From contig NZ_QXTG01000002.1 in assembly GCF_003581425.1 (NCBI RefSeq), positions 124,001-188,000 on the forward strand: a stretch of DNA of 64,000 nt. Reading direction: 5' to 3'. Position numbers and translations under genes: made by a program. This document shows positions 1 through 64,000 of this stretch, one piece after another. This stretch comes from Amnibacterium setariae. GTDB lineage: Bacteria; Actinomycetota; Actinomycetes; Actinomycetales; Microbacteriaceae. A model generated the notes under the pieces. It saw only the letters and a list, made by a program, of their open reading frames with translations. It had not been told where the DNA came from and did no database searches. Position 1 is the stretch's first letter. Every line of letters begins with the position of its first letter.

Positions 1-1
1 G

Positions 2-1171
2 GTGGCGGGCGGGCACGTGAACCCGCGGGACGTGACCGTCGACCTGCGCCAGGCGCTCAAGCACACGAACGTGGTGCGCGGCAGCGTCACGGGCCTCGAC
101 TCGAAGGCGAGGACCGTGACGGTCGCGCCGGTCGGCGGCGGCGAGGTCGTCTACGACTACGACCACGCGGTCGTGGGCCTCGGCGCCGTGACCCGCACGT
201 TCCCGACCCCGGGCCTCGCCGAGCACGGCGTCGGCTTCAAGACGGTCGAGGAGGCGGCGCACACCCGCAACACCGTGCTCCTCAACGTCGCGAAGGCCGC
301 CGCCACGTCCGACCCGGCCGAGCGCCGCAAGCTGCTCACCTTCGTCTTCATCGGCGGCGGGTACACCGGCGTCGAGGCGCTGAGCGAGCTGCTGGTGCTG
401 TCGGAGAAGGCGATCGCCGCGCAGCCCGCGCTGAAGGACGAGAAGCCGCACTGGATCCTCATCGAGGCGCTCGACCGCGTCGCGCCCGAGGTCGGGCCGG
501 AGCTGTCGCAGTGGACGCTCGGCGAGCTGCGGAACCGGGGCGTCGACATCCGGTTGAAGACGACGATGAAGTCCTGCGAGGACGCCGTCGCGAAGTTCAG
601 CGACGGCGACGAGGTGCCATTCGGGATGCTCGTGTGGACGGCCGGCGTCAAGCCGAACCCGGTGCTGGACGGCACGGACCTGCCGCGCGGCCCCCGCGGG
701 CACGTGAACACGAGCCCGCGCCTCCAGGTGATCCGCGAGGACGGCGGCTGGGTGCGCGGCGTCTGGGCCGCGGGCGACAACGCGCAGATCCCCGACCTGA
801 CCAAGCCGCAGCCGGCCTGGTACCCGCCGAACGCGCAGAACGCCGTGCGGCAGGCCGTCGTGCTCGCCGACAACATCGCCCGCGTCGTCCGCCGCCGCCG
901 GCCGCGCAACTACGTGCACTACAGCCTCGGCACGGTCGCGGAGTACGGCCTCTTCCACGGCGCCGCGAACATCTACGGCGTGCAGCTGAAGGAGCTGCCG
1001 GCGTGGCTGGCGCACCGCGGCTACCACCTGTTCGCGATGCCCACGATGGACCGCAAGGTCCGGATCTTCGCCGGCTGGGTCGCCGACTTCGTCGGCAAGC
1101 CCGACCTCACCCCGACCGACGACTTCGAGGACCCGACCCACGACTTCCGCGTCGCGGCGGGCGGGAAGTAG
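2..1171 (+). CDS. ndh: NAD(P)/FAD-dependent oxidoreductase, NDH-2-like (5' truncated)
   Basis: Probable type II NADH:quinone dehydrogenase, a membrane-associated flavoprotein passing electrons from NADH to quinone without pumping protons. The gene is cut by the window edge, so the N-terminal FAD-binding glycine motif is missing. What remains shows the second dinucleotide motif (FIGGGYTGVEALSEL, about residues 116-130 of the visible part), the VWTAGVKPNP segment and the FAD-contacting WAAGDNA motif near residue 257. The C-terminal part has the hydrophobic tail region typical of the family. About 60-70 residues are probably lost upstream. A ferredoxin or nitrite reductase-type member of the same superfamily is less likely. 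No regulatory sequence is visible. Confidence 0.8.
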   Translation: MAGGHVNPRDVTVDLRQALKHTNVVRGSVTGLDSKARTVTVAPVGGGEVVYDYDHAVVGLGAVTRTFPTPGLAEHGVGFKTVEEAAHTRNTVLLNVAKAAATSDPAERRKLLTFVFIGGGYTGVEALSELLVLSEKAIAAQPALKDEKPHWILIEALDRVAPEVGPELSQWTLGELRNRGVDIRLKTTMKSCEDAVAKFSDGDEVPFGMLVWTAGVKPNPVLDGTDLPRGPRGHVNTSPRLQVIREDGGWVRGVWAAGDNAQIPDLTKPQPAWYPPNAQNAVRQAVVLADNIARVVRRRRPRNYVHYSLGTVAEYGLFHGAANIYGVQLKELPAWLAHRGYHLFAMPTMDRKVRIFAGWVADFVGKPDLTPTDDFEDPTHDFRVAAGGK

Positions 1172-1202
1172 CGGCGCCCGCGCCGCTGGAGAGGACACGG
1201 TC

Positions 1203-1385
1203 ATGACCGACGCGCCCAACGAGTACGACCAGAACCACCCGACGCAGGCCGAGGGCGAGGACCCGGCTGCGCCCGAGCCCGAGATCGTCCTCGAGGCCCA
1301 GGGCAAGCCGTCGAGCGCCGAGGGCGAGGACCCCGACGACACGGCCGAGGTCCACGAGGTGATCGACCCGGTCGAGCCGGACTGA
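1203..1385 (+). CDS. small acidic protein of unknown function
   Basis: Sixty-residue protein that I do not recognise. It is strongly acidic, rich in Glu, Asp and Pro, has no hydrophobic core and is probably disordered. The hexapeptide AEGEDP occurs twice. A purine-rich ribosome binding site (GAGAGGA) lies about 8 nt before the ATG. It follows the dehydrogenase by 31 nt and is followed by the VOC gene after 4 nt, so the three genes probably share a transcript. Composition matches small acidic hypothetical proteins common in actinobacteria; no function can be assigned. Confidence 0.6.
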   Translation: MTDAPNEYDQNHPTQAEGEDPAAPEPEIVLEAQGKPSSAEGEDPDDTAEVHEVIDPVEPD

Positions 1386-1389
1386 CCTC

Positions 1390-1749
1390 GTGGGGCTGAC
1401 TCTCGGCGCCGTGGTGCTGCGCGTCCAGGACCTCGACCGGATGGTCGCGTTCTGGTCCGCGGCGCTCGACCTCGTGCCGAGGGCCGAGCCGGAGGACGAC
1501 TGGGCGGCCCTGCGGCCGCGGGAGGGCGGCGGGGTGCACCTGTCGCTCGACCTCCACCGGTCGGAGTACGCCCTGCCGCCGCGGTTCCACCTGGACCTCT
1601 ATGCCGACGACCGGGCGGCGGAGGTCGCCCGCCTCGAGGGCCTCGGCGCCCGCGTGATCCCGCTCGACCACCACCGCGAGGTCGACTGGACGCTGATGGA
1701 GGACCCGGAGGGGAACCGCTTCGACGTCTGCGACCGCCCGCCCCGCTGA
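1390..1749 (+). CDS. VOC (glyoxalase/bleomycin resistance) family protein
   Basis: A 119-residue single-domain protein of the vicinal oxygen chelate fold. Two beta-alpha-beta-beta-beta halves are visible: GAVVLRVQDLDRMVAFWSAA at the N-terminus and FHLDLYADDRAAEVARLEGLGA in the second half, ending with the family signature DPEGNRFDVCDR. Metal-ligand His and Glu residues are present in plausible places (HLSLDL, HLDLY), but the substrate cannot be inferred. The GTG start lies 4 nt after the preceding stop, suggesting translation from the upstream transcript. Resistance protein or glyoxalase function is a family-level guess only. Confidence 0.8.
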   Translation: MGLTLGAVVLRVQDLDRMVAFWSAALDLVPRAEPEDDWAALRPREGGGVHLSLDLHRSEYALPPRFHLDLYADDRAAEVARLEGLGARVIPLDHHREVDWTLMEDPEGNRFDVCDRPPR

Positions 1750-1764
1750 TCACCGCTGATCACA

Positions 1765-1817
1765 TCCGTTTTGAAGGAGATCCGGCGGTGCTCGCGCGAG
1801 AACTCCTTCAGAACGGA
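1765..1817. repeat. convergent-gap palindromic repeat, copy 1 (hybrid arms)
   Basis: Imperfect inverted repeat with arms TCCGTTTTGAAGGAG (1765-1779) and CTCCTTCAGAACGGA (1803-1817), separated by 23 nt. The left inner part (AGATCCGGC) matches copy 3, while the right inner part (GCGCGAGAACTCCTTC) matches copy 4. It lies between the stop codons of the convergent VOC and S4 genes, with only 8 nt left before the S4 stop. A bidirectional terminator role is plausible, although no U-tract follows either arm. Confidence 0.85.
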
Positions 1818-1825
1818 GTCCGCGG

Positions 1826-2188
1826 TCAGTAGCCGCGGAGGCGGGTGATGTCCCGGCGGTCCTTCTTCGTCGGGCGGCCCTTCGCGAGGTCGCGCAGCAC
1901 GGCCGCGGGCGTCTCCTCCTTCGGCGGGGGAGGCGGGGTGCGGTCCTCGACGGCGAGGGCGGCCTCGGGCGCGCCGCCGCGCTTCAGCGGCAACGCCTTG
2001 ACGCCGAGGATCTTCTCGTGCGCGAGCGTCGCCCGCACCTCGTCGCCGACCCGCACGACGTGCGACGGCTTCACCTTCGCGCCGTTGACCGCGACGTGAC
2101 CGGCCTTGCAGGCGGCGGTCGCGAGCGACCGCGTGCGGTACACCCGCACGGCCCAGAGCCACACGTCGATCCGCGCCGAGTCCGCCAT
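1826..2188 (-). CDS. hslR: S4-domain RNA-binding protein (Hsp15-like)
   Basis: A 120-residue protein with an N-terminal S4 RNA-binding fold: IDVWLWAVRVYRTRSLATAACKAGHVAVNGAKVKPSHVVRVGDEV covers residues 7-52. A basic tail ends in GRPTKKDRRDITRLRGY. This is the architecture of the Hsp15/HslR family, which in Escherichia coli binds stalled 50S subunits that still carry peptidyl-tRNA. The start at 2188 is supported by a TAGCGT box 7 nt upstream and by a GGAGGGG tract directly before the ATG. A longer frame upstream has no such support. The gene stands between the S9 peptidase gene (26 nt away) and the convergent VOC gene. Confidence 0.85.
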   Translation of the reverse strand: MADSARIDVWLWAVRVYRTRSLATAACKAGHVAVNGAKVKPSHVVRVGDEVRATLAHEKILGVKALPLKRGGAPEAALAVEDRTPPPPPKEETPAAVLRDLAKGRPTKKDRRDITRLRGY

Positions 2189-2195
2189 CCCCTCC

Positions 2196-2201
2196 ACGCT
2201 A
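2196..2201 (-). promoter_or_regulatory. -10 box (TAGCGT) of the S4 gene
   Basis: TAGCGT read on the minus strand, 7 nt before the ATG, predicts a leaderless or near-leaderless transcript. The intervening GGAGGGG could alternatively act as a ribosome binding site on a transcript starting further upstream. Confidence 0.5.
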
Positions 2202-2214
2202 ACCGCGACGGCGG

Positions 2215-4050
2215 TCACAGGTGCGCGGCGAGGAACCCCACGAGGTCGGTGAGGAGGCGCTTCCGCGAGCCGGCCCGGCGGTAGTCGTGCCCCTCGCCGG
2301 GCAGCTCGAGGTACTCGACCGGCCTGTCGAGGGCGTGCAGCGCCGCGACGATCCGCCGCGCCTCGCCAACGGGCACGTTCGTGTCGAGCTCGCCGTGCAC
2401 GACGAGCAGCGGCACGTCGATCGCCTCCGCCTGCCGGAGCGGCGAGATCGCCTCGAGCAGCGCGCGGTCGCGCTCGGGGTGGCCGTACTTCGTCACCGCG
2501 GCGGCGGCGATCCACGGCTCAGTCTCCTCGTAGAAGCGCGTGAGGTCGCTCATGCCGCACACGTCGACGCCCGCGGCGAAGACGCCGGGGGAGAAGGCGA
2601 GGGAGGCGAGCGTGAGGTACCCGCCGTAGGAGCGCCCGGTCACCCCGATGCGGCGGCGGTCCGCGACGCCCGTCGCGACGAGGTGGTGCGCTGCAGCGCG
2701 GACGTCGCCGAACGCGTCGAAGCGGCCGCCGAGGTCGTCGGCGTGCACGAACTCCCGGCCGAAGCCGGAGGAGCCGCGGACGTTGACGGCGAAGACGCTG
2801 ATCCCGGCGGCGGCGAGCGCCTGGTGCTGGGGGCTGAACGTCGGCCGCTCCTGCGCCTCCGGGCCGCCGTGGAGGTGCACGACGGCGCGGTCGGAGTCGG
2901 TCGCCCGGTAGAGCCAGCCGGTGAGGACGAGTCCGTCCTCGCCCCGGAAGGTCTCGAGGCTCGGCACGACGAGCCGCTCGGTCGGCGCGGGCGCCGCGGT
3001 CACCCGGGTCCAGCGCCGGCTGTGCGTGTCGAGGTGCCAGAGCTCGCGCGGCCGCTCCGGCCCCTCGACGCCGAGGATGACGGACCCGCCGTCGCGCGAC
3101 AGCACGGGCGTCGTCGCGACGAGGCCGGGGAGGCCCGTGATCGGCTGCCGCTCGTGCGTGCCCGTGTGGTACAGCTCGAGCTCGCTGCGGCCGGCGGCGT
3201 TCCAGACGAGCAGCAGCAGCGATCCCGCGTCGTCCGCGTCCACCGCCTCCAGCTCCGCGTCGTCGCGGAACGCGAGCGTCCTCGGCTCGCCGCGGTGCCC
3301 GTTCGGGCCGAACGGCAGCCCGATCAGCTGGCGGCGCGACAGCCCCACGTCGGAGGCGAGGTAGACGTACAGCGGGCCGGACTCGCCGTCGGGCGCGGGT
3401 CGCACGAGGGCGACGTCGGTCGAGCCGGTGCCGTGCGGCAGGAGCGGGAAGTGCTGGTCCTCGAGCCGGTCGACGACACTGCAGAACCGCGCGCCCCGCT
3501 CGCCGTCGATGAGGATCAGGAACCGCTCCTCGAGCGACACGTCGAGCACGTGGATGAGGTCGCCCTCCGCGAGCGGGTCGAGGCGGCCGGTCCACGGGTC
3601 GGCCAGGAACGACCGCGTCGGGCGGCCGGGGCCGGCGGAGGGATAGGTGACGACGACGCGGTGCCCGCTGCGCGTCCACGGCCCCAGCTCGGCGTGCTCC
3701 ACGTGGTCGCCCGCGATCCGCCGCGCCTCCGTGCCGTCCGGCCGGACGACCCAGACCTGGGTGCGGACGCCGCCGTCCGTCGCGACCGTGCAGGCCAGCC
3801 ACCGGCTGTCGGCGGACCACGACACGTCGATGACGGGGTCGGCCGAGACCGGGATGCGGCGGGCCGGTGGCGCGTCGCCCTCGAGCGCGACCTCCTGCAC
3901 CCAGACCTCCGGGCTGCCGGACCGGTCGCTGATGAAGGCGACGCGGCGCGCGTCGGGCGTCATGGTCGGCGACCAGCTGCCCCACGCGTCGACGAGCTCC
4001 GTGCCGAGCCGCACGGCGGCGTCGACGCGGTCGGCGGTGTCCGTGGTCAC
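2215..4050 (-). CDS. S9 family prolyl oligopeptidase / acylaminoacyl-peptidase-like
   Basis: A 611-residue serine peptidase or esterase with an N-terminal beta-propeller of PD40/WD-like blades (SWSPTMTPDARRVAFISD, VSWSADSRWLACTV and others, residues 20-370) and a C-terminal alpha/beta hydrolase domain. The nucleophile elbow is GRSYGGY (Ser about 474), with Asp in HGELDTNVPV and His in GEGHDYRR completing the triad. There is no signal peptide, so it should be cytoplasmic, acting on short peptides. GTG at 4050 is preferred because GGGAG lies 9 nt before it. GTG at 4056 is too close to that site. The next gene is 26 nt downstream. Confidence 0.85.
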   Translation of the reverse strand: MTTDTADRVDAAVRLGTELVDAWGSWSPTMTPDARRVAFISDRSGSPEVWVQEVALEGDAPPARRIPVSADPVIDVSWSADSRWLACTVATDGGVRTQVWVVRPDGTEARRIAGDHVEHAELGPWTRSGHRVVVTYPSAGPGRPTRSFLADPWTGRLDPLAEGDLIHVLDVSLEERFLILIDGERGARFCSVVDRLEDQHFPLLPHGTGSTDVALVRPAPDGESGPLYVYLASDVGLSRRQLIGLPFGPNGHRGEPRTLAFRDDAELEAVDADDAGSLLLLVWNAAGRSELELYHTGTHERQPITGLPGLVATTPVLSRDGGSVILGVEGPERPRELWHLDTHSRRWTRVTAAPAPTERLVVPSLETFRGEDGLVLTGWLYRATDSDRAVVHLHGGPEAQERPTFSPQHQALAAAGISVFAVNVRGSSGFGREFVHADDLGGRFDAFGDVRAAAHHLVATGVADRRRIGVTGRSYGGYLTLASLAFSPGVFAAGVDVCGMSDLTRFYEETEPWIAAAAVTKYGHPERDRALLEAISPLRQAEAIDVPLLVVHGELDTNVPVGEARRIVAALHALDRPVEYLELPGEGHDYRRAGSRKRLLTDLVGFLAAHL

Positions 4051-4087
4051 CCGCACAGTCTCCCGGGCCGTCGCCGCACGCCGCCAG

Positions 4088-5158
4088 TCAGGGCAGGAGC
4101 AGCTCCGCGTCGAGGTCGTCGAGCACGTCGAGGCCGACCGCCGCGACGGGCGTGTGCGCGCCGGGAGCGGCGCGCCCCTCCGCGATCCGCGCCGCGACCG
4201 CCGCCGCCGCGGCAGCCGTGAAGACGCCGGCGTCGCCCGTGCGCAGCCAGGCGGTGCGGACGGTGCCGTCGGACCACTCCGCGAGGGCGCGGCCCCAGGA
4301 GTGCGCGCGCGGGCGAGGGCGGTCGGGGAACCGCACCGCGGCCAGCCGAGCGGTCGCGAGCCGCTGGAGCGGCCGCAGGCGGAGCAGCGGTGCCGCGACG
4401 GGCAGGAGGGCGCGGAGGGTCCGACCGGTCGGGACGCCGGAGGAGGCCGCCAGCACCTCCGGTGCCCCGCTCGCGCGCCCGGCCGCGACGAGGTCGCCCG
4501 ACGGCCAGGCGCCGGTCGTGGCGGTTCCGCCGTCCGGGAGCGGCACCGCTGCGGGCCGTGATCCGACCCCGGCCCGGACGAGCCGTCCGGCCGTGATCCG
4601 GCGGCCGCCGAACGGCAGGGTCTCGACGATGGTCGCGGCGAGCGCCTCCCCGAGCGCGCCGGCCTCGAGCGCGACCGAGGCGACGGAGTCGACGCGGACC
4701 CGGACCGGAGCCGGCCGGCCGGCCAGCAGCGCGACGAGGGGCGCCTCCGTCGCGAGCACGCCGAAGCCGGCGCCGGTGACGAGGGTCCGCCCGGCGCGCA
4801 GGGCGTCGTCGTGGGCCGAGAGCAGCGCGGTCGCGGAGAGGAGGTCGTTCGCGACGTCGACGTACGAGGTCGACGGGAGCGCGGCGCGCCAGAGCGGTTC
4901 CGCCGTGCGGTGGAAGGGGCCGACCGTGTTGACCACGACCGAGGGGCCCGCCTCCCGGACCGCCGCCGCCATCGCGGTCGGGTCGGCCGCGACGACGGTG
5001 CGCGCCCCGTCGGGCAGTGCCTCGGCGGTCGCGGCGAGGCGCGTCGCGTCCCGCCCGACGAGCGCGACGGGCAGCCCGCGGTCGATCAGCGCTCGTGCGA
5101 CGTCGCGGCCCGTACGACCCGTCGCTCCCAGCACCCAGACCTCGCTCGTGGCGCTCAT
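4088..5158 (-). CDS. saccharopine dehydrogenase-like NAD(P)-binding protein
   Basis: A 356-residue protein whose N-terminus is a Rossmann fold (VWVLGATGRTGRDVARALIDRG, residues 7-28). A middle segment (VVNTVGPF followed by YVDVANDL) is typical of the saccharopine dehydrogenase/trans-acting enoyl reductase-like family. The substrate is unknown. The gene is divergent from a TetR regulator, and two matching operator palindromes lie between them, so its expression is probably controlled by that TetR. The ATG at 5158 overlaps the stop codon of a 16-codon ORF with a strong ribosome binding site, suggesting translational coupling. An in-frame N-terminal extension to 5221 is possible but would leave that site unused. 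Confidence 0.75.
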   Translation of the reverse strand: MSATSEVWVLGATGRTGRDVARALIDRGLPVALVGRDATRLAATAEALPDGARTVVAADPTAMAAAVREAGPSVVVNTVGPFHRTAEPLWRAALPSTSYVDVANDLLSATALLSAHDDALRAGRTLVTGAGFGVLATEAPLVALLAGRPAPVRVRVDSVASVALEAGALGEALAATIVETLPFGGRRITAGRLVRAGVGSRPAAVPLPDGGTATTGAWPSGDLVAAGRASGAPEVLAASSGVPTGRTLRALLPVAAPLLRLRPLQRLATARLAAVRFPDRPRPRAHSWGRALAEWSDGTVRTAWLRTGDAGVFTAAAAAAVAARIAEGRAAPGAHTPVAAVGLDVLDDLDAELLLP

Positions 5159-5205
5159 CCGGCCACCTCGCCGGTTCGATCGCTCCCGGTCCATTGCTCG
5201 CCCAT
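5155..5205 (-). CDS. 16-codon leader ORF coupled to the dehydrogenase
   Basis: Small ORF encoding MGEQWTGSDRTGEVAG. AGGAGG sits 6 nt before its ATG, the best ribosome binding site of this region. Its TGA overlaps the ATG of the dehydrogenase gene in an ATGA arrangement. It starts about 25 nt after the predicted transcription start inside the first TetR operator. It is either a coupling leader or an accident of an in-frame N-terminal extension. Confidence 0.4.
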   Translation of the reverse strand: MGEQWTGSDRTGEVAG

Positions 5206-5221
5206 CCGGCGCCTCCTTCAT

Positions 5222-5265
5222 GACACGACGTGTCATCACAATAGGGGGCGATGGCACTTCGTGTC
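5222..5265. promoter_or_regulatory. twin TetR operators in the divergent promoter region
   Basis: Perfect palindrome GACACGACGTGTC at 5222-5234 (TGACACGACGTGTCA with flanks). A related site, GGCACTTCGTGTC, lies at 5253-5265; its complement differs from the first at 2 of 13 positions. Their centres are 31 bp apart, about three helical turns. Site 1 covers the predicted start of dehydrogenase transcription and site 2 lies just upstream of the tetR -10 box, so one regulator could repress both genes. Confidence 0.7.
5238..5243 (-). promoter_or_regulatory. -10 box (TATTGT) of the dehydrogenase gene
   Basis: TATTGT on the minus strand, immediately upstream of operator 1. The predicted transcription start falls inside the operator, leaving a leader of about 25 nt before the 16-codon ORF. 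Confidence 0.45.
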
Positions 5266-5271
5266 GTCACG

Positions 5272-5277
5272 TAGCCT
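5272..5277 (+). promoter_or_regulatory. -10 box (TAGCCT) of the tetR gene, leaderless
   Basis: TAGCCT lies 6 nt before the GTG start of the regulator, and no ribosome binding site is present. Operator 2 lies 6 nt upstream of it, between the expected -35 and -10 positions. Confidence 0.6.
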
Positions 5278-5283
5278 GGGACC

Positions 5284-5874
5284 GTGACGCGATGGGCTCC
5301 GGACGCGCGCGGCCGCCTGCACCGCGCCGCCGTCGACCTGTTCGAGGAGCAGGGCTACGCCCCGACGACCGTGCCGCAGATCGCCGAGCGCGCCGGGCTC
5401 ACGACCCGCACCTTCTTCCGGCACTTCGCCGACAAGCGCGAGGTGCTCTTCTCCGACGACGCGATCACGGCCGACGCGGCCCGGCTGATGCGGGAGGCGC
5501 CCGAGGGCCTCGACGTGCTCGCGCTCGTCCGGGACCGCCTGCGCACCGTGGCGGAGACCACCTTCGAGGGCAGCCGGTCCGAGGTGCGGCGCGTCCGCGC
5601 GCTGATCGCCGCCGACCCGGCGCTGCAGGAGCGGGACCTGCAGAAGCGCGCAGCCCTCGCCGAGGTCGTGCGGTCCGCCTTCGCGGACCGGGGCGAGGAC
5701 CCGATCACGGCCGCGCTCGTCGGGGACCTGGTGGTCTCGGTGCTGCACGTCGCGCTCGAGCGCTGGCTGGACGAACCCGCCGACGACGCGGCCGCGACGC
5801 CGTTCGCGGACGTGATCGACGAGGTGCTTGCGGCTTCCGCGACCCTGCTGCGGAGCGCCACCGCCGGGCGCTAG
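5284..5874 (+). CDS. TetR family transcriptional regulator
   Basis: A 196-residue regulator with an N-terminal TetR helix-turn-helix (TVPQIAERAGLTTRTFFRHFADKREVLF, about residues 23-50) and a helical C-terminal ligand domain with no identifiable ligand. It is transcribed divergently from the dehydrogenase gene. The two related palindromes between them are probable binding sites, giving autorepression and joint control. The GTG start is placed 6 nt after a TAGCCT box. The gene ends in front of a complex palindrome separating it from the convergent amidotransferase gene. Confidence 0.85.
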   Translation: MTRWAPDARGRLHRAAVDLFEEQGYAPTTVPQIAERAGLTTRTFFRHFADKREVLFSDDAITADAARLMREAPEGLDVLALVRDRLRTVAETTFEGSRSEVRRVRALIAADPALQERDLQKRAALAEVVRSAFADRGEDPITAALVGDLVVSVLHVALERWLDEPADDAAATPFADVIDEVLAASATLLRSATAGR

Positions 5875-5879
5875 CGCTT

Positions 5880-5979
5880 CGCGGATCCGGACTTTCCGAG
5901 CGACACGCCGTCGGGCGGGGCCGCACCATCGGCGTGTCGCGCGAATCCTCCGGATCCGCGACGGTTCTCCGGATCCGCG
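5880..5979. repeat. nested palindrome between convergent genes
   Basis: Outer arms CGCGGATCCGGA (5880-5891) and TCCGGATCCGCG (5949-5960) enclose inner arms GACACGCCG (5902-5910) and CGGCGTGTC (5930-5938). A second direct copy of TCCGGATCCGCG follows at 5968-5979, so the left arm can pair with either. It is unrelated in sequence to the TTTTGAAGGAG repeat family. A two-way terminator or alternative hairpin is plausible. Confidence 0.7.
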
Positions 5980-5989
5980 AGAGCGGGCT

Positions 5990-7765
5990 TCACGGGATGC
6001 GGTTCGTCTGCAGCCACAGCTCGAGCAGGCCGAGCTGCCAGAGGGCGTTGCTGCCGAGCGTCGTCCGCTCGGTGTTCGGGTCGGCGAGCAGGCGCTCCAC
6101 CGTGCCCCGGCGGAACAGCCCGCGGCGCTGCGCGGCGGGGTCGAGGAGGGCGTCGCGGACCCGGGCGAGCACCGGTCCCTCGAGCTGCCGGATCGCGGGG
6201 ACCGGGAAGTAGCCCTTCGTGCGGTCGATGACGGCGTCGGGCACGAGCCCCCGGGCGGCGCGCTTCAGTACGCCCTTCCCGCCGTCGGCGAGCTTCAGCT
6301 CCGGCGGGATCCGCCCGGCCAGCTCGACCAGCTCGTGGTCGAGGTACGGCACCCGCGCCTCGAGCCCCCACGCCATCGTCATGTTGTCGACGCGCTTCAC
6401 CGGGTCGTCGACGAGCATCACCGTCGTGTCGATCCGGAGCGCGGCGTCGACCGCGGTCTCGGCGCCGGGCGCGGCGAAGGAGCGCTCGAGGAACGCCCGG
6501 GGGAGGTCCGTCCCCGCGAGCCACTCGCGGTCCACCCACTCCGGCATCGCCGACCACGGCCGGTCCACGAACGCGGCGGCATAGACGTCGACCGCGCCCG
6601 CCCGCGGCACGCCGGCGAGCGGCGGGTACCAGTCGTAGCCGCCGAGCACCTCGTCCGCGCCCTGGCCGGACTGGACGACCTTGATCGATCGCGCGACCTC
6701 CTGCGAGAGCAGGTGGAAGGCGACGGCGTCGTGGCTCACCATCGGCTCGCTCATCGCCGCGACCGCCGCGTCGACCGCGTCCGGCAGCCGGCTCGACGGG
6801 ACCGGGATGCGGGAGTGCCGGGTGCCGAACTCGCGGGCGACGAGGTCGGAGTAGGCGAACTCGTCGCCGCGCTCGCCGCCCGCGTCCTCGAAGCCGATGC
6901 TGAACGTCTCGAGCCCGGTCTGCCCGAGCTCCGCGAGCAGCGCGACGACCAGGGAGGAGTCGAGCCCGCCCGACAGCAGGACGCCGACCGGCACGTCCGC
7001 GACCATCCGCCGCCGCACCGCGGTGCGCAGGGCGCCCCGCAACGCCTCCTGCCACTCCTCCGCCGAGCGCTCGCCGTCCCGCTCGAACACGGGCGTCCAG
7101 TAGACGCGCTGCCGGCTGGTGCCGTCGGGCTCGATCACGCGCACGGTCGCGGGCGGCAGCCTGCGCACACCCGCGAGGATCGTGGCCGGCGCCGGCACCA
7201 CCGAGTGGAAGCTCATGTACATCGCGAGGGCGTCGCGGTCGATCGTCGCGTCGACCCCGCCGCCGTCGAGCAGCGCCTGGGGCGTGGAGGCGAAGCGGAG
7301 CACGCCGGGCCGCTCGTCGAGGTAGAGCGGCTTGATCCCGAGCCGGTCCCGCGCGAGCACCGTGCGCCCCGTCCTGCGGTCCCGCAGCACGATCGCGAAC
7401 ATCCCGATCAGGTGGTCGACGAAGTCCTCGCCCCACTCGTCCCAGGCCTTCTCGACCACCTCCGTGTCGGAGGTCGACCGGAACCGGTGACCGCGGCCGC
7501 GGAGCTCCTCGCGCAGCTCGACGTGGTTGTAGACACACCCGTTGAACACGACGACGGCGCCGGTCTCGTCGTCGAGCATCGGCTGCGCGCCGGCGGCGGA
7601 CAGGTCGATGATCGCGAGGCGCCGGTGCCCGAACGCGACGGGGCCCTCCGCCCAGGCGCCCTCGCCGTCGGGGCCCCGGTGCACCATGCACGCCGTCATG
7701 CGGGCGACCGCGTCGACGTCCGCCGGTCTCCCGTCGAACCGGACCTCGCCCGCGAGCCCGCACAC
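5990..7765 (-). CDS. AsnB-type glutamine amidotransferase (N-acetylglutaminylglutamine amidotransferase-like)
   Basis: A 591-residue class II amidotransferase. Residues 1-200 form the Ntn glutaminase domain with catalytic Cys2 (MCGLAGEVRFDG), and residues 220-520 form the asparagine synthetase domain with the pyrophosphatase loop LLSGGLDSSLV. Ammonia released from glutamine is used to amidate an adenylated carboxylate. Stretches such as SDTEVVEKAWDEWG, VVQSGQGADEVLGGY and the RLAIIDLS region resemble the subgroup annotated as N-acetylglutaminylglutamine amidotransferase, which makes a capped dipeptide osmolyte; that assignment is from memory of the family. It lies 9 nt downstream of a GCS2/ATP-grasp fusion gene in the same operon, supporting a small amide product rather than housekeeping asparagine synthesis. 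Confidence 0.8.
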   Translation of the reverse strand: MCGLAGEVRFDGRPADVDAVARMTACMVHRGPDGEGAWAEGPVAFGHRRLAIIDLSAAGAQPMLDDETGAVVVFNGCVYNHVELREELRGRGHRFRSTSDTEVVEKAWDEWGEDFVDHLIGMFAIVLRDRRTGRTVLARDRLGIKPLYLDERPGVLRFASTPQALLDGGGVDATIDRDALAMYMSFHSVVPAPATILAGVRRLPPATVRVIEPDGTSRQRVYWTPVFERDGERSAEEWQEALRGALRTAVRRRMVADVPVGVLLSGGLDSSLVVALLAELGQTGLETFSIGFEDAGGERGDEFAYSDLVAREFGTRHSRIPVPSSRLPDAVDAAVAAMSEPMVSHDAVAFHLLSQEVARSIKVVQSGQGADEVLGGYDWYPPLAGVPRAGAVDVYAAAFVDRPWSAMPEWVDREWLAGTDLPRAFLERSFAAPGAETAVDAALRIDTTVMLVDDPVKRVDNMTMAWGLEARVPYLDHELVELAGRIPPELKLADGGKGVLKRAARGLVPDAVIDRTKGYFPVPAIRQLEGPVLARVRDALLDPAAQRRGLFRRGTVERLLADPNTERTTLGSNALWQLGLLELWLQTNRIP

Positions 7766-7774
7766 CGCGGCCGC

Positions 7775-10327
7775 CTACCGCTCTCGTGCCCGCGAGCGCC
7801 GGTGCTCGGGCAGCACGATCCAGGTGTCCTTCGCCCCGCCGCCGCGCGAGGAGTTGACGACGAGGCTGCCGTCGGGCGCGACCCGGGTGAGCGCGAGGTC
7901 CGCGAGCAGGTAGTCCTTGCGGCGGTGCCCCGTGGCGTAGACGAACGCACGGAGGTCGACGTGCCGCGGCTGCAGCAGCCCGTCCTCGAGCGAGGGGACG
8001 GAGGAGAGCGGCACGACCTCCTGCGCCACCCAGGCTGCCGGGTCGTCCGCGATCTCGACGCGGCGCCTCGCGACCTCGGCCGCGTCGGCGGCGGGGCCGA
8101 TCAGCACGCCGCGGCCGCCGTGCCCGTCGACGGGCTTGGTGACGAGCTCGCCCACCCGCTCGAGCACGGCCTGGCGCTCGGTCTCGTCGCCGAGCCGGTA
8201 GGTGGGCACGCTCTCGAGCAGCGGGCGCTCGCCGAGGTAGTAGCCGATCAGCTCCGGCACGGATCGGTACATCGCCTTGTCGTCCGCGACGCCGTTGCCG
8301 GGCGCGTTGACGAGGGTGACGCCGCCCGCGGCGGTGACGTCCATGATCTCCGCGCCGATCGGCCGTCCGGAGGAGTCGAGGAGGTCGGGCAGCTCCACGT
8401 CGATGCGGAGGTAGAGGCTCCCGATCCGGTCGCCGGTCGACCGCTGGACCACGGTGCCCCGGCGGACCTCGAGGTCCTCGGCGACCGCGAGCAGCAGCCC
8501 GGCGCCGTCGGCGAGCCGCCGGTGCTCGAACCACGCCGAGGCGTCCTCGCCGGTCGACAGCAGCGCGCCGCGGGTGCCCGGCTTGGCGCCCGCGAGCACC
8601 GTGCGCCGCAGGTGCTCGAGCGCCGTGGCGGGATCGGCGAGGTGGTCGGGCCGCGGCAGGTCCGGGAGCACCTGGTCCATCAGCTGCCGCACCGCGATCG
8701 CGTAGGCGACGCCGCTCGGGTTGCGCACGTTGTCCTCGAGCACGCGCCAGCCGCCGTACTCGTTCCGCACGAGGTCGAAGCCCTGGATCGGCGCCCGCAG
8801 CGCCTCGCCCGGGAGGCGCTGCGCGTCGTCGCGCCAGCCGGGCGCCCCGAGCACCGCCTCCTCCGGCAGCACGCCGTCGCGGAGGATCCGGCGCTCGCCG
8901 TAGACGTCGTCGAGGAACGCCTCGATCGCCCGCGCCCGCTGGGTGAGGCCCGCCTCGAGCTCGGCCCACTCGTAGGGCTGGACGATGCGCGGCACGAGGT
9001 CGACCTCGAACGGCCGCTGCGCGCCGGCGACGCCGAACACGAAGCCGTGCTCGGTCGCCCACCGGTCGCGGTCCGCCTCGCGGTCGGCGACCCCCGCCTC
9101 GCCGAGGCCGCGGATGTGCTCGACGACCCGGCGGTAGTTCGGGCGCGGGACCGCGTTGCTGTCGATGCCCTCGTCGCCGGCGCGGGTGCGGTAGCGGCGG
9201 AGCGCCGGGGTGGCGATGGCGGGGCCGGACGCGGGGCCCTGGGTCTCCTCGACGACGCTGCGCATGACGTCCGCGAGGTCGCCGTGCTGCACGAAGGCGG
9301 CGCGCTGCCGGTCGGCGGAGTTGCCGCGGGCGAGCGCGGTCTCGACGAGCTCGCCGACCTCCTCCCAGTCGCCCAGCTCCTCGAGCACGTCGCGGAGGTC
9401 GGTGACGAGGCCGCGGACGACCTCGTGCGCCGGCAGGGGACGGGGATGGGCGGAGTCGTCGAGGAGACGCCCGGTCAGGCCGCCTCGCGCCGCCTGCCAG
9501 ATCGCGGCGCGGTGGAGGGGGAGCGGGCGCAGCTCGCCGCGCGGCACGCCCTGCTCGATCTCCCGCTCCGCGTCCCGCACCATCGCGCGGAACAGGCCGG
9601 CGATGAGCACGGCGTCGTCGACGAGCGGGCAGGCGTCGCAGACGCGCAGCTCGAGCGTGGGCGCGTGGGCGGACGGCCGCACGTCGAAGTACGCCATCTT
9701 CGCGTCGGCGATGACGCCGGAGGCGATCAGGTCCTGCAGCAGCTCGTCGTAAGCGGCCGCATCGGGCAGCGGGCCGGTCGCCCCGGCGCTCGGCCAGCGC
9801 TGCCAGATGATCGTGCGGATCGAGGCGTACCCGGTGTCGAGCCCGTTCCAGTAGGGCGAGCTGGCCGACAGGGCGAGCAGCACCGGCAGGCGCGGCGCGA
9901 TCCGCTGCGTGATCTCGACGGCGAGGTCGCGGTCGGCGACGCCGACGTGGATCTGCGTGCCGCAGATCAGCTGCTCGTCGACGAGGAGGCGGTACTGCTC
10001 CTGCATCCGCCCGTACCGCCCGGTCGCGGTCAGCTCGAAGTCGCGGAACTCGCTGCGCGGCGCCGTGCCGACGGCGGCGACGCCGAGGCCCTCCCGCGCG
10101 GCGACGTCGACGAGGCCGCTGCGGAGCCGGAGCAGCTCCGACCGCAGCCCGTCGAGGGTGGACACGACCTCGGTGTTGGTCTCCACCGTCGTGCGCTGGA
10201 TCTCCGCCGAGTAGTTGCCCTTGGGCAGCCGCGCCAGGACCTGCGGTGCGCGGGCGGCGAGCTGCCAGCGCTCGAGGTCGATGAGGTGCAGCTCCTCCTC
10301 GGCGCCGAGCGTCAGTGCGGCTGCCAT
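7775..10327 (-). CDS. GCS2 carboxylate-amine ligase fused to circularly permuted ATP-grasp
   Basis: An 850-residue two-domain protein. Residues 1-370 resemble YbdK/GCS2 glutamate-cysteine ligase-type enzymes (LTLGAEEELHLIDLE at the N-terminus; CGTQIHVGVADRD). Residues about 390-835 resemble the type 2 circularly permuted ATP-grasp domain (QGFDLVRNEYGGWRVLEDNVRNPSGVAYA; VTLVNAPGNGVADDKAMY; KPVDGHGGRGVLIGP). Both halves form amide bonds with ATP, so the protein could join two amino acids or cap a peptide. It is co-transcribed with an AsnB-type amidotransferase gene 9 nt downstream. The start at 10327 follows a TAGGGT box by 6 nt. Substrates are unknown. Confidence 0.8.
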   Translation of the reverse strand: MAAALTLGAEEELHLIDLERWQLAARAPQVLARLPKGNYSAEIQRTTVETNTEVVSTLDGLRSELLRLRSGLVDVAAREGLGVAAVGTAPRSEFRDFELTATGRYGRMQEQYRLLVDEQLICGTQIHVGVADRDLAVEITQRIAPRLPVLLALSASSPYWNGLDTGYASIRTIIWQRWPSAGATGPLPDAAAYDELLQDLIASGVIADAKMAYFDVRPSAHAPTLELRVCDACPLVDDAVLIAGLFRAMVRDAEREIEQGVPRGELRPLPLHRAAIWQAARGGLTGRLLDDSAHPRPLPAHEVVRGLVTDLRDVLEELGDWEEVGELVETALARGNSADRQRAAFVQHGDLADVMRSVVEETQGPASGPAIATPALRRYRTRAGDEGIDSNAVPRPNYRRVVEHIRGLGEAGVADREADRDRWATEHGFVFGVAGAQRPFEVDLVPRIVQPYEWAELEAGLTQRARAIEAFLDDVYGERRILRDGVLPEEAVLGAPGWRDDAQRLPGEALRAPIQGFDLVRNEYGGWRVLEDNVRNPSGVAYAIAVRQLMDQVLPDLPRPDHLADPATALEHLRRTVLAGAKPGTRGALLSTGEDASAWFEHRRLADGAGLLLAVAEDLEVRRGTVVQRSTGDRIGSLYLRIDVELPDLLDSSGRPIGAEIMDVTAAGGVTLVNAPGNGVADDKAMYRSVPELIGYYLGERPLLESVPTYRLGDETERQAVLERVGELVTKPVDGHGGRGVLIGPAADAAEVARRRVEIADDPAAWVAQEVVPLSSVPSLEDGLLQPRHVDLRAFVYATGHRRKDYLLADLALTRVAPDGSLVVNSSRGGGAKDTWIVLPEHRRSRARER

Positions 10328-10333
10328 TCCCGC

Positions 10334-10339
10334 ACCCTA
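10334..10339 (-). promoter_or_regulatory. -10 box (TAGGGT), leaderless promoter of the amide operon
   Basis: TAGGGT on the minus strand, 6 nt before the ATG of the GCS2/ATP-grasp gene, with no ribosome binding site between. Confidence 0.55.
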
Positions 10340-10480
10340 GTCGCGGCGTGTTTCGCGGGCGTGTCAGCGGCCGAGGAGCCCGCCGCGGAGCGGACGGCTC
10401 GCCGTCCCCCGGACTGGGGAAGCGCTGGTCGGCCGGTTCTCTCCGACCTCCCAGGCGGGCGCGGCAGGCTGCAGCGCGCC

Positions 10481-10508
10481 TGACCCGTCCCGACGATGTG
10501 ACGGGTCA
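10481..10508 (-). terminator. hairpin overlapping the VIT1 stop codon
   Basis: Perfect 9-bp stem, TGACCCGTC (10481-10489) with GACGGGTCA (10500-10508), and a 10-nt loop. The right arm contains the stop codon of the transporter gene read on the minus strand. No clear U-run follows. Confidence 0.55.
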
Positions 10509-11066
10509 GGCGACGCCCGTGGTGCCGAGCAGCAGACCGATGGACCAGGTCGCCGCGAGCGCCAGGCCGCCGCCGACCAGCGTGCGCACGGTCGGTCGGA
10601 GGGCCGGCGCGCCGCCCAGCCGCGCCCCGGCGGCGCCCGTGAGCGCGAGCGCCGCCAGCACCACGACGACGGTCACGGGGACCCGGGCGGCGCCCTGGGC
10701 GAGCATCACGGCGATGAGCGGCAGCACGCCCCCGGTCAGGAACGAGGCCGCTGAGGCGACGGCGGCGGCCCAGGGGTTCGCGCCGCCGTCGACGCCGGCG
10801 GCCCGCTCGCCGTCGCGCTGGCTGGAGACCGAGACGTACTCGCCGAGCGCCATCGAGACCGCGCCGCCGATGAGGGCGGCGAGCCCGGCCACGAGCACCG
10901 CGCCGTGCGCGGAGGAGGCGCCCGCGACGCCGACGACGATCGCGGCGACGGAGACGATGCCGTCGTTCGCGCCGAGCACGCCCGCGCGGAGGGTGTTGGC
11001 GCGGCCCGCGACGGCGCCCTCCTCCGGGGACGCGCCGTGCGTGAGGACGCCGAGCAGCGAGGTCAT
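10506..11066 (-). CDS. VIT1/CCC1 family iron-manganese transporter
   Basis: A 186-residue membrane protein of the VIT1/CCC1 (nodulin-21) family, which moves Fe2+ or Mn2+ out of the cytoplasm. The family signatures LRAGVLGANDGIVSVAAIVVGVAG and SMALGEYVSVSSQRD (transmembrane helices 1 and 2, with the metal-binding Asp and Glu region) are present, followed by three further hydrophobic helices. It is shorter than usual (often about 230 residues) because the cytoplasmic metal-binding loop between helices 2 and 3 is reduced. ATG at 11066 is chosen because homology starts shortly after; the longer frame has no other support. Confidence 0.8.
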   Translation of the reverse strand: MTSLLGVLTHGASPEEGAVAGRANTLRAGVLGANDGIVSVAAIVVGVAGASSAHGAVLVAGLAALIGGAVSMALGEYVSVSSQRDGERAAGVDGGANPWAAAVASAASFLTGGVLPLIAVMLAQGAARVPVTVVVVLAALALTGAAGARLGGAPALRPTVRTLVGGGLALAATWSIGLLLGTTGVA

Positions 11067-11166
11067 ACCGGCATCGTGCGCCTCTGCCCGGACGTCCGCC
11101 AGCAAGGCGAGGCAAGCCTCACCGGGCGCGGCGCGCGGTCCGCGGGGCGCACCCCGGCGGGGCGAG

Positions 11167-11172
11167 TACGGT
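11167..11172 (+). promoter_or_regulatory. -10 box (TACGGT), leaderless
   Basis: TACGGT lies 7 nt before the GTG of the histidine phosphatase gene, with no ribosome binding site between. Confidence 0.55.
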
Positions 11173-11179
11173 CGGCCGC

Positions 11180-11782
11180 GTGCCGCATCACCCCTACCCG
11201 GACCTGAAGCCGCCGCAGCTCGTCCTCCTCCGACACGGGGAGACGGAGTGGAGCCGGACCGGCAAGCACACCTCCGTCACCGACGTCCCGCTGACCGAGG
11301 AGGGGGAGGCGAGGGCCCGCGCCCTCGCGCCCGTGCTGGCGCACCGCGACTTCCGGCTCGTGCTGTCGAGCCCGCGGCGGCGCGCCGTGCGCACCGCGGA
11401 GCTCGCCGGCTTCGGCGGGCGGATCGAGACGACCGAGGACCTGGCCGAGTTCGACTACGGCGACTACGAGGGGCGCACGTCGGCCGAGATCCACGAGGAC
11501 CGGCCCGGCTGGGACCTGTGGCGCGACGGCGCGCCCGGCGGCGAGACCGCCGCGGAGGTGCGCGTGCGGGTCGAGCGGGTGATCGCCCGCGCGCAGCCGA
11601 CCCTGGACGCCGGGCAGGACGTGCTGCTCGTCGCCCACGGGCACGTGCTCCGCGCCCTCGCCGCGGCCTGGATCGACCTGCCGCCGGAGGGCGGCGCGAA
11701 GCTCGTGCTGTCGACCGCCGGCATCGCCGAGCTCGGCCACGAGCACGACAACCGCGTCATCGACCTCTGGAACGCGGTGTGA
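11180..11782 (+). CDS. histidine phosphatase (phosphoglycerate mutase-like) family protein
   Basis: A 200-residue member of the branch 1 histidine phosphatase family. The phosphate-accepting His is in LLRHGETEW (His19), the partner Arg/His pair in LVLSSPRRRAVRTAEL, and the second catalytic His in LLVAHGHVLRAL. It is most likely a phosphatase acting on a small phosphate ester; mutase activity cannot be excluded. GTG at 11180 follows a TACGGT box by 7 nt. Its stop codon overlaps the GTG of the methyltransferase gene, so the two are translationally coupled. Confidence 0.85.
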   Translation: MPHHPYPDLKPPQLVLLRHGETEWSRTGKHTSVTDVPLTEEGEARARALAPVLAHRDFRLVLSSPRRRAVRTAELAGFGGRIETTEDLAEFDYGDYEGRTSAEIHEDRPGWDLWRDGAPGGETAAEVRVRVERVIARAQPTLDAGQDVLLVAHGHVLRALAAAWIDLPPEGGAKLVLSTAGIAELGHEHDNRVIDLWNAV

Positions 11783-12519
11783 GCGAGCGGGACGAGGCGC
11801 TCGCGGGCCGCCGCTTCGGCGCGGCCGCCCGCGACTACGTGGCAGGCCGGCCCGACTACCCGGCGGAGCTCGTCGCCTGGCTCGTGGGCGACGCCCGCGA
11901 GGTCGTCGACGTCGGCGCGGGCACCGGGAAGCTGACCGCCGCCCTCGTCGCCCCCGGCCGCGAGGTCGTCGCCGTCGAGCCGGACGCGGGCATGCTCGCG
12001 ACGCTCGCCGAGGAGGTGCCGGCCGCCCGCGCGCTCTCAGGCACCGGGGAGGCCCTGCCGCTGCCCGACGCCTCCGCCGACGCGGTCGTCTACGGCCAGG
12101 CGTGGCACTGGGTGGACGTGCCCCGGGCGTCCTCGGAGGCCGCGCGGGTGCTGCGGCCCGGCGGCGCGCTGGGCCTCGTCTGGAACGTGCGCGACACGGA
12201 CGTGGACTGGGTGCGGGAGCTCGGCGACGTGATCCGCGGCAGCGCCGCCGAGCGGATGATCGACGGCGACGCCGTCGTCGTCGACCCGCCGTTCGGCCCG
12301 CTCGAGCGGCGCGACCTGACCTGGACCCGCCCGATGACCGTCGACCAGCTCGTCGCGATGGCGGCGTCGCGGTCCTACGTCATCGCGCTGGCGCCGGAGG
12401 AGCGGGAGGGCGTGCTCGACGGCGTCCGCGACCTGCTCGGCACGCACCCCGAGACGGCCGGCCGCGACCGCATCGAGATGCCCTACGTGACGAGCGCCTT
12501 CCGCACCCTCCGCCCGTAG
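11779..12519 (+). CDS. class I SAM-dependent methyltransferase
   Basis: A 246-residue methyltransferase with SAM motif I EVVDVGAGTGKLTAAL (residues about 33-48), acidic motif II VAVEPDAGM, and a post-motif segment GEALPLPDASADAVVYGQAWHWVD as in the UbiE/Methyltransf_11 group. The substrate is unknown. The GTG start overlaps the preceding stop by 4 nt (GTGA), so it depends on the phosphatase gene for translation. No other pathway gene is adjacent. Confidence 0.85.
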   Translation: MSERDEALAGRRFGAAARDYVAGRPDYPAELVAWLVGDAREVVDVGAGTGKLTAALVAPGREVVAVEPDAGMLATLAEEVPAARALSGTGEALPLPDASADAVVYGQAWHWVDVPRASSEAARVLRPGGALGLVWNVRDTDVDWVRELGDVIRGSAAERMIDGDAVVVDPPFGPLERRDLTWTRPMTVDQLVAMAASRSYVIALAPEEREGVLDGVRDLLGTHPETAGRDRIEMPYVTSAFRTLRP

Positions 12520-12536
12520 CGAGCCGCCGCCGCCGG

Positions 12537-12556
12537 TCGAGGTGCGAGCGCAGCGA
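12537..12556. repeat. GAGGTGCGAGCG short repeat, copy 1 (partial)
   Basis: TCGAGGTGCGAGCGCAGCGA matches the element at 16093-16112 except for one inserted C there. It lies 17 nt after the methyltransferase stop, in the same convergent gap as palindromic repeat copy 2. The closing CCTCG arm is missing here. Confidence 0.55.
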
Positions 12557-12645
12557 TGGGCCCCACGGCCTGGGCCCCACCGCCGGTGTTCCCGGCGGAG
12601 GGAGGTTCCCGGGCGAGGGACTCGAGACCACCCCGCGCGATCACG

Positions 12646-12700
12646 TTCCGTTTTGAAGGAGTTCTCGTCCGCCTGCGCGAAGTACTCCTTCAAAACGGAA
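12646..12700. repeat. convergent-gap palindromic repeat, copy 2
   Basis: Perfect 17-bp inverted repeat, TTCCGTTTTGAAGGAGT (12646-12662) and ACTCCTTCAAAACGGAA (12684-12700), with a 21-nt centre. It lies between the convergent methyltransferase and SDR genes, 6 nt from the SDR stop codon. Confidence 0.9.
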
Positions 12701-12706
12701 TCAGGG

Positions 12707-13603
12707 TCAAGGGGTGGGGGTGCCGCCGTTCACCGCGAGGGTCGCGCCCACGACGAAGCTCGACTCGGGCGAGCTGAAGAAGACGTAGGCCGGCGCCATC
12801 TCCGCCGGCTGCGCGGCGCGGCCCAGCGGGGTGTCGGAGCCGTAGTCGGCGATCTCCTCCTTCGGGATGCCGCCGGAGACCTGCAGCGCGGTCCACGTCG
12901 GCCCGGGCGCGACGACGTTGACGCGGACGCCCTTCTCCGCGAGCTGCTGCGCCATGCCCTTCCCGAGGTTGTTGATCGCGGCCTTCGTGCTCGCGTAGTC
13001 GATGCGCTCCGGGGACGCCTGGTACGTCTCGAGCGAGGCGGTCAGCACGATGGTCGACCCCGGCGGCAGCAGCGGCACGGCCGCCTGCACGATGCGGAAC
13101 GCGGAGAACACGTTCACCTCGTAGGTCTCGACGAACTGCTCGTCGGGCAGCTCGGTCAGGTCGGTGGAGGTGATCTGCTTGCCCGCGACGATCGCGAGCG
13201 CGTCCAGCCCACCGAGCTCCCGGTTCGCGGTGGCGACGAGCTCGCGGCAGAACGCGGCGTCCGTCAGGTCGCCCGGGATGCTGACCCCGCGCCGGCCCGC
13301 GGCCCGGATCTGCTCGAGCACGTGGTCCGCGTCCGGCTGCTCCTGCGGCAGGTGGACGATCGCGACGTCCGCGCCCTCCCGCGCGAACGCGATCGCGGTC
13401 GCCCCGCCGATGCCGGAGTCGCCGCCGGTGACGAGCGCCTTCCGCCCGGTGAGCCGCCCCGTGCCGCGGTAGGTGGCCTCGCCCATGTCGGGCGTCGGCT
13501 TCATCTCGGACTGCAGGCCCGGCTCGTCCTGGATCTGGCGCTTCGGCGGATCGATCTTCGGGAAGCGGGTGCGGGGGTCGTCGAACGTCAGCTGATCGGT
13601 CAC
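12707..13603 (-). CDS. SDR family oxidoreductase (general-stress type)
   Basis: A 298-residue short-chain dehydrogenase. After about 50 residues of family-typical extension comes the nucleotide motif KALVTGGDSGIGGATAIAFAREGAD, then Ser in TASLETY and the catalytic YASTK. The extended N-terminus and the SLETYQASPERIDYASTK segment match the YhdF/YgcW-type SDRs often annotated as general stress or glucose dehydrogenase-like proteins. GTG at 13603 is chosen because GGGAGG lies 7 nt upstream. The substrate is unknown. Confidence 0.85.
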   Translation of the reverse strand: MTDQLTFDDPRTRFPKIDPPKRQIQDEPGLQSEMKPTPDMGEATYRGTGRLTGRKALVTGGDSGIGGATAIAFAREGADVAIVHLPQEQPDADHVLEQIRAAGRRGVSIPGDLTDAAFCRELVATANRELGGLDALAIVAGKQITSTDLTELPDEQFVETYEVNVFSAFRIVQAAVPLLPPGSTIVLTASLETYQASPERIDYASTKAAINNLGKGMAQQLAEKGVRVNVVAPGPTWTALQVSGGIPKEEIADYGSDTPLGRAAQPAEMAPAYVFFSSPESSFVVGATLAVNGGTPTP

Positions 13604-13673
13604 GCCGTGAACCTCCCAGCGTCCGCTGTGCGCGCGATCCGCAGGGGCTGAGAGAAACGCCACCGGCACCGCC

Positions 13674-13679
13674 TACGGT
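13674..13679 (+). promoter_or_regulatory. -10 box (TACGGT), leaderless
   Basis: TACGGT 7 nt before the GTG of the EamA gene, with no ribosome binding site. Confidence 0.55.
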
Positions 13680-13686
13680 CGGGGCG

Positions 13687-14526
13687 GTGTCCGTCCTGCT
13701 CGCTCTGCTCGGGGCGCTCGTCTACGGCACGTCCGACTTCGCGGGCGGCCTCGCGAGCCGGCGGGCGCCCGCGCTCGCCGTCGTGTTCTGCGGGCAGCTC
13801 GTGAGCCTCGCGCCGGTCGCGGTGCTGCTCGTCGTCGTGCCCGGCCGCCTCGACGGCCCGTCGCTCGCGTGGGGCGCCGGCGCCGGGGTGTGCGGCGGCG
13901 TCGCGCTGCTCGTCTTCTACCGCAGCCTCGCGGTCGGCGCCATGACCGTCGTCGCGCCGCTGACCGCCGTGATGTCGGCGATCGTGCCGGTGGTCGGCGG
14001 CCTCGCGGCGGGGGAGCGGCCGCGGCCGCTGGCGCTCGTCGGCGTCGTGCTCGCGGTGGGCGCGGTGCTGCTCGTCAGTGCGGAGGAGGGCCGGCTGCCC
14101 GGCCCCGCCGCCCTGCGCGGGCCGGGCGTCGCGGGCGCCCTGCTCGCGGGCACCGGGTTCGGGCTGCTCTTCGTGCTCCTCGCCCGCTCGGCCGACGACA
14201 GCGGGTTCTGGCCGACCGCGTCGGCGCGCGCCGCCTCCCTGCTCCTGCTCGGCGCGGTGGCGCTCGTCGGCCGCCGCTCCCTCGCCCCGCGCGGTGCTCC
14301 GCCGGCCCTCGTCATCGGTTCGGGCGTCGGCGACATGACCGCGAACCTGCTCTTCCTGCTCGCCTCCCGGCTCGGCCTGCTGTCCGTCACCGGCGTGCTG
14401 ATCGCGCTCTACCCGGCGGGCACGGTGCTGCTCGCCCTGCTCGTGCTGCGGGAGCGCCTCCACGCCGTGCAGCTCGCCGGCCTCGGCGCCGCCACCGCCG
14501 GTGTCGTGCTCATCGCCGCCGCCTGA
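13687..14526 (+). CDS. EamA/DMT family exporter
   Basis: A 279-residue inner-membrane protein with about ten hydrophobic helices arranged as two EamA repeats. The first repeat begins VLLALLGALVYGTSDFAGGLASRRAP and the second begins GVAGALLAGTGFGLLFVLLARSADDSG, ending in LLALLVLRERLHAVQLAGLGAATAGVVLI. Family members export amino acids, nucleosides or other metabolites; the substrate cannot be read from sequence. GTG at 13687 follows a TACGGT box. It is a single gene, divergent from the SDR gene. Confidence 0.85.
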   Translation: MSVLLALLGALVYGTSDFAGGLASRRAPALAVVFCGQLVSLAPVAVLLVVVPGRLDGPSLAWGAGAGVCGGVALLVFYRSLAVGAMTVVAPLTAVMSAIVPVVGGLAAGERPRPLALVGVVLAVGAVLLVSAEEGRLPGPAALRGPGVAGALLAGTGFGLLFVLLARSADDSGFWPTASARAASLLLLGAVALVGRRSLAPRGAPPALVIGSGVGDMTANLLFLLASRLGLLSVTGVLIALYPAGTVLLALLVLRERLHAVQLAGLGAATAGVVLIAAA

Positions 14527-14594
14527 GCGCCCCGCGCCCCGCGCCCCGCGCCCCCGTCGTCTGGGCACTCGGGCGAGCGGCGCGTCGCGCCCGC

Positions 14595-14600
14595 TAGCGT
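14595..14600 (+). promoter_or_regulatory. -10 box (TAGCGT), leaderless
   Basis: TAGCGT 7 nt before the ATG of the photolyase gene. Confidence 0.6.
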
Positions 14601-14607
14601 CCCGGCC

Positions 14608-16071
14608 ATGGCACGGCAGCGCATCCTCTTCGGCGAGCAGCTCGGCCCGCTGTTCGACGACGAGGAGGAGCCGATCCTGCTCGTCGAGTCCGTCGCGGCG
14701 TTCCGCAAGCGGCCGACGCACCGGCAGAAGGCGCACCTCTACCTGTCCGCGATCCGCCACCGCGCCGCCGAGCTCGGCGACCGCGCGGAGCTCGTTCGGG
14801 CCGCGACGTTCCGGGAGGCGCTCGCCGGCCGGGACCTCGTCGCCGTCGACCCGACCTCCTACGGCGCGCGGCGGCTCGTGCGCTCCCTCGGCGCGGAGGT
14901 GCTGCCGTCGCGCGGGTTCGTGACGAGCGAGGCGGACTTCGCGGGGTGGGTGCGGGACAAGGACGAGCACGGCCTCGTCATGGACGGCTTCTACCGCTGG
15001 GTCCGGCAGCGCGAGGGCATCCTGATGACCCGCGCCGGGAAGCCGGTCGGCGGCCGGTTCAGCTACGACGCGGACAACCGGCAGCCGCCCCCGAAGCGCG
15101 ACCGGCTCGACCTGCCCGAGCCCTGGTGGCCGGAGGAGGACGAGATCGACGCGGGCGTCCGCGCGGATCTCGACCGCTGGGAGCGCGAGGGCGTCGTCCG
15201 CTTCACCGGCGAGGACGGGCCGCGCCGGTTCGCCGCGACCGCGGACGAGGCGCGCGCCGCGCTCGACCACTTCGTCCGCCACCGGCTGCCCACGTTCGGA
15301 CCGTACGAGGACGCGACGCTCTCCGCCGACTGGACGATGTCGCACTCCCTGCTCTCCGCCCCCATGAACCTCGGGCTCATCGACCCGCGCGAGGTCGTCG
15401 GCGCCGCGCTCGACGCGTTCGCCGACGGGAAGGCGCCGCTGAACTCGGTGGAGGGCTTCGTCCGCCAGATCATCGGCTGGCGCGACTGGATGTGGCACCT
15501 CTACTGGCACCTGGGGGAGCGGTACGTGCACCGGAACGCGCTCCAGGCGCGGAAGCGCGTGCCGGACTCGTTCTGGGAGCTCGACCCGGGCGCGATCGAG
15601 GCGAACTGCCTGTCGTCGGTCATCGGCGACGTGCGGGAGCACGCCTGGGCGCACCACATCCAGCGGCTGATGATGCTCGGCAACTTCGCGCTCGAGCGCG
15701 GGTGGTCGCCGGCCGAGACGAGCGAGTGGTTCATCGGCGCGTTCGTCGACGGCACCCCGTGGGTCATGCCGACGAACGTCGTCGGGATGAGCCTGCACGC
15801 CGACGGGGGCGTCGTCGCGACGAAGCCCTACGCGGCGGGCGGCGCCTACATCAACCGGATGACCGACTACTGCGGCGGTTGCCGCTTCGACCCGAAGGTG
15901 CGGGTCGGCGAGAACGCCTGCCCGTTCACCGCCGGGTACTGGGCGTTCCTCGAGCGGCACCGCGACCGGTTCCGCGGCAACCCGCGCATGAACCAGCCGC
16001 TCGCCGGCCTCGACCGGCTCGCCGACCTCGACGCGGTCGTGGAGCAGGAGCGCCACCGCACGCACTGGTAG
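14608..16071 (+). CDS. phrB: iron-sulfur bacterial cryptochrome / (6-4) photolyase
   Basis: A 487-residue flavoprotein of the FeS-BCP class (PhrB/CryB), which repairs (6-4) photoproducts using FAD and a 4Fe-4S cluster. The four cluster ligands are visible as Cys334 (EANCLSS), Cys422 and Cys425 (YCGGC) and Cys438 (NACPF). Their spacing of 88, 3 and 13 is the same as in Agrobacterium PhrB as I remember it. The N-terminal domain starts ILFGEQLGPLFDDE. The FAD-binding helical domain contains DWTMSHSLLSAPMNLGLIDP and the catalytic-region VIGDVREHAWAHHIQRLM. ATG at 14608 follows a TAGCGT box. Confidence 0.92.
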   Translation: MARQRILFGEQLGPLFDDEEEPILLVESVAAFRKRPTHRQKAHLYLSAIRHRAAELGDRAELVRAATFREALAGRDLVAVDPTSYGARRLVRSLGAEVLPSRGFVTSEADFAGWVRDKDEHGLVMDGFYRWVRQREGILMTRAGKPVGGRFSYDADNRQPPPKRDRLDLPEPWWPEEDEIDAGVRADLDRWEREGVVRFTGEDGPRRFAATADEARAALDHFVRHRLPTFGPYEDATLSADWTMSHSLLSAPMNLGLIDPREVVGAALDAFADGKAPLNSVEGFVRQIIGWRDWMWHLYWHLGERYVHRNALQARKRVPDSFWELDPGAIEANCLSSVIGDVREHAWAHHIQRLMMLGNFALERGWSPAETSEWFIGAFVDGTPWVMPTNVVGMSLHADGGVVATKPYAAGGAYINRMTDYCGGCRFDPKVRVGENACPFTAGYWAFLERHRDRFRGNPRMNQPLAGLDRLADLDAVVEQERHRTHW

Positions 16072-16089
16072 GGCGGGCGAGATCCCCGC

Positions 16090-16125
16090 TGATCGAGGTG
16101 CGAGCGCCAGCGAGCCTCGGGATCA
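16090..16125. repeat. GAGGTGCGAGCG short repeat, copy 2
   Basis: Element bounded by TGATC/GATCA with inner CGAGG (16094-16098) and CCTCG (16114-16118). It ends within the stop codon of the quinone reductase gene. It lies between convergent photolyase and reductase genes and shares TCGAGGTGCGAGCGC with 12537-12551. Confidence 0.6.
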
Positions 16126-17139
16126 GGCCCCGTCCTCGCTGACGTCGATGAGGACCTTGCCCGTGGTGCCGGAGGCGACCGCCTCGTGGGCGTCGGCCGT
16201 GCGCTCGAGCCGGAAGCGGGTGATCGGCAGGCCCGCCTCCTCGCCGACGCGGAGCACGCCGGCGGCCACCGCCGCCTGCACGCCCGCGACCGCGGCGTCC
16301 TTCTCCGCCTCGGGCACCGTGTAGGTGAGCAGGAAGCGCCACCGGAGGTTCTTGCCCATGAACGGGCGCACCGCGAACGACAGGGGCTCGGGGGTGTCGG
16401 TGGCGTAGACGGCGATCACGCCGCCGGGGGCGAGCACCTGCGCGTCGAGCTCCGCGTTCGCGTTCGGGTTCACCTCGACCACGAGGTGCACGCCCTCGGG
16501 CGCGAGCCGCCCGATCGCGGCGGCCGCGTCCTCCGCGCGGTAGTCGACGACCTCGTGCGCGCCCGCGGCCCGCGCGAGCGCGGCCTTGGCGGGGGAGGAG
16601 ACCGTCGTGATGACGCGCGCCCCGGCCCAGACCGCCAGCTCGATCGCCGCGTGGCCGACCGCGCCCGCGCCGCCCGCGACGAGCACGGTCCGCCCGGCGA
16701 GCTCGCCCGGCGCGAGGGGCAGCGGCGTCTCCTCCGCGGCGCGCAGCGCGAGGTGCGCCGTGAGCGCCGGGATGCCGAGGGCGGCGCCGAGGTCGAAGGA
16801 GGCGTCGTCCGGCAGCAGCACGACCTGGCGCTCGGGCACGACGCCCTGCTCCTGGGCCGTCCCGTCGGCGCGCTGGTAGGCCGCGTCCCACACCCAGACG
16901 CGGTCGCCGACCGCGAAGCGGGACCCGGGGCCGACCGCGTCCACGACGCCCGCGCCGTCCTGGTTCGGCACCTGCTCGCCGCCCGGCGCGGTCCCGCCGC
17001 GCGACTTCCAGTCGGTGGGGTTCACGCCGGAGACGCGGATCCGCACCCGCACCTCCCCGGGACCCGGCTCGCGCGGGGTCCGGTCGACGAGGCGCAGGAC
17101 GTCGGGGCCGCCCGACTCGGAGTAGACGATCGCACGCAT
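16123..17139 (-). CDS. NADPH:quinone reductase (zinc-independent MDR family)
   Basis: A 338-residue medium-chain reductase. The N-terminal GroES-like domain (MRAIVYSESGGPDVLRLVD; VSGVNPTDWKSRGG) lacks zinc ligands, and the Rossmann domain has VLVAGGAGAVGHAAIELAVWAGARVI. This is the quinone oxidoreductase (Qor/zeta-crystallin) type, transferring hydride from NADPH to quinones or enones. The ATG is fixed by the conserved N-terminus. It is a single gene with no clear regulator nearby. Confidence 0.87.
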   Translation of the reverse strand: MRAIVYSESGGPDVLRLVDRTPREPGPGEVRVRIRVSGVNPTDWKSRGGTAPGGEQVPNQDGAGVVDAVGPGSRFAVGDRVWVWDAAYQRADGTAQEQGVVPERQVVLLPDDASFDLGAALGIPALTAHLALRAAEETPLPLAPGELAGRTVLVAGGAGAVGHAAIELAVWAGARVITTVSSPAKAALARAAGAHEVVDYRAEDAAAAIGRLAPEGVHLVVEVNPNANAELDAQVLAPGGVIAVYATDTPEPLSFAVRPFMGKNLRWRFLLTYTVPEAEKDAAVAGVQAAVAAGVLRVGEEAGLPITRFRLERTADAHEAVASGTTGKVLIDVSEDGA

Positions 17140-17241
17140 GCCGCCAGTGTCCCGAACCCCTCCCGCGAGGCGGCGGTGAGGTCCCCGGCCGCTTCGCGCA
17201 AGCCCCGCATCGAGAACTCCCAGGCCTGTCACACTTCCCCC

Positions 17242-18153
17242 GTGGCTCGGCTCGTGGTGGCGCTGAACGCCGCGGCGGGCGGGGGGCGGGCCGGTGCGGC
17301 GGGCCGTCGCGCCGTGACGGCGCTCACGGGCGCCGGGCACGAGGTCGACGAGCTCACGGCCGGCTCCGACGGCGAGATGGAGGCGGCGCTCCGCCGGGTG
17401 CTCGCGTCCGACCCGGACGCGGTGGTCGCGGTCGGCGGGGACGGCACGGTCCACGTCGCGGTCAACGCGCTCGCGCAGACCGGGGTGCCGCTCGCGATCG
17501 TCGCCGCGGGCACCGGCAACGACGTCGCCCGCTGCCTCGACCTGCCGCACGACGACCCGGACGCCGCGATCGCCGCCCTGGTCCGCGCCTTCGCCGGCGA
17601 CGCGCCGCCGGTGCGGGAGGTCGACGCGGTGCGCGTGAGCACCGGGCGCTGGTTCGTCGGCATGCTCTCCGCGGGCTTCGACGCGGCCGTGAACGAGCGC
17701 GCGAACCGGATGACGCGGCTGTCCGGCACGCCCCGGTACGTCGCCGCGGTGCTGCTCGAGGTGGCCCGCCTGCACCCGCGCCGCTACCGCGTCGTGATCG
17801 ACCGGGACGCCCGCCACCTCGACGCGGTCCTCGTGACCGTCGGGAACACGGCGAGCATCGGCGGCGGGATGCGGCTCGCGCCCGACGCGCGGGTCGACGA
17901 CGGCCTGCTCGACGTCCTCGTCGCGGCGCCGCTGTCGCGCCGGGCGCTCCTCAGGCTCCTCCCGCGCGTGTTCCGCGGCACCCACGTCGACGACGAGCAC
18001 GTCGACATCGTCCGCGGCCGGGTCGTGTCGATCGACGTCGACGACCGCGGGCCGGCGCCGGTGACGTACGCGGACGGCGAGCGCTTCGGCCCGCTGCCGG
18101 TCACGCTCGAGGCCGTGCGGGGCGCGCTCCGGATCGTCGACGCGCGTCGGTAG
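17242..18153 (+). CDS. diacylglycerol kinase-type lipid kinase
   Basis: A 303-residue protein of the DAGK/YegS family, phosphorylating diacylglycerol or a related lipid at the membrane. The nucleotide-binding motif AVGGDGTVHVAVNALA (residues 63-78) and the AAGTGNDVARCLDLP motif are present, followed by the C-terminal beta-sandwich (IGGGMRLAPDARVDDGLLDVLVA). Length agrees with bacterial DgkB-like enzymes. The GTG start has a CACACT sequence 6 nt upstream, a weak leaderless -10 candidate. Its TAG stop is also the start of the -10 box of the next gene. Confidence 0.87.
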   Translation: MARLVVALNAAAGGGRAGAAGRRAVTALTGAGHEVDELTAGSDGEMEAALRRVLASDPDAVVAVGGDGTVHVAVNALAQTGVPLAIVAAGTGNDVARCLDLPHDDPDAAIAALVRAFAGDAPPVREVDAVRVSTGRWFVGMLSAGFDAAVNERANRMTRLSGTPRYVAAVLLEVARLHPRRYRVVIDRDARHLDAVLVTVGNTASIGGGMRLAPDARVDDGLLDVLVAAPLSRRALLRLLPRVFRGTHVDDEHVDIVRGRVVSIDVDDRGPAPVTYADGERFGPLPVTLEAVRGALRIVDARR

Positions 18154-18156
18154 CGT
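18151..18156 (+). promoter_or_regulatory. -10 box (TAGCGT), leaderless, overlapping a stop codon
   Basis: TAGCGT 7 nt before the GTG of the GNAT gene. Its first three bases are the stop codon of the lipid kinase gene. Confidence 0.5.
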
Positions 18157-18163
18157 CGTCCCC

Positions 18164-18727
18164 GTGACGGACGAGGTGCGGTGGGTCGCCGCCGACGACC
18201 CGGTGCTGCGCCCGCTGATCGAGGACCTGGCGCGCGACTACGACGCCCGGTACGCGCCGACGGACGGCGTGCCGTCCTCCGCCGAGCTCACCCGCTACCC
18301 GCCGGAGGCGTTCGCGGCCGAGCGGGGCGGCGCGTTCCTGGCGCTGCTCGAGGACGGGGTCCTCGTCGCGGGCGGCGCGGTCAAGCGCGGCGGCGCCGGG
18401 GACGACGGGCGGCCGCTCGGCGAGCTGAAGCGGATGTGGACGCATCCCGGGCGTCGGCGCCGCGGCCTCGCGGGCCGGGTGCTCGCCCTGCTCGAGGCGC
18501 GCGCCGCCGAGCTCGGCTACACCGGTCTCGAGCTGACCACGGGCGCGAAGCAGCCGGAGGCGGTGGCGCTCTACCTCCGGCACGGCTGGACCCCGGACTT
18601 CGACCCGGCGGTGCCGCAGGACGAGGCCGCCTACCTGCGGTTCACGAAGCCCGCGCCGCGTCCGCCGGGACCGGGTCAGCCGGCGACGGGCGGCGTGATC
18701 GGCCGCGCGACGACCGGGCTCGAGTAG
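18164..18727 (+). CDS. GNAT family N-acetyltransferase
   Basis: A 187-residue acetyltransferase with the acetyl-CoA-binding segment LKRMWTHPGRRRRGLAGRVLALLEARAAELG (motif A, R/Q-x-x-G-x-G/A type) and the C-terminal VALYLRHGW. The substrate is unknown. The last 52 nt overlap tail-to-tail with the convergent Lrp-type gene, unusual for this window where other convergent genes are separated by hairpins. Confidence 0.85.
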   Translation: MTDEVRWVAADDPVLRPLIEDLARDYDARYAPTDGVPSSAELTRYPPEAFAAERGGAFLALLEDGVLVAGGAVKRGGAGDDGRPLGELKRMWTHPGRRRRGLAGRVLALLEARAAELGYTGLELTTGAKQPEAVALYLRHGWTPDFDPAVPQDEAAYLRFTKPAPRPPGPGQPATGGVIGRATTGLE

Positions 18728-19143
18728 GCGACCGACGTCGTCACGGAGCCGAGCGCGCCGATCCGCCCGGTGACCTGCTCGAGGTGCCGCATCGACGTCG
18801 CGACGACCTTCAGCACGAAGCAGTCGTCGCCGGTGACGTGGTCCGCCTCGAGCACCTCCGGGATCTCGGCGAGCAGCGCGTGGAGCGGGCCGTAGCTGCT
18901 GCTCGGGTAGCGGAGCCGGAGGTGGGCGAGCACCGCGTAGCCGAGGGCCTCCGGGTCGACGACCGCCCGGTAGCCGCGGATCACGCCGGCCTCCTCCATC
19001 CGCCGGATCCGCTCCGCGACCGCGCTCGCGGACATCCGCACGTCGCGCGCGAGGTCCGCGGTGCTCCGCCGGCCGTCGGCCTGCAGCGCCGCGAGGATCG
19101 CGCGATCGGTGCGGTCGGCGACGAACGGGGATCGAGCGGTCAC
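18676..19143 (-). CDS. Lrp/AsnC family transcriptional regulator
   Basis: A 155-residue regulator. The N-terminal helix-turn-helix is DRAILAALQADGRRSTADLARDVRMSASAVAERIRRMEEAGVIRGY, and the C-terminal RAM ligand domain follows (LGYAVLAHLRLRYPSS; VLEADHVTGDDCFVLKVVA). It probably senses an amino acid. GTG at 19143 is chosen because homology begins there and a CATACT box lies 6 nt upstream. It is divergent from the rhodanese gene, which is the most likely target besides itself. Confidence 0.87.
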   Translation of the reverse strand: MTARSPFVADRTDRAILAALQADGRRSTADLARDVRMSASAVAERIRRMEEAGVIRGYRAVVDPEALGYAVLAHLRLRYPSSSYGPLHALLAEIPEVLEADHVTGDDCFVLKVVATSMRHLEQVTGRIGALGSVTTSVAYSSPVVARPITPPVAG

Positions 19144-19149
19144 CGCGGC

Positions 19150-19155
19150 AGTATG
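19150..19155 (-). promoter_or_regulatory. -10 box (CATACT) of the Lrp gene, leaderless
   Basis: CATACT on the minus strand, 6 nt before the GTG. It deviates from TANNNT at the first position. Confidence 0.4.
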
Positions 19156-19223
19156 CCGTGGGATCCGCGGCGCCTCGCCTCGGACGCCGTCGACCGGCCC
19201 TTCAGCCGGGCTCCCGCCCTGCG

Positions 19224-19229
19224 TAGCGT
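19224..19229 (+). promoter_or_regulatory. -10 box (TAGCGT) of the rhodanese gene, leaderless
   Basis: TAGCGT 8 nt before the ATG, in the 94-nt region divergent from the Lrp gene. Confidence 0.55.
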
Positions 19230-19237
19230 CCTCGCCC

Positions 19238-19660
19238 ATGACCGACGCCGTCGCCCACTTCGCCGCCCGCCTCCGCTTCGAGACCGACCCGTCCGACGTC
19301 CGCGCCGCCCAGCTCGCGGGCGACCGGTTCGTGCTGGTCGACACCCGTGGCGACGCCGCGTGGGCCCAGGGCCGCGCGGTCGGCGCCCTGCACCTGCCGG
19401 GCGCCGGCATCGCGGAGTCCGCCGCGGGCGTGATCCCGCGGGACCTGCCCGTCGTCGTCTACTGCTGGGGCCCGGGCTGCAACGGCGCGACGAAGGCGGC
19501 GCTCGCCCTGGCCCGCGGCGGATGGTCGGTCCGCGAGCTGCTCGGCGGCTTCGAGTACTGGGCGCGCGAGGGGATGCCGGTCGAGACCGACGCCGGCCCG
19601 CTCGTGCGCGCGGCGGACCCGCTGACCGCGCCCGTGTCGTCGCCGGTCTGCGACTGCTGA
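19238..19660 (+). CDS. rhodanese-like sulfurtransferase domain protein
   Basis: A 140-residue single rhodanese domain. The structural motif VDTRGDAAWAQGRAVGALHLPG is followed by the active-site loop YCWGPGCNGATKAALALARGG, with Cys76 as the expected persulfide carrier and a second Cys81 in the loop. It may transfer sulfane sulfur or act as an arsenate or phosphate-binding relative. A C-terminal CDC tail adds two further cysteines. It lies next to a divergent Lrp-type regulator and convergent to an operon containing cysteine synthase, so a sulfur role is plausible but unproven. Confidence 0.83.
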   Translation: MTDAVAHFAARLRFETDPSDVRAAQLAGDRFVLVDTRGDAAWAQGRAVGALHLPGAGIAESAAGVIPRDLPVVVYCWGPGCNGATKAALALARGGWSVRELLGGFEYWAREGMPVETDAGPLVRAADPLTAPVSSPVCDC

Positions 19661-19667
19661 CCCGGGG

Positions 19668-21137
19668 TCAGGACCCGGCGAGCGCCTCCGCCGCGCCCCG
19701 CACGAGCTCCTCCGCGCCGCCGCCGCGCTCGAGCAGCGCCGCCAGGTCCGCCACCAGCGGGCCCGTTCCGTCGCCGAGGCGCAGCGCGGTGCCGCGGAGG
19801 AGCGACGCGGCGTGCAGGGCCTCGATCGCGAGCAGGTCGGTGGCCGCGTCGATGGCGTCGTGCGTCGTCCGCGCGGCGGTCCACCCCCAGGTCGCGTAGT
19901 CCTCGACTTCGGACAGCACGACGTCGTCGAGGGTGACCGGGGCGGCGAGCCGCTTGAGGTCGTTCAGCCGCTCGGCGGCCGTGTAGGCGAGCAGGCCGGG
20001 GATGCCGGCTCGGCCCTCGGCGCGGAGCGGCCGCGCGAGCGCGGAGAGCACGGCGGTGCGGCGCGCGGTCAGCCGCCCGAGGTGGGCGAGCGCGAGCCGT
20101 ACGGACTCGAGCCCGAGCGCGAGGTCGAGCAGGGTGAAGTTGCCGTTCGGCACGACCGAGCGCGTCCCGACGTCGACGAGCGGGTTCTCCGCGCGCACGA
20201 CGAGCGCGTCGTCGACGGCGGTGGCGAGGTCCTCGGCGCGCTCCGCCAGCGCGCCGTGCACCTGCGGCGCGGAGCGGAAGGCGAGCTCGTCCTGCGTCCG
20301 CCGCTCGCGGTCCGCGTCGTGGAGGAACGAGCCCTGCAGCAGCTCGCGGACGGTGACGGCGGAGCGCCAGGCGCCCCCGCCCTCGACGTCGTCGAACACG
20401 GTGGAGGAGTACGGGCCGAGGTCGCCGGACGGGCGGTGCGCGCCCGCCGCCTCGAGCGACAGCGCGAGGCAGCGGTCGGCGAGCTCGCCCAGCTCCTCGA
20501 GGCGCGGGTCCGCCAGCACGGCGGAGCCGAGGGTGAAGGCGTTCGTGTTCAGCAGGGACAGCGCCTCGTGCACCTCGAGCTCGAGCGGCACGAGGCCGGC
20601 GGCGGCGAGCGCCTCGGCGCCGGACACGACCGAGCCGTCCTCCGCGAGCACCGCGCCCTCGCCGATCAGCACGAGCGCGACCGCGGCGTTCAGCGCGAGG
20701 TCCGCCATGCCGACCGATCCGCGGTCGGGCACGAAGGGCACGACGTCGGCCGAGAGCAGGCCCACGAGCGCCTCCGCGACCTCCGGGCGCACGCCGCTGC
20801 CGCCGAGCGCGAACTGCGCGACCCGCACCGTCATCGCGGCGCGGACGATCAGCGGGTCGACGGCGTCGCCGATCGCACCGGCGTGGTTGCGCAGCACCTG
20901 CAGCTGGAACGCCGCCTGCTCGTCGACGGGGTCGTCCGCGCCCGCGCCGAGCCGGCGCGTGGCGCCGTACACCGCGTCGCCGCGCTCCACGGCCTCGAGC
21001 AGCACCGCCCGCGACACCGCGAGCCGTGCCCGGGCGGCCGCGCCGATCCGGACGGACGCGCCCGCGGCGATCGCGAGCACCTCCTCCGCGAGCAGCGGCT
21101 CGGTCGCGATCGTGACGCCGTTCCCGGGGTGCGCCAT
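19668..21137 (-). CDS. HAL/PAL-fold lyase lacking the MIO tripeptide
   Basis: A 489-residue protein of the aromatic amino acid lyase family. The region that forms the MIO electrophile is GSVGASGDLAPLA in active ammonia lyases. Here it reads GSVGMADLALNA (from residue 140), so Ala-Ser-Gly is missing and the loop is one residue shorter. The usual YGVNTGFG loop is YGATRRLG. Later helices (LNTNAFTLGSAVL; DYATWGWTAARTTHDAIDAATDLLAIEALHAA) keep family character. It is therefore probably not an ammonia lyase of the usual type. It is the last gene of an operon with cysteine synthase and a DszA-like monooxygenase, starting 1 nt after the previous stop. A lyase acting on a sulfur compound is a hypothesis. 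Confidence 0.75.
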   Translation of the reverse strand: MAHPGNGVTIATEPLLAEEVLAIAAGASVRIGAAARARLAVSRAVLLEAVERGDAVYGATRRLGAGADDPVDEQAAFQLQVLRNHAGAIGDAVDPLIVRAAMTVRVAQFALGGSGVRPEVAEALVGLLSADVVPFVPDRGSVGMADLALNAAVALVLIGEGAVLAEDGSVVSGAEALAAAGLVPLELEVHEALSLLNTNAFTLGSAVLADPRLEELGELADRCLALSLEAAGAHRPSGDLGPYSSTVFDDVEGGGAWRSAVTVRELLQGSFLHDADRERRTQDELAFRSAPQVHGALAERAEDLATAVDDALVVRAENPLVDVGTRSVVPNGNFTLLDLALGLESVRLALAHLGRLTARRTAVLSALARPLRAEGRAGIPGLLAYTAAERLNDLKRLAAPVTLDDVVLSEVEDYATWGWTAARTTHDAIDAATDLLAIEALHAASLLRGTALRLGDGTGPLVADLAALLERGGGAEELVRGAAEALAGS

Positions 21138-21138
21138 G

Positions 21139-22437
21139 TCAGCGCGCGGCCAGGTTGCCGCGGAGCGTCGTCGACGTCAGCTCCCGCTTCAGGAGGCCGG
21201 CGTCGCGCAGGGCGGGCACGAGCGGGTCGAGCGTGCGGTGCACGTGCGCGGGATGGACCTGCCCGGTGAACAGGAAGCCGTCCGCGCCGCTGCCCTCCGC
21301 GAGCTCGCCGAGCCGGTCCGCGACCTCCGTCGGCGTGCCGACGATCGCGAGCCCGTCCGCCTTCGCCCGCGCCGCGAGCACCTCGCGCAGCGTCGAGCCG
21401 GCGGGCGCGCTCTTCACGAAGTTCTCGAGCGTCCCGCGGTTGCTGTTCGTCTCGAACGACGGCAGGGGCGCGTCGAGGTCGAACCGGGCGAAGTCGACGT
21501 TCGTCAGGTAGGAGATCGACTGCAGCTGCTCGTCGATCGCGGCCTGCGTCAGCTCGGCCCGCGCGGCGCGCACGGAGGCGGTCTCCTCGGCGTTCGCCGT
21601 CGGGATCGGGTTCACGACGAACAGCACGGTGATCGAGTCGGGCGCGCGGCCGGCGTCGGCGGCGGCCTGCCGCACCTGGTCCCGGTGCGCCTTCATGCGC
21701 TCGGGCGTGGAGGCGAGCGCGAGCACGACGTCGGAGTGCCGGCCCGCGAACGCCTGCCCGCGACCGGAGGCGCCCGCCTGCACCATCACCGGCTCCTCCT
21801 CGGGCGGCAGGGTGTTCAGCGGGCCGCGGACGCGGAAGAACCGGCCCTCGTGATCGATCGTGTGCACCTTGCGGAAGTCCGCGTAGACGCCGCCCACCGT
21901 GTCCTCGAGCACGGCGCCGGGCTCCCAGCTCCGCCAGAGCGCGCGGACGACGTCGACCCACTCGTCGGCGCGGTCGTACCGGAGGTCGTGCTCGACCTGC
22001 TTGTCGAGCCCGTAGTTCTGGGCGGCGAGGTCCGAGCCGGAGGTGACGACGTTGAAGCCGAGGCGGCCGTGCGCGAAGTGCTGCAGCGTCGCGAGCAGGC
22101 GGGCGGCGGTGTACGGCTCCCAGAAGCTCGCGGACAGCGTCGGCACGATGCCGATGCGCGAGGTCGCGCCGAGCAGGTACGGCACGAGGGGGAGCGGGTC
22201 GTGCTTCGGCACGAAGCGCGCCGCAGCGAGGTTGACCTCCGCGGTCCCGCGGTAGGTGTCGGGCACCGCGACGCCGTCCTCGATCACCAGGAGGTCGAAC
22301 GCGGCGCCCTCGAAAGCGCGGACGGCGTCCTGGTAGATCGCGGGCTGGGTCCAGTCGTAGCCGACGCCGTAGGTCGGGTCGCCCCAGCCCTGCACGCCGA
22401 AGCCCGCGCCGAGGAACCAGCCGAAGTGCACGGTCAT
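21139..22437 (-). CDS. FMN-dependent monooxygenase, NtaA/SnaA/DszA family
   Basis: A 432-residue luciferase-like two-component flavin monooxygenase using FMNH2 from a separate reductase. Family segments include PYLLGATSRIGIVPTLSASFWEPYTAARLLATLQHFAHGRLGFNVVTS and QNYGLDKQVEHDLRYDRADEWVDVVRALW, and PVMVQAGASGRGQAFAGRHSDVV in the C-terminal half. Members oxidise aminopolycarboxylates, pristinamycin or dibenzothiophene sulfone; many release sulfite from organosulfur compounds. The ATG overlaps the cysteine synthase stop (ATGA). With cysteine synthase upstream, use of organic sulfur as a sulfur source fits best, though the substrate is not shown. Confidence 0.85.
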   Translation of the reverse strand: MTVHFGWFLGAGFGVQGWGDPTYGVGYDWTQPAIYQDAVRAFEGAAFDLLVIEDGVAVPDTYRGTAEVNLAAARFVPKHDPLPLVPYLLGATSRIGIVPTLSASFWEPYTAARLLATLQHFAHGRLGFNVVTSGSDLAAQNYGLDKQVEHDLRYDRADEWVDVVRALWRSWEPGAVLEDTVGGVYADFRKVHTIDHEGRFFRVRGPLNTLPPEEEPVMVQAGASGRGQAFAGRHSDVVLALASTPERMKAHRDQVRQAAADAGRAPDSITVLFVVNPIPTANAEETASVRAARAELTQAAIDEQLQSISYLTNVDFARFDLDAPLPSFETNSNRGTLENFVKSAPAGSTLREVLAARAKADGLAIVGTPTEVADRLGELAEGSGADGFLFTGQVHPAHVHRTLDPLVPALRDAGLLKRELTSTTLRGNLAAR

Positions 22438-23402
22438 CGCGAGAGCTCCGTCAGGTAGTTGGTGGCCGAGTCGGGCGCGACGGCGAGCACGACGTGCCGC
22501 TCGTCGAGGTCGGCCGCGATCTCGAGCGCGACGCCGACGGCGAGGCCGGAGGACGGGCCGACGAGGATCGACTCCTCCTCCGCGAGCCGGCGGACCGTCC
22601 CGAAGGCGACGTCGTCCGCGAGGGTCCGGATCTCGTGCGGGACGCCCCGGTCGAGGTTCTTCGGCCAGTGGCTCGCGGGCCACGTCGTGCCGACGCCCTC
22701 GACGCGGATCACGTCCGCCGGGCCGCCGCCGTAGGTGGAGCCGGCCGGGTTCGCGCCGATGACGCGGACGCGGTCCTCCGACACCTCGCGCAGGTAGCGG
22801 CCGGTGCCGGAGATCGTGCCGCCCGTGCCGATGCCGGCGACGAGGTGCGTGATCGCGCCGCCCGTCTGGCGCCAGATCTCCGGGCCGGTGAAGCGGTAGT
22901 GGGCGCCCGGGTTGGACGGGTTGTCGTACTGCTGGCTGCGCCACCCGCCCCGCTCCGCGGCGATGCGGTCGGCGACGGCGCGCGGGTTGTCGGGGTTCTC
23001 GGGGCCCGCGGTCCAGTCCGCCTCCACGAGCTCGGCGCCGTGCAGGCGCAGCAGCGCGAGCTTCTCCGGCGACATCGTGCCGCCGTGCACGATCACGACC
23101 GGGTGCCCGGTGAGGCGGCCGACGAGGGCGAGGCCGATGCCGGTGTTGCCCGACGTGGACTCGACGATCGGCGCGCCGGGCCGCAGCGCCCCGCTCGCCT
23201 CGGCGTCGCGCACGAGGGCGAGCGCGGGGCGGTCCTTGGCGCTGCCGCCGGGGTTCCGGCCCTCGAGCTTGACGAGGACCTGCGCGCCCGAGGGCGGCGC
23301 GATCCGGCGGAGGCGCACGACCGGCGTCTCCCCGATGAGGTCGAGCACCGAGTCGACCACGCCCGGCATGACCGGGGGCGCGGAGACGGTGGAGGGATGC
23401 AT
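22434..23402 (-). CDS. PLP-dependent cysteine synthase family protein
   Basis: A 322-residue fold-type II PLP enzyme. The PLP lysine lies in GGSAKDRPAL, the substrate loop is ESTSGNTGIGLA, and the phosphate-binding loop is GIGTGGTISGTG. It resembles O-acetylserine sulfhydrylase or cystathionine beta-synthase-type CysK/CysM enzymes and would assimilate sulfide or thiosulfate into cysteine. It is the first gene of a three-gene operon with a DszA-like monooxygenase and a HAL-fold protein. The ATG is 6 nt after a TAGCGT box. The dedicated context suggests a specialised rather than housekeeping copy. Confidence 0.87.
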   Translation of the reverse strand: MHPSTVSAPPVMPGVVDSVLDLIGETPVVRLRRIAPPSGAQVLVKLEGRNPGGSAKDRPALALVRDAEASGALRPGAPIVESTSGNTGIGLALVGRLTGHPVVIVHGGTMSPEKLALLRLHGAELVEADWTAGPENPDNPRAVADRIAAERGGWRSQQYDNPSNPGAHYRFTGPEIWRQTGGAITHLVAGIGTGGTISGTGRYLREVSEDRVRVIGANPAGSTYGGGPADVIRVEGVGTTWPASHWPKNLDRGVPHEIRTLADDVAFGTVRRLAEEESILVGPSSGLAVGVALEIAADLDERHVVLAVAPDSATNYLTELSR

Positions 23403-23408
23403 CGCCTC

Positions 23409-23414
23409 ACGCTA
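23409..23414 (-). promoter_or_regulatory. -10 box (TAGCGT) of the sulfur operon, leaderless
   Basis: TAGCGT on the minus strand, 6 nt before the ATG of the cysteine synthase gene. Confidence 0.55.
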
Positions 23415-23452
23415 CGGCCGGCGGGGCTCCGGCGATCGCAGTGTGACGCCGC

Positions 23453-23486
23453 GCGGCGCTCCTCGCCCGGTGCCGAGGAGCGCCGC
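23453..23486 (-). terminator. hairpin downstream of the SAP-domain gene
   Basis: Perfect 13-bp stem, GCGGCGCTCCTCG (23453-23465) and CGAGGAGCGCCGC (23474-23486), with an 8-nt loop, 6 nt after the stop codon of the minus-strand gene. Confidence 0.7.
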
Positions 23487-23492
23487 GGCGGG

Positions 23493-24239
23493 TCAGGCGC
23501 CGCGCAGGCGGTCGAGCAGGGCGGCCTTCGGCAGGTTGGAGGTGCCGGTGAGGCCGCGGCGCTTCGCCTCGGCGCGGAGGCGGAGCAGGGTCCACGACTC
23601 GCTCGGCTCGTCGTCGGCCGGCTCCTCGGGCAGCGGCGGGGTCAGCTCCTCGGCCGTCACGGGCGCCTCGGACTCCTGGAAGACCTGGGCGGCCGCCGCC
23701 GCCTCGCCCTCGTGCGACGGCTCGTCGTCGGCGACCTCCGCCTCGGTCGCGGCGACGATCTCGTCGAGCTCGATCGCGACGGCCTCGACCGCCTCCGCCT
23801 CGGAGGCCGGGTCCGCCTCGATCGAGTCGAGCACCGCGTCGGCGACGGTCGCCTCGACCGCGGCGTCGACGATCGCGTCCTCGACGGTCTCCTCGAGCAC
23901 CTGGTCGTCGAGGGTGTGGAAGTCCGCGATCTGGCGCTCGAGCGCCTCGACCCGGCGCTCGGCGTCGGTGAGCTTCGCCTCGGTGCTGCGGAGGGCGAGC
24001 CGGAGCAGCTCGGCCTCGTCCGGCTTCTTCTTGGCGGCGGGCGCCCCGGCGGCGACCGCCTTCGCCTGCGCCGCGTCCGCGGCCTTCACGGCCTTGTCGG
24101 CGGCCTTCCTGGCCTTCTTCGCGTCGTCCGCGAGCGCGGCGGCCTTCGCGGCGGCCTTGGCCTTCGCCTTCGCGGCGGCCTTCTTGCGCCGCTCCTCCTC
24201 GTCCTTCTTCTTGGACTTCTTCTTGCTGCTCTTGGCCAT
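23493..24239 (-). CDS. Lys/Ala-rich protein with C-terminal SAP-like domain
   Basis: A 248-residue low-complexity protein. Residues 1-75 are Lys/Ala-rich and strongly basic (repeated KAAAKAKAK-type runs, histone-like). Residues 76-110 look like a coiled coil (RSTEAKLTDAERRVEALERQIADF). Residues 110-205 are acidic. The last about 35 residues (SWTLLRLRAEAKRRGLTGTSNLPKAALLDRLRGA) resemble a SAP or Rho-N/LEM-like helix-extended-loop-helix motif that binds DNA or RNA. A nucleoid-associated role is plausible, as for other Lys-rich actinobacterial proteins, but this is inference. GAGGAG precedes the ATG by 7 nt. Confidence 0.7.
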   Translation of the reverse strand: MAKSSKKKSKKKDEEERRKKAAAKAKAKAAAKAAALADDAKKARKAADKAVKAADAAQAKAVAAGAPAAKKKPDEAELLRLALRSTEAKLTDAERRVEALERQIADFHTLDDQVLEETVEDAIVDAAVEATVADAVLDSIEADPASEAEAVEAVAIELDEIVAATEAEVADDEPSHEGEAAAAAQVFQESEAPVTAEELTPPLPEEPADDEPSESWTLLRLRAEAKRRGLTGTSNLPKAALLDRLRGA

Positions 24240-24293
24240 CCGTGCTCCTCGCGGGTCCTGAAGGGTCGGGCTGTCGGCGTGTCGCCGAGCGCA

Positions 24294-24299
24294 ACGCTA
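24294..24299 (-). promoter_or_regulatory. -10 box (TAGCGT) of the SAP-domain gene
   Basis: TAGCGT on the minus strand about 55 nt before the ATG, giving a leader of about 45-50 nt that contains a GAGGAG ribosome binding site. Confidence 0.4.
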
Positions 24300-24308
24300 G
24301 CGAGGGCG

Positions 24309-24339
24309 GGTGCACGGAGGGATCGGGCTCCCGTGCACC
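24309..24339 (-). terminator. hairpin downstream of the hydroxyproline-type operon
   Basis: Perfect 9-bp stem, GGTGCACGG (24309-24317) and CCGTGCACC (24331-24339), 13 nt after the stop codon of the minus-strand proline racemase-family gene. Confidence 0.6.
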
Positions 24340-24352
24340 TGTCAGCCGATCC

Positions 24353-25354
24353 TCAGAAGACGAAGCCGTCGGGGAACGGGTCGGTCGGGTCGAGCACGTA
24401 CTCGGCGCGGCCCGTGATCCAGGCGCGTCCGGTGATGGTCGGCACGACGGCGGGTCGGCCGGCGACCTCGGTCTCCGCCACGAGGCGGCCGACGAAGCGG
24501 CTGCCGATGAACGACTCGTTCACGAAGTCCTGCCCGAGGGGCAGCTCGCCGCGGCTGTGCAGCTCGGCCATCCGGGCCGACGTCCCGGTGCCGCAGGGGG
24601 AGCGGTCGAACCAGCCGGGGTGGATCGCCATCGCGTGCCGGGACAGGCGGGCGTCGGAGCCGGGCGCGATGAGCTCGACGTGGTGGCAGTGGTCGACGCC
24701 CTCGATCTCCGGGTGGTGCGGGGGCGCCTGCTCGTTGATGGCGTTCATGATCGCGAGCCCGGCGTCCGCGATGTCCCGCTGCCGTGCGCGGTCGAAGGAG
24801 AGGCCGACCGCGTCGAGGTCGACGAGCGCGTAGAAGTTGCCGCCGAAGGCGAGGCTGTAGGGAACGGCGCCGAGCCCGGGCACCTCGATCACCGCGTCGA
24901 GGCGGTCCGTCCAGCTCGGCACGTTCTCGATCGTCACCGACGTCGCGCGGCCCTCGTCGACGGCGACGGTCGCGACCACGAGGCCGGCCGGGGTGTCGAG
25001 GCGGATCGTCGTGACGGGCTCGACGACCGCCACCAGCCGCTCCTCGACGAGCACGGTCGCGACGCCGATCGTGCCGTGGCCGCACATCGGCAGGCAGCCG
25101 GAGACCTCGATGTAGACGACGCCCCAGTCGCAGTCGGGCCGGGTCGGGCGCTGCAGGACCGCGCCGCTCATCGCCGGGTGGCCGCGCGGCTCGTCCATGA
25201 GGAAGTGCCGGAGGTGGTCGAGGTGCGCGATGAAGTGGAGCCGCCGCTCGTTCATCGTGGCGCCCGGGATCTCGCCGATCCCGTCGAGCACGACCCGGGT
25301 CGGCATCCCCTCCGTGTGGGAGTCGACCGCGCGGATGCGGCGGGCCGGGATCAT
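24353..25354 (-). CDS. proline racemase family, probable 4-hydroxyproline 2-epimerase
   Basis: A 333-residue cofactor-independent epimerase of the proline racemase family. Both catalytic cysteines are present, Cys91 in LPMCGHGTIG and Cys254 in SPCGTGTSA. This fits an epimerase or racemase rather than trans-3-hydroxyproline dehydratase, in which the first Cys is Ser or Thr. The likely reaction is conversion of trans-4-hydroxy-L-proline to cis-4-hydroxy-D-proline. The ATG overlaps the stop of a DHDPS-family gene (ATGA), and a GntR regulator gene precedes both. A D-hydroxyproline dehydrogenase is not in the window, so the pathway is incomplete here. Confidence 0.85.
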   Translation of the reverse strand: MIPARRIRAVDSHTEGMPTRVVLDGIGEIPGATMNERRLHFIAHLDHLRHFLMDEPRGHPAMSGAVLQRPTRPDCDWGVVYIEVSGCLPMCGHGTIGVATVLVEERLVAVVEPVTTIRLDTPAGLVVATVAVDEGRATSVTIENVPSWTDRLDAVIEVPGLGAVPYSLAFGGNFYALVDLDAVGLSFDRARQRDIADAGLAIMNAINEQAPPHHPEIEGVDHCHHVELIAPGSDARLSRHAMAIHPGWFDRSPCGTGTSARMAELHSRGELPLGQDFVNESFIGSRFVGRLVAETEVAGRPAVVPTITGRAWITGRAEYVLDPTDPFPDGFVF

Positions 25355-26280
25355 CGGGAGGCGGTGCGCAGCGCCGCGCCCGCGGCGAGGGCGCGCTCGG
25401 TGTCCCGGCGGATCACGGCGCGCTGCGCCTCGGTCAGCGGGCCGCGAGGGGGCCGGGTCGGGCCGCCGGTGCTCTCCCCGGTGACGTCGATCGAGTACTT
25501 GATCGCCTGCACGAACTCGGTCTTCGAGTCCCAGGAGAAGACGGGCGCCATCTCCTCGAACAGCGTCCTCGCCTCCGCGACGCGTTCCGCCGCGAGCAGC
25601 TCGTACAGCCGCACGGCCTCCCGCGGGAACGCGTTGGGGTAGCCGGCGAACCAACCCGTCGCGCCGGCGACGAGCGCCTCGAACAGCAGGTCGTCCGCGC
25701 CCGCGATCACCGCGATGTCGCTCCGGTCCCGGATCTCCCGCACGCGCCGCGCGTCGAGCGAGAACTCCTTCACGGCGACCACGTTCTCGAGCTCGGCCAG
25801 CTCCGCGATCAGGTCCGGCGTCAGGTCGACCTTCGTGTCGATCGGGTTGTTGTACATCATGATCGGCAGCCCGACCTCGTCCACCTTCCGGTAGTGCGTG
25901 AGCACCTCCTCGCGGTTCGCCCGGTACAGGGTGGGCGGCAGCAGCAGCACCCCGTCGGCGCCGTCCTCCGCGGCGGCCTCCGCCCAGCCACGGGCCTGGT
26001 GCCAGCCGACGCCGTGCACGCCGGCGACGACGAGCGCCCGGTCGCCGACCGCCTCCACGGCCGTGCGCACGACCCGGCGGCGCTCCTCGTCCGTGAGGGA
26101 GGAGTACTCGCCGAGCGAGCCGTTCGGCCCGACGCCGCGGCAGCCGTTGTCGACGAGCCAGGCGCAGTGCGCGGCGTACCGCTCGTAGTCGACCGCGAGG
26201 CCGGCAGGGGCCGAGTCATCGGGGCGGAACGGGAGGGTGGTGGCGACGATCACGCCGCCGAGGTCGAGCTTCGCGGGCAT
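25351..26280 (-). CDS. DHDPS/NAL family aldolase or deaminase (LhpC-like candidate)
   Basis: A 309-residue Schiff-base TIM-barrel enzyme. The pyruvyl-binding motif is GPNGSLGEYSSLT, the tyrosine motif is MMYNNP (Tyr143), and the Schiff-base lysine is Lys171 in VAVKEFS. Together with a proline racemase-family gene it most likely acts in hydroxyproline catabolism as 1-pyrroline-4-hydroxy-2-carboxylate deaminase. Housekeeping dihydrodipicolinate synthase is less likely given the GntR and epimerase context. The ATG lies 31 nt downstream of an AT-rich palindrome that overlaps the end of the GntR gene. Confidence 0.82.
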   Translation of the reverse strand: MPAKLDLGGVIVATTLPFRPDDSAPAGLAVDYERYAAHCAWLVDNGCRGVGPNGSLGEYSSLTDEERRRVVRTAVEAVGDRALVVAGVHGVGWHQARGWAEAAAEDGADGVLLLPPTLYRANREEVLTHYRKVDEVGLPIMMYNNPIDTKVDLTPDLIAELAELENVVAVKEFSLDARRVREIRDRSDIAVIAGADDLLFEALVAGATGWFAGYPNAFPREAVRLYELLAAERVAEARTLFEEMAPVFSWDSKTEFVQAIKYSIDVTGESTGGPTRPPRGPLTEAQRAVIRRDTERALAAGAALRTASR

Positions 26281-26310
26281 GGCCGTCCGATCTCGTCGTG
26301 GAGGAGTGCC

Positions 26311-26324
26311 AGTAATATATTACT
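26311..26324. promoter_or_regulatory. AT-rich operator palindrome (probable GntR site)
   Basis: Perfect 14-bp palindrome AGTAATATATTACT, strikingly AT-rich for this genome. It overlaps the TAA stop of the GntR gene and lies 31 nt before the ATG of the DHDPS-family gene. TATATT or TAATAT within it could also serve as a -10 box, so binding would block an internal operon promoter. Confidence 0.65.
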
Positions 26325-26955
26325 CGGGGCGTCCGGCCCACCAGCCGGTCGTGTGGCCGATGTGGTGGCGCATCACGCGCTCGGCGGCGTCCTCGTGGCC
26401 CGCCTCGATCGCATCGAGGAGGTCGCCGTGCTCGGCCGCCGACGCGGCGAGCTCCCGGGTCCCGACCAGCGCGGTGAGCCCGGGCAGGCGCGTGCGGCGC
26501 CGGAGGTCGTCCACGACCGCGGTGAGCATCGGGTTCCCGGCGAGCGCCGTCAGCTCGACGTGGAAGCGCCGGTCCTCCTCGAGGTAGTCCTCGAGATCGC
26601 CGGCCGCCGCCGCCTCCGCGATCCTGGCGGCGCCCGCCCGGGCCCACGGCGCCTCGGCGCGCAGGCCGGCGACCGTCCGCATCGCCGGCGGCTCGAGCAG
26701 CTCGCGGACCGCCGCGACGTGCTGCGCGTGCGCCGGATCCACCGCCGTGACGACGAAGCCGCGGTTGCGGGCCGGCTCCACGAACCCGCGGCGCTGCAGC
26801 TCGAGCATCGCCTCCCGCACCGGCGTCGCCGAGACGCGGTACCGCTCGGCGAGCACGGGCACGGTCAGCAGCGCCCCCTCGGGCTCGAGCCCGGCCGCGA
26901 TGCGGGCGCCGAGCGCGCGCTCGACGCGGGCCCGGATGGTGCCGCCGTCCTGCAC
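26320..26955 (-). CDS. GntR family regulator (FadR/FCD subfamily)
   Basis: A 211-residue regulator with an N-terminal winged helix (LTVPVLAERYRVSATPVREAMLELQRRGFVEPARNRGFVVTAV) and an FCD-type helical domain carrying the ligand and metal-binding acidic/His residues (DLEDYLEEDRRFHVELTALAGNP; HIGHTTGW). The subfamily commonly senses organic acids or amino acid catabolites. It leads the operon with DHDPS-type and epimerase genes, and the AT-rich palindrome at its 3' end is a likely operator. GTG at 26955 has GGAGGAGG upstream. An epimerase gene is transcribed divergently. Confidence 0.85.
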   Translation of the reverse strand: MQDGGTIRARVERALGARIAAGLEPEGALLTVPVLAERYRVSATPVREAMLELQRRGFVEPARNRGFVVTAVDPAHAQHVAAVRELLEPPAMRTVAGLRAEAPWARAGAARIAEAAAAGDLEDYLEEDRRFHVELTALAGNPMLTAVVDDLRRRTRLPGLTALVGTRELAASAAEHGDLLDAIEAGHEDAAERVMRHHIGHTTGWWAGRPE

Positions 26956-26993
26956 GTCCGCCTCCTCCGCCGTCGCTCCCAGAGACCGGAGCG

Positions 26994-26999
26994 TACGGT
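26994..26999 (+). promoter_or_regulatory. -10 box (TACGGT) of the epimerase gene
   Basis: TACGGT about 55 nt before the ATG, in the region divergent from the GntR gene. The transcript would have a leader of about 50 nt with a GGAGGAG ribosome binding site. Confidence 0.4.
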
Positions 27000-27054
27000 C
27001 CGACAGCGGTCGGCGTCGCGCGGGCGGCGCCGCGACGAGCTGGAGGAGTGCGTC

Positions 27055-28041
27055 ATGGCGGGTCTCGACATCCTGTTCCTCGGCGGCACCGGGGTCATCT
27101 CGACGGCGAGCGTGCGGCTCGCGGTCGAGCGCGGGCACCGCGTGACCGTCCTCAACCGGGGGCGCAGCGCGTCGACGCGGTCGGTGCCGGAGGAGGTCGA
27201 GCAGCTGGTCGGCGACGTCGCCGACCCGGTGAGCGTCGACGAGGCCGTCGGGGACCGCGAGTTCGACGTGGTCGCGCAGTTCCGCGCGTTCACGACCGAC
27301 ACCGTGCAGGGCGACGTGGACCGCTTCCGCGGGCGGGTCGGCCAGTACGTCTTCATCTCGAGCGCCTCCGCCTACCAGAAGCCGCCCGCCTCCATCCCGG
27401 TCACGGAGTCCACGCCGCTGAAGAACCCGTTCTGGCAGTACTCCCGCGACAAGATCGCCTGCGAGGACCTGCTCGTCCGCGAGGACCGCGATCGCGACTT
27501 CCCGATGACGATCGTGCGGCCGAGCCACACCTACGACGACACCCTGCTGCCGACGATGGGCGGCTGGACCGACATCGCGCGCATGCGCGCCGGCAAGCCC
27601 GTCGTCGTGCACGGCGACGGCACCACGCCCTGGACGCTGACGCACAGCGACGACTTCGCGGTCGGCTTCGTCGGGCTGCTCGGGCGGCCGGAGGCGCTCG
27701 GGAACGCGTACACGATCACGGGGGAGTCGGCGCCGACCTGGAACCAGGTCTACACGTGGCTCGGCCGCGCGGCCGGCGTCGAGCCCGACCTCGTCCACGT
27801 CCCGAGCGAGCGGATCGCGCGCGAGGTGCCGGACCTCGGGCCCGGCCTCGTGGGCGACAAGGCCCACGCGATGCTGTTCGACACCACGAAGCTGCGCCGC
27901 CTCGTGCCCGAGTTCACGACGACGGTGCCGTACGCCGAGGGCGCCCGGCGGCAGATCGCCTGGTACGACGCGCACCCGGGCGCGCAGCGGGTCGACGAGG
28001 AGCTCGACGCGGCCTTCGACCGCCTCGCCGCCCTGGCCTGA
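27055..28041 (+). CDS. NAD-dependent epimerase/dehydratase family protein
   Basis: A 328-residue extended SDR. The NAD-binding motif LDILFLGGTGVISTASVRLAVERGHRVTVLNRG is at the N-terminus, with VFISSASAYQ and the active YSRDK in the middle. The overall pattern resembles the atypical SDR group of chloroplast stem-loop-binding proteins and sugar epimerases. The substrate is unknown. The ATG follows GGAGGAG by 7 nt. It lies divergently from the GntR gene but has its own promoter; whether it belongs to the same regulon is not visible. Confidence 0.82.
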   Translation: MAGLDILFLGGTGVISTASVRLAVERGHRVTVLNRGRSASTRSVPEEVEQLVGDVADPVSVDEAVGDREFDVVAQFRAFTTDTVQGDVDRFRGRVGQYVFISSASAYQKPPASIPVTESTPLKNPFWQYSRDKIACEDLLVREDRDRDFPMTIVRPSHTYDDTLLPTMGGWTDIARMRAGKPVVVHGDGTTPWTLTHSDDFAVGFVGLLGRPEALGNAYTITGESAPTWNQVYTWLGRAAGVEPDLVHVPSERIAREVPDLGPGLVGDKAHAMLFDTTKLRRLVPEFTTTVPYAEGARRQIAWYDAHPGAQRVDEELDAAFDRLAALA

Positions 28042-28101
28042 CCCTCCTCCGCTCCCGCGCGCGCCTTCCGCGAGCACGGGGTGGACGCGCGCGATTCGAT
28101 C

Positions 28102-28142
28102 TTCACTTCTGTGGGTTTTCGGGTTAATCTCACCGAAACACA
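28102..28142 (+). promoter_or_regulatory. promoter and operator of the DeoR-PTS operon
   Basis: -35 candidate TTCACT (28102-28107), 17-nt spacer, and -10 TAATCT (28125-28130). An imperfect inverted repeat, TGTGGGTTTTCGG (28110-28122) with CCGAAACACA (28133-28142), surrounds the -10 box. This is a likely operator for the DeoR regulator encoded just downstream. The segment is locally AT-rich. Confidence 0.6.
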
Positions 28143-28178
28143 GATCGTCGGCAGCGGAGCCGGCGCGAGGACGGATCC

Positions 28179-28955
28179 ATGTACGCGACGGAGCGGCACG
28201 CCCGCATCATCGACGAGCTCGACTCGGCGGGCCGGGTCTCGGTCGCCGTCCTCTCGCGCTCCCTCGACGTCACGGCGGAGACCATCCGGCGCGACCTCGA
28301 CGTGCTCGAATCGGCGGGCGCGCTGCGGCGGGTGCACGGCGGCGCCGTCCGCCGGTCGAGCGTCGTCGAGCTGAACCTCGGCGAGCGGGAGCAGCGGAAC
28401 ACGCCCGCGAAGCGGGCCATCGCCCGCGCCGCCCTCGACCTCCTCGTGCACGCCGCGCCGAGCGCCGTCGCGCTCGACGCCGGCACGACCACCCGCGCCC
28501 TCGCCGACCTGCTGGCCGACCACGAGCCCGCCGACGGGCGGCTCGACGTCGTCACGCACGGCGTCCCCCTCGTGCTCCGCCTCCAGGACAACCGCGCGCT
28601 CACCGTGCACGCCGTCGGCGGCGTCGTCCGGCCCGAGACCTCCGCGGCCGTCGGCGCCGCGGCGGTCGACGCGTTCGCCCGGATGCGCTGCGACCTCGCC
28701 TTCCTCGGCGCGAACGGCCTGTCCGCCGGCTTCGGCCTGTCCACGCCGGACGAGCGCGAGGCCGCGGTCAAGACCGCGATGCTGCGCGCCGCCCGCCGCA
28801 CCGTCGCGCTCGTCGACTCCTCGAAGTTCGGCGAGGAGTCGTTCGTCCGCTTCGCCGACCTCACCGAGCTCGACGTCCTCGTCACGGACGCCGCCCCGCC
28901 CGCCGACCTCGCCGCCGCGCTCGACGCGGCGGGCGTCGAGGTCGTCATCGCCTGA
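28179..28955 (+). CDS. DeoR family regulator of the PTS operon
   Basis: A 258-residue repressor with the DeoR helix-turn-helix (RHARIIDELDSAGRVSVAVLSRSLDVTAETIRRDLDVLESAGALRRVHGGAV) and the DeoR sensor domain (ALDAGTTTRALADLLADH; TLAFLGANG-type segment RCDLAFLGANGLSAGFG; ALVDSSKFGEESF). The sensor domain binds a phosphosugar, for fructose operons usually fructose 1-phosphate. It is followed after 41 nt by the PTS EIIABC gene, and an inverted repeat overlaps its own -10 box. The role as a repressor of the PTS is inferred from this context. Confidence 0.87.
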   Translation: MYATERHARIIDELDSAGRVSVAVLSRSLDVTAETIRRDLDVLESAGALRRVHGGAVRRSSVVELNLGEREQRNTPAKRAIARAALDLLVHAAPSAVALDAGTTTRALADLLADHEPADGRLDVVTHGVPLVLRLQDNRALTVHAVGGVVRPETSAAVGAAAVDAFARMRCDLAFLGANGLSAGFGLSTPDEREAAVKTAMLRAARRTVALVDSSKFGEESFVRFADLTELDVLVTDAAPPADLAAALDAAGVEVVIA

Positions 28956-28996
28956 CCGCACCATCCCCCTGCACCACGACACGAAGGAGTGCCCTC

Positions 28997-31045
28997 ATGC
29001 CGGCCCTGATCACGCGCGAGCTCGTCGCGCTCGACGCCGACCTCGGTCCCGACCGCAGCCAAGTCATCCGCGCGCTCGCGACCCTGGTCGTCCGCGCCGG
29101 TCGCGCCACCGAGGTCGAGTCCCTGTACGCCGACGCCTGGGCGCGCGAGCAGAAGACGGACACCGGCCTCGGCGGCGGGATCGCCATCCCGCACTGCCGC
29201 TCCGCCTCCGTCACGGAGCCGACCCTCGCGTTCGCCCGCGTCGCCCCGAAGGTCGACTTCGGCGGCTTCGACGGCCCGGCCGACATCGTGTTCATGATCG
29301 CGGCGCCCGCGGGCGGCGACGAGCTGCACCTCCAGCTGCTCGCGAAGCTCGCCCGCAGCCTCGTCGACGAGGACTTCGTCGCGGCGCTGCGGTCGGCCAC
29401 GACGCCGGAGGAGATCGTCGCCCTCGTCGAGAGGGCGACGTCCGACGAGCCGGCCGCCGCTCCCGCGGCCGCGGCTCCCGCGGGCCCGTCGGACCTGCCG
29501 CTGCTCGTCGGCGTGACGTCCTGCGCCACCGGCATCGCGCACACCTACATGGCCGCGGACGCGCTGACGAACGCGGCGCGGAGGCTCGGGGCCGAGCTCC
29601 ACATCGAGACGCAGGGCTCGGCGGGCATGACCCCGCTCGACCCGGCGCTCATCGAGCGGGCCGGCGCGGTGATCTTCGCGAACGACGTCGACGTCCGCGA
29701 CCGCGGACGGTTCGCCGGCAAGCCCGTGGTGCAGGCGCCGGTGAAGCGCGGCATCGACCACCCCGAGGACATGGTCCAGGAGGCCCTCGCGGCCGCGAAG
29801 GATCCGAACGCGCAGCGCGTCCAGGGCGGCGGCGCCGCGGCCCCGAGCGCCGCCCGAGCGACGAGCCCCGGCGCCGAGATCAAGCGGATCCTGCTGACCG
29901 GCGTCAGCTACATGATCCCGTTCGTCGCGGGCGGCGGGCTGCTGATCGCGGTCGGCTTCCTGCTCGCCGGCATCGGCTCCGGCATCGACGGCTACCGGAT
30001 CGTGCTGCCCGGCGCCGGGGACAGCACGGGCGGCGCCGCGTACAACGACTGGGCGCTGCAGAACTTCACCCTGTTCGACCTGCCGCCGCAGGGGCTGTTC
30101 TTCTACCTCGGCGCCGCCGCCGCGAAGATCGGGCAGCTGAGCCTCGGCTTCCTCGTCCCCGCGCTCGCCGGCTACATCGCCTACGCGATCGCGGACCGGC
30201 CGGGCATCGCGCCCGGGTTCGTGGTCGGCGCGGTCTCCGGCTACCTCGGCGCCGGCTTCATCGGCGGCATCGTCGGCGGCCTGCTCGCGGGCTACGCGGC
30301 GAAGCTCATCGGCACCCCGACGGTGCCGCGGTGGCTCCGCGGCCTGATGCCCGTCGTGATCATCCCGCTCGGCGCGTCGATCATCGCGTCGGGGCTGATG
30401 CTCCTCGTGCTCGGCGGCCCGATCGCCGCGCTGACGAAGGGCCTGAACGACGCGCTGACCGGGCTCTCCGGCTCGGCCGCGATCGGCCTCGGCGTCATCC
30501 TCGGCCTGATGATGTGCTTCGACCTGGGCGGTCCCATCAACAAGGTCGCGTACGCCTTCGCCGTCGCCGGTCTCGCGGGCGGCACCACCGCGAACCTGCA
30601 GATCATGGCCACGGTCATGGCGGCCGGCATGGTCCCGCCGCTCGGCATGGCGCTCGCCTCGACGGTGCTCTACCGGAAGGGCTTCAGCCAGGTCGAGCGG
30701 GAGAACGGCGCCGCCGCGTGGCTGCTCGGACTCTCGTTCATCTCGGAGGGCGCGATCCCGTTCGCGGCCGCGGACCCGCTGCGCGTCATCCCGGCGAACC
30801 TCGTCGGCGGCGCGATCACCGGCGCCCTCACGATGGCGTTCGGCATCACGAGCCGTGCGCCGCACGGCGGGGCGTTCGTCTTCTTCGCCATCGACAACCC
30901 GGTCGTCTGGCTGCTCTCGATCGCGATCGGCGCCGCCGTGACCGCGTTCGTGCTCGTCGGGCTGAAGCGCTTCGTCGGCCCGCGCGCCGGCCGCCGGGTC
31001 CAGGAGCCCGCGATCGCGACGTCGGCGCAGCCCGTCGCCGCCTGA
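28997..31045 (+). CDS. fruA: PTS fructose-type transporter EIIABC
   Basis: A 682-residue phosphotransferase permease. EIIA spans residues 1-150, with phosphorylated His66 in GGIAIPHCRS. EIIB spans 165-260, with Cys176 in VGVTSCATGIAHTYMAA. An EIIC membrane domain with about nine helices spans 295-665 (ILLTGVSYMIPFVAGGGLLIAVGFLL; FISEGAIPFAAADPLRVIP). It would import and phosphorylate fructose or a related hexose. AAGGAG lies 8 nt before the ATG. The neighbouring 1-phosphofructokinase gene usual in fru operons is missing here, so fructose is a family inference. Confidence 0.88.
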   Translation: MPALITRELVALDADLGPDRSQVIRALATLVVRAGRATEVESLYADAWAREQKTDTGLGGGIAIPHCRSASVTEPTLAFARVAPKVDFGGFDGPADIVFMIAAPAGGDELHLQLLAKLARSLVDEDFVAALRSATTPEEIVALVERATSDEPAAAPAAAAPAGPSDLPLLVGVTSCATGIAHTYMAADALTNAARRLGAELHIETQGSAGMTPLDPALIERAGAVIFANDVDVRDRGRFAGKPVVQAPVKRGIDHPEDMVQEALAAAKDPNAQRVQGGGAAAPSAARATSPGAEIKRILLTGVSYMIPFVAGGGLLIAVGFLLAGIGSGIDGYRIVLPGAGDSTGGAAYNDWALQNFTLFDLPPQGLFFYLGAAAAKIGQLSLGFLVPALAGYIAYAIADRPGIAPGFVVGAVSGYLGAGFIGGIVGGLLAGYAAKLIGTPTVPRWLRGLMPVVIIPLGASIIASGLMLLVLGGPIAALTKGLNDALTGLSGSAAIGLGVILGLMMCFDLGGPINKVAYAFAVAGLAGGTTANLQIMATVMAAGMVPPLGMALASTVLYRKGFSQVERENGAAAWLLGLSFISEGAIPFAAADPLRVIPANLVGGAITGALTMAFGITSRAPHGGAFVFFAIDNPVVWLLSIAIGAAVTAFVLVGLKRFVGPRAGRRVQEPAIATSAQPVAA

Positions 31046-31056
31046 CCCGCGCACCG

Positions 31057-31090
31057 GCCGCGGCCCCCGGGGGAACCCGAGGGCCGCGGT
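31057..31090 (+). terminator. terminator hairpin after the PTS gene
   Basis: Stem of GCCGCGGCCC (31057-31066) and GGGCCGCGGT (31081-31090), extended by inner CGGG/CCCG pairs, 12 nt after the stop codon. There is only a short T-poor tail. Confidence 0.6.
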
Positions 31091-31093
31091 CGT

Positions 31094-31099
31094 TAGCGT
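31094..31099 (+). promoter_or_regulatory. -10 box (TAGCGT), leaderless
   Basis: TAGCGT 6 nt before the GTG of the NUDIX gene and directly behind the PTS terminator. Confidence 0.6.
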
Positions 31100-31105
31100 T
31101 GGCCC

Positions 31106-31993
31106 GTGACCGACGCCCCGCCCGGACCGCCGACCGGGCCGCGGGACCCCGCCGACGGCTGGGTCGACCTGCCCGACGGCCGCCGCTTCTGGGGCCGCGC
31201 CGGCGCCGCGGGCCTGCTCGTCGTCGCCCCGGACGGCTCGGTCCTGCTGCAGCACCGCGTCGGCTGGAGCCACTTCGGCGGCACGTGGGGACTGCCCGGC
31301 GGCGCCCGGCACCTGGGGGAGTCCTCCATCGCGGGCGCGCTGCGCGAGTCCCACGAGGAGACCGGGATCGACGTCGCCGCGCTGCGCCCGCGGTTCGCGG
31401 TGCGCCTCGACCTCGGCGTCTGGAGCTACACCACCGTCGCCGCATCCGCGCCGTCCGCGCTGCCCGTCTCCGTCACGGACCGCGAGAGCACCGAGCTCGA
31501 GTGGGTGCCCGCCGACCGCGTCGCCGACCGCGAGCTGCACCCCGGGTTCGCCTCCGCCTGGCCGCGGCTGCGCGCCCTGCTCGCCGAGCCCGACCCCGTC
31601 CTCGTCGTCGACGCCGCGAACGTGGTCGGCAGCCGGCCCGACGGCTGGTGGAAGGACCGGGCGGGGGCCGCGAGCCGCCTCCTCGCCGGGCTCTCCGCGC
31701 TCGCCGACCGCGGGGTGCCGGAGGAGGGCGGCGAGGGCGCCCTGCCGGTCGTCCGGCGCTGGCCGCGCATCGTCGCCGTGCTCGAGGGGCAGGCGCGCAC
31801 CGCGGAGGACGTGCCGGGCGTCGAGGTCGTCCGCGCCCCGGGCTCGGGCGACGACGCGATCGTCGAGCAGGCCGCCCGCGGCACCGCCCCGGTCGCCGTG
31901 GTCACCGCGGACCGCGAGCTCGTCGCCCGGGTCGCCGCGGAGGGCGCGAGCGCCTTCGGACCTGGTCGGCTGCTCGCGCTGCTGGACGGCTGA
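31106..31993 (+). CDS. NUDIX hydrolase fused to a NYN/PIN-like domain
   Basis: A 295-residue two-domain protein. Residues 30-150 form a NUDIX hydrolase with the box GARHLGESSIAGALRESHEETGI (residues 66-88), which hydrolyses nucleoside diphosphate derivatives. Residues about 163-295 begin VLVVDAANVVGSRPDGWWKDRAGAASRLL and end VAVVTADRELVARV followed by FGPGRLLALLDG, which resembles a NYN/PIN-type nuclease fold with conserved aspartates. The pairing suggests RNA end processing or nucleotide sanitation, but this is inference. The GTG follows a TAGCGT box. Its 3' end meets a convergent LRV-repeat gene after 9 nt. Confidence 0.8.
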   Translation: MTDAPPGPPTGPRDPADGWVDLPDGRRFWGRAGAAGLLVVAPDGSVLLQHRVGWSHFGGTWGLPGGARHLGESSIAGALRESHEETGIDVAALRPRFAVRLDLGVWSYTTVAASAPSALPVSVTDRESTELEWVPADRVADRELHPGFASAWPRLRALLAEPDPVLVVDAANVVGSRPDGWWKDRAGAASRLLAGLSALADRGVPEEGGEGALPVVRRWPRIVAVLEGQARTAEDVPGVEVVRAPGSGDDAIVEQAARGTAPVAVVTADRELVARVAAEGASAFGPGRLLALLDG

Positions 31994-32002
31994 CCCGAGC
32001 GG

Positions 32003-32446
32003 TCACGCGGGCTGCTCGGCGCCGATCCGCCACCCGGCGAGCCGCCGGACCTGCGCGTCCCGGTCGCCCTCGAGCTCGCGGACCCGCTCCGGGGACAGCA
32101 CGGGGTTCAGCACCGCCCAGCACCGCACGCGGGCGTCGCGGTCGCGGCTCAGCCGCTCCACGAGCGACGGCTCGCTGGTCGGGTTCTTCGCGACCTCGCC
32201 GCGCACGCCTGCGTCGGGGTCCGCGGCGAGCGACTCGAGCAGGTCGTGCGGCGCGTGCAGGTTCGACGCCACCGTCTGCCGGATGCTCGCGCGCTCGTGC
32301 GCGGCGAGCAGGCGGAGGCGGGTGATCTTCGACTCGGTGACCGGCGGCGAGAGGTGCAGCACGGCCTGGTCGCCGGCCGCGAGCACGGCGGCGTCCTCCC
32401 GCATCGCATCCCGCTGCGCCTTCGTGTTGAACCGGATGCACGACAT
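32003..32446 (-). CDS. leucine-rich repeat variant (LRV) protein
   Basis: A 147-residue protein composed largely of about 24-residue helical repeats of the LRV type: ERASIRQTVASNLHAPHDLLESLAADPD, AGVRGEVAKNPTSEPSLVERLSRDRD, ARVRCWAVLNPVLSPERVRELEGDRD, and a partial fourth. Such alpha-solenoids bind protein or nucleic acid; no partner can be named. No Cys cluster of the nitrogenase-associated LRV protein is present. ATG at 32446 follows a TACGGT box by 7 nt. It is divergent from the FHA gene. Confidence 0.75.
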   Translation of the reverse strand: MSCIRFNTKAQRDAMREDAAVLAAGDQAVLHLSPPVTESKITRLRLLAAHERASIRQTVASNLHAPHDLLESLAADPDAGVRGEVAKNPTSEPSLVERLSRDRDARVRCWAVLNPVLSPERVRELEGDRDAQVRRLAGWRIGAEQPA

Positions 32447-32453
32447 GTCGGCG

Positions 32454-32459
32454 ACCGTA
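32454..32459 (-). promoter_or_regulatory. -10 box (TACGGT) of the LRV gene, leaderless
   Basis: TACGGT on the minus strand, 7 nt before the ATG. Confidence 0.55.
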
Positions 32460-32530
32460 GCGGCGGCCGCTGACGAAGCCGTCCACATCCGAAGCAGAAC
32501 TGGGGACGGCGACACGCCGGAGGCGTCCGC

Positions 32531-32536
32531 TACCCT
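32531..32536 (+). promoter_or_regulatory. -10 box (TACCCT) of the garA locus
   Basis: TACCCT 8 nt before the ATG of an 8-codon ORF that runs into the garA start. The same spacing as for leaderless genes elsewhere in the window suggests the transcript begins at that short ORF. Confidence 0.55.
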
Positions 32537-32544
32537 CGATCGAC

Positions 32545-32571
32545 ATGAGGAGGTCGCCGAATGGTCGATGA
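32545..32571 (+). CDS. 8-codon upstream ORF overlapping the garA start
   Basis: Encodes MRRSPNGR and ends inside the first codons of the FHA gene. Its ATG is where a leaderless start from the TACCCT box is expected. The ribosome binding site GAGGAGG of the FHA gene lies inside it, so translation of one could affect the other. Confidence 0.35.
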   Translation: MRRSPNGR

Positions 32572-33040
32572 GCGCGACGATCGCCCCCGCAGGCGCCGAG
32601 ACGAGGCGTCGAGCGGTCCGGAGACGACCGCCTCGTTCGGATACGAGTTCGGTTCCCGGCTCGCGGAGCTGACCGGCACGTCCGCGGAGGAGCAGGCCGC
32701 CGTCAGCGCCCTGCCCAGCGGATCCGCCCTGCTCGTGGTCCGCCGCGGCCCGAACATCGGGGCCCGGTTCCTCCTCGACCAGGACGAGACGATCGCCGGG
32801 CGCCACCCGTCGGCCGACATCTTCCTCGACGACGTCACCGTCTCCCGGCGGCACGCGCAGTTCCTCCGGCACGGCACGGCGTTCGAGGTCAAGGACCTCG
32901 GCAGCCTCAACGGCACCTTCTTCGACGGCGTCCGGATCGAGACCGCGCTGCTGTCGGACGGCGCCGAGGTCCAGATCGGCAAGTTCCGGCTGACCTTCTA
33001 CGCCTCCCGCCTCGACCTGGCCGGGATCGGCGCCCGATGA
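32561..33040 (+). CDS. garA: FHA domain protein, GarA/OdhI-like
   Basis: A 159-residue forkhead-associated protein. An N-terminal threonine motif, PETTASFGYEF (Thr22 and Thr23), corresponds to the ETTS phosphorylation motif of GarA/OdhI, the target of PknB/PknG-type kinases. The FHA domain (residues 60-135) has IAGRHPSADIFLDDVTVSRRHAQF and LGSLNGTFFDG. In relatives, the unphosphorylated form inhibits 2-oxoglutarate dehydrogenase and controls glutamate metabolism. The next gene, a MerR regulator, overlaps it by 4 nt, matching the mycobacterial garA-Rv1828 order. GAGGAGG lies 8 nt before the ATG. Confidence 0.9.
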   Translation: MVDERDDRPRRRRDEASSGPETTASFGYEFGSRLAELTGTSAEEQAAVSALPSGSALLVVRRGPNIGARFLLDQDETIAGRHPSADIFLDDVTVSRRHAQFLRHGTAFEVKDLGSLNGTFFDGVRIETALLSDGAEVQIGKFRLTFYASRLDLAGIGAR

Positions 33041-33738
33041 GCTCCGCCCTCCCCGAGCGGCACGAGCCGTCGACGGCGACGGGCACCATCTCGATCGGCC
33101 AGGTGCTCTCCCGGCTCGAGACCGACTTCCCCGAGCTGTCCCCGTCGAAGCTGCGCTTCCTCGAGGACCGCGGGCTGATCCACCCCGCGCGGACCGCCTC
33201 CGGCTACCGCAGCTTCTCGCCGTCGGACATCGACCGGATCAAGCTCGTGCTGCAGATGCAGCGCGACCACTACCTGCCGCTCAAGGTCATCCGCCGCTAC
33301 CTGGCGGACCTCGACGCGGGCCGCAACCCGGAGTGGCCGGGCACGGCGACCGGCGCGATCTCGATCCTCGGCACGGAGCGCCGCTGGACCCGCGACGAGC
33401 TGCTCGCGGAGGCGGGCGCCGGGCTCGACCTGCTCGGCGACGCGATCGCCACGGGGCTCATGCAGGCCGCCGAGGTGTACGACGAGGGCGACGTGGCGAC
33501 GATGAAGGCCCTCGCGGACCTGCGCAGCGCGGGCATCGAGCCGCGGCACCTCCGCGCGATGCGCATCGCGGTCGAGCGCGAGCTCGAGCTCGTCGCGAAC
33601 GCCCTCCTGCCGCTGCGCCGCCGGGCCGACAGCGCCAGCCGGCAGCACGCCGACGAGCGGGCGAACGAGCTCGCGGGCGACCTCGAGACGGTCCGCTCCG
33701 CCCTCGTCAAGCGGGCCCTCGACAAGCACGCCTCCTGA
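33037..33738 (+). CDS. MerR family regulator (Rv1828-like)
   Basis: A 233-residue regulator with an N-terminal MerR winged helix-turn-helix (ISIGQVLSRLETDFPELSPSKLRFLEDRGLIHPARTASGYRSFSPSDIDRIKLVLQMQ) and a C-terminal helical domain in place of the usual effector-binding or cysteine motif. Position after an FHA gene and domain pattern match Rv1828 of Mycobacterium tuberculosis. The ATG overlaps the garA stop (ATGA). Target genes are unknown; the second MerR gene downstream has its own promoter. Confidence 0.87.
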   Translation: MSSALPERHEPSTATGTISIGQVLSRLETDFPELSPSKLRFLEDRGLIHPARTASGYRSFSPSDIDRIKLVLQMQRDHYLPLKVIRRYLADLDAGRNPEWPGTATGAISILGTERRWTRDELLAEAGAGLDLLGDAIATGLMQAAEVYDEGDVATMKALADLRSAGIEPRHLRAMRIAVERELELVANALLPLRRRADSASRQHADERANELAGDLETVRSALVKRALDKHAS

Positions 33739-33767
33739 CCGCGATGGCCGCCGCGGAGCACGACACG

Positions 33768-33785
33768 CCGGATCTCGAGATCCGG
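33768..33785. promoter_or_regulatory. 18-bp perfect palindrome upstream of the second merR
   Basis: CCGGATCTCGAGATCCGG has no loop, so it is an operator-type dyad rather than a terminator. It ends 6 nt before the -35 box (TTGCCT) of the downstream merR promoter. One of the two MerR proteins, or an activator, could bind it. Confidence 0.55.
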
Positions 33786-33791
33786 ATGTCG

Positions 33792-33820
33792 TTGCCTGGG
33801 GCAGGGGCGGTCTGTAGCGT
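33792..33820 (+). promoter_or_regulatory. promoter of the second merR gene
   Basis: -35 TTGCCT (33792-33797), 17-nt spacer, -10 TAGCGT (33815-33820). The leader is about 55 nt. Confidence 0.6.
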
Positions 33821-33882
33821 GACCCGAAGAACGCGCCTCCGCTGCCTGCGGGGAACGCGTGGGGGGTGGAAGGCAGTCCAAA

Positions 33883-34425
33883 TTGACTGAGGTGAATCGG
33901 AGCGAAGACCGGTACGACCTCGGCTTGCTGTTCACGGACGGCATGCCGGAGTTGGACGACTCCGCCGGGTACCGCGGTGTCATCGCCGCGCGCGCGGCGG
34001 GGATCACGTACCGGCAGCTCGACTACTGGGCCCGGACCGGGCTCGTGGAGCCCACGATCCGTGGCGCGGCCGGCAGCGGCTCGCAACGGCTGTACGGGTT
34101 CCGCGACATCCTGGTGCTCAAGCTCGTCAAGAGGCTGCTGGACACCGGCATCTCGCTGCAGCAGATCCGCACGGCGGTCGAGCAGCTCCGTGATTGGGGG
34201 ATCACGGACCTCGCGCAGACCACGCTGATGTCGGACGGTGCCAGCGTGTACCTCTGCACCTCCAAGGAGGAGGTGTTCGACGTCCTCCAGCGCGGGCAGG
34301 GCGTCTTCGGCATCGCGGTCAGCAAGGTGCTGACCGACGTGCAGTCCGACCTCGTGCAGCTCGAGTCCGAGCAGGCCGACCCGACGGACGAGCTCGCCCT
34401 GCGCCGCGCCCAGCGCGCGGGCTAG
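33883..34425 (+). CDS. MerR family regulator (HspR/Rv1830-like)
   Basis: A 180-residue regulator with a MerR helix-turn-helix (GVIAARAAGITYRQLDYWARTGLVEPTIRGAAGSGSQRLYGFRDILVLKLVKRLLDTGISLQQIRTAVEQLR) followed by a short C-terminal domain (TLMSDGASVYLCTSKEEVFDVLQRGQGVFGIAV). Sequence pattern and position match Rv1830, the second MerR of the mycobacterial garA locus. The start is uncertain: TTG at 33883 has GAAGG 9 nt upstream, while GTG at 33892 has no spacing for a ribosome binding site. The DUF151 gene that separates the two merR genes in mycobacteria is not present. A strong terminator follows. Confidence 0.85.
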   Translation: MTEVNRSEDRYDLGLLFTDGMPELDDSAGYRGVIAARAAGITYRQLDYWARTGLVEPTIRGAAGSGSQRLYGFRDILVLKLVKRLLDTGISLQQIRTAVEQLRDWGITDLAQTTLMSDGASVYLCTSKEEVFDVLQRGQGVFGIAVSKVLTDVQSDLVQLESEQADPTDELALRRAQRAG

Positions 34426-34434
34426 ACCTTCGCA

Positions 34435-34468
34435 CGAAGGCCCGGACAGATACCGGTCCGGGCCTTCG
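34435..34468 (+). terminator. rho-independent-type terminator after the second merR
   Basis: Perfect 13-bp stem, CGAAGGCCCGGAC (34435-34447) and GTCCGGGCCTTCG (34456-34468), with an 8-nt loop, 9 nt after the stop codon. Confidence 0.8.
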
Positions 34469-34579
34469 GCGCGCCCGCGGGTCGGTTGGGGCTGCAGCGT
34501 CGGTCCGGGCGATCCCGACCCGGGGCGGTGGGCGCGCCGTCGGGATGGTCGGGTGACGTCGCGGACGAGATCAGCGCTG

Positions 34580-34650
34580 CGTTTTGCAGGAGATCCGGCC
34601 GAGCAGACCCGGGCCTCCGGACGACCCGCAGCCGGATCTCCTTCAAAACG
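34580..34650. repeat. convergent-gap palindromic repeat, copy 3
   Basis: Twenty-base arms, CGTTTTGCAGGAGATCCGGC (34580-34599) and GCCGGATCTCCTTCAAAACG (34631-34650), with one mismatch and a 31-nt centre. It lies in the 333-nt gap between the convergent merR and parA genes, which also contains a separate terminator on each side. Confidence 0.9.
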
Positions 34651-34680
34651 GCGAGACGGGCTCGACGCGACGCGTCAGGC

Positions 34681-34723
34681 GACCATCCCGGGAACCCGAC
34701 CGACGACCCGGGCCGGGATCGTC
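34681..34723 (-). terminator. hairpin downstream of parA
   Basis: GACCATCCCGG (34681-34691) and CCGGGATCGTC (34713-34723) pair with one mismatch. It lies after the parA stop codon on the minus strand. Confidence 0.45.
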
Positions 34724-34758
34724 CGGACCAGCGCCGCGCGGGAACCCCCGCCGCAGGG

Positions 34759-35595
34759 CTAGGCGAGCCGGCCGGCCGGCTGCTGCGTCGGGATCTCGGA
34801 GGTCGCGAACTCGCCGACCCGGCCGGTGCGCAGCACGCGCTCGAGCAGCTGGTCGAACATCCGCGCCAGCTCCTGAGCGCTCTCGCCGGGCCACACGTGG
34901 AGCGGCTTCGCGGCGCCCTGCGCCTGCTGCAGCGACGTGCGCTCGGGCAGCTGCGGCGAGAGCACGAGCGGCCCGAACATGTCGCGCAGCTCCTTGATGC
35001 GGAACTGGTGCTCGAGGCTCTGCATGCGGGCCCGGTTCACGATGATGCCGAGGGGCTGGAGGCGCGGGGACAGGCCGCGACGGATCTCCTCGATCGCCCG
35101 CAGGGCCCGGTCGGCCGCCGCGACGGAGAACAGCCCGGGCTCCGTGACGACCGAGACGCGGTCGGACGCGGCCCACGCGGTGCGGGTCAGGGCGTTCAGC
35201 GACGGGGCGCAGTCGACGAGCACGAGCTCGTACTCCGCCTCGACGTGCGCGAGCGCCTCCTCGAGCTTCCAGATGTCGCGCACCGACGGGTGCGGCCCGT
35301 CGAAGTTGATCGCCGCGGGCGAGCCGACCATCACGTCGACGACGCCGCCGCGGCCCCGCGTCCAGCCCGACGGCGTGATCGCCGCGCGGACCGTCTTCTC
35401 CTTGGGGCTGCCGAGCACGTCGGCGACGTTGACAGCGGCGACGGGCACGTCCATGCCCGTCGACACGTCCGCCTGCGGGTCCAGGTCGACGACGAGGGTC
35501 GAGACGCCGCGGGCGAACGCCGCGGACGCCAGCCCGAGCGTCACGGTGGTCTTGCCGACCCCGCCCTTCAGGGAGCTGACGCTCAGTACGTGCAC
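34759..35595 (-). CDS. ParA family ATPase (orphan)
   Basis: A 278-residue Walker-type ATPase with the deviant P-loop SLKGGVGKTTVTLGLASAAFARG (residues 8-30), switch I DLDPQADVSTG and switch II LVDCAPSLNALT. This is the ParA/Soj type that positions DNA or protein cargo. No parB gene or parS-like site is nearby, so it is not the chromosomal parABS locus as far as visible. GTG at 35595 follows a TAACCT box by 7 nt. It is divergent from pyruvate carboxylase. The C-terminus is extended and probably flexible. Confidence 0.87.
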   Translation of the reverse strand: MHVLSVSSLKGGVGKTTVTLGLASAAFARGVSTLVVDLDPQADVSTGMDVPVAAVNVADVLGSPKEKTVRAAITPSGWTRGRGGVVDVMVGSPAAINFDGPHPSVRDIWKLEEALAHVEAEYELVLVDCAPSLNALTRTAWAASDRVSVVTEPGLFSVAAADRALRAIEEIRRGLSPRLQPLGIIVNRARMQSLEHQFRIKELRDMFGPLVLSPQLPERTSLQQAQGAAKPLHVWPGESAQELARMFDQLLERVLRTGRVGEFATSEIPTQQPAGRLA

Positions 35596-35602
35596 GACCA
35601 GT

Positions 35603-35608
35603 AGGTTA
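35603..35608 (-). promoter_or_regulatory. -10 box (TAACCT) of parA, leaderless
   Basis: TAACCT on the minus strand, 7 nt before the GTG. Confidence 0.6.
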
Positions 35609-35665
35609 GCCGGGAAGGCCCCTCCGGCCGGGGGAGCGCCGCGCCACGACGAGGGAGTCGGTGCC

Positions 35666-38600
35666 GTGTTCTCGAAGATCCTGGTGGCCAACCGCGGCGA
35701 GATCGCCATCCGCGCCTTCCGCGCCGCCTACGAGCTGGGCGCGAGGACGGTCGCCGTCTTCCCGTACGAGGACCGCGAGTCCCTGCACCGGCAGAAGGCC
35801 GACGAGTCCTACCAGATCGGCGAGCCCGGCCACGCGGTGCGCGCCTACCTCGACGTGGGCGAGATCATCCGCGTCGCGAAGCTCTCCGGCGCGGACGCCG
35901 TCTATCCGGGCTACGGCTTCCTCTCCGAGAACCCGGAGCTCGCGGAGGCGTGCGCGGCGAACGGGATCGTGTTCATCGGCCCGCCCGCCTCGGTGCTGCG
36001 CAACGCCGGCAACAAGGTGACGGCGAAGGAGCAGGCGATCGCGGCCGGCGTGCCGGTGCTCGCCTCGTCGCCGCCGAGCCGCGACGTCGAGGAGCTGCTC
36101 GCCGCCGCGGACGGCATCGGGTTCCCGATCTTCGCGAAGGCCGTCGCGGGCGGCGGCGGCCGCGGGATGCGTCGCGTCGAGACCCGGGAGGCGCTGCGCC
36201 CCGCGCTCGAGGCCGCGATGCGGGAGGCGGACAGCGCCTTCGGCGACCCGACGATGTTCCTCGAGCAGGCGGTGCTGCGGCCCCGGCACATCGAGGTGCA
36301 GATCCTCGCGGACGGCGCGGGCACGACGCTGCACCTCTTCGAGCGCGACTGCTCGGTGCAGCGGCGGCACCAGAAGGTCGTCGAGATCGCGCCGGCGCCG
36401 AACCTCGACCGGTCGATCCGCGAGGCCCTGTACCGCGACGCGGTCGCGTTCGCCCGGTCGATCGACTACGTCAACGCCGGCACGGTCGAGTTCCTCCTCG
36501 ACACCGCGGGGGAGCGCGCCGGGCAGCACGTCTTCATCGAGATGAACCCGCGGATCCAGGTCGAGCACACGGTGACGGAGGAGATCACCGACGTCGACCT
36601 CGTCGCCTCCCAGATGCGCATCGCCGCCGGCGAGACCATGGCGGACCTCGGCCTCGCGCAGGACGCGCTGCAGATCCGCGGCGCCGCGCTGCAGTGCCGC
36701 ATCACGACGGAGGACCCGACGCAGGGCTTCCGGCCGGACACCGGCCGGATCACCACGTACCGCTCGCCGGGCGGCGCGGGCGTGCGGCTCGACGGCGGCA
36801 CGATCAACCCGGGCGCGCAGATCAGCCCGCACTTCGACTCGATGCTCGCGAAGCTCACGTGCCGCGGGCGCGACTTCGCGGCGGCGGTCGCGCGGGAGAA
36901 GCGCGCCCTGGCGGAGTTCCGGATCCGCGGCGTCGCGACGAACATCCCCTTCCTGCAGGCGGTGCTGGACGACCCCGCCTTCCTCGCCGGCGACCTCTCG
37001 ACCGGGTTCATCGAGGAGCGGCCCGAGCTCGTGCGGCACCGGCCGAGCCGGGACCGGGCGACGAGGCTGCTGAACTGGCTCGCCGACGTGACGGTCAACC
37101 AGCCGAACGGCCCTATGCCCGCCGGCCCGCGTCCCGCCGACAAGCTGCCGCACCTCGACCTGCAGGCGCCGCCGCCCGCCGGGTCGAAGCAGCGTCTCGA
37201 CGCCCTCGGTCCCGCCGGCTGGGCACGCGCGCTCCGCGAGCAGACCGCCCTCGCCGTCACCGAGACGACGTTCCGCGACGCGCACCAGTCCCTCCTCGCC
37301 ACCCGGGTGCGGACCCGCGACCTGCTCGCCGTCGCGCCCGCCGTCGCCCGGCTCACGCCCGAGCTGCTCACCGTCGAGGCGTGGGGCGGCGCGACCTACG
37401 ACGTCGCGCTCCGCTTCCTCGGCGAGGACCCGTGGGAACGGCTCGAGCGCCTCCGCGTCGCGATGCCGAACGTCGCGATCCAGATGCTGCTCCGCGGCCG
37501 GAACACGGTCGGGTACACGCCGTACCCGACGGAGGTCACGGACGCGTTCGTCGCCGAGGCGGCGGCGACCGGCGTCGACGTGTTCCGCATCTTCGACGCG
37601 CTGAACGACGTCGAGCAGATCCGGCCCGCGGTCGACGCCGTGCTCGCGACCGGCACCGCGGTCGCGGAGACCGCCGTCTGCTACACCGCGGACCTGCTCG
37701 ACCCGGCGGAGACGCTCTACACGCTCGACTACTACGTCCGGCTCGCCGAGCGCATGGTCGAGGCGGGCGCGCACGTGCTCGCGATCAAGGACATGGCCGG
37801 CCTGCTCCGGCCGCGCGCGGCAGCCAGGCTGGTGGAGGCGTTCCGGCGGGAGTTCGACCTGCCCGTGCACGTGCACACCCACGACACGGCGGGCGGGCAG
37901 CTCGCGACGCTGCTCGCCGCGAGCGACGCCGGCGCGGACGCGGTCGACGTCGCGGCCGCCCCGATGGCGGGCACGACGAGCCAGCCCTCGTTCTCGGCGC
38001 TCGTCGCCGCGCTCGCGCACACGGAGCGCGACACCGGGATCTCCCTCCCGGCCGTCTCCGACCTCGAGCCGTACTGGGAGGCGGTCCGTGGGCTGTACCG
38101 GCCGTTCGAGTCCGGCCTGCCCGGGCCCACCGGCCGCGTGTACCGGCACGAGATCCCCGGCGGCCAGCTGTCGAACCTGCGGCAGCAGGCGATCGCCCTC
38201 GGCCTCGCCGACCGCTTCGAGCGGGTCGAGGAGCTGTACGCGGCGAGCAACGAGATCCTCGGCCGCATCCCCAAGGTCACGCCGTCGTCGAAGGTGGTCG
38301 GCGACCTCGCGCTGCAGCTCGCCGCGGCGGACGCCGACCCGCACGACTTCGCCGAGCACCCCGAGCGGTACGACATCCCCGACTCCGTCGTCGGCTTCAT
38401 GGCCGGCGAGCTCGGCGACCTGCCGGGCGGCTGGCCGGAGCCGTTCCGCACGAAGGTGCTCGCGGGCCGGGACGTGCGCATCGGCGTGACACCGGTGCCG
38501 GACGCCGACCGGGCCGCGCTCGGCACCGCGGGCCCGACCCGCCGCGCGACCCTGAACCGCCTCCTGTTCCCCGGCCCGACGAAGCAGTTCGGCGAGCTGC

Positions 38601-39067
38601 ACGACCTCTTCGGCGATCTGTCCGTGGTCGACACGGCCGACTACCTGTACGGGCTGCGGCCGGGCGCGGAGCACGTGGTCGCGATCGACCGCGGCGTCGA
38701 GCTCTTCATCGGCCTCGAGGCGATCGGCGAGCCCGACGACAAGGGCGTGCGGACCGTCATGACGACGCTGAACGGGCAGCTGCGCCCCGTCTACGTGCGG
38801 GACCGGTCGATCGCCGTGACGACCGCGGCCGCCGAGAAGGCGGACCCGAACCGCGCCGGTCAGGTCGCCGCCCCGTTCGCCGGGGTGGTCACCCTGAAGG
38901 TCGAGCAGGGCGACCGGGTCGAGGCCGGGGCGACCGTCGCGACGATCGAGGCGATGAAGATGGAGGCGTCGATCACCACCCCGGTGGCCGGCGTCGTCGC
39001 CCGCGTCGCGGTGTCGCGCACCGCGCAGGTCGAGGCCCAGGACCTGCTCCTCGTCGTCGACGAGTAG
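35666..39067 (+). CDS. pyc: pyruvate carboxylase
   Basis: A 1133-residue biotin enzyme converting pyruvate and bicarbonate to oxaloacetate for anaplerosis. The biotin carboxylase domain spans residues 1-450 (SKILVANRGEIAIRAFRAAYELG; KAVAGGGGRGMRRV; FIEMNPRIQVEHTVTEEIT). The carboxyltransferase domain spans about 520-830 (TTFRDAHQSLLATRVRTRDLL; HTHDTAGGQLATLLAA). The biotin carrier domain carries Lys1098 in EAMKMEAS. Length is usual for the single-chain form. GTG at 35666 is preferred, with GAGGGAG 8 nt upstream. A terminator hairpin follows the stop. Confidence 0.95.
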   Translation: MFSKILVANRGEIAIRAFRAAYELGARTVAVFPYEDRESLHRQKADESYQIGEPGHAVRAYLDVGEIIRVAKLSGADAVYPGYGFLSENPELAEACAANGIVFIGPPASVLRNAGNKVTAKEQAIAAGVPVLASSPPSRDVEELLAAADGIGFPIFAKAVAGGGGRGMRRVETREALRPALEAAMREADSAFGDPTMFLEQAVLRPRHIEVQILADGAGTTLHLFERDCSVQRRHQKVVEIAPAPNLDRSIREALYRDAVAFARSIDYVNAGTVEFLLDTAGERAGQHVFIEMNPRIQVEHTVTEEITDVDLVASQMRIAAGETMADLGLAQDALQIRGAALQCRITTEDPTQGFRPDTGRITTYRSPGGAGVRLDGGTINPGAQISPHFDSMLAKLTCRGRDFAAAVAREKRALAEFRIRGVATNIPFLQAVLDDPAFLAGDLSTGFIEERPELVRHRPSRDRATRLLNWLADVTVNQPNGPMPAGPRPADKLPHLDLQAPPPAGSKQRLDALGPAGWARALREQTALAVTETTFRDAHQSLLATRVRTRDLLAVAPAVARLTPELLTVEAWGGATYDVALRFLGEDPWERLERLRVAMPNVAIQMLLRGRNTVGYTPYPTEVTDAFVAEAAATGVDVFRIFDALNDVEQIRPAVDAVLATGTAVAETAVCYTADLLDPAETLYTLDYYVRLAERMVEAGAHVLAIKDMAGLLRPRAAARLVEAFRREFDLPVHVHTHDTAGGQLATLLAASDAGADAVDVAAAPMAGTTSQPSFSALVAALAHTERDTGISLPAVSDLEPYWEAVRGLYRPFESGLPGPTGRVYRHEIPGGQLSNLRQQAIALGLADRFERVEELYAASNEILGRIPKVTPSSKVVGDLALQLAAADADPHDFAEHPERYDIPDSVVGFMAGELGDLPGGWPEPFRTKVLAGRDVRIGVTPVPDADRAALGTAGPTRRATLNRLLFPGPTKQFGELHDLFGDLSVVDTADYLYGLRPGAEHVVAIDRGVELFIGLEAIGEPDDKGVRTVMTTLNGQLRPVYVRDRSIAVTTAAAEKADPNRAGQVAAPFAGVVTLKVEQGDRVEAGATVATIEAMKMEASITTPVAGVVARVAVSRTAQVEAQDLLLVVDE

Positions 39068-39084
39068 CTCCGGGCGTGCAGACT

Positions 39085-39115
39085 GGGACGGCGCTCGCAC
39101 CCTCGAGCGCGTCCC
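39085..39115 (+). terminator. terminator hairpin after pyc
   Basis: GGGAC-G-GCGCTCG (39085-39097) pairs with CGAGCGC-GTCCC (39104-39115), leaving one bulged G and a 6-nt loop. Confidence 0.65.
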
Positions 39116-39194
39116 GCACCCCGGGACACGCCCCCGGTCCACGGGTCGCGGCCGCCGCGCCGTCCCGCTTCCGGGGGGAGCAGAAGTCTCAAGT

Positions 39195-39200
39195 TAGAGT
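39195..39200 (+). promoter_or_regulatory. -10 box (TAGAGT) of the ParA/MinD-def operon
   Basis: TAGAGT about 33 nt before the GTG. A short leader carries GAGGAAG as ribosome binding site. Confidence 0.45.
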
Positions 39201-39233
39201 CGAACGATCGACCCGCTCGAGGAAGTGGAAGCC

Positions 39234-40805
39234 GTGGCGAACAAGCGAAACACGCCGGACGAGGGCTCCGGCCTGCCCGCCGGCACCGGGCTGCAGGACC
39301 GCGCCCACGCCGACGGTCCGGTCCAGGTCGCGCTCGTGACCCGTGCGGCCGGCACCGACCTGTCCTCCTTCAGCCGGTTCCCGGTGCAGCAGCACCCCTC
39401 CATCGAGATCGACCTGCCGCCGCTGCCGAAGTCCGACGTCCCGGAGGAGGAGGCGGCCGTCGCGATCGACGACGTCGCCGTCGACCCGGGCTCGCTCGAC
39501 GCGGCGACGTCGAGCGTCGAGATCGTCGCCGGCGACACGGGCGAGCAGCCCGCCTCCGGACAGCTGACCGGCGGTCCGACCCCTCGCGCCGCCACCGGCT
39601 CCTTCCCGCGCGTCACCGGACCGCTGCCCCGCACCACCGGCTCGATGCCCGCGCCGCGGCGCACCGGCAGCGCGTACGACGCGCTGCTCGGCGGCCCCGT
39701 GCCGAGCCCGCGCACCGGGCTCACCGGAGAGTTCCCGCGGAGCGGCCTGACGGGCGAGCTCTCCCGCGGCGGCCTGACGGGCGAGTTCCCGCGGCTCGAC
39801 GGCGCCGGCACCGCCACGCGGCGGGAGCGCCGCAACGGCACGCCGACCACGCCGGGCGAACCCGAGTCGGCCGCGATGCTGACGCCGGACCGCCTGATCG
39901 AGAACGGCGGCCGCGTCCGCGAGAAGCCGACCGGCGCCTGGAACAAGTTCGTCTACGCGGCGACGTTCCGGAAGCTGAACCTGGGCGACTCGGCTGAGGT
40001 GCGGGTCGCCAAGGACGAGGTCGCGCGGATCACGAAGCAGTTCGAGGGCGGCACCCGCTTCGTCCCGGTGCTGACCCGCAAGGGCGGCGTCGGTAAGACG
40101 ACGATCACGACGCTGCTCGGCATGACGATGGCGACGCTCCGCGAGGACCGCATCATCGCCATCGACGCGAACCCGGACCGCGGCACGCTCTCCGAGCGCG
40201 TCACGAAGCAGACCCGCGCCACCGTGCGCGACGTCGTCACCCGGGCGAACGCGATCGGCGGCTTCACCGACTTCTCGACGCTCGTGTCGCGCGACGAGAC
40301 CCGCCTCGACATCCTCGCGTCGGACACCGACCCGCTGCTGTCGGAGGCCTTCGACGAGAACGACTACAACGTCGTCGCCGACCTGGCCGCCCGCTTCTAC
40401 TCGATCGCGCTCACCGACTGCGGCACGGGCATCGTGCACTCCGTCATGCGGGCGACGCTGCAGCGCGCCGACTCGCTCGTGATCGTCTCCGGCGGCAGCG
40501 TCGACGAGGCGCGGCTCGCCTCCGAGACGCTGACCTGGCTCGAGGCGAACGGCTACGGCGACCTCGTCGAGAACGCCGTCGTCGCGATCAACACGGCGAC
40601 CCACGGGACCAGCCTCGTGAAGCTCGACGAGATCGAGTCGCACTTCGCCTCTCGCGTCCGCGACATCGTCCGCATCCCGTACGACCCGCAGCTCGCGGCC
40701 GGTTCGGTCATCGACTACAAGAACCTGAAGCAGAGCACGAAGGACGCCGCGCGCACCCTGGCCGCGCTCGTCGCCGACGGGCTGCCGTCCCGGCGCGAGG
40801 TGTGA
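39234..40805 (+). CDS. ParA/MinD-like ATPase with long disordered N-terminus
   Basis: A 523-residue protein. Residues 1-230 are low-complexity, rich in Pro, Thr and Gly. They contain three consecutive near-repeats TGLTGEFPR, SGLTGELSR and GGLTGEFPR at about 161-187. The ATPase domain begins near 270, with the deviant Walker A RKGGVGKTT (282-290), IAIDANPDRGTLSERV and LTDCGTGIVHS. It resembles the MinD-like ATPases associated with actinobacterial ESX and cell-pole systems (EspI-type), though no ESX gene is nearby. The stop overlaps the GTG of peptide deformylase. GTG at 39234 has GAGGAAG 8 nt upstream. Function is unknown; polar positioning is a guess. Confidence 0.78.
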   Translation: MANKRNTPDEGSGLPAGTGLQDRAHADGPVQVALVTRAAGTDLSSFSRFPVQQHPSIEIDLPPLPKSDVPEEEAAVAIDDVAVDPGSLDAATSSVEIVAGDTGEQPASGQLTGGPTPRAATGSFPRVTGPLPRTTGSMPAPRRTGSAYDALLGGPVPSPRTGLTGEFPRSGLTGELSRGGLTGEFPRLDGAGTATRRERRNGTPTTPGEPESAAMLTPDRLIENGGRVREKPTGAWNKFVYAATFRKLNLGDSAEVRVAKDEVARITKQFEGGTRFVPVLTRKGGVGKTTITTLLGMTMATLREDRIIAIDANPDRGTLSERVTKQTRATVRDVVTRANAIGGFTDFSTLVSRDETRLDILASDTDPLLSEAFDENDYNVVADLAARFYSIALTDCGTGIVHSVMRATLQRADSLVIVSGGSVDEARLASETLTWLEANGYGDLVENAVVAINTATHGTSLVKLDEIESHFASRVRDIVRIPYDPQLAAGSVIDYKNLKQSTKDAARTLAALVADGLPSRREV

Positions 40806-41296
40806 GCGTCCGGGACATCCGGCTCTTCGGCGACCCGGTCCTGCGGAGCGCCTGCGACCCCGTGGGGGAGCCCGGCCCCGTCGTCCGGGCGTTGGTGCAG
40901 GATCTGCTCGACACCGTGCAGGTCCCGGGCCGCGCCGGCGTCGCGGCGAACCAGATCGGCGTCTCGCTGCGCGCCTTCGCCTACAACGTGGACGGCCGGC
41001 TCGGCTACCTGCTCGACCCCGAGCTGGTCGAGGTCCGGGGCGAGCCCGTCGAGTTCGACGAGGGCTGCCTCTCGGTGCCCGACCTCACCTTCCCGACGAA
41101 GCGGTACGCCTGGGCGCGGAGCACGGGTCGCCTGCTCGACGGCTCCACGACCGAGGTGATCGGCGAGGGCGTGCTGGCCGAGGCGCTGCAGCACGAGCAG
41201 GACCACCTCGACGGACGGCTGTACCTGACCCGCCTCGAGCCCGACGTGCGGCGCGAGGCCATGGCGGAGGTCCGGCGCGCGCCCTGGTTCCGCTAG
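40802..41296 (+). CDS. def: peptide deformylase
   Basis: A 164-residue metalloenzyme removing the N-formyl group from new proteins. Motif 1 is AGVAANQIG (usually GVGLAAPQIG), motif 2 is EGCLSVP with the Cys metal ligand, and motif 3 is QHEQDHLDG, the HExxH site. The Pro-to-Asn change in motif 1 departs from the consensus but leaves the conserved Gln. The GTG start overlaps the stop of the ParA/MinD gene (GTGA), so the two proteins are co-translated. An unrelated acyl-CoA ligase gene converges after 20 nt. Confidence 0.88.
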   Translation: MSVRDIRLFGDPVLRSACDPVGEPGPVVRALVQDLLDTVQVPGRAGVAANQIGVSLRAFAYNVDGRLGYLLDPELVEVRGEPVEFDEGCLSVPDLTFPTKRYAWARSTGRLLDGSTTEVIGEGVLAEALQHEQDHLDGRLYLTRLEPDVRREAMAEVRRAPWFR

Positions 41297-41316
41297 CGCC
41301 GGACCCCGCACGCCCG

Positions 41317-43137
41317 TCAGTGCGCCGGGGCCGCGTGCTCCTTCTTCGCCTCCGCGTAGAGCGCGTCGATCTCGCCGCTGCGCTTGTCGAGGATGACGTG
41401 CCGCTTGATGCTCATCTTCGGCGTCAGCTCGCCCGACGCCTCGGTGAAGTCGTCGGCGAGGATCCGGAAGGCGCGCACGCCCTCGGCGCGGGAGACGTGC
41501 GTGTTCGCGGCGTCGATCGCGCGCTGGACCTCCTCCCGCACGACCGGCAGCTCGGCCGCCTCCGCGACGGACAGGTGCTCGTCCTCGCCCTTGTTCTTCA
41601 GCCAGGCCGGCAGCATCTCGTGGTCGAGGGTGACGAGCGCCGCGATGAACGGGCGCTGGTCGCCGACGACGACGACCTGGCTGACGATCGGGTTCGCGCG
41701 GATCGGGTCCTCGAGCTCCGCGGGCGCGACGTTCTTGCCGCCGGCCGTGACGATGATCTCCTTCTTCCGCCCGGTGATCATCAGGTGGCCGCCGTCGTCG
41801 ATGGAGCCGATGTCGCCCGTGCGGAACCAGCCGTCGTCGAACGCCTCGGCCGTCGCGGCCTCCGCGTGGTGGTAGCCGGGGAAGACGCCGATGCCGCGCA
41901 CCTCCACCTCGCCGTCCTGGGCGATGCGGATCGCCGAGCCGGGGAGGGGCGGGCCGACCGTGCCGATCTTCGCGTCGGCGGGCCGGTTGACGCTGATCGG
42001 GGCGGTCGTCTCGGTGAGGCCGTAGCCCTCGAGGATCGTGACGCCGAGCGCCCGGTAGAAGTGGTTGAGGCGCTTGCCGAGCGGGGCCGAGCCCGATACG
42101 GCCCAGCGGCACCGGCCGCCCAGCACGGCGCGCAGCTTGCGGAACACGAGCGCGTCCGCCGCGCGGTACTGCAGCGCGAGCGGCAGCGGCACGTGCCCGG
42201 CGGTCCTCGCCTCCGACCAGCGGACGCCGACGTCGACGGCCCAGCGGAACGCGCCGCCGCGGCCGCCCGCCTCGGCCTTCTGCTCCGCGGAGTTGTAGAC
42301 CTTCTCGAACACGCGGGGCACGGCGAGGAGGAAGGTCGGCCGGAACGAGCCGAGCGCCGGCACGAGCTGCGACGTGTCGGCCTGGTGCCCGACGCGGACG
42401 CCCGCGTGCACGCACAGCACCGCGATGAACCGCGCGAACACGTGCGCGAGCGTGACGAAGAGGAGCGTCGCGGCCTGCTCGTTCGCGATCTCGGGGATCT
42501 CGAGCGTCGTGTTGCGCGCCAGCTCGACGAAGTTGCCGTGCGTGAGCACGCAGCCCTTCGGCTTCCCGGTGGTGCCCGCCGTGTAGATGATCGTCGCGAC
42601 GTCGGACTCGACGGCGAGCTGCCGGCGGCGCTCGACCTCCTCGTCGGGCACGTCCCGGCCCGACGCGGCGAGCTTGTCGAGGTCGCCGAGGTGCAGCTGC
42701 CAGACCGAGTGCACCTCGGGGAGGTCCGGCAGGACCTCGTCGACGCGCGTCCAGTGCTCGGCCGTCTCGACGACGATCGCGCAGGCTCCGGAGTCCTCGA
42801 GGATGTGCTTCACCTGGGCGGGGGAGCTCGTCTCGTAGACGGGCACGACGAGCGCCCCGGCGTACCAGGCGGCGAAGTCGACGAGCGACCACTCGTAGCG
42901 GGTGGAGGAGAGCAGGCCGATCCGGTCGCCCGGCTGCACGCCGGCCGTGATGAGGCCCTTGGCGATCTCGACGACCCGGCTGCGGAAGTCGGCGGCCGTG
43001 ATGCCGCGCCAGCCGGCGCCCTCGGGCACCTGGAAGAGCACGAGGTCGGGGGTGCGGGACGCGCGCTGCGCGAGCAGATCCGCGACGTTCAGGGCCGGCT
43101 CGGCCTCGACCAGGAGCCGTCTCTCGGTCTGCTGCAC
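41317..43137 (-). CDS. long-chain acyl-CoA synthetase (AMP-forming)
   Basis: A 606-residue adenylating ligase. The nucleotide motif IIYTAGTTGKPKGCVLTHGN, GYGLTETTAPIS, and DGWFRTGDIGSIDDGGHLMITGRKKEIIVTAGGKNVAP are all present. This is the FadD15/FAA-like group, activating fatty acids to acyl-CoA at the membrane. GTG at 43137 is supported by GAAGGAG at a normal distance. The last part (SGELTPKMSIKRHVILDKRSGEIDALY) is the C-terminal cap. It is a single gene, divergent from the ROK kinase. Confidence 0.9.
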   Translation of the reverse strand: MQQTERRLLVEAEPALNVADLLAQRASRTPDLVLFQVPEGAGWRGITAADFRSRVVEIAKGLITAGVQPGDRIGLLSSTRYEWSLVDFAAWYAGALVVPVYETSSPAQVKHILEDSGACAIVVETAEHWTRVDEVLPDLPEVHSVWQLHLGDLDKLAASGRDVPDEEVERRRQLAVESDVATIIYTAGTTGKPKGCVLTHGNFVELARNTTLEIPEIANEQAATLLFVTLAHVFARFIAVLCVHAGVRVGHQADTSQLVPALGSFRPTFLLAVPRVFEKVYNSAEQKAEAGGRGGAFRWAVDVGVRWSEARTAGHVPLPLALQYRAADALVFRKLRAVLGGRCRWAVSGSAPLGKRLNHFYRALGVTILEGYGLTETTAPISVNRPADAKIGTVGPPLPGSAIRIAQDGEVEVRGIGVFPGYHHAEAATAEAFDDGWFRTGDIGSIDDGGHLMITGRKKEIIVTAGGKNVAPAELEDPIRANPIVSQVVVVGDQRPFIAALVTLDHEMLPAWLKNKGEDEHLSVAEAAELPVVREEVQRAIDAANTHVSRAEGVRAFRILADDFTEASGELTPKMSIKRHVILDKRSGEIDALYAEAKKEHAAPAH

Positions 43138-43211
43138 TCGAAGCTCCTTCGCCCGGGGTGGTCGGATCGATGGTATCCGGCGTCGCACCGGGGAGCGGGC
43201 CGACCGGGCGG

Positions 43212-43253
43212 CGTCACGCCCTAGGCTCTGCTCGTCACGCCCTAGGCTCTGCT
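43212..43253 (+). repeat. exact 21-bp tandem duplication of the ROK promoter
   Basis: Two adjacent identical 21-bp units (43212-43232 and 43233-43253), each containing CGCCCTAGGCTCTGCT. Each unit carries the -10 box TAGGCT, at 43222-43227 and 43243-43248, so the gene may have two promoters one unit apart. Confidence 0.9.
43243..43248 (+). promoter_or_regulatory. -10 box (TAGGCT) of the ROK gene, leaderless
   Basis: The downstream copy of TAGGCT lies 8 nt before the GTG. The upstream copy would give a 21-nt longer transcript. Confidence 0.55.
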
Positions 43254-43256
43254 GCC

Positions 43257-44228
43257 GTGCAGGCGATCGGCATCGACATCGGCGGGACCAAGATCGCCGG
43301 AGGCGTCGTCGACGAGCTCGGGACGATCGAGCGGTTCGAGCGCGTGCCGACGGACGCGTCCGACGCGACCGCCATCGAGGACGCGATCGTCGCGATGATC
43401 GAGCAGCTCGCCGAGGGCCGCCGGCTGCCGGTGGGCGTCGCGGCGCCGGGGTTCATCGACGCGGGCCAGAGCACCGTCTACTACACGCCGAACATCCCCT
43501 GGCGGAACGAGCCCCTGCGCGAGCGGCTCGAGTCGCGGCTCGACCTGCCGGTCGTCGTCGACAACGATGCGAACGCCGCGGGCTGGGCGGAGTTCCGCTT
43601 CGGCGCCGGGCGCCTCGTGTCCGACATGGTGATGCTGACCTCCGGCACGGGCGTGGGCGGCGCGGTGATCGCGGGCGACCGGCTGCTCCGCGGCGGGTTC
43701 GGCGTCGCCGGCGAGCTCGGCCACATGCGGGTCGTCCCGGACGGCATCCCGTGCGGGTGCGGCGCGCGCGGCTGCATCGAGCAGTACGGCTCCGGCCGGG
43801 CCCTGCAGCGCATGGCGAACGCGGTCGCCGACGGCGGCGGCATCGGCAGCGCCCTCGCCGCCGAGCGCGAGCGGGCGGGCGGCGTGCTCGAGGGCGCGGT
43901 CATCGGCCGGCTCGTGCAGGAGGAGGACCCGGGCGCCCTCGCCGCGATCGGCGAGCTCGGCTCCTGGCTCGGCCAGGCCTGCTCGAGCCTCGCGGTCGTG
44001 CTCGACCCGCAGCTCTTCGTGATCGGCGGCGGCGTCGCGGACGCGGGGGAGCGGCTGCTCGGCCCGGTGCGGCGCGCCTACGAGGAGCACCTCCCGGCCC
44101 GCGGCTTCCACCCGGAGCCGGTGTTCGCGGTCGCGGAGCTCGGGAACGAGGCCGGCGTCGTCGGCGCCGCGGACCTCGCGCGCCTGCACGAGGACCCCAC
44201 CTTCCTCGCCTACGCCCCCCGCGGCTGA
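43257..44228 (+). CDS. glk: ROK family sugar kinase (glucokinase)
   Basis: A 323-residue ROK kinase. The ATP-binding DIGGTK motif is at the N-terminus (QAIGIDIGGTKIAGGVVDE), the sugar-binding GELGHMRV region follows, and the zinc and ROK signature is PCGCGARGCIEQYGSG. Glucokinase is the usual function for single ROK proteins of this length in actinobacteria; another hexose or N-acetylmannosamine is possible. Reading frame upstream of 43257 is open only because the promoter duplication is 21 bp. It is followed by a hairpin and the plsC gene. Confidence 0.87.
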   Translation: MQAIGIDIGGTKIAGGVVDELGTIERFERVPTDASDATAIEDAIVAMIEQLAEGRRLPVGVAAPGFIDAGQSTVYYTPNIPWRNEPLRERLESRLDLPVVVDNDANAAGWAEFRFGAGRLVSDMVMLTSGTGVGGAVIAGDRLLRGGFGVAGELGHMRVVPDGIPCGCGARGCIEQYGSGRALQRMANAVADGGGIGSALAAERERAGGVLEGAVIGRLVQEEDPGALAAIGELGSWLGQACSSLAVVLDPQLFVIGGGVADAGERLLGPVRRAYEEHLPARGFHPEPVFAVAELGNEAGVVGAADLARLHEDPTFLAYAPRG

Positions 44229-44231
44229 CGG

Positions 44232-44250
44232 CGGCGGGCGGCCCCCGCCG
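44232..44250 (+). terminator. short GC hairpin between glk and plsC
   Basis: CGGCGGG (44232-44238) and CCCGCCG (44244-44250), 3 nt after the stop codon. Confidence 0.4.
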
Positions 44251-44256
44251 AACCGG

Positions 44257-44262
44257 TAGCCT
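44257..44262 (+). promoter_or_regulatory. -10 box (TAGCCT) of the plsC-aroG pair
   Basis: TAGCCT about 35 nt before the plsC ATG, which has its own GGAAGGGG ribosome binding site. Confidence 0.45.
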
Positions 44263-44296
44263 CGACGGACCTGCCGGAGAGTGGAAGGGGTCGCGG

Positions 44297-44986
44297 ATGC
44301 TCTACTGGGTCCTCAAGGTGCTGTTCCTGGGCCCGTATCTGCGCTCCACGTTCCGGCCCTGGGTCTCCGGCATGGAGAACCTGCCCGCCACGGGCCCGGT
44401 CATCCTCGCCTCGAACCACGTCTCGGTCGTCGACTCGCTGTTCCTGCCGCTGATGCTGAAGCGCCGGGTGACGTTCCTCGCGAAGAGCGACTACTTCACG
44501 GGCAAGGGCCTCAAGGGCTTCGTGCTCCGCACCTTCATGAACGGCATCGGCCAGCTGTCGATCGACCGGTCCGGCGGCAAGGCCAGCGAGGCGTCGCTCG
44601 ACACCGGCGTGCAGGTGCTGCGGAGCGGCGGCGTGCTCGGGATCTACCCCGAGGGCACCCGCAGCCCCACCGGCAAGCTCTACCGCGGACGGACCGGCGT
44701 CGCCCGCATGGTCCTGGAGGCGAAGGCCGCCGTGGTGCCCGTCGCGATGTTCGACACGGACAAGGCGATGCCGATCGGCACGGTCATCCCGAAGGTGCGG
44801 CGCGTCGGCATCGTCATCGGGGAGCCGCTCGACTTCTCCCGCTTCGAGGGGATGGAGGGCGACCGCTTCGTCCTCCGGTCGATCACCGACGAGATCATGG
44901 TCGAGATCGCGAAGCTCTCCGGCCAGGAGTACGTGGACGTCTACGCGAGCACCCTCCGGCAGGCCGCTGCCGCGAAGGCCGCGTGA
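44297..44986 (+). CDS. plsC: 1-acyl-sn-glycerol-3-phosphate acyltransferase
   Basis: A 229-residue membrane-associated acyltransferase making phosphatidic acid. The catalytic HX4D is in SNHVSVVDSLF, the glycerol phosphate motif is GIYPEGTRSPTG, and a hydrophobic N-terminus (MLYWVLKVLFLGPYLR) anchors it. It corresponds in position to Rv2182c near aroG and pknL in Mycobacterium tuberculosis. Its stop overlaps the GTG of aroG. Confidence 0.9.
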   Translation: MLYWVLKVLFLGPYLRSTFRPWVSGMENLPATGPVILASNHVSVVDSLFLPLMLKRRVTFLAKSDYFTGKGLKGFVLRTFMNGIGQLSIDRSGGKASEASLDTGVQVLRSGGVLGIYPEGTRSPTGKLYRGRTGVARMVLEAKAAVVPVAMFDTDKAMPIGTVIPKVRRVGIVIGEPLDFSRFEGMEGDRFVLRSITDEIMVEIAKLSGQEYVDVYASTLRQAAAAKAA

Positions 44987-46383
44987 GCCCGAGGAAGTCG
45001 ATGCTGCAACCGCTCACCGAGCCCGTCGTCCCCGCGCGCCCCGAGGTGCTGGCCGGGCTCGACCACTGGCGCACGCTCGAGGTCCGGCAGCAGCCGGAGT
45101 GGTCCGACACCGCCGCGGCCGAGGCCGCCGTCGCCGAGCTGCGCTCCATGCCGCCGCTCGTCTTCGCGGGCGAGATCGACCAGCTGCGCACCCGCCTCGC
45201 GACCGCCGCCGCCGGCCGCGCCTTCGTGCTGCAGGGCGGCGACTGCGCCGAGACGTTCGAGGGCGCGACCGCCGACCGGATCCGCGCACGGGTGCGCACG
45301 ATCCTGCAGATGGCCGTCGTGCTCACGTACGGCGCGTCCATGCCCGTCGTGAAGATGGGGCGGATGGCGGGGCAGTTCGCCAAGCCCCGCTCGAGCGACA
45401 GCGAGACGCGTGACGGCACGACGCTGCCCGCCTACCGCGGCGACGTCGTTAACGGGTACGACTTCACGCCGGAGTCGCGGCGGCACGACCCCGCCCGGAT
45501 GGTGCGCGGCTACCACACGGCCGTCTCGACGCTGAACCTCGTCCGCGCGTTCACGCAGGGCGGGTTCGCGGACCTCCGCGAGGTGCACAGCTGGAACCGC
45601 GGCTTCGCGGCGAACCCCGCGAACCAGCGCTACGAGGGCCTCGCGAAGGAGATCGACCGCGCGGTGAAGTTCATGGAGGCGGCGGGCGCCGACTTCGAGG
45701 AGCTGAAGCGGGTCGAGTTCTACACCGCGCACGAGGCGCTGCTGATGGAGTACGAGCGCGCCCTGACGCGGATCGACTCCCGGAACGGCACCCCGGTCGA
45801 CACCTCCGCCCACTTCGTTTGGGTGGGGGAGCGGACCCGGCAGCTGGACGGCGCGCACCTCGACTTCGTGTCGCGGATCCGCAACCCGATCGGCGTGAAG
45901 GTCGGCCCGACGATGACCGGCGACGAGCTCGAGCGGCTCATCGACCTCGTCGACCCCGACCGGGAGCCCGGACGCCTCACCCTGATCACGCGGATGGGCG
46001 CCGGCCGCATCCGCGACGCCCTCCCGCCCCTGCTCGAGGCCGTCAAGGAGTTCGGCGCGACGCCGCTGTGGATCACCGACCCGATGCACGGCAACGGCAT
46101 CACGACGCCGACCGGCTACAAGACCCGCCGGTTCGACGACGTGGTCGACGAGGTGCTCGGCTTCTTCGCCGCGCACCGCGAGGTCGGCACGCACCCGGGC
46201 GGCCTGCACGTCGAGCTGACCGGCGACGACGTCACCGAGTGCCTCGGCGGGTCGGAGCACATCGACGAGGCGACGCTCGCGACGCGCTACGAGTCGCTGT
46301 GCGACCCGCGGCTGAACCACATGCAGTCGCTCGAGCTCGCGTTCCTCGTCGCCGAGGAGCTCGGGGCGCACGCCCGCTCCTAG
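44983..46383 (+). CDS. aroG: class II 3-deoxy-D-arabino-heptulosonate 7-phosphate synthase
   Basis: A 466-residue class II DAHP synthase catalysing the first step of aromatic amino acid synthesis from erythrose 4-phosphate and phosphoenolpyruvate. Diagnostic segments are FVLQGGDCAETF (metal Cys), NPANQRYEGLA, RIRNPIGVKVGPTM, LWITDPMHGNG and GGLHVELTGDDVTECLGGS, with the C-terminal DPRLNHMQSLELAFL. GTG at 44983 overlaps the plsC stop, while ATG at 45001 has GAGGAAG just upstream and is an equally good start. It is syntenic with Rv2178c. It ends at palindromic repeat copy 4. Confidence 0.93.
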   Translation: MSPRKSMLQPLTEPVVPARPEVLAGLDHWRTLEVRQQPEWSDTAAAEAAVAELRSMPPLVFAGEIDQLRTRLATAAAGRAFVLQGGDCAETFEGATADRIRARVRTILQMAVVLTYGASMPVVKMGRMAGQFAKPRSSDSETRDGTTLPAYRGDVVNGYDFTPESRRHDPARMVRGYHTAVSTLNLVRAFTQGGFADLREVHSWNRGFAANPANQRYEGLAKEIDRAVKFMEAAGADFEELKRVEFYTAHEALLMEYERALTRIDSRNGTPVDTSAHFVWVGERTRQLDGAHLDFVSRIRNPIGVKVGPTMTGDELERLIDLVDPDREPGRLTLITRMGAGRIRDALPPLLEAVKEFGATPLWITDPMHGNGITTPTGYKTRRFDDVVDEVLGFFAAHREVGTHPGGLHVELTGDDVTECLGGSEHIDEATLATRYESLCDPRLNHMQSLELAFLVAEELGAHARS

Positions 46384-46396
46384 CGCCCTCCACCCC

Positions 46397-46451
46397 TTCC
46401 GTTCTGAAGGAGTTCTCGGCGCTCGCGCGCGAGAACTCCTTCAGAACGGAA
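46397..46451. repeat. convergent-gap palindromic repeat, copy 4
   Basis: Perfect 22-bp inverted repeat: left arm 46397-46418, right arm 46430-46451, beginning TTCCGTTCTGAAGGAGTTCT. The centre is 11 nt. It is the longest copy in the window. It lies between the convergent aroG and protein kinase genes, 13 nt from each stop codon. Confidence 0.92.
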
Positions 46452-46464
46452 CGAGCAGGGCGAG

Positions 46465-48051
46465 TCAGCCGGCGGGCGGGGTCGTCGAGCCGGTGGGCGT
46501 CGGCGCCTCCGCGGCGACCGCCGGTCCCTTCGACACGACGAGGCGGACCGGGGTCCGCGCGTCGAGCTCGGTACCGGGGGCGACCGTGGAGCCGTCCTCG
46601 TCGATCAGCCGGACCGCCGTGCCCGCGGGCCGGCTCGACGTCTTCTCGACCGTGCCGGCGAGCAGCAGCCGCGCCTTCGACACCGCCGCGGCGGCCTCGG
46701 CGGCCGTGCTGCCCTTGACCGTCGGCGCGGTCGCGGGCTGCTCGCCCTTCGACAGGACGAGCGAGACGGTCGAGCCGGGCGGGAGCCGCGTGCCGGTGCC
46801 CGGCCGCGTCGCGGTGACGAGGCCCGCGTCGGTCGCGCTCCAGACCTCGCGGGTCGCGCCCTTCCGGAAGCCCTGCTGGGACAGCGCCGCGGAGGCGCGG
46901 TCCTCGCTCATGCCCGACAGCGCGGGCAGCGCCGAGGTCGAGCCCGGCCCGCCGCCGTAGTACCAGCCGGTGCCGGCGGACACCGCCCCGGCGACGAGCA
47001 CGGCCGCGAACGCCCACGCGCCGCGGCGGTGCGCACGCGAGGTGGCGGCGCGGAGGCGGTCCACGACGTCGGTCGGCTGCGCCCGGCGCGCGGTGGCGGC
47101 CGGTGCGGCGGGCGCGAGGTCCGCGGTCGCGAGCACGCGGGTCGCGGCCGCGGGCGGGATCACGGCGGTGCGCTGCGTCGACGGCCGGCGACGCTCGTCC
47201 GCGCCCTCCGCCATCAGGTGCTGCGTCTCGAAGAGCTGGTCGAGCATCGCGCGCGCGTCGCGCGGGCGGTCCTCCGGGTCGCGGGCCGTCGCCCACAGGG
47301 TCAGGTCGTCGAGCAGCGCGGGGACGCCCGGGTTCTTCAGCGACGGCGCCGGCACGGAGTCGTTCGCGTGCTGGTACGCGATCTGCACCGGCTGCTCGCC
47401 CTTGAACGGCTGCTCGCCGGTGAGCATCTCGTACATCATGATGCCGACCGCGTAGACGTCGCTCCGGGTGTCCGCGATGCCCCGGGTGACGAGCTCGGGG
47501 GAGAGGTAGGCGATCGTCCCGAGCAGCGCCTGCCCGCTCGCCGTGTGGCTGGTGGCGGCTCGCGCCAGGCCGAAGTCGCCGATCTTGATGCGGCCGTCGT
47601 CGGCCAGCAGCACGTTCTCGGGCTTCAGGTCGCGGTGGATGATGCCGGCCTTGTGCGCGGCGACGAGCCCGGCCAGCACCGCCTCGAGGATGTCCATCGT
47701 CTGCTCGGGCGTGAGGCGCCCGTACTCGCCGAGGAGGTCGCGCAGGGTGATGCCCTGCAGGTACTCCATGACGAGGTAGGCCGTGCCGAGGTCCTGCCCC
47801 TGGTCGAAGACGTTGACCACGTTCGGGTGCGCGAGCCGGGCGGCGCTGCGCGCCTCCTGGATGAACCGGTCGCGGAAGGCGGCGTCGTCGGCGAGGTGGG
47901 CGTGCATCACCTTCACGGCGACGCGGCGCTCGAGCCGCAGGTCGGTGGCGAGGTAGACCGTCGCCATGCCGCCGCGGGCGATGCGAGCGCGGATCTGGTA
48001 GCGGCCGTCGAGCAGCCGGCCCACCATGGGGTCGGGAGGCGCGGCGGTCAC
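46465..48051 (-). CDS. pknL: Ser/Thr protein kinase with PASTA domains (PknL-like)
   Basis: A 528-residue membrane kinase. The cytoplasmic Hanks-type domain (residues 15-280) has catalytic Lys47 (RRVAVK), HRDLKPEN near 138, and DFGLA near 158. A transmembrane helix lies at about 345-367 (WAFAAVLVAGAVSAGTGWYYGG). Outside are two PASTA-like repeats (ALPALSGMSEDRASAALSQQGF; APTVKGSTAAEAAAAVSKARL) and a Pro/Thr tail. Neighbouring genes aroG, an Rv2175c homologue and a polyprenyl synthase gene match the pknL locus of mycobacteria. GTG at 48051 follows a TACACT box by 7 nt. It probably senses the cell wall and phosphorylates the adjacent regulator. Confidence 0.9.
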   Translation of the reverse strand: MTAAPPDPMVGRLLDGRYQIRARIARGGMATVYLATDLRLERRVAVKVMHAHLADDAAFRDRFIQEARSAARLAHPNVVNVFDQGQDLGTAYLVMEYLQGITLRDLLGEYGRLTPEQTMDILEAVLAGLVAAHKAGIIHRDLKPENVLLADDGRIKIGDFGLARAATSHTASGQALLGTIAYLSPELVTRGIADTRSDVYAVGIMMYEMLTGEQPFKGEQPVQIAYQHANDSVPAPSLKNPGVPALLDDLTLWATARDPEDRPRDARAMLDQLFETQHLMAEGADERRRPSTQRTAVIPPAAATRVLATADLAPAAPAATARRAQPTDVVDRLRAATSRAHRRGAWAFAAVLVAGAVSAGTGWYYGGGPGSTSALPALSGMSEDRASAALSQQGFRKGATREVWSATDAGLVTATRPGTGTRLPPGSTVSLVLSKGEQPATAPTVKGSTAAEAAAAVSKARLLLAGTVEKTSSRPAGTAVRLIDEDGSTVAPGTELDARTPVRLVVSKGPAVAAEAPTPTGSTTPPAG

Positions 48052-48058
48052 GTCCCGC

Positions 48059-48064
48059 AGTGTA
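48059..48064 (-). promoter_or_regulatory. -10 box (TACACT) of pknL, leaderless
   Basis: TACACT on the minus strand, 7 nt before the GTG. Confidence 0.6.
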
Positions 48065-48124
48065 GGGAGCGGTCGTGCCGGAGCCCGGGCACCGGGTCGG
48101 TGCGCCGGGCTTCCCGCTCCGCGA

Positions 48125-49093
48125 TCAGCGGCCGGCGCGCTCCAGGTCGTGCAGCCAGCCGCGCGCGGCGCGCTCCCACTTGCCGTAGGCGGCGGGCGAG
48201 GCGTTCCGCTGGACGGCGTGCGCGGCCTCCCCGACGCTCATGAACTCCCAGCCGCCGACGTCGAGCAGACCGGTCGCGGGCGCGACGACGCCGCTGCCGG
48301 CGCCGCCGTAGAACGCGACCGCCGCGAGGCGCGGGTCGAGCAGCGCGACGTCGTCGCCCCAGCCGCGGCTGGGCCGCTGCTGGAACAGGCCGACCGCGTC
48401 GTCCTCGCCGAACGGCAGGTTGTGCAGCGACGAGTCCTGCATGGCCGCGCACAGCGCGACGACGACGCCGTCGGACGGCAGGCCGAGGTCGCGGCCGACC
48501 TCGATGATCGTGTGCGCGTTGTCGCGCATCTCCCCGGTCAGCGCGATGGCGCCGGACCCGGTCTTGCGGAGGTTCGGCACGGGGATCACGAGCTGCTGAC
48601 CCGGCCGCACCGTGCTGCCGCGGGAGAGGCCGTTGGCGAGCAGGACCGCTGCGGTCGCGACGCCGTGGCGCTGGGCGATCGAGGAGACGGTCTCGTCCTC
48701 CGAGACCCGGTGGCGGTGGAGCTCGTCGGCGACGGTCGTCGTCGCGGGCCGGACGGCCGGCGGCTTCACGAGCAGGGTCTGGCCGGCGCGCAGCTGCGTC
48801 CGCCAGCCGAGGCCGTTGAGCGCGAGCAGGCTCGCGGTGGAGACGCCGTGGCGCGCGGCGATGTCGAAGACGGTCTCGCCGTCGCCGACCTCCACCTCGA
48901 TCGCGCCCTCACGGGCGCGGCGCATCGGCTCGTCGTCCGGCACCGGGCGCGCCCAGCGCGCCTCCCGCTCCCCGTCGAGCGCCGGCGAGACGGTGCGCGC
49001 GAGCGAGCCCATGAGCCGCCCGGCCATCCCGCGCCGCGTGCGTCGCGTCCCGTCGGCTTGCGCCGGTCCCCAATCCGACAGCGTCGAACCCAT
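48125..49093 (-). CDS. LysM-domain protein with C-terminal lytic-type domain
   Basis: A 322-residue protein with two LysM peptidoglycan-binding repeats (IEVEVGDGETVFDIAARHGVSTASLLALNGLGWRTQLRAGQTLLV, about residues 65-110; HRVSEDETVSSIAQRHGVATAAVLLANGLSRGSTVRPGQQLVI, about 125-170). The C-terminal region (NAHTIIEVGRDLGLPSDGVVVALCAAMQDSSLHNLPFGEDDAVGLFQQRPSRGWG) matches the peptidase/transglycosylase-like domain of actinobacterial hydrolases. No clear signal peptide is visible from ATG 49093, so export is uncertain. It sits between pknL and the Rv2175c homologue. Its 5' leader contains a CACGCCC/GGGCGTG hairpin before the start. Confidence 0.75.
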   Translation of the reverse strand: MGSTLSDWGPAQADGTRRTRRGMAGRLMGSLARTVSPALDGEREARWARPVPDDEPMRRAREGAIEVEVGDGETVFDIAARHGVSTASLLALNGLGWRTQLRAGQTLLVKPPAVRPATTTVADELHRHRVSEDETVSSIAQRHGVATAAVLLANGLSRGSTVRPGQQLVIPVPNLRKTGSGAIALTGEMRDNAHTIIEVGRDLGLPSDGVVVALCAAMQDSSLHNLPFGEDDAVGLFQQRPSRGWGDDVALLDPRLAAVAFYGGAGSGVVAPATGLLDVGGWEFMSVGEAAHAVQRNASPAAYGKWERAARGWLHDLERAGR

Positions 49094-49229
49094 GACGAAA
49101 TCCGTTCCACGCCCTTCCCCCGAGGGGCGTGACTGCAGGCTTTCGCAGGCGGGGGGCCGAGTCAACGGACGCGGCCGTCCTCGGCCGCTCCCGTCGTGCC
49201 CCCAGTTCGAGCCCTGGCATCCTGGTGTC

Positions 49230-49571
49230 GTGAGCGGCACGGAAGAGCGCACCTGGTTGACGGTCCCCGATCTCGCGGAGCGGCTCGATCTGACGCCGAG
49301 CCGGGTGCGGCGGCTGATCGAGGACCGGCACCTGCTGGCGACCCGTCGCGACGGCGTGCTGGTGGTTCCGGAGGTGTTCCTCACCGACGAGGGGCCGCTG
49401 CCCGAGCTGCGCGGGACGGTGATCCTGCTCGCCGACAACGGCTTCGACGACGAGCAGGCGGTGCGCTGGCTGCTCGAGGAGGAGGAGAGCCTCGGCGCCG
49501 CCCCCGTCGACGCGCTCCGCTCCGGCCGCAAGGCCGAGGTGCGCCGCGTGGCGCAGGCGCTCGCCTTCTAG
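49230..49571 (+). CDS. Rv2175c-like winged-helix DNA-binding protein
   Basis: A 113-residue protein with an excisionase-like HTH (LTVPDLAERLDLTPSRVRRLIEDRHLLATRRDGVLVVPEVFL) and a C-terminal extension (GTVILLADNGFDDEQAVRWLLEEEESLG). It matches Rv2175c of Mycobacterium tuberculosis, a DNA-binding substrate of PknL, and its gene is near the pknL-like gene here too. GTG at 49230 has a CATCCT sequence 6 nt upstream, so the mRNA may be leaderless. The phosphorylated N-terminal threonine of Rv2175c may correspond to Thr4 or Thr8 here. Confidence 0.85.
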   Translation: MSGTEERTWLTVPDLAERLDLTPSRVRRLIEDRHLLATRRDGVLVVPEVFLTDEGPLPELRGTVILLADNGFDDEQAVRWLLEEEESLGAAPVDALRSGRKAEVRRVAQALAF

Positions 49572-49620
49572 CCCTCCCGGGCGAGGCCGGCGCCGCCGCC
49601 TCCTTCTTCTGCCTGCGTTC

Positions 49621-49658
49621 CGGACGAGTGCATGCGCTGCCGCGCACGCACTCGTCCG
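49621..49658. terminator. 17-bp hairpin after the Rv2175c-like gene
   Basis: CGGACGAGTGCATGCGC (49621-49637) and GCGCACGCACTCGTCCG (49642-49658) pair with one mismatch around a 4-nt loop, 50 nt after the stop codon. Confidence 0.65.
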
Positions 49659-49783
49659 TCCGTCACGCATTCGCGCCGCAGTCTCGTCCGCTTCCCTCAG
49701 CGCTCGTTCTGGGGGTCCCGCCGCGCCGTCCGAACCCCCGATCTGGGGCCCGCAGGCATCTCGGCCGAACCATTTCCTGCTCC

Positions 49784-49789
49784 TAGCGT
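49784..49789 (+). promoter_or_regulatory. -10 box (TAGCGT) of the large secreted protein gene
   Basis: TAGCGT about 51 nt before the ATG. The leader contains a small hairpin (GGGCCCTG/CAGGGC) and a GTGAGG ribosome binding site. Confidence 0.45.
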
Positions 49790-49840
49790 GAACCGGGCCC
49801 TGACCAGGGCGCCGTTTCCGCGACCAGTGAGGCCCCGTAG

Positions 49841-52435
49841 ATGCAGACCGCTCGACCGACGACCCGAAGTCTCCAACGAGGGCTGGGCGTCACCGCCGCA
49901 GTCGCAGTGACCGCGGGGTGCGTGCTCGCCGGCCCCGGCGCCGCCTTCGCGGCCGGCGGCGACCTGACCCTGACGGACGTCCAGTCGGACTTCACCGCAG
50001 GAGCCGGATCCGTGGTCCTCGGCGCCGACGTCGACGACGCGACCAGCAGGTCGACGACCCTCGAGCTGTACCCCAACCACGGCCCGACGGCCACCACCGT
50101 CCTCGACCTCGCCGGGCACACCCTCGGTGTCGCTGCGCTGCAGCTGACCACGTTCGACAACGGGTCGCCGCAGGGCGCCAACCTCAAGGTGGTCGACAGC
50201 GTCGGCGGGGGAGTGCTCCGCGTCACGCAGACCAGCACGACGCGGCCCGCCATCGAGGTCGACGCTCCGAGCACGTTCGCGGTCCTCAGCGGCTCGGTCG
50301 TCGCGACGGGTGCGCCCGGCAGCACGGCGGCGGTCGTCGGGGGCGGCCCGGTCGCCGATCCTCTTCAGCACTCGGGGCTCATCTCGACCAACGGGAGCGG
50401 TCGGCTCACCGTGACCGGGAACGGGTCCGGGGCTGCGATCGGCTCGGGCGACGGCGCGGGCGCGGGAGGCATCTCGTTCGGTGGCAGCTCCCGGGTGACC
50501 GCCACCAACACCGGCACGGGAGCCGCGATCGGCGACGGCAACGGCGCCGCCTCCTCGACGATCACCATCGCGAATCAGGCTCAGGTGACGGCCACGCAGA
50601 ACGGGACCGGCGCGACCGGCGCGGCGCTCGGCGGCGGCGCATCGCCCACGGGCCAGACGGCCGGCACCATCACGATCGGCGACGACGCCTCCGTCACCGC
50701 CGTGTCGAGGGGTGCGGGCGCGGCGCTCGGCGGGGGCTACCACGGCGACGGCGGCACCATCTCCGTCACCGGGTACGCGCACGTCACCGCGACGGGTGCA
50801 CAGGCCGCCATCGGCGACGGCGAGCACGCGACGGGCGGCGGCAGCAGCATGACCTTCTCCGGCCAGGGCGTGGTGGTCGACGCGCACGGTGGCACGTCGT
50901 CCGCCGGCGGTGCCGGCGTCGGCGGCGGGTCGACCGCCTACGGCAACGACTCGCTCAGCATCGGCAACGGCGCGACCGTCACGGCGCGCAGCGACAACGG
51001 CCCCGGCATCGGCGGCATCGGCAACTCCGTGTCGATGTCCCTCAATGTCGACAACGCCTCGCTGGCCGCCTCGGGCAGCGGGTCGTCCGCAGCCGCCATC
51101 GGCGCCGGCAGCGCCGCGTCCGTCGGCTCCAACGTGGCCTTCGGATCCGGCGCCGCTGTGACGGTCGCGAACACCTCCGGCACCGTGATCGGGGGCGCCA
51201 CGCAGGCGCGATTCGGTTCACTGAGCAACAGCGGCTCGCTGACGCTCCCGGCCGGCCAGTCGCTGGTCGTCCCGGTCAACGCGACGGCGTCGAACGACGG
51301 CGCGATCGCGAACTCCGGCTCGATCGTCGCCACCGGGACGCTCAGCAACTCGGGCTCCATCGTCAACGTCACGGGCGGAACGGTCTCGGGCTCGGTGTCC
51401 GGCAACGACTACCGGATCGTGTACGACGCACAGACGGGCACCGGCTCCACGACGCAGTACGTGTACGCCCCGAGCGTCACGAAGGCACAGCTCAGCGTCC
51501 CGAGCGCGAACCCGCCGTCGACCGGTCGGTTCACCGGCTGGAACACGCAGACCGACGGATCGGGGGCGACGCTCAGCTCCACCTCGTCGCTCGTCGACCT
51601 CGCGGGCTCGAGCGACGGAGCCCAGGTCACCCTGCGGCTGTACGCGCTGTACCAGCTGAACCCGGTCCTGCCGGGCAGCGGAGCGCTGCCCCAGGCCGTC
51701 GTCGGCAAGCCCTACTCGGTCTCGGTCGCCGCGACCGCGGGGACGGCGCCGATCGGCTACGACATGACCGGGGTGCCGGCAGGCCTGACCTTCGCGAACG
51801 GTGCGATCTCGGGGACCCCCACCACCGCCGGTTCCTTCACGCTCCACCTCGGGGCCTCGAACGGCGCGGGTTCCGCCGAGGCCGTCTACACCATGGAGGT
51901 CGTGGCGACTCCGATCACGCTCGGCGTCCCCGGTTCCCGCTTCCTCGCCGGATCGACGGCGAAGCTGACCATCGGCGGCCTCCAGGCCAACGAGTCCTAC
52001 ACCGTCGTGATCGCCGGCAAGACGGTCGCGACCGGCAGGGCCGCCTCGAACGGCACCTTCACGAAGTCCGTCGTCGTGCCGAAGTCGGTGAGCGACGGCA
52101 AGCAGACCGTCCGGGTGAGCGGTGCTGCGCACGCCACCGCGGCGGGCGCCTCCATCCTCACGGCGGCCGTCGCGAAGAAGCTCGGCGTGAAGGTCTCGTC
52201 GAAGAAGGTCAAGGCGAAGAAGTCGGTCTCCTTCACCGTCTCGAAGCTCTACGCGGGTGAGTCGGTGCGGGTCGTGGTCAAGGGCAAGCAGTCCAAGACC
52301 GCGGTCGGCAAGGCCTCGTCCAAGGGCGTCTACGTCCTGAAGATGAAGTCCGGGCTGAAGAAGGGCAAGTACACGATCACCGTCACCGGCGGCGGCACCT
52401 CGCGGAAGGCCGTGGTCAAGCTGACCGTCAAGTAG
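49841..52435 (+). CDS. large secreted repeat protein with He_PIG and Ig-like domains
   Basis: An 864-residue exported protein. A signal peptide has a basic start (MQTARPTTRSLQRG), a hydrophobic core and a likely AFA cleavage site near residue 37. Residues 40-480 are rich in Gly, Ala, Ser and Thr with degenerate units of about 35 residues built around motifs such as VTATNTGTGAAIGDG, typical of beta-helical surface proteins. An InlB B-repeat-like segment follows (about 535-600: AQLSVPSANPPSTGRFTGWNTQTDGSG), then a He_PIG/cadherin-like domain from 607, and Lys-rich Ig-like domains from about 690 to the end. There is no LPXTG anchor. It is probably an adhesin or matrix protein. It interrupts the pknL-Rv2175c-polyprenyl synthase order. 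Confidence 0.75.
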   Translation: MQTARPTTRSLQRGLGVTAAVAVTAGCVLAGPGAAFAAGGDLTLTDVQSDFTAGAGSVVLGADVDDATSRSTTLELYPNHGPTATTVLDLAGHTLGVAALQLTTFDNGSPQGANLKVVDSVGGGVLRVTQTSTTRPAIEVDAPSTFAVLSGSVVATGAPGSTAAVVGGGPVADPLQHSGLISTNGSGRLTVTGNGSGAAIGSGDGAGAGGISFGGSSRVTATNTGTGAAIGDGNGAASSTITIANQAQVTATQNGTGATGAALGGGASPTGQTAGTITIGDDASVTAVSRGAGAALGGGYHGDGGTISVTGYAHVTATGAQAAIGDGEHATGGGSSMTFSGQGVVVDAHGGTSSAGGAGVGGGSTAYGNDSLSIGNGATVTARSDNGPGIGGIGNSVSMSLNVDNASLAASGSGSSAAAIGAGSAASVGSNVAFGSGAAVTVANTSGTVIGGATQARFGSLSNSGSLTLPAGQSLVVPVNATASNDGAIANSGSIVATGTLSNSGSIVNVTGGTVSGSVSGNDYRIVYDAQTGTGSTTQYVYAPSVTKAQLSVPSANPPSTGRFTGWNTQTDGSGATLSSTSSLVDLAGSSDGAQVTLRLYALYQLNPVLPGSGALPQAVVGKPYSVSVAATAGTAPIGYDMTGVPAGLTFANGAISGTPTTAGSFTLHLGASNGAGSAEAVYTMEVVATPITLGVPGSRFLAGSTAKLTIGGLQANESYTVVIAGKTVATGRAASNGTFTKSVVVPKSVSDGKQTVRVSGAAHATAAGASILTAAVAKKLGVKVSSKKVKAKKSVSFTVSKLYAGESVRVVVKGKQSKTAVGKASSKGVYVLKMKSGLKKGKYTITVTGGGTSRKAVVKLTVK

Positions 52436-52440
52436 CAGGC

Positions 52441-52511
52441 CGGCAGGCTGCGAGCACTTCGGCAGGCCACGGGGCGACCCGTGAGCCTGCCGAAGTGCTG
52501 TCGGCCTGCCG
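52441..52511. terminator. long hairpin between convergent genes
   Basis: Arms of 27 nt (52441-52467 and 52485-52511) pair at 24 positions; the inner 17 nt can extend the stem by CACGGG/CCCGTG. It begins 5 nt after the secreted protein stop and ends 60 nt before the polyprenyl synthase stop. It shares no sequence with the TTTTGAAGGAG family. Confidence 0.75.
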
Positions 52512-52571
52512 ACGCGCGCCGAGGCCCGGCGCGGAGGGCCGAGGGCCGGAGCGCGGGGGAGGGACTGGGCG

Positions 52572-53690
52572 CTACGCCGTGCGGACGCTGATCGACTCGG
52601 CGAGCCGGGTCAGGGCGCCGCGGGCGTCGGCCGTGAGCGGAGCGCCGTCCAGGGCGTCGAGGGCCCGGTCGACGTTCTCCGCGATCATGCGCTCGACCTC
52701 GTCGATCGCACCCGCGCCGCGGATCGTCTCCTGCAGCATCCGGACCTGCTCCTCCGTGAGGTCCGGGTCGCCGAGCAGCTCGTCGACGGTGCGGCGGGCG
52801 GAGGCGGGCAGCGCCTGCCGGGCGACCGCGACCAGCACGGTCCGCTTGCCCTCCACGAGATCGTCGCCGGCGGGCTTGCCCGTCACCGAGCTGTCGCCGT
52901 AGACGCCGAGCAGGTCGTCGCGCAGCTGGAAGGCGATGCCGAGCGGCAGGCCGAACTCGCGGAGCGCGGCCATCTGCGCGAGCGACGCCCCGCCGAGCGA
53001 GGCCCCGATCGCGAGCGGCGCCTCGATGGAGTACTTCGCCGACTTGTAGGTGATCACGTTGATCGCGGTGTCGACCTCGGCGCCGTCGCGCACGTGCGGC
53101 CAGGACGCCTCGGCGACGATGTCGAGGTACTGGCCGGCGGTCACGTCGGTGCGCATCCGGTTGAACTCGGCGCGGGCGGCGCGGGCGTTGTCCCGGTCGG
53201 CGAGCTGCTCGAGCGACTCCGCGAACAGCTCGTCGCTCCAGACCAGCAGCAGGTCGCCGAGCAGGATCGCGGACGAGTCGCCGAAGCGGCCGGCGTCGCC
53301 GACGAACCGGCGGTCGCGGTGCTCCTGCTCGAAGCGGCGGTGCGCGGAGGGCGCGCCGCGGCGGGTGTCGGAGGCGTCGATCAGGTCGTCGTGGACGAGC
53401 GCGGCGGCATGGAAGAGCTCCAGCGCGGTCGCGACGCCGACCACGGCGGGCACGTCCCGGCTGCTCGTGTCGCCGAAGAAGTAACCGGCGTCGTCGAGGC
53501 CCTGCACCGACTGCCAGCCCCAGTAGCAGAACCGCGCGCGGAACCGCTTCCCGAATCTCAGAAAGTCCCTCGAAATGGCACCCATCGGCGCCGTGTCGTC
53601 CGAGATGGCCGCGAGAATCGGAGCACGGGCGTCGAGGAACTCGTCGATCCGGTGCTGCACGAGGTCGACGAGTCGGCCACCGGTGCTCAC
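52572..53690 (-). CDS. polyprenyl (geranylgeranyl-type) diphosphate synthase
   Basis: A 372-residue trans-prenyltransferase condensing isopentenyl diphosphate onto allylic diphosphates. The first Asp-rich motif is LVHDDLIDASD (Asp101-Asp105) and the second is FQLRDDLLGVYGD (Asp258-259), in the form common in actinobacteria. The RFGKRFRARFCYWGW segment holds the substrate-binding Arg/Lys. It corresponds to Rv2173 (IdsA2) beside Rv2175c and pknL. GTG at 53690 follows a TAGGCT box by 7 nt. Product chain length (C20 or longer) cannot be read with certainty. Confidence 0.9.
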   Translation of the reverse strand: MSTGGRLVDLVQHRIDEFLDARAPILAAISDDTAPMGAISRDFLRFGKRFRARFCYWGWQSVQGLDDAGYFFGDTSSRDVPAVVGVATALELFHAAALVHDDLIDASDTRRGAPSAHRRFEQEHRDRRFVGDAGRFGDSSAILLGDLLLVWSDELFAESLEQLADRDNARAARAEFNRMRTDVTAGQYLDIVAEASWPHVRDGAEVDTAINVITYKSAKYSIEAPLAIGASLGGASLAQMAALREFGLPLGIAFQLRDDLLGVYGDSSVTGKPAGDDLVEGKRTVLVAVARQALPASARRTVDELLGDPDLTEEQVRMLQETIRGAGAIDEVERMIAENVDRALDALDGAPLTADARGALTRLAESISVRTA

Positions 53691-53697
53691 ACCGCCT

Positions 53698-53703
53698 AGC
53701 CTA
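53698..53703 (-). promoter_or_regulatory. -10 box (TAGGCT) of the polyprenyl synthase gene, leaderless
   Basis: TAGGCT on the minus strand, 7 nt before the GTG. Confidence 0.6.
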
Positions 53704-53720
53704 GCCGCGAGCCCGCGTCG

Positions 53721-53726
53721 TACACT
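53721..53726 (+). promoter_or_regulatory. -10 box (TACACT) of the DUF3040 gene
   Basis: TACACT about 52 nt before the ATG, 17 nt from the divergent -10 box of the polyprenyl synthase gene, so the two promoters overlap back to back. Confidence 0.5.
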
Positions 53727-53778
53727 GGCGCCGCGCACGGACGCGCGGCCAGTCCACCCTGAGAGAAGAGGGATCGGG

Positions 53779-54135
53779 ATGCCACTTTCCGAGCAGGAGC
53801 AGCGCCTTCTCGACGAGATGGAGCGCAGCCTCTACCACGGCGACGGCGACTTCGCCGCCTCGGTCGGCCGGGTGCGCGGTCGCATCAGCTACGGGGCCGT
53901 GGTCGGAGGGATCCTGCTCGCGGTCGCCGGCATCGGCGTCGTCATCCTCGGGGTGCTCGCCCACAACTGGTTCATCGGGGCGCTCGGCTTCGCCGCGATG
54001 TTCGCCGGCGTCCTCATCGCCATCGGCGTCCGGTCGCACCGCGCCCCCGCCGGGTTCCCGGCCGGCGCCGCCGGTCGCTCGACCGGCTTCATGGACCGGC
54101 TCGCGCAGCGCTGGGAGCGCCGCCGCCAGTCCTGA
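53779..54135 (+). CDS. DUF3040 family membrane protein
   Basis: A 118-residue protein of the actinobacterial DUF3040 family. The typical start MPLSEQEQRLLDEMERSLYHGDGDFAASV is followed by two transmembrane helices (YGAVVGGILLAVAGIGVVILGVLA and FIGALGFAAMFAGVLIAIGV) and a basic C-terminal tail. The family is commonly found just upstream of mraZ and is thought to be linked to the cell envelope; no biochemical role is known to me. An AGAAGAGGGA ribosome binding site precedes the ATG. A strong terminator separates it from mraZ. Confidence 0.88.
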   Translation: MPLSEQEQRLLDEMERSLYHGDGDFAASVGRVRGRISYGAVVGGILLAVAGIGVVILGVLAHNWFIGALGFAAMFAGVLIAIGVRSHRAPAGFPAGAAGRSTGFMDRLAQRWERRRQS

Positions 54136-54147
54136 TCCCCCTTCTCA

Positions 54148-54181
54148 AGAACGCCCCGTGGCCTCGGCCACGGGGCGTTCT
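54148..54181 (+). terminator. strong intrinsic terminator after the DUF3040 gene
   Basis: Near-perfect hairpin AGAACGCCCCGTGGCC...GGCCACGGGGCGTTCT with a loop of 2-3 nt, followed by GTCGTTT, 12 nt after the stop codon. It is the clearest terminator in the window. Confidence 0.88.
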
Positions 54182-54263
54182 GTCGTTTCCGGAGTCCCTG
54201 CGTTCCCCGTTCCTGCCGTCCGGGGGAGCGCGGGGGAGTACGCACCCGCGCGCATTCGCCCTG

Positions 54264-54289
54264 GTGGAGCGAAGTGGAGTAAAGTGGGG
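54264..54289 (+). promoter_or_regulatory. MraZ operator (three direct repeats) and -10 box
   Basis: GTGGAG (54264-54269), GTGGAG (54274-54279) and GTGGGG (54284-54289) repeat at an exact 10-bp period. This is the arrangement bound by MraZ rings in other bacteria. TAAAGT (54280-54285), a -10 box candidate, lies between repeats 2 and 3, so MraZ binding would occlude the dcw promoter. Confidence 0.8.
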
Positions 54290-54330
54290 CCTGCCAGCGC
54301 CGCTGGCCACGTGAGCGAGGGGTCGGTGCC

Positions 54331-54762
54331 GTGTTCCTCGGTACCTACTCACCGCGTCTCGACGAGAAGGGGCGGATCATCCTTCCTGCCAGGTTCGCGG
54401 ACGACCTCGCCGACGGCGTGGTCATGACGCGCGGCCAGGAGCGGTGCCTCTACGTCTTCTCCCGCGACGAGTTCACGCGGATGCACGACCGCATCCGGCA
54501 GGCGCCCGTCACGAGCCGCGACGCGCGGAACTACCTCCGGGTGTTCCTCTCCGGCGCGCACGACGAGACGCCGGACAAGCAGCGCCGGGTGACGATCCCG
54601 CCCGCGCTCCGCGCCTACGCGGGCCTCGAGCGCGAGCTCGCGGTCCTCGGCGTCGGCGACCGGGTGGAGATCTGGGACGCCGCCGCGTGGAAGCGCCACC
54701 TGGCGGAGACCGAGGACGCGTTCGCGTCGGTCGAGGGGGAGGTGGTCCCCGGGATCCTCTGA
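54331..54762 (+). CDS. mraZ: MraZ transcriptional regulator
   Basis: A 143-residue protein with two SpoVT/AbrB-like halves, each with the conserved core: [25 protein letters not shown] at the start, and [42 protein letters not shown] later. It forms ring oligomers that bind direct repeats at the dcw promoter and repress its own operon. The repeat box is 42 nt upstream. GTG at 54331 is preferred over any ATG because the family begins M-F-L-G-T-Y. It is followed by rsmH after 113 nt with a separate promoter. Confidence 0.95.
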
Positions 54763-54804
54763 CCCGTGCCTCCCGAGTCCCAGCCGTGCCGGGCTCCCTG
54801 ACGC

Positions 54805-54864
54805 CACTTCCCCGGTGCCAGGTCGCCCGACCGCCGCCCCTGACACACTTCCCCGGTGCCAGGT
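54805..54864 (+). repeat. 19-bp direct repeat upstream of rsmH
   Basis: CACTTCCCCGGTGCCAGGT occurs at 54805-54823 and again at 54846-54864, each preceded by CTGAC. The second copy spans the -35 to -10 interval of the rsmH promoter. The first has CTGACG at the -35 position but no -10 box. It looks like a partial promoter duplication. Confidence 0.85.
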
Positions 54865-54869
54865 ACGGT
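54840..54869 (+). promoter_or_regulatory. promoter of rsmH, leaderless
   Basis: -35 CTGACA (54840-54845), 18-nt spacer, -10 TACGGT (54864-54869), 6 nt before the ATG at 54876. Confidence 0.6.
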
Positions 54870-54875
54870 CCACGG

Positions 54876-55880
54876 ATGGGTATCGGGATGAACGGCTCGC
54901 AGGATCCCGGGGCTCGCCCCTCCACTCCGCTCCACGTCCCGGTGCTGCTGGAGACGACCCTCGAGCTGCTCGCGCCGTCGCTGGACCGCGACGAGCCGAG
55001 CGTCGTCATCGACGCCACGCTCGGCCTCGGCGGCCACTCGGAGGCGCTGCTGACGCGGTTCCCGGGCACGACGCTCGTCGGCGTCGACCGCGATCCGGAG
55101 GCGCTCCGGCTGGCGAACGCCCGCCTCGCCCCCTTCGGCGACCGGTTCCGACCCGCGCACGCGGTGTACGACGCGATCCCGGAGGTCCTCGACGACCTCG
55201 GGATCGACGCGGTGCAGGGCGTGCTCTTCGACCTCGGCGTCTCCTCCATGCAGCTCGACGAGGACGACCGCGGCTTCAGCTACTCGCGGGACGTGCCGCT
55301 CGACATGCGGATGGACCCCGGCGAGCCCCGGACGGCCGCGACGGTCGTCAACGAGTACGACGTCCGCGACCTCGCCAGGATCTTCCGCGTCTACGGCGAG
55401 GAGCGACTCGCCGACCGCTACGCCCGGGCGATCGCACAGGCTCGGGAGGCCACCCCAATCCGGGGCTCGGCGGAGCTCGTGGCCGTGCTCGAGCGGGCGA
55501 CGCCGGCCGCGATGAAAGCCCGCGGCCACGTGGGCAAACGCGTCTTCCAGGCGTTGCGGATCGAGGTCAACCGGGAGCTCGAGGTGCTCGAGCGGGCGGT
55601 CCCCGCGGCCCTCGACCGCATCGCGACCGGTGGCCGGATCGTCGTGCTGTCCTACCATTCCCTCGAGGACCGGACCGTCAAACGGGCGCTCGCCGCCCGG
55701 ACCGTCTCGACCGCCCCGCGAGGGCTCCCGGTCGAGACCGACGAGACGGCCCCCACCTTCCGGATGCTGACGCGGGGCGCACCCTCGGCGGCGGACGCGG
55801 AGGTGGAGAGGAACCCGAGGGCCGCATCCGTGCGGCTCCGGGCGGCGGAGCGGATCCGGGGGGACTCCCGCGACGCCTGA
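54876..55880 (+). CDS. rsmH: 16S rRNA (cytosine(1402)-N(4))-methyltransferase
   Basis: A 334-residue SAM methyltransferase (MraW) modifying C1402 in the ribosomal P site. LHVPVLLETTLELLAPS, the SAM motif VIDATLGLGGHSEALL, LFDLGVSSMQLDEDDRGFSYSRDVPLDMRMDP and the C-terminal LSYHSLEDRTVKRAL are diagnostic. ATG at 54876 follows a TACGGT box; ATG at 54888 is an alternative. It is the second dcw gene, 5 nt before the ftsL-like gene. Confidence 0.95.
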   Translation: MGIGMNGSQDPGARPSTPLHVPVLLETTLELLAPSLDRDEPSVVIDATLGLGGHSEALLTRFPGTTLVGVDRDPEALRLANARLAPFGDRFRPAHAVYDAIPEVLDDLGIDAVQGVLFDLGVSSMQLDEDDRGFSYSRDVPLDMRMDPGEPRTAATVVNEYDVRDLARIFRVYGEERLADRYARAIAQAREATPIRGSAELVAVLERATPAAMKARGHVGKRVFQALRIEVNRELEVLERAVPAALDRIATGGRIVVLSYHSLEDRTVKRALAARTVSTAPRGLPVETDETAPTFRMLTRGAPSAADAEVERNPRAASVRLRAAERIRGDSRDA

Positions 55881-55885
55881 CACGG

Positions 55886-56380
55886 ATGTCGCACAGTTGG
55901 GGGACTGTCTTGAGCACCGCGTACGCGTTCGACCCTGTCCGTCGGCCCGGGCCCGTCGCTCCGGCCTTCCCGGTCGCGGCACCGCCCGTCGTGTCGGGGC
56001 CCGTCGTGGCCGCGCCGCCGGCCGCCGCACCGCGCACCCGCGCGCTCGCGGCGCCGAAGGTGCTCGCCGGAGCCGCCGTCATGGGCGGCGTGGTGTGCGT
56101 CGTCGTCGCGCAGCTGCTGCTGTCGATCGGCACCGCGAACGGCGCCTACCGGCTCGCGGAGCTGCAGCAGCGGTCCGACGTGCTCGCGCGGCAGCAGCAG
56201 GTGCAGGCGGAGTCGCTGCAGGCGCTCGCCGCACCGCAGCGGCTCGCCGCCCGCGCGGCCGCGCTCGGCATGGTGCCGGACGACTCGCCCGCCTACCTCG
56301 ACGCCCGCACCGGGAAGGTGCTCGGCAGCCGTGCGGCGACGGACGGGGTCGCGAAGGCGCCCGGCGGCATCGTCCGCTAG
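55886..56380 (+). CDS. ftsL: FtsL-like division protein
   Basis: A 164-residue bitopic membrane protein. It has a Pro/Ala-rich cytoplasmic part, one transmembrane helix (VLAGAAVMGGVVCVVVAQLLLSIGTA, about residues 61-86), and an extracellular coiled-coil segment (YRLAELQQRSDVLARQQQVQAESLQAL) ending in APQRLAARAAALGMVP, the usual FtsL/DivIC tail. It lies between rsmH and ftsI, the normal ftsL position. The start is uncertain: ATG at 55886 has no ribosome binding site, while TTG at 55910 has GGGGGA just upstream. Identity rests on position and topology. Confidence 0.8.
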   Translation: MSHSWGTVLSTAYAFDPVRRPGPVAPAFPVAAPPVVSGPVVAAPPAAAPRTRALAAPKVLAGAAVMGGVVCVVVAQLLLSIGTANGAYRLAELQQRSDVLARQQQVQAESLQALAAPQRLAARAAALGMVPDDSPAYLDARTGKVLGSRAATDGVAKAPGGIVR

Positions 56381-56417
56381 CGGCGCGCGCCTCCGCCGCA
56401 GGGCGGCCGCCCTCGCC

Positions 56418-56423
56418 TAGGTT
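56418..56423 (+). promoter_or_regulatory. possible -10 box (TAGGTT) before ftsI
   Basis: TAGGTT 38 nt before the ATG, in the 81-nt gap after the ftsL-like gene. GGAGGGGG is the ribosome binding site. Confidence 0.35.
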
Positions 56424-56461
56424 GCCGGGGCCGGTCCACCCGCCGGCGGGAGGGGGCGCGG

Positions 56462-58207
56462 ATGCGCGGGCACCGACGACGCGCGCGGTGGCGGCCGGCG
56501 TTCGTGCTGCTGACCGTGCTGCTCCTCGCCGGGGTGTTCCTCGTCCGCCTCACCGACGTCCAGGTCGTGCAGGCGCAGTCGCTGCGCGACGCGTCGAAGG
56601 ACCGCCGCAGCATCACGACGACGCTGCCGGGTCCGCGCGGCGACATCGTCGACGCGAGCGGCGCCGTGCTCGCGACGACCGTCACCCGCTACCGGATCAC
56701 GGCCGTGCCGTGGATCGCCGCGAAGGCGGGGCACGTCGAGCAGCAGGCGCGGCGGATCGCGGCCGCGATCGGCGGGGACGCGGGCGACGTCGAGCGCGCG
56801 CTCACCGCCGACCCGAGCTCGAGCTACGCGCTCATCGCGAAGCAGGTGTCCTTCTCCGCGCTGCAGAAGGTCAAGGCGCTCGACCTCGGCTGGCTCTACT
56901 ACCAGTCGGTGTCGAAGCGGACCTACCCGTCCGGCGCCGTCGCCGGCAACCTCGTCGGGTTCGTCGGCGCGGACCAGCAGCCGCAGGCCGGCGTGGAGCT
57001 CGGCGACGACCGCTGCCTCGCGGGCACCGACGGGCGCTCCATCGCGGAGAGCGGGCTCGACGGCACCCCGATCCCGGGCTCGGAGGCGGTCGTGAAGGCC
57101 GCGAAGCCCGGCGGGAAGGTCGCGCTGACGATCGACCGCGACCTCCAGTACTACGCCCAGCAGGTGCTCGCGCAGCGCGCGCGGCAGACGGGCGCCGCGT
57201 GGGGGTCGGTGGTCGTCGAGGAGGTGCGGAGCGGGAAGCTGCTCGCCGTCGCGGACTGGCCGACGGTGGACCCCAACCACGTCGGGACGACCGCCGCCGA
57301 CGACCCCGGCGCGCTCGGCTCGCGGTCCTTCACGGCGCCCTACGAGCCCGGCTCGACGATGAAGGCGATCACCGCCTCGATGCTGCTCGACGCCGGCGTC
57401 GCGGACCCCGCCTCCCGCGTCGTGGCGCCGTACCGGCTGAAGACCGCCGACGGCGCGGACGTCAACGACAGCGAGACGCACGGGGACGAGCGGCTCACCC
57501 TCACCGGCGTGCTCGTGCAGTCGAGCAACACCGGCATCTCGCAGCTCGGCCGCCGGATCACCTCCGCGGACCGCCTCGTGTACCTGAAGCGGTTCGGCTT
57601 CGGGGAGCGCACGGCGGTCGGGTTCGGGGCGGAGGCGGGCGGCTCGTTCGGCTCCGGGGCGCCCGACTGGGACCCGCAGACCCGGTACGCGACGATGTTC
57701 GGCCAGGGCCTCACCGTCTCCGCCGTGCAGATGGCGAGCGCGTACCAGGCCCTCGCGAACGGCGGCGTGCGGCTGCCGGTCCGCCTGGTCGAGTCCTGCA
57801 CCGCGGCCGACGGCCGGGTGACCCCGACTCCGAAGGGCGACGGGACCCGGGTGGTCTCGAAGGACGCGGCGTCGAGCACCGTGCGGATGCTCGAGAACGT
57901 GGCGACGAAGGGCTGGCTCGCCGGCGACGTGAAGATCCCCGGCTACCGCGTGGGGATCAAGACCGGCACGGCGCAGGAGGTCGACGCCTCCGGCGGGTAC
58001 GGCAAGGACTACCTCGTGTCCATGGCCGGGGTCGCGCCGGCGGACTCGCCGCGGTACGTCGTCTACGTCGCGCTGTCGAAGCCGGTGAAGATGAACACGT
58101 CGCAGGCGACCGCGCCGATCTGGCGGAAGGTGATGGCCCGGGCCCTGCAGTCGGGCGGCGTCGTGCCCTCCGGATCCTCCTCGCCCGACCTCCCCGCGAC
58201 GTGGTGA
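56462..58207 (+). CDS. ftsI: septal peptidoglycan transpeptidase (PBP3/FtsI)
   Basis: A 581-residue class B penicillin-binding protein. It has a short basic N-terminus, a transmembrane helix (FVLLTVLLLAGVFLVRL, residues 14-30), a dimerisation domain from about 50 (PGPRGDIVDASGAVLATT) and a transpeptidase domain with nucleophile Ser298 in PGSTMK, the SSN triad (VQSSNTGIS) and KTG at 500-502 (GIKTGTAQ). It crosslinks septal peptidoglycan with FtsW. There is no C-terminal PASTA domain. It is followed by a 106-nt gap containing a leader ORF and then murF, with no murE. Confidence 0.93.
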   Translation: MRGHRRRARWRPAFVLLTVLLLAGVFLVRLTDVQVVQAQSLRDASKDRRSITTTLPGPRGDIVDASGAVLATTVTRYRITAVPWIAAKAGHVEQQARRIAAAIGGDAGDVERALTADPSSSYALIAKQVSFSALQKVKALDLGWLYYQSVSKRTYPSGAVAGNLVGFVGADQQPQAGVELGDDRCLAGTDGRSIAESGLDGTPIPGSEAVVKAAKPGGKVALTIDRDLQYYAQQVLAQRARQTGAAWGSVVVEEVRSGKLLAVADWPTVDPNHVGTTAADDPGALGSRSFTAPYEPGSTMKAITASMLLDAGVADPASRVVAPYRLKTADGADVNDSETHGDERLTLTGVLVQSSNTGISQLGRRITSADRLVYLKRFGFGERTAVGFGAEAGGSFGSGAPDWDPQTRYATMFGQGLTVSAVQMASAYQALANGGVRLPVRLVESCTAADGRVTPTPKGDGTRVVSKDAASSTVRMLENVATKGWLAGDVKIPGYRVGIKTGTAQEVDASGGYGKDYLVSMAGVAPADSPRYVVYVALSKPVKMNTSQATAPIWRKVMARALQSGGVVPSGSSSPDLPATW

Positions 58208-58232
58208 CGGGGGTCGCGCCGAGATCGTCCCG

Positions 58233-58238
58233 TACGCT
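58233..58238 (+). promoter_or_regulatory. possible -10 box (TACGCT) before murF
   Basis: TACGCT 37 nt before the 13-codon leader ORF, giving the murF-murG part of the operon a possible extra promoter. Confidence 0.35.
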
Positions 58239-58275
58239 GGGGCCCCGGTTGCAGCGAGCTCTGGAGGTGGCCGGG

Positions 58276-58317
58276 ATGCAGACGGCGAAGGCGACGACGA
58301 GCAGTCCGCGCCGGTGA
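58276..58317 (+). CDS. 13-codon leader ORF coupled to murF
   Basis: Encodes [21 protein letters not shown] lies about 7 nt before its ATG, a very good ribosome binding site. Its TGA overlaps the GTG of murF (GTGA), as in the coupled gene pairs of this operon. murF has no other ribosome binding site. It stands where murE is found in related clusters. Confidence 0.5.
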
Positions 58318-59729
58318 TCGCGCTCACGCTGGACGAGATCGCGGCGGCCGTCGGGGGCGAGGTCCGCCCCGCCGAGGCCGGTGCGACGGTCGTCGACGGC
58401 GCGGTCGAGACCGACTCGCGCGAGATCGCCCCGGGCGGCGTGTTCGTCGCGCGGCGGGGCGAGGCGATGGACGGGCACGAGTTCGCCGGGTCCGCCGTCG
58501 AGCGCGGCGCGGCGCTCCTGATCGTCGAGCGGCCCCTCGACCACGACGTGCCCCAGGTCGTCGTGCCCGACGCCACCGCGGCCCTCGGCGCCCTCGCGAA
58601 GGAGGTCGTCGCGCGGGTCCAAGCGGGCGGCCGGCTGCAGGTCGTCGGCATCACCGGCTCGAACGGCAAGACCACCACGAAGAACCTCCTCCGCGAGATC
58701 CTCGGCCGGGTGGGCCCGACCGTCGCCTCGCAGGCGTCGTTCAACAACGTGGTCGGCGGACCGATGACGATGCTGCGGATCACCCACGGCACCGAGTACC
58801 TCGTCGCCGAGATGGGCGCCTCCGCCGCCGGCGACATCGCCCGCCTCGTGGCGCTCGCGAAGCCCGACGTGGGCGTCGTGCTGAAGGTCGGTCTCGCCCA
58901 CGCGGGCGGCTTCGGCAGCATCGAGGGCACGCAGCGGGCGAAGTCCGAGATGGTCACCGACCTCGACGCGGACGACGTCGCCGTGCTGAACCGCGACGAC
59001 CCCCGCGTGGCCGCGATGGCGGAACGGACCCGCGCCCGGGTCGCCTGGTTCGGCCTCACCGCCGACCCCGCCACGGGCGGCACGACCGCCACCGACGTGG
59101 AGTCCGGCGCGACCGGCACGACCTTCGAGCTCGCGCTGCCCACCGGCGAGCGCCGCCGGGTCGCGTTCCGGGTGCTCGGCGAGCACCACGTCGCGAACGC
59201 CATGGCCGCCGCGGCGATCGCGACGACGCTCGGCGTCGACGCGGACACGATCGTGGCCGGCCTCGAGGCGGTCGTCCGCGCCGAGCGGTGGCGGATGGAG
59301 GTCCTCGCGACCGACCCCGTCACCGTCATCAACGACGCCTACAACGCGTCGCCCGACTCGATGGCCGCGGCGCTGAAGGCGCTCGTGCAGATCGCGCCCG
59401 GCCGCAGCGTCGCCGTGCTCGGCGCCATGACGGAGCTGGGGGAGTCGGCGGGGGAGGAGCACGACCGCGTCGGGCTCCTCGTCGTGCGGCTGAACATCGG
59501 CCAGCTCGTCGTCGTCGGCCCCGACGCGAAGCGGATGCACCTGTCGGCGTCCGCCGAGGGCTCGTGGGACGGGGAGAGCGTGTACGCCGAGACGATGGAG
59601 GAGGCGGAGGCGCTGCTCGAGTCGATCCTGCGACCCGGCGACACCGTGCTCGTGAAGTCGTCGAACTCCGCCGGGCTCCGGCACCTCGGCGACCGCGTGG
59701 GGGCCCGCTGGGCCGACGGGGCCGCCTGA
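58314..59729 (+). CDS. murF: UDP-MurNAc-tripeptide:D-Ala-D-Ala ligase
   Basis: A 471-residue Mur ligase adding D-Ala-D-Ala to the UDP-MurNAc-tripeptide. The N-terminal domain ([29 protein letters not shown]) is MurF-type. The ATP motif is [14 protein letters not shown] (about 114-127), followed by [14 protein letters not shown] and YLVAEMGAS, which separate MurF from MurE. GTG at 58314 overlaps the leader ORF stop. The stop overlaps the ATG of mraY by one base. Confidence 0.93.
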
Positions 59730-60871
59730 TGCAGTCGCTGCTCACCGGCGCCGGCGTCTCGCTGCTCTTCACGCTGTTCCTCACCCCGCTCTTCATCCGG
59801 CTGTTCCACCGCCTCCAGTGGGGGCAGTTCATCCGGGACGACGGGCCCGTCAGCCACCATGCGAAGCGCGGCACGGCGACGATGGGCGGGGTCGTGTTCA
59901 TCCTCGCCTCGGTCGTCGGCTACTTCGTCGGCCACCTGAACAACCTCGGCAACATCACGATCTCCGGCCTGCTGGTCCTCCTGCTGATGGTGGGGCTCGG
60001 GCTGGTCGGGTTCGTCGACGACTTCCTGAAGACCCGCAACCAGCGCAGCCTCGGCCTCGGCGGCTGGGCGAAGGTCTTCGGCCAGGTGCTCGTCGCGACC
60101 GTCTTCGCGCTGCTGGTCCTCCAGTTCCCGCGGACCGCGGAGGGCGCCGGCGGCAAGACCTACACCGCGACCCCGGCCTCGCCGACGATCTCGATCGTCC
60201 GCGACCAGTGGTTCGACGGCTCGGTGCTCAGCTTCACGGCCCTGTTCGGCGTCACGATCGGCGTGATCGTCTTCGTGGTCTGGATCTGGCTGATCGTGAC
60301 GGCGACGTCGAACGGCGTGAACGTCACGGACGGCCTCGACGGCCTCGCCACCGGGTCCTCGATCTTCGCGATCGGCTCCTACGTGATCATCGGGTTCTGG
60401 CAGTTCAACCAGTCCTGCTTCGACAAGACCCTCGAGGCCGTGAACGTGCCGCTCTGCTACACGGTGCGGGACCCGCTCGACCTCGCGGTCGTCGCCGCCT
60501 GCATCACGGGCGCGCTCGTCGGCTTCCTCTGGTGGAACACCTCGCCCGCGCAGATCTTCATGGGCGACACCGGCTCGCTCGCCCTCGGCGGCGCGGTCGC
60601 CGCGCTCGCCGTGCTGTCGCACACCGAGCTGCTGCTGCTCTTCATCGGCGGCCTGTTCGTCATCGAGCCGGGCTCGGTCATCGTGCAGCGCGCCTACTTC
60701 AAGGTCACGCACGGCAAGCGCATCTTCCTGATGAGCCCGATCCACCACCACTTCGAGCTGAAGGGGTGGGCGGAGGTGACCGTCGTGGTCCGGTTCTGGA
60801 TCGTCGCCGGCCTGCTCTCGGCGCTCGGCGTCGGGCTGTTCTACCTCGAGTGGCTGTCGAGGGCGAAGTGA
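59729..60871 (+). CDS. mraY: phospho-N-acetylmuramoyl-pentapeptide transferase
   Basis: A 380-residue membrane enzyme making lipid I from UDP-MurNAc-pentapeptide and undecaprenyl phosphate. About ten helices are present. Signature segments are [30 protein letters not shown] (Asp cluster), [25 protein letters not shown] and [13 protein letters not shown] (His cluster). The ATG overlaps the murF stop and its own stop overlaps the murD GTG (GTGA). Confidence 0.96.
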
Positions 60872-62358
60872 CCGCCGACCTCCCACGCCTCACCTCCTGG
60901 CACGCGCCCGAGTGGCGCGGGCTGAAGGTCGGGGTCCTCGGCGCCGCGGTCGTCGGCTTCGCGGCCGCCGACACGCTCGTGGAGCTCGGCTGCGAGGTGC
61001 TCGTCGTCGCCGACAGGGCGACGGAGGAGCGCACGACGCTGCTCGACGTGATCGGGGCGACCCTGCGGCTCGGCGACGCGGCCGCGCAGCGGGAGGCCCT
61101 CGTCGCCTTCGAGCCCGACCTGGTCGTGGTCAGCCCCGGCTTCCACCCCGACGTGCCCGCGCTGACCTGGGCCGCGGAGGCGGGCGTGCCGGTCCTCGGC
61201 GACGTCGAGCTCGCCTGGCGGCTGCGCGACAAGACCGGCGAGCCCGCCGAGTGGATCACCATCACGGGCACGAACGGCAAGACGACGACGACCCAGCTGA
61301 CGACGGCGATGCTCGTGCAGGACGGCCGCCGCGCCCGCGCCTGCGGCAACATCGGCAGCCCCGTGCTCGACGCGATCCGCGAGCCCGACGGCTGGGACGT
61401 CCTCGTCGTCGAGCTCTCGAGCTACCAGCTGCACTGGATGGAGCAGGTGTCGCCCGCGGCGAGCGTCGTGCTGAACATCGCCGACGACCACCTCGACTGG
61501 CACGGCTCGGCCGAGGCGTACCGCGCCGCGAAGGGCCGCGTCTACGAGCGGACCCGGCTCGCCTGCGTCTACAACGTCGAGGACCCGGTGACGGAGCAGC
61601 TCGTCCGCGACGCCGACGTCGTCGAGGGCTGCCGCGCGATCGGCTTCACGCGGGGCGTGCCGCGCGTCTCCGAGGTCGGGATCGTCGAGGACGTGCTCGT
61701 CGACCGCGCCTTCCTCGAGCAGCGTCGCAGCAGCGCGCTCGAGCTCACGACGCTCACCGCGCTCGACGAGGCGGGGCTGTCCGCGCCGCACGTCGTCGCC
61801 GACGTGCTCGCCGCCGCCGCGCTCGCCCGCGCGCTCGACGTCGATCCGCGGTCCATCCGCGACGCGCTCGCCGCGTTCCGCCTCGACGCGCACCGGATCG
61901 AGCCGGTCGCGGAGGCGGACGGCGTCCGCTGGGTCGACGACTCGAAGGCCACGAACCCGCACGCGGCGGCGGCCTCGCTCGGCGCGTTCGAGCGGGTCGT
62001 GTGGATCGCCGGCGGGCTGACGAAGGGCGTCGACGTGGCGCCGCTCGTCGAGGCCGCCGCAGGGCGCCTCGGCGGCGTCGTGGTCATCGGCCGCGACCCC
62101 TCCGCCTTCGAGGAGGCGCTCGGCCGACACGCGCCGGGCGTCCCCGTCGCGGTGGTGCCGGACGTGGACACTGACCGGGTGATGCCCCTCGCGGTCGAGG
62201 CGGCGCGATCGCTCGCCGCACCCGGCGACGTCGTGCTGCTCGCCCCCGCGGCGGCGTCGATGGACCAGTTCACCGACTACGCGGACCGGGGCCACCGGTT
62301 CGCCGCCGCGGTCCGGGAGGCGCTCGACGGCTCGGGGGACGCAGCAGGGACGGAGTGA
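60868..62358 (+). CDS. murD: UDP-N-acetylmuramoylalanine-D-glutamate ligase
   Basis: A 496-residue Mur ligase adding D-Glu. It has an N-terminal Rossmann-like domain ([23 protein letters not shown]), the ATP motif [14 protein letters not shown] (about 131-144), [12 protein letters not shown], and [14 protein letters not shown] typical of MurD. The C-terminal ligase domain has [15 protein letters not shown]. The GTG overlaps the mraY stop and the stop overlaps the ftsW GTG. Confidence 0.94.
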
Positions 62359-63626
62359 GGCCGATGGACGGCGCCCCACCGACGACGCGGCTCGGCAACC
62401 CGGTCGTCCGCCTGCCGCTCCCGGCTCGGCCGGTCGTGCAGCGCATCGCGCTGCCGTCGCTCGAGGCGGTCGGCGGCCCGGACGCCCTCGCCCTCGGCGC
62501 GCTCACGCTGTTCCTCACCGGCTTCGGCCTGCTGATGGTGCTGTCGTCCTCGAGCGTGGAGGCCGGCGTCGCCGGGAACCCCTACGGCGACTTCGCGACG
62601 CAGGGCGTCGCCGCGTTCGTCGGGATCGGCGCGATGCTCGCGATCGCGACCCGCCTCCGCACGGCGCTGCTCGCCCGCGTCGCGCCGGTCGCGTTCCTCG
62701 GCGCGGTGCTGCTGCAGCTGCTGACCGCGCTCACGCCGCTCGGCACGAACATCGGCGGCAACCAGAACTGGATCCGGATCGCCGGGGTCAGCGTGCAGCC
62801 TTCCGAGTTCGTGAAGCTCGCGCTCGTGCTGGTGCTCGCCTCCTTCTTCTCCCGCCGCCCCGGCGAGCGGCTCGGCGTGAAGGGCGTGCTGCCGCCGACG
62901 GCCTTCACCGCGGTCGCGATCGGGGCGGTGTACCTCGGCCACGACCTCGGGACCTGCCTGATCCTCGCGCTGATCGGCTTCGGCGGCTTCCTGCTCGCGA
63001 ACGTCCGGGTCCCGGTGCTGCTCGTGCTCGGGCTCGGCGCGGGCGTGCTGCTCTGGGTCTTCTCGCAGGCGAACGGGTCGCGCACCGACCGCCTCGCGGC
63101 GTGGAGCCAGGGGTGCACGGACCTGCTCGGCACCTGCTGGCAGACGACGCAGGCGCAGTGGGCGCTGGCGAACGGCGGCCTCACCGGCGTCGGCATCGGC
63201 AACTCGGTGTCGAAGTGGTTCTGGCTGCCCGAGGCCGACAACGACTTCATCGCCGCGGTGATCGGGGAGGAGACCGGGCTGGTCGGGCTCCTCGTGCTGC
63301 TCGGCTGCTTCGTCGCGATGGCGGTGGTGCTGCTGCGCATCGCGACCCGCACGCAGGACCGGTTCACCCGCGCCGCCGCCGGCATGACGCTCGCGTGGCT
63401 GGTCGGCCAGGCGTTCGCGAACATCGCGGTCGTCGTCGGCGTCGCGCCGGTCTTCGGCGTGCCGCTGCCCTTCGTCTCCGCGGGCGGCTCCTCGCTGATC
63501 GCGAACCTCGTGACCGTCGGCTGCATCATGGCGCTGGCCGACCGCCCGGTCGCCGTCGCGACCGCGGCCCCGATCGTGAGCGGCGACCACCCGTCGATGC
63601 GCGGCCGAGCGGCGGTCCTCCGATGA
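62355..63626 (+). CDS. ftsW: septal peptidoglycan glycosyltransferase FtsW (SEDS)
   Basis: A 423-residue polytopic SEDS protein polymerising glycan strands at the septum with FtsI. About ten helices are present; conserved segments are NWIRIAGVSVQPSEFVKLALVLVLA, AQWALANGGLTGVGIGNS, FIAAVIGEETGL and PFVSAGGSSLIANLVTVG. GTG at 62355 overlaps the murD stop (GTGA); ATG at 62364 is an alternative with GGAG upstream. The stop overlaps the murG ATG. Confidence 0.93.
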   Translation: MRPMDGAPPTTRLGNPVVRLPLPARPVVQRIALPSLEAVGGPDALALGALTLFLTGFGLLMVLSSSSVEAGVAGNPYGDFATQGVAAFVGIGAMLAIATRLRTALLARVAPVAFLGAVLLQLLTALTPLGTNIGGNQNWIRIAGVSVQPSEFVKLALVLVLASFFSRRPGERLGVKGVLPPTAFTAVAIGAVYLGHDLGTCLILALIGFGGFLLANVRVPVLLVLGLGAGVLLWVFSQANGSRTDRLAAWSQGCTDLLGTCWQTTQAQWALANGGLTGVGIGNSVSKWFWLPEADNDFIAAVIGEETGLVGLLVLLGCFVAMAVVLLRIATRTQDRFTRAAAGMTLAWLVGQAFANIAVVVGVAPVFGVPLPFVSAGGSSLIANLVTVGCIMALADRPVAVATAAPIVSGDHPSMRGRAAVLR

Positions 63627-64000
63627 CCCGCTGGCTGCTCGCCGGCGGCGGCACCGCCGGCCACGTGAACCCGCTCCTCGCCGTCGCCGACCGCCTGGTC
63701 GTCGAGGGCGACGAGGTCCTCGTCCTCGGCACCGAGGAGGGGCTCGAGTCGCGGCTCGTGCCCGAGCGCGGGTACGAGCTGCTCGTCATCCCGCGGGTCC
63801 CGTTCCCGCGGCGCCCGAACGGCGCCGCCCTCCGCTTCCCGCGCGCCGTCCTCGGCTCGATCGCGCTGACGGGCCGCTACCTCGCGGAGCGCGGGATCGA
63901 CGGCGTGATCGGCTTCGGGGGCTACGCGGCCGCGCCCGCCTACCTCGCCGCCCGTCGCCTCGGCCTCCCGTTCGCGATCCACGAGCAGAACGCGAAGCCC
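63623..64000 (+). CDS. murG: UDP-GlcNAc:lipid I GlcNAc transferase (3' truncated by window)
   Basis: The first 126 codons of MurG, which makes lipid II at the inner membrane face. The N-terminal glycine loop LLAGGGTAGHVNPLLAVADRL, EEGLESRLVPERGYEL, and GIDGVIGFGGYAAAPAYLAARRLGLPFAIHEQNAKP are diagnostic. The ATG overlaps the ftsW stop (ATGA). The gene runs off the end of the window; murC and ftsQ are expected next but are not visible. Confidence 0.95.
   Translation, partial: MTRWLLAGGGTAGHVNPLLAVADRLVVEGDEVLVLGTEEGLESRLVPERGYELLVIPRVPFPRRPNGAALRFPRAVLGSIALTGRYLAERGIDGVIGFGGYAAAPAYLAARRLGLPFAIHEQNAKP

Follow-up and report, generated by a model that had tools for sequence, protein, structure and literature searches.

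What holds a repeated palindrome between convergent genes, and what could it do there? The question is raised by the window, a stretch of 64,000 nt from Amnibacterium setariae in which a preliminary description had placed four copies of a short palindrome, all between the stop codons of genes that face each other. We call this repeat family A. Arm matching finds all four copies at the positions claimed (Table 1). Of the eight arms, seven match exactly; the other (34579) has two mismatches. When up to three mismatches to a 14-mer of the arm are allowed, the window holds 15 matches against 5.87 expected, a number reached by none of 100 shuffles. The arms of copy 4 are perfect over 22 bp. Copy 3 is the most diverged, with one arm reading GCAGGAG and a model span of 79 nt.

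Genes were called by our own script, which mis-called at least one place, that of copy 3; the background gap counts given below come from the same caller. The minus-strand ORF at 34759-35709 has a positive coding score and matches Pfam AAA_31 (E 2.8e-25); it is a real ParA-like gene, and the copy 3 gap is therefore convergent. All four copies thus lie between convergent genes, and the earlier count of seven convergent gaps longer than 45 nt, four of them with the element, holds with the copy 3 gap included. Two of the three remaining gaps hold long stems of unrelated sequence. The window is dense in family A, with four copies in 64 kb against 55 in the 3.48 Mb of the genome.

Table 1. Palindromes and long inverted repeats in convergent gaps of the window
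Feature	Position	Strand	Setting
Family-A palindrome, copy 1	1765..1817	.	Between Glyoxalase-like gene (1390-1749 +) and S4-domain gene (1826-2218 -)
Family-A palindrome, copy 2	12646..12700	.	Between methyltransferase gene (11779-12519 +) and short-chain dehydrogenase gene (12707-13603 -)
Family-A palindrome, copy 3	34580..34650	.	Between MerR gene (33892-34425 +) and ParA-like gene (stop 34759, -)
Family-A palindrome, copy 4	46397..46451	.	Between class-II DAHP synthetase gene (45001-46383 +) and Pkinase/PASTA gene (46465-48027 -)
Long inverted repeat, sequence unrelated to family A	5879..5961	.	Another convergent gap, similar setting
Long inverted repeat, sequence unrelated to family A	52441..52511	.	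Another convergent gap, similar setting

Family A marks gene 3′ ends

A covariance model search of the 3.48-Mb genome finds the 55 copies. They are built from conserved arms (TTCCGTTYTGAAGGAGTTC) around a GC-rich centre, with 19-nt arms common to all 55. The span is exactly 57 nt in 52 of them, and the different centres of 11-31 nt described earlier are not general. Counts per position and those of pairing, energy and flanks use these 52 and leave out the other three. None of the called genes was reported to contain any of the 55 copies.

Genome-wide, 28 copies lie in convergent gaps, 26 in codirectional gaps and one in a divergent gap. Gene pairs in a 404-kb background sample are 76 convergent, 242 codirectional and 77 divergent. 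Enrichment in convergent gaps is about 2.6-fold and divergent gaps hold almost no copies, so the refuting outcome named beforehand, a spread indifferent to gene orientation, did not occur; the 26 codirectional copies and the single divergent one rule out placement between convergent genes only, which is true inside the window but not of the genome.

The gene 3′ end is a better rule. The facing stop codon is at most 15 nt from the start of 47 of the 55 copies, compared with 6.6% of random intergenic placements (30930). Convergent ends in this genome with gaps of at least 25 nt have a stem anyway in 34 of 78 cases, so part of the enrichment arises because these are transcription-unit ends. Likely operons also contain several copies (DnaJ to MerR gene; acyl-CoA dehydrogenase to thiolase). 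A full stop there would be polar, which counts against a terminator role.

Closeness to the stop codon weighs against a neutral non-autonomous mobile element (MITE). Such an element, with the arms as its terminal inverted repeats and a gene-end bias due to loss elsewhere or to targeting, would account for dispersed copies of fixed length. Arms with no or one mismatch number 85, however, and all 85 sit within the 55 palindromes; a larger element with such ends was not seen. The ends of a parent could have diverged beyond one mismatch, and the parent may be lost.

The arm count bears equally on a DNA-uptake signal that doubles as a terminator, as in Neisseria and Haemophilus. According to the available text of PMC1852404, uptake-signal terminators of Neisseria and Pasteurellaceae likewise form 3′-end hairpins from a repeated arm sequence, and the species dialects of such signals would fit as well. 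Family A, by contrast, has no single arms, and its copy number is far below the approximately 1000 or more that the same text gives for uptake signals. We regard this reading as highly improbable.

Stem pairing and arm conservation

Folded as RNA, 52 copies have a mean energy of -39.2 kcal/mol, calculated without a shuffle control. The centres are nearly saturated, yet their pairs covary, with 209 of 312 paired against a permuted mean of 167.6 (sd 9.3). The arm sequence is conserved beyond what pairing needs. On the transcribed strand of codirectional copies no strand-biased wobble was found (15 G-U versus 19 A-C). This absence of bias in the mismatches speaks against a purely RNA-level constraint, and strand-specific RNA pairing was rejected on that ground.

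A site acting in DNA is one way to read such arms. A sequence-specific protein would bind them at fixed spacing and organise or insulate the chromosome at gene ends. Conservation in excess of pairing, the span held constant in 52 of 55 copies and the unbiased wobble pairs all agree with this, but the covarying centre pairs do not. In the sister species described below, those gene ends carry arms of unrelated sequence, and the spacing in families B and C is different, which also argues against a bound site. We consider it distinctly unlikely.

No U-tract was found after the copies, with about 1.1 T in the following 8 nt (45 copies, plus strand only), and none of the four window copies was flagged for one. 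An Rfam scan of the window matched no family. Among eight relative loci the scan returned a ZTP riboswitch alone (L138), away from the element, and a known Rfam RNA was dropped as a candidate. The arm had also been thought to hide a ribosome-binding site. Where family A reads GAAGGAG, sister families read GAAGGGG or ACGGAG instead; the proposed site is thus unsupported, having no counterpart in families B and C.

Sister species carry their own families

A. kyonggiense (G097) has a separate family, B, of 38 core-exact palindromes unrelated in sequence to family A. The facing stop codon is within 15 nt in 14 of the 16 examined. Whole family-B centres are identical at dispersed places, with sequences of 33-43 nt shared, and this shows copying. 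Another sister genome has a GAAGGGG version of the repeat, and the spacings of families B and C differ from that of family A. A scan for the core in the GTDB collection, from which the window's own genome was possibly excluded, returned 14 stretches. These include A. kyonggiense (L042), Microbacterium oxydans (L036) and L034; the other 11, scattered over unrelated phyla, are taken as chance. The G125 and G004 samples were not blind, some stretches having been picked for a known match.

Sites are absent in sister genomes while their flanks otherwise correspond. Together with the shared centres of dispersed family-B copies, these empty sites support the mobile-element reading of the preliminary description, and a MITE would predict both. 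A target-site duplication signal was not found in 52 family-A copies, which have inverted arms, and this tells against a MITE. Flank complementarity occurs in none of the family-A copies and in 5 of 17 family-B copies. One copy shared with the genome G159 differs at 2 of 38 arm positions and at 9 of 15 centre positions, as if, at this one site, the arms had been kept after insertion. A neutral MITE is on balance unlikely.

The same observations bear on a local origin, in which quasi-palindrome template switching and selection on the stem would perfect each hairpin where it stands, and shared arms would be convergence, not copying. Stem positions that persist between species while sequences differ are what it would produce, as are family-A centres near saturation that still covary. 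It has no ready account of the long sequences common to dispersed family-B copies, of 19-nt arms common to 55 copies or of absent sites with corresponding flanks, and we give it little credence.

Orthologous gene ends

The comparison of orthologous ends covered 41 of the 55 copies, the flanking gene having to be at least 180 aa long (47 copies are near a stop); in a further genome, G016, it covered 21 of these 41. Sites kept were 39 in G097, 34 in G159 and 16 in G016. In G097 a stem is present at 20 of 32 orthologous ends, against 5 of 31 other ends (p 0.00025), a control that is small and unmatched in gap length. Of these 20 stems, 17 are not family A. The remaining 12 of the 32 ends have no stem, nor do 12 of 20 in G159. 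By orientation, convergent ends in G097 have a stem in 12 of 18 cases, against 34 of 132 in the grid of the window's genome, and codirectional ends in 8 of 14, against 16 of 207. Two of the 13 reciprocal sites also belong to the forward set; without them a stem is found at 4 of 11 (p 0.07).

The neighbour was unmatched at 7 ends in G097 (1 B, 2 other, 4 none), at 14 in G159 (2 C, 4 other and 8 none, with a contig end truncating one) and at 8 in G016 (2 other, 6 none). A neighbour counts as matching when tblastn places it past the stop codon, in one case 1,013 nt away. Paralogues are possibly involved at two dehydrogenase sites. The presence of different families at orthologous gene ends, as labelled by regular expression, is the notable part of the finding.

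A proposed role at mRNA 3′ ends

We infer both an action on RNA and a route of copying. The reading we favour, at somewhat better than even confidence, is that family A consists of REP-like palindromes that form mRNA 3′-end hairpins without U-tracts and are copied by a RAYT-independent route. Family A would be a single lineage-specific set of dispersed palindromes, retained where transcription units end. A transcribed copy would give a very stable stem a few bases past the stop codon, and family A probably shapes mRNA ends there. Most likely it would define where the mRNA ends, shield that 3′ end and keep closely spaced neighbours insulated from each other. It could do so as a terminator without a U-tract, of the type proposed for mycobacteria, or as a barrier where exonucleases stop trimming Rho-terminated RNA. 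The terminator reading offered earlier is a candidate supported by position and by the stems at orthologous ends; the wobble pairs lack strand bias.

Within each genome the palindromes would have spread by copying, and insertions would persist at gene ends, being useful or harmless there. One family could then replace another. A bolder version, possible but tentative, makes gene 3′ ends of this genus recurrent landing sites, with RAYT-free copying placing hairpins at or into existing 3′-end hairpins. Unrelated families would thereby end the same mRNAs in different sister species, and terminators would turn over as mobile parts.

If this is right, the 3′-end signals of these high-GC actinobacteria would be replaceable repeats re-supplied in each lineage, not fixed parts of genes. 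This would help to account for gene ends without U-tracts, and one arm per species would offer a handle for mapping 3′ ends. It would also raise the question of how palindromes this short are copied to stop codons if no RAYT takes part.

Comparison with known systems

Our literature searches turned up no description of such repeats in Microbacteriaceae, which is no proof of absence. Species-specific 3′-end palindromes are already in print for other bacteria. In its available text, PMC5217627 uses motif statistics to identify spaced palindromes that differ from species to species and lie close to gene 3′ ends, such as GAATCCAT(N)23ATGGATTC in B. japonicum and GCTTAT(N)5AAGCG in A. ebreus, the latter with 44 convergent, 59 co-oriented and 4 divergent positions. 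They resemble family A in their dozens of dispersed, mostly intergenic copies near gene ends and in convergent enrichment; they differ in taxa and sequences, and orthologous sites between species are not compared in that text.

Like REP/BIME elements, family A is a short extragenic palindrome that is lineage-specific and occurs in dozens of scattered copies, often on the 3′ side of genes. A REP-like nature, as first suggested, stands to that extent; the RAYT partner suggested with it does not, since a Y1_Tnp (RAYT-type) gene was found in none of the seven genus genomes, in a search whose controls matched in 5 of 14. Canonical intrinsic terminators differ in the U-tract that follows the stem. 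Whether stems without U-tracts terminate is reportedly disputed; PMC12288462 lists Czyz 2014 among its references. TRIT is said to be a repeated terminator-like motif of M. tuberculosis, described with RNIE by Gardner et al. in 2011. As an actinobacterial, repeated 3′-end hairpin it would resemble family A; PMC3526491 refers to the TRIT model by name. Mycobacteria also have I-shaped terminators without poly-U at most 50 bp from stop codons, as given in the available part of PMC12288462. Family A has the same trait, a stable stem without poly-U just past the stop codon (within 15 nt in 47 of 55 copies). I-shaped terminators are defined there by structure, whereas here dozens of stems have one arm sequence in common.

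A palindrome family of near-constant span

The window lies at C2:124001-188000 of the Amnibacterium setariae genome, which comprises 3.48 Mb in five contigs. The preliminary description had reported four palindrome copies in the window, and all four are present (table below). A covariance model built on 22 copies of this family (family A) was run genome-wide. It gave 110 matches, which are 55 palindromes each read on both strands, and 52 of the 55 span exactly 57 nt, with the consensus ATTCCGTTTTGAAGGAGTTCTCGCGCGGTCCGCGCGAGAACTCCTTCAAAACGGAAT. Across these 52 copies GAAGGA in the left arm is invariant, the mirrored TCCTTC varies in one and the G next to GAAGGA varies in two. The centre is near saturation, yet 83% G+C is retained, and its two sides covary. 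Watson-Crick pairs number 209 of 312 versus a permuted mean of 167.6 (sd 9.3; maximum of 2000 permutations, 207), and at most 152 when the partners are slid by 1–3.

Positions of family-A copies and other features
Feature	Location	Strand	Remark
Family-A copy 1	window 1765-1817
Family-A copy 2	window 12646-12700
Family-A copy 3	window 34580-34650
Family-A copy 4	window 46397-46451
Different long inverted repeat (TCGCGGATCCGGACTTTCCGAGCGACACGCCG ...)	window 5879-5961		fills another convergent gap
Third kind of stem (CGGCAGGCTGCGAGCACTTCGGCAGGC ...)	window 52441-52511		fills another convergent gap
ParA-like gene	window 34759-35709	-	beside copy 3
Biotin-dependent carboxylase ORF	window 35144-39067	+	first Pfam domain only from residue 176
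B-like pair	C1:1498504-1498549		this genome
ZMP/ZTP riboswitch match (Rfam RF01750)	L138 1492-1569	-	A. kyonggiense

Arms with up to three mismatches occur 130 times in this genome versus 9 for a reversed control, and all 85 arms with 0–1 mismatch lie inside the 55 palindromes. That the repeat serves as an uptake signal seems to us extremely improbable.

Most copies lie at gene 3′ ends

Genes were called with a codon-usage caller written for this analysis. Counting the ParA-like gene, which this caller had missed, all four window copies lie in convergent gaps, as first described; the claim that the family occurs only between convergent genes fails genome-wide. With copy 3 set convergent, 28 of the 55 copies are convergent, 26 codirectional and 1 divergent, which differs (p = 3e-9) from the 76, 242 and 77 background gene pairs in 404 kb (the window plus the grid, 17 sampled stretches of this genome). 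A facing stop codon lies within 15 nt of the start of 47 of the 55 copies, versus 6.6% of 30,930 random placements in grid gaps. Among the remaining eight, one is at 24 nt and seven are further away or have no facing stop; re-examining six of these seven for missed genes changed nothing, and the other one is copy 3. Where the gene pair is codirectional, the copy mostly sits tight against the upstream stop, with spare room before the downstream start. Together, these positions indicate that copies follow gene 3′ ends rather than convergence itself.

The carboxylase ORF was called with too early a start, so that it overlaps the ParA-like gene; its start should be set further downstream.

Stems without U-tracts

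No U-tract follows the family-A copies, and a U-tract terminator scan of two 20-kb stretches flagged none of the four window copies. The 37 other long stems set aside by our stem test, which include two diverged window copies of family A and in which convergent-gap stems may be counted from both sides, also lack U-tracts (1.2 T over the 8 nt that follow). Mean RNA folding energy is -39.2 kcal/mol (52 copies, without a shuffle control). On the transcribed strand of codirectional copies, G-U is no commoner than A-C (15 versus 19, p = 0.61), which speaks against a constraint confined to a single RNA strand. We consider a DNA-protein site distinctly unlikely.

Families in other genomes

Of 398 Microbacteriaceae genomes, 5 contain the strict core (YTGAAGGAG, 5–34 nt, CTCCTTCAR), with 42 palindromes here, 4 in G125 and 1 each in A. 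kyonggiense, the genus-mate G159 and G008. Among 60 genomes the covariance model matched 8, of which this is one; the others are mainly G159 (50 strand matches), A. kyonggiense (17), G004 (16) and G292 (9). In G159 the consensus is shifted (family C; TGCGTTTTGAAGGGGTTTCTG, 25 + 23 arms); elsewhere in the genus TGCGTTTTGAAGGGGTTTCTG gives only 4 + 4 three-mismatch matches, all family-A arms of this genome. Family-C arms lie about 55 bases or less from the starts of G159 contigs C51, C26, C62, C101 and C92, as if the palindromes break assembly.

A. kyonggiense carries family B, unrelated in sequence (TTCACGGATACGGAGATCC; 54 + 58 matches with up to three mismatches, 38 exact-core palindromes). 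The six other genus genomes have 2 to 21 TTCACGGATACGGAGATCC matches each (17 here), mostly a different GCGGATCCGGAGATCC motif; a single true B-like pair is present here. Seventeen family-B loci were taken and 16 were readable; 14 of the 16 have a facing stop no more than 15 nt away, and 6 are convergent, 10 codirectional and none divergent.

Several dispersed family-B copies are identical over 33–43 nt, centre included, which points to copying; a local origin of the stems is accordingly very doubtful. In 5 of 17 family-B copies the flanks extend the stem, adding a score of at least 5 (permuted mean 0.8), a hint of insertion into older dyads; the same test saw none in family A. No target duplication signal was found around family-A copies. 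The proposed check for a RAYT/TnpA-like partner found none, with Y1_Tnp, the domain marking RAYT-type transposases, in 0 of 7 genus genomes and 5 of 14 control genomes. A neutral MITE is an unlikely reading of these copies.

In 200-kb samples from two other genera, their stretches chosen not fully blind, recurrent gene-end stems were GCGAGACTCCAG...CTGGAGTCTCGC in G004 (4 copies) and, in G125, CACCGTCGAGT... (3 copies) and a ACTGAAGGAGATTCG-like stem (2 copies plus 2 diverged). In both this genome and G159, GCGGATCCGGAGATCC-type matches occur in pairs with a spacing of about 84 nt, which suggests a second, larger palindrome family. A GGCAGGC/GCCTGCCGAAGTGC stem similar to the third kind of stem ends an orthologous site (L220) in A. 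kyonggiense. Several gene ends in the two genomes (L276, L270 and L274 here, L137 in A. kyonggiense) share another recurrent intergenic motif, GGTCGAGGTGCGAGC / CTCGAGACC-like.

Stems at orthologous gene ends

The gene ending at a copy was traced in relatives for 41 copies, and ends with the neighbour gene also matched were tallied. A. kyonggiense (n = 32) has 3 family-A, 5 family-B and 12 other stems and 12 ends with none; G159 (n = 20) has 1 A, 1 C, 6 other and 12 none; the further relative G016 (n = 8) has 5 other and 3 none. Scored by the same test, other ends serving as controls had a stem in 5 of 31 cases among the A. kyonggiense loci, in 4 of 30 for G159 and in 50 of 339 across the grid of this genome (excess p = 0.00025 for A. 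kyonggiense and 0.04 for G159). By orientation, A. kyonggiense stems occur at 12/18 convergent and 8/14 codirectional ends versus 34/132 and 16/207 in this genome's grid. Within grid gaps of at least 25 nt, 34 of 78 convergent ends have a stem, which means that some of the difference arises because transcription units end at these sites. Reciprocally, 13 family-B ends have 2 A, 4 other and 7 no clear stems in this genome (6/13 versus 50/339 in the grid, p = 0.009; 4/11, p = 0.07, minus the two A sites, both of which also belong to the forward set).

The site C1:261055, with a DnaJ gene on one side and a MerR-family gene on the other, holds families A, B and C in three species; G016 has no stem there. 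At C1:281110 the stems of this genome and A. kyonggiense differ, yet both are followed by an identical 20-base stretch that ends in ATG. C2:27701 (acyl-CoA dehydrogenase to thiolase) and C2:199967 have no stem and short, otherwise corresponding gaps in A. kyonggiense and G159, and another stem in G016. The C1:117335 copy is common to this genome and G159, its arms differing at 2 of 38 positions and its centre at 9 of 15. The riboswitch match lies close to the site orthologous to C1:579661 but does not coincide with it.

Discussion

We lean towards REP-like palindromes that are retained where transcription units end, as U-tract-less 3′-end hairpins, and that spread by some copying route. An action on RNA is suggested by their position, stability and persistence as stems at orthologous ends. 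In the DnaJ-MerR and acyl-CoA dehydrogenase-thiolase contexts the next start is only a short way off, which suggests that the hairpins terminate partially or protect RNA and do not bring transcription to a full stop. For mycobacteria, a review describes I-shaped terminators that lack poly-U and lie within 50 bp of stop codons, with Rho dominant (PMC12288462).

Our literature search found no account of these families or of their replacement at orthologous gene ends. The class itself is known, and TRIT is reportedly another example. Published papers describe species-specific palindromes near 3′ ends (PMC5217627), stem-loop families (PMC2267715), REPs in many bacteria (PMC12306157) and uptake-signal terminators (PMC1852404).
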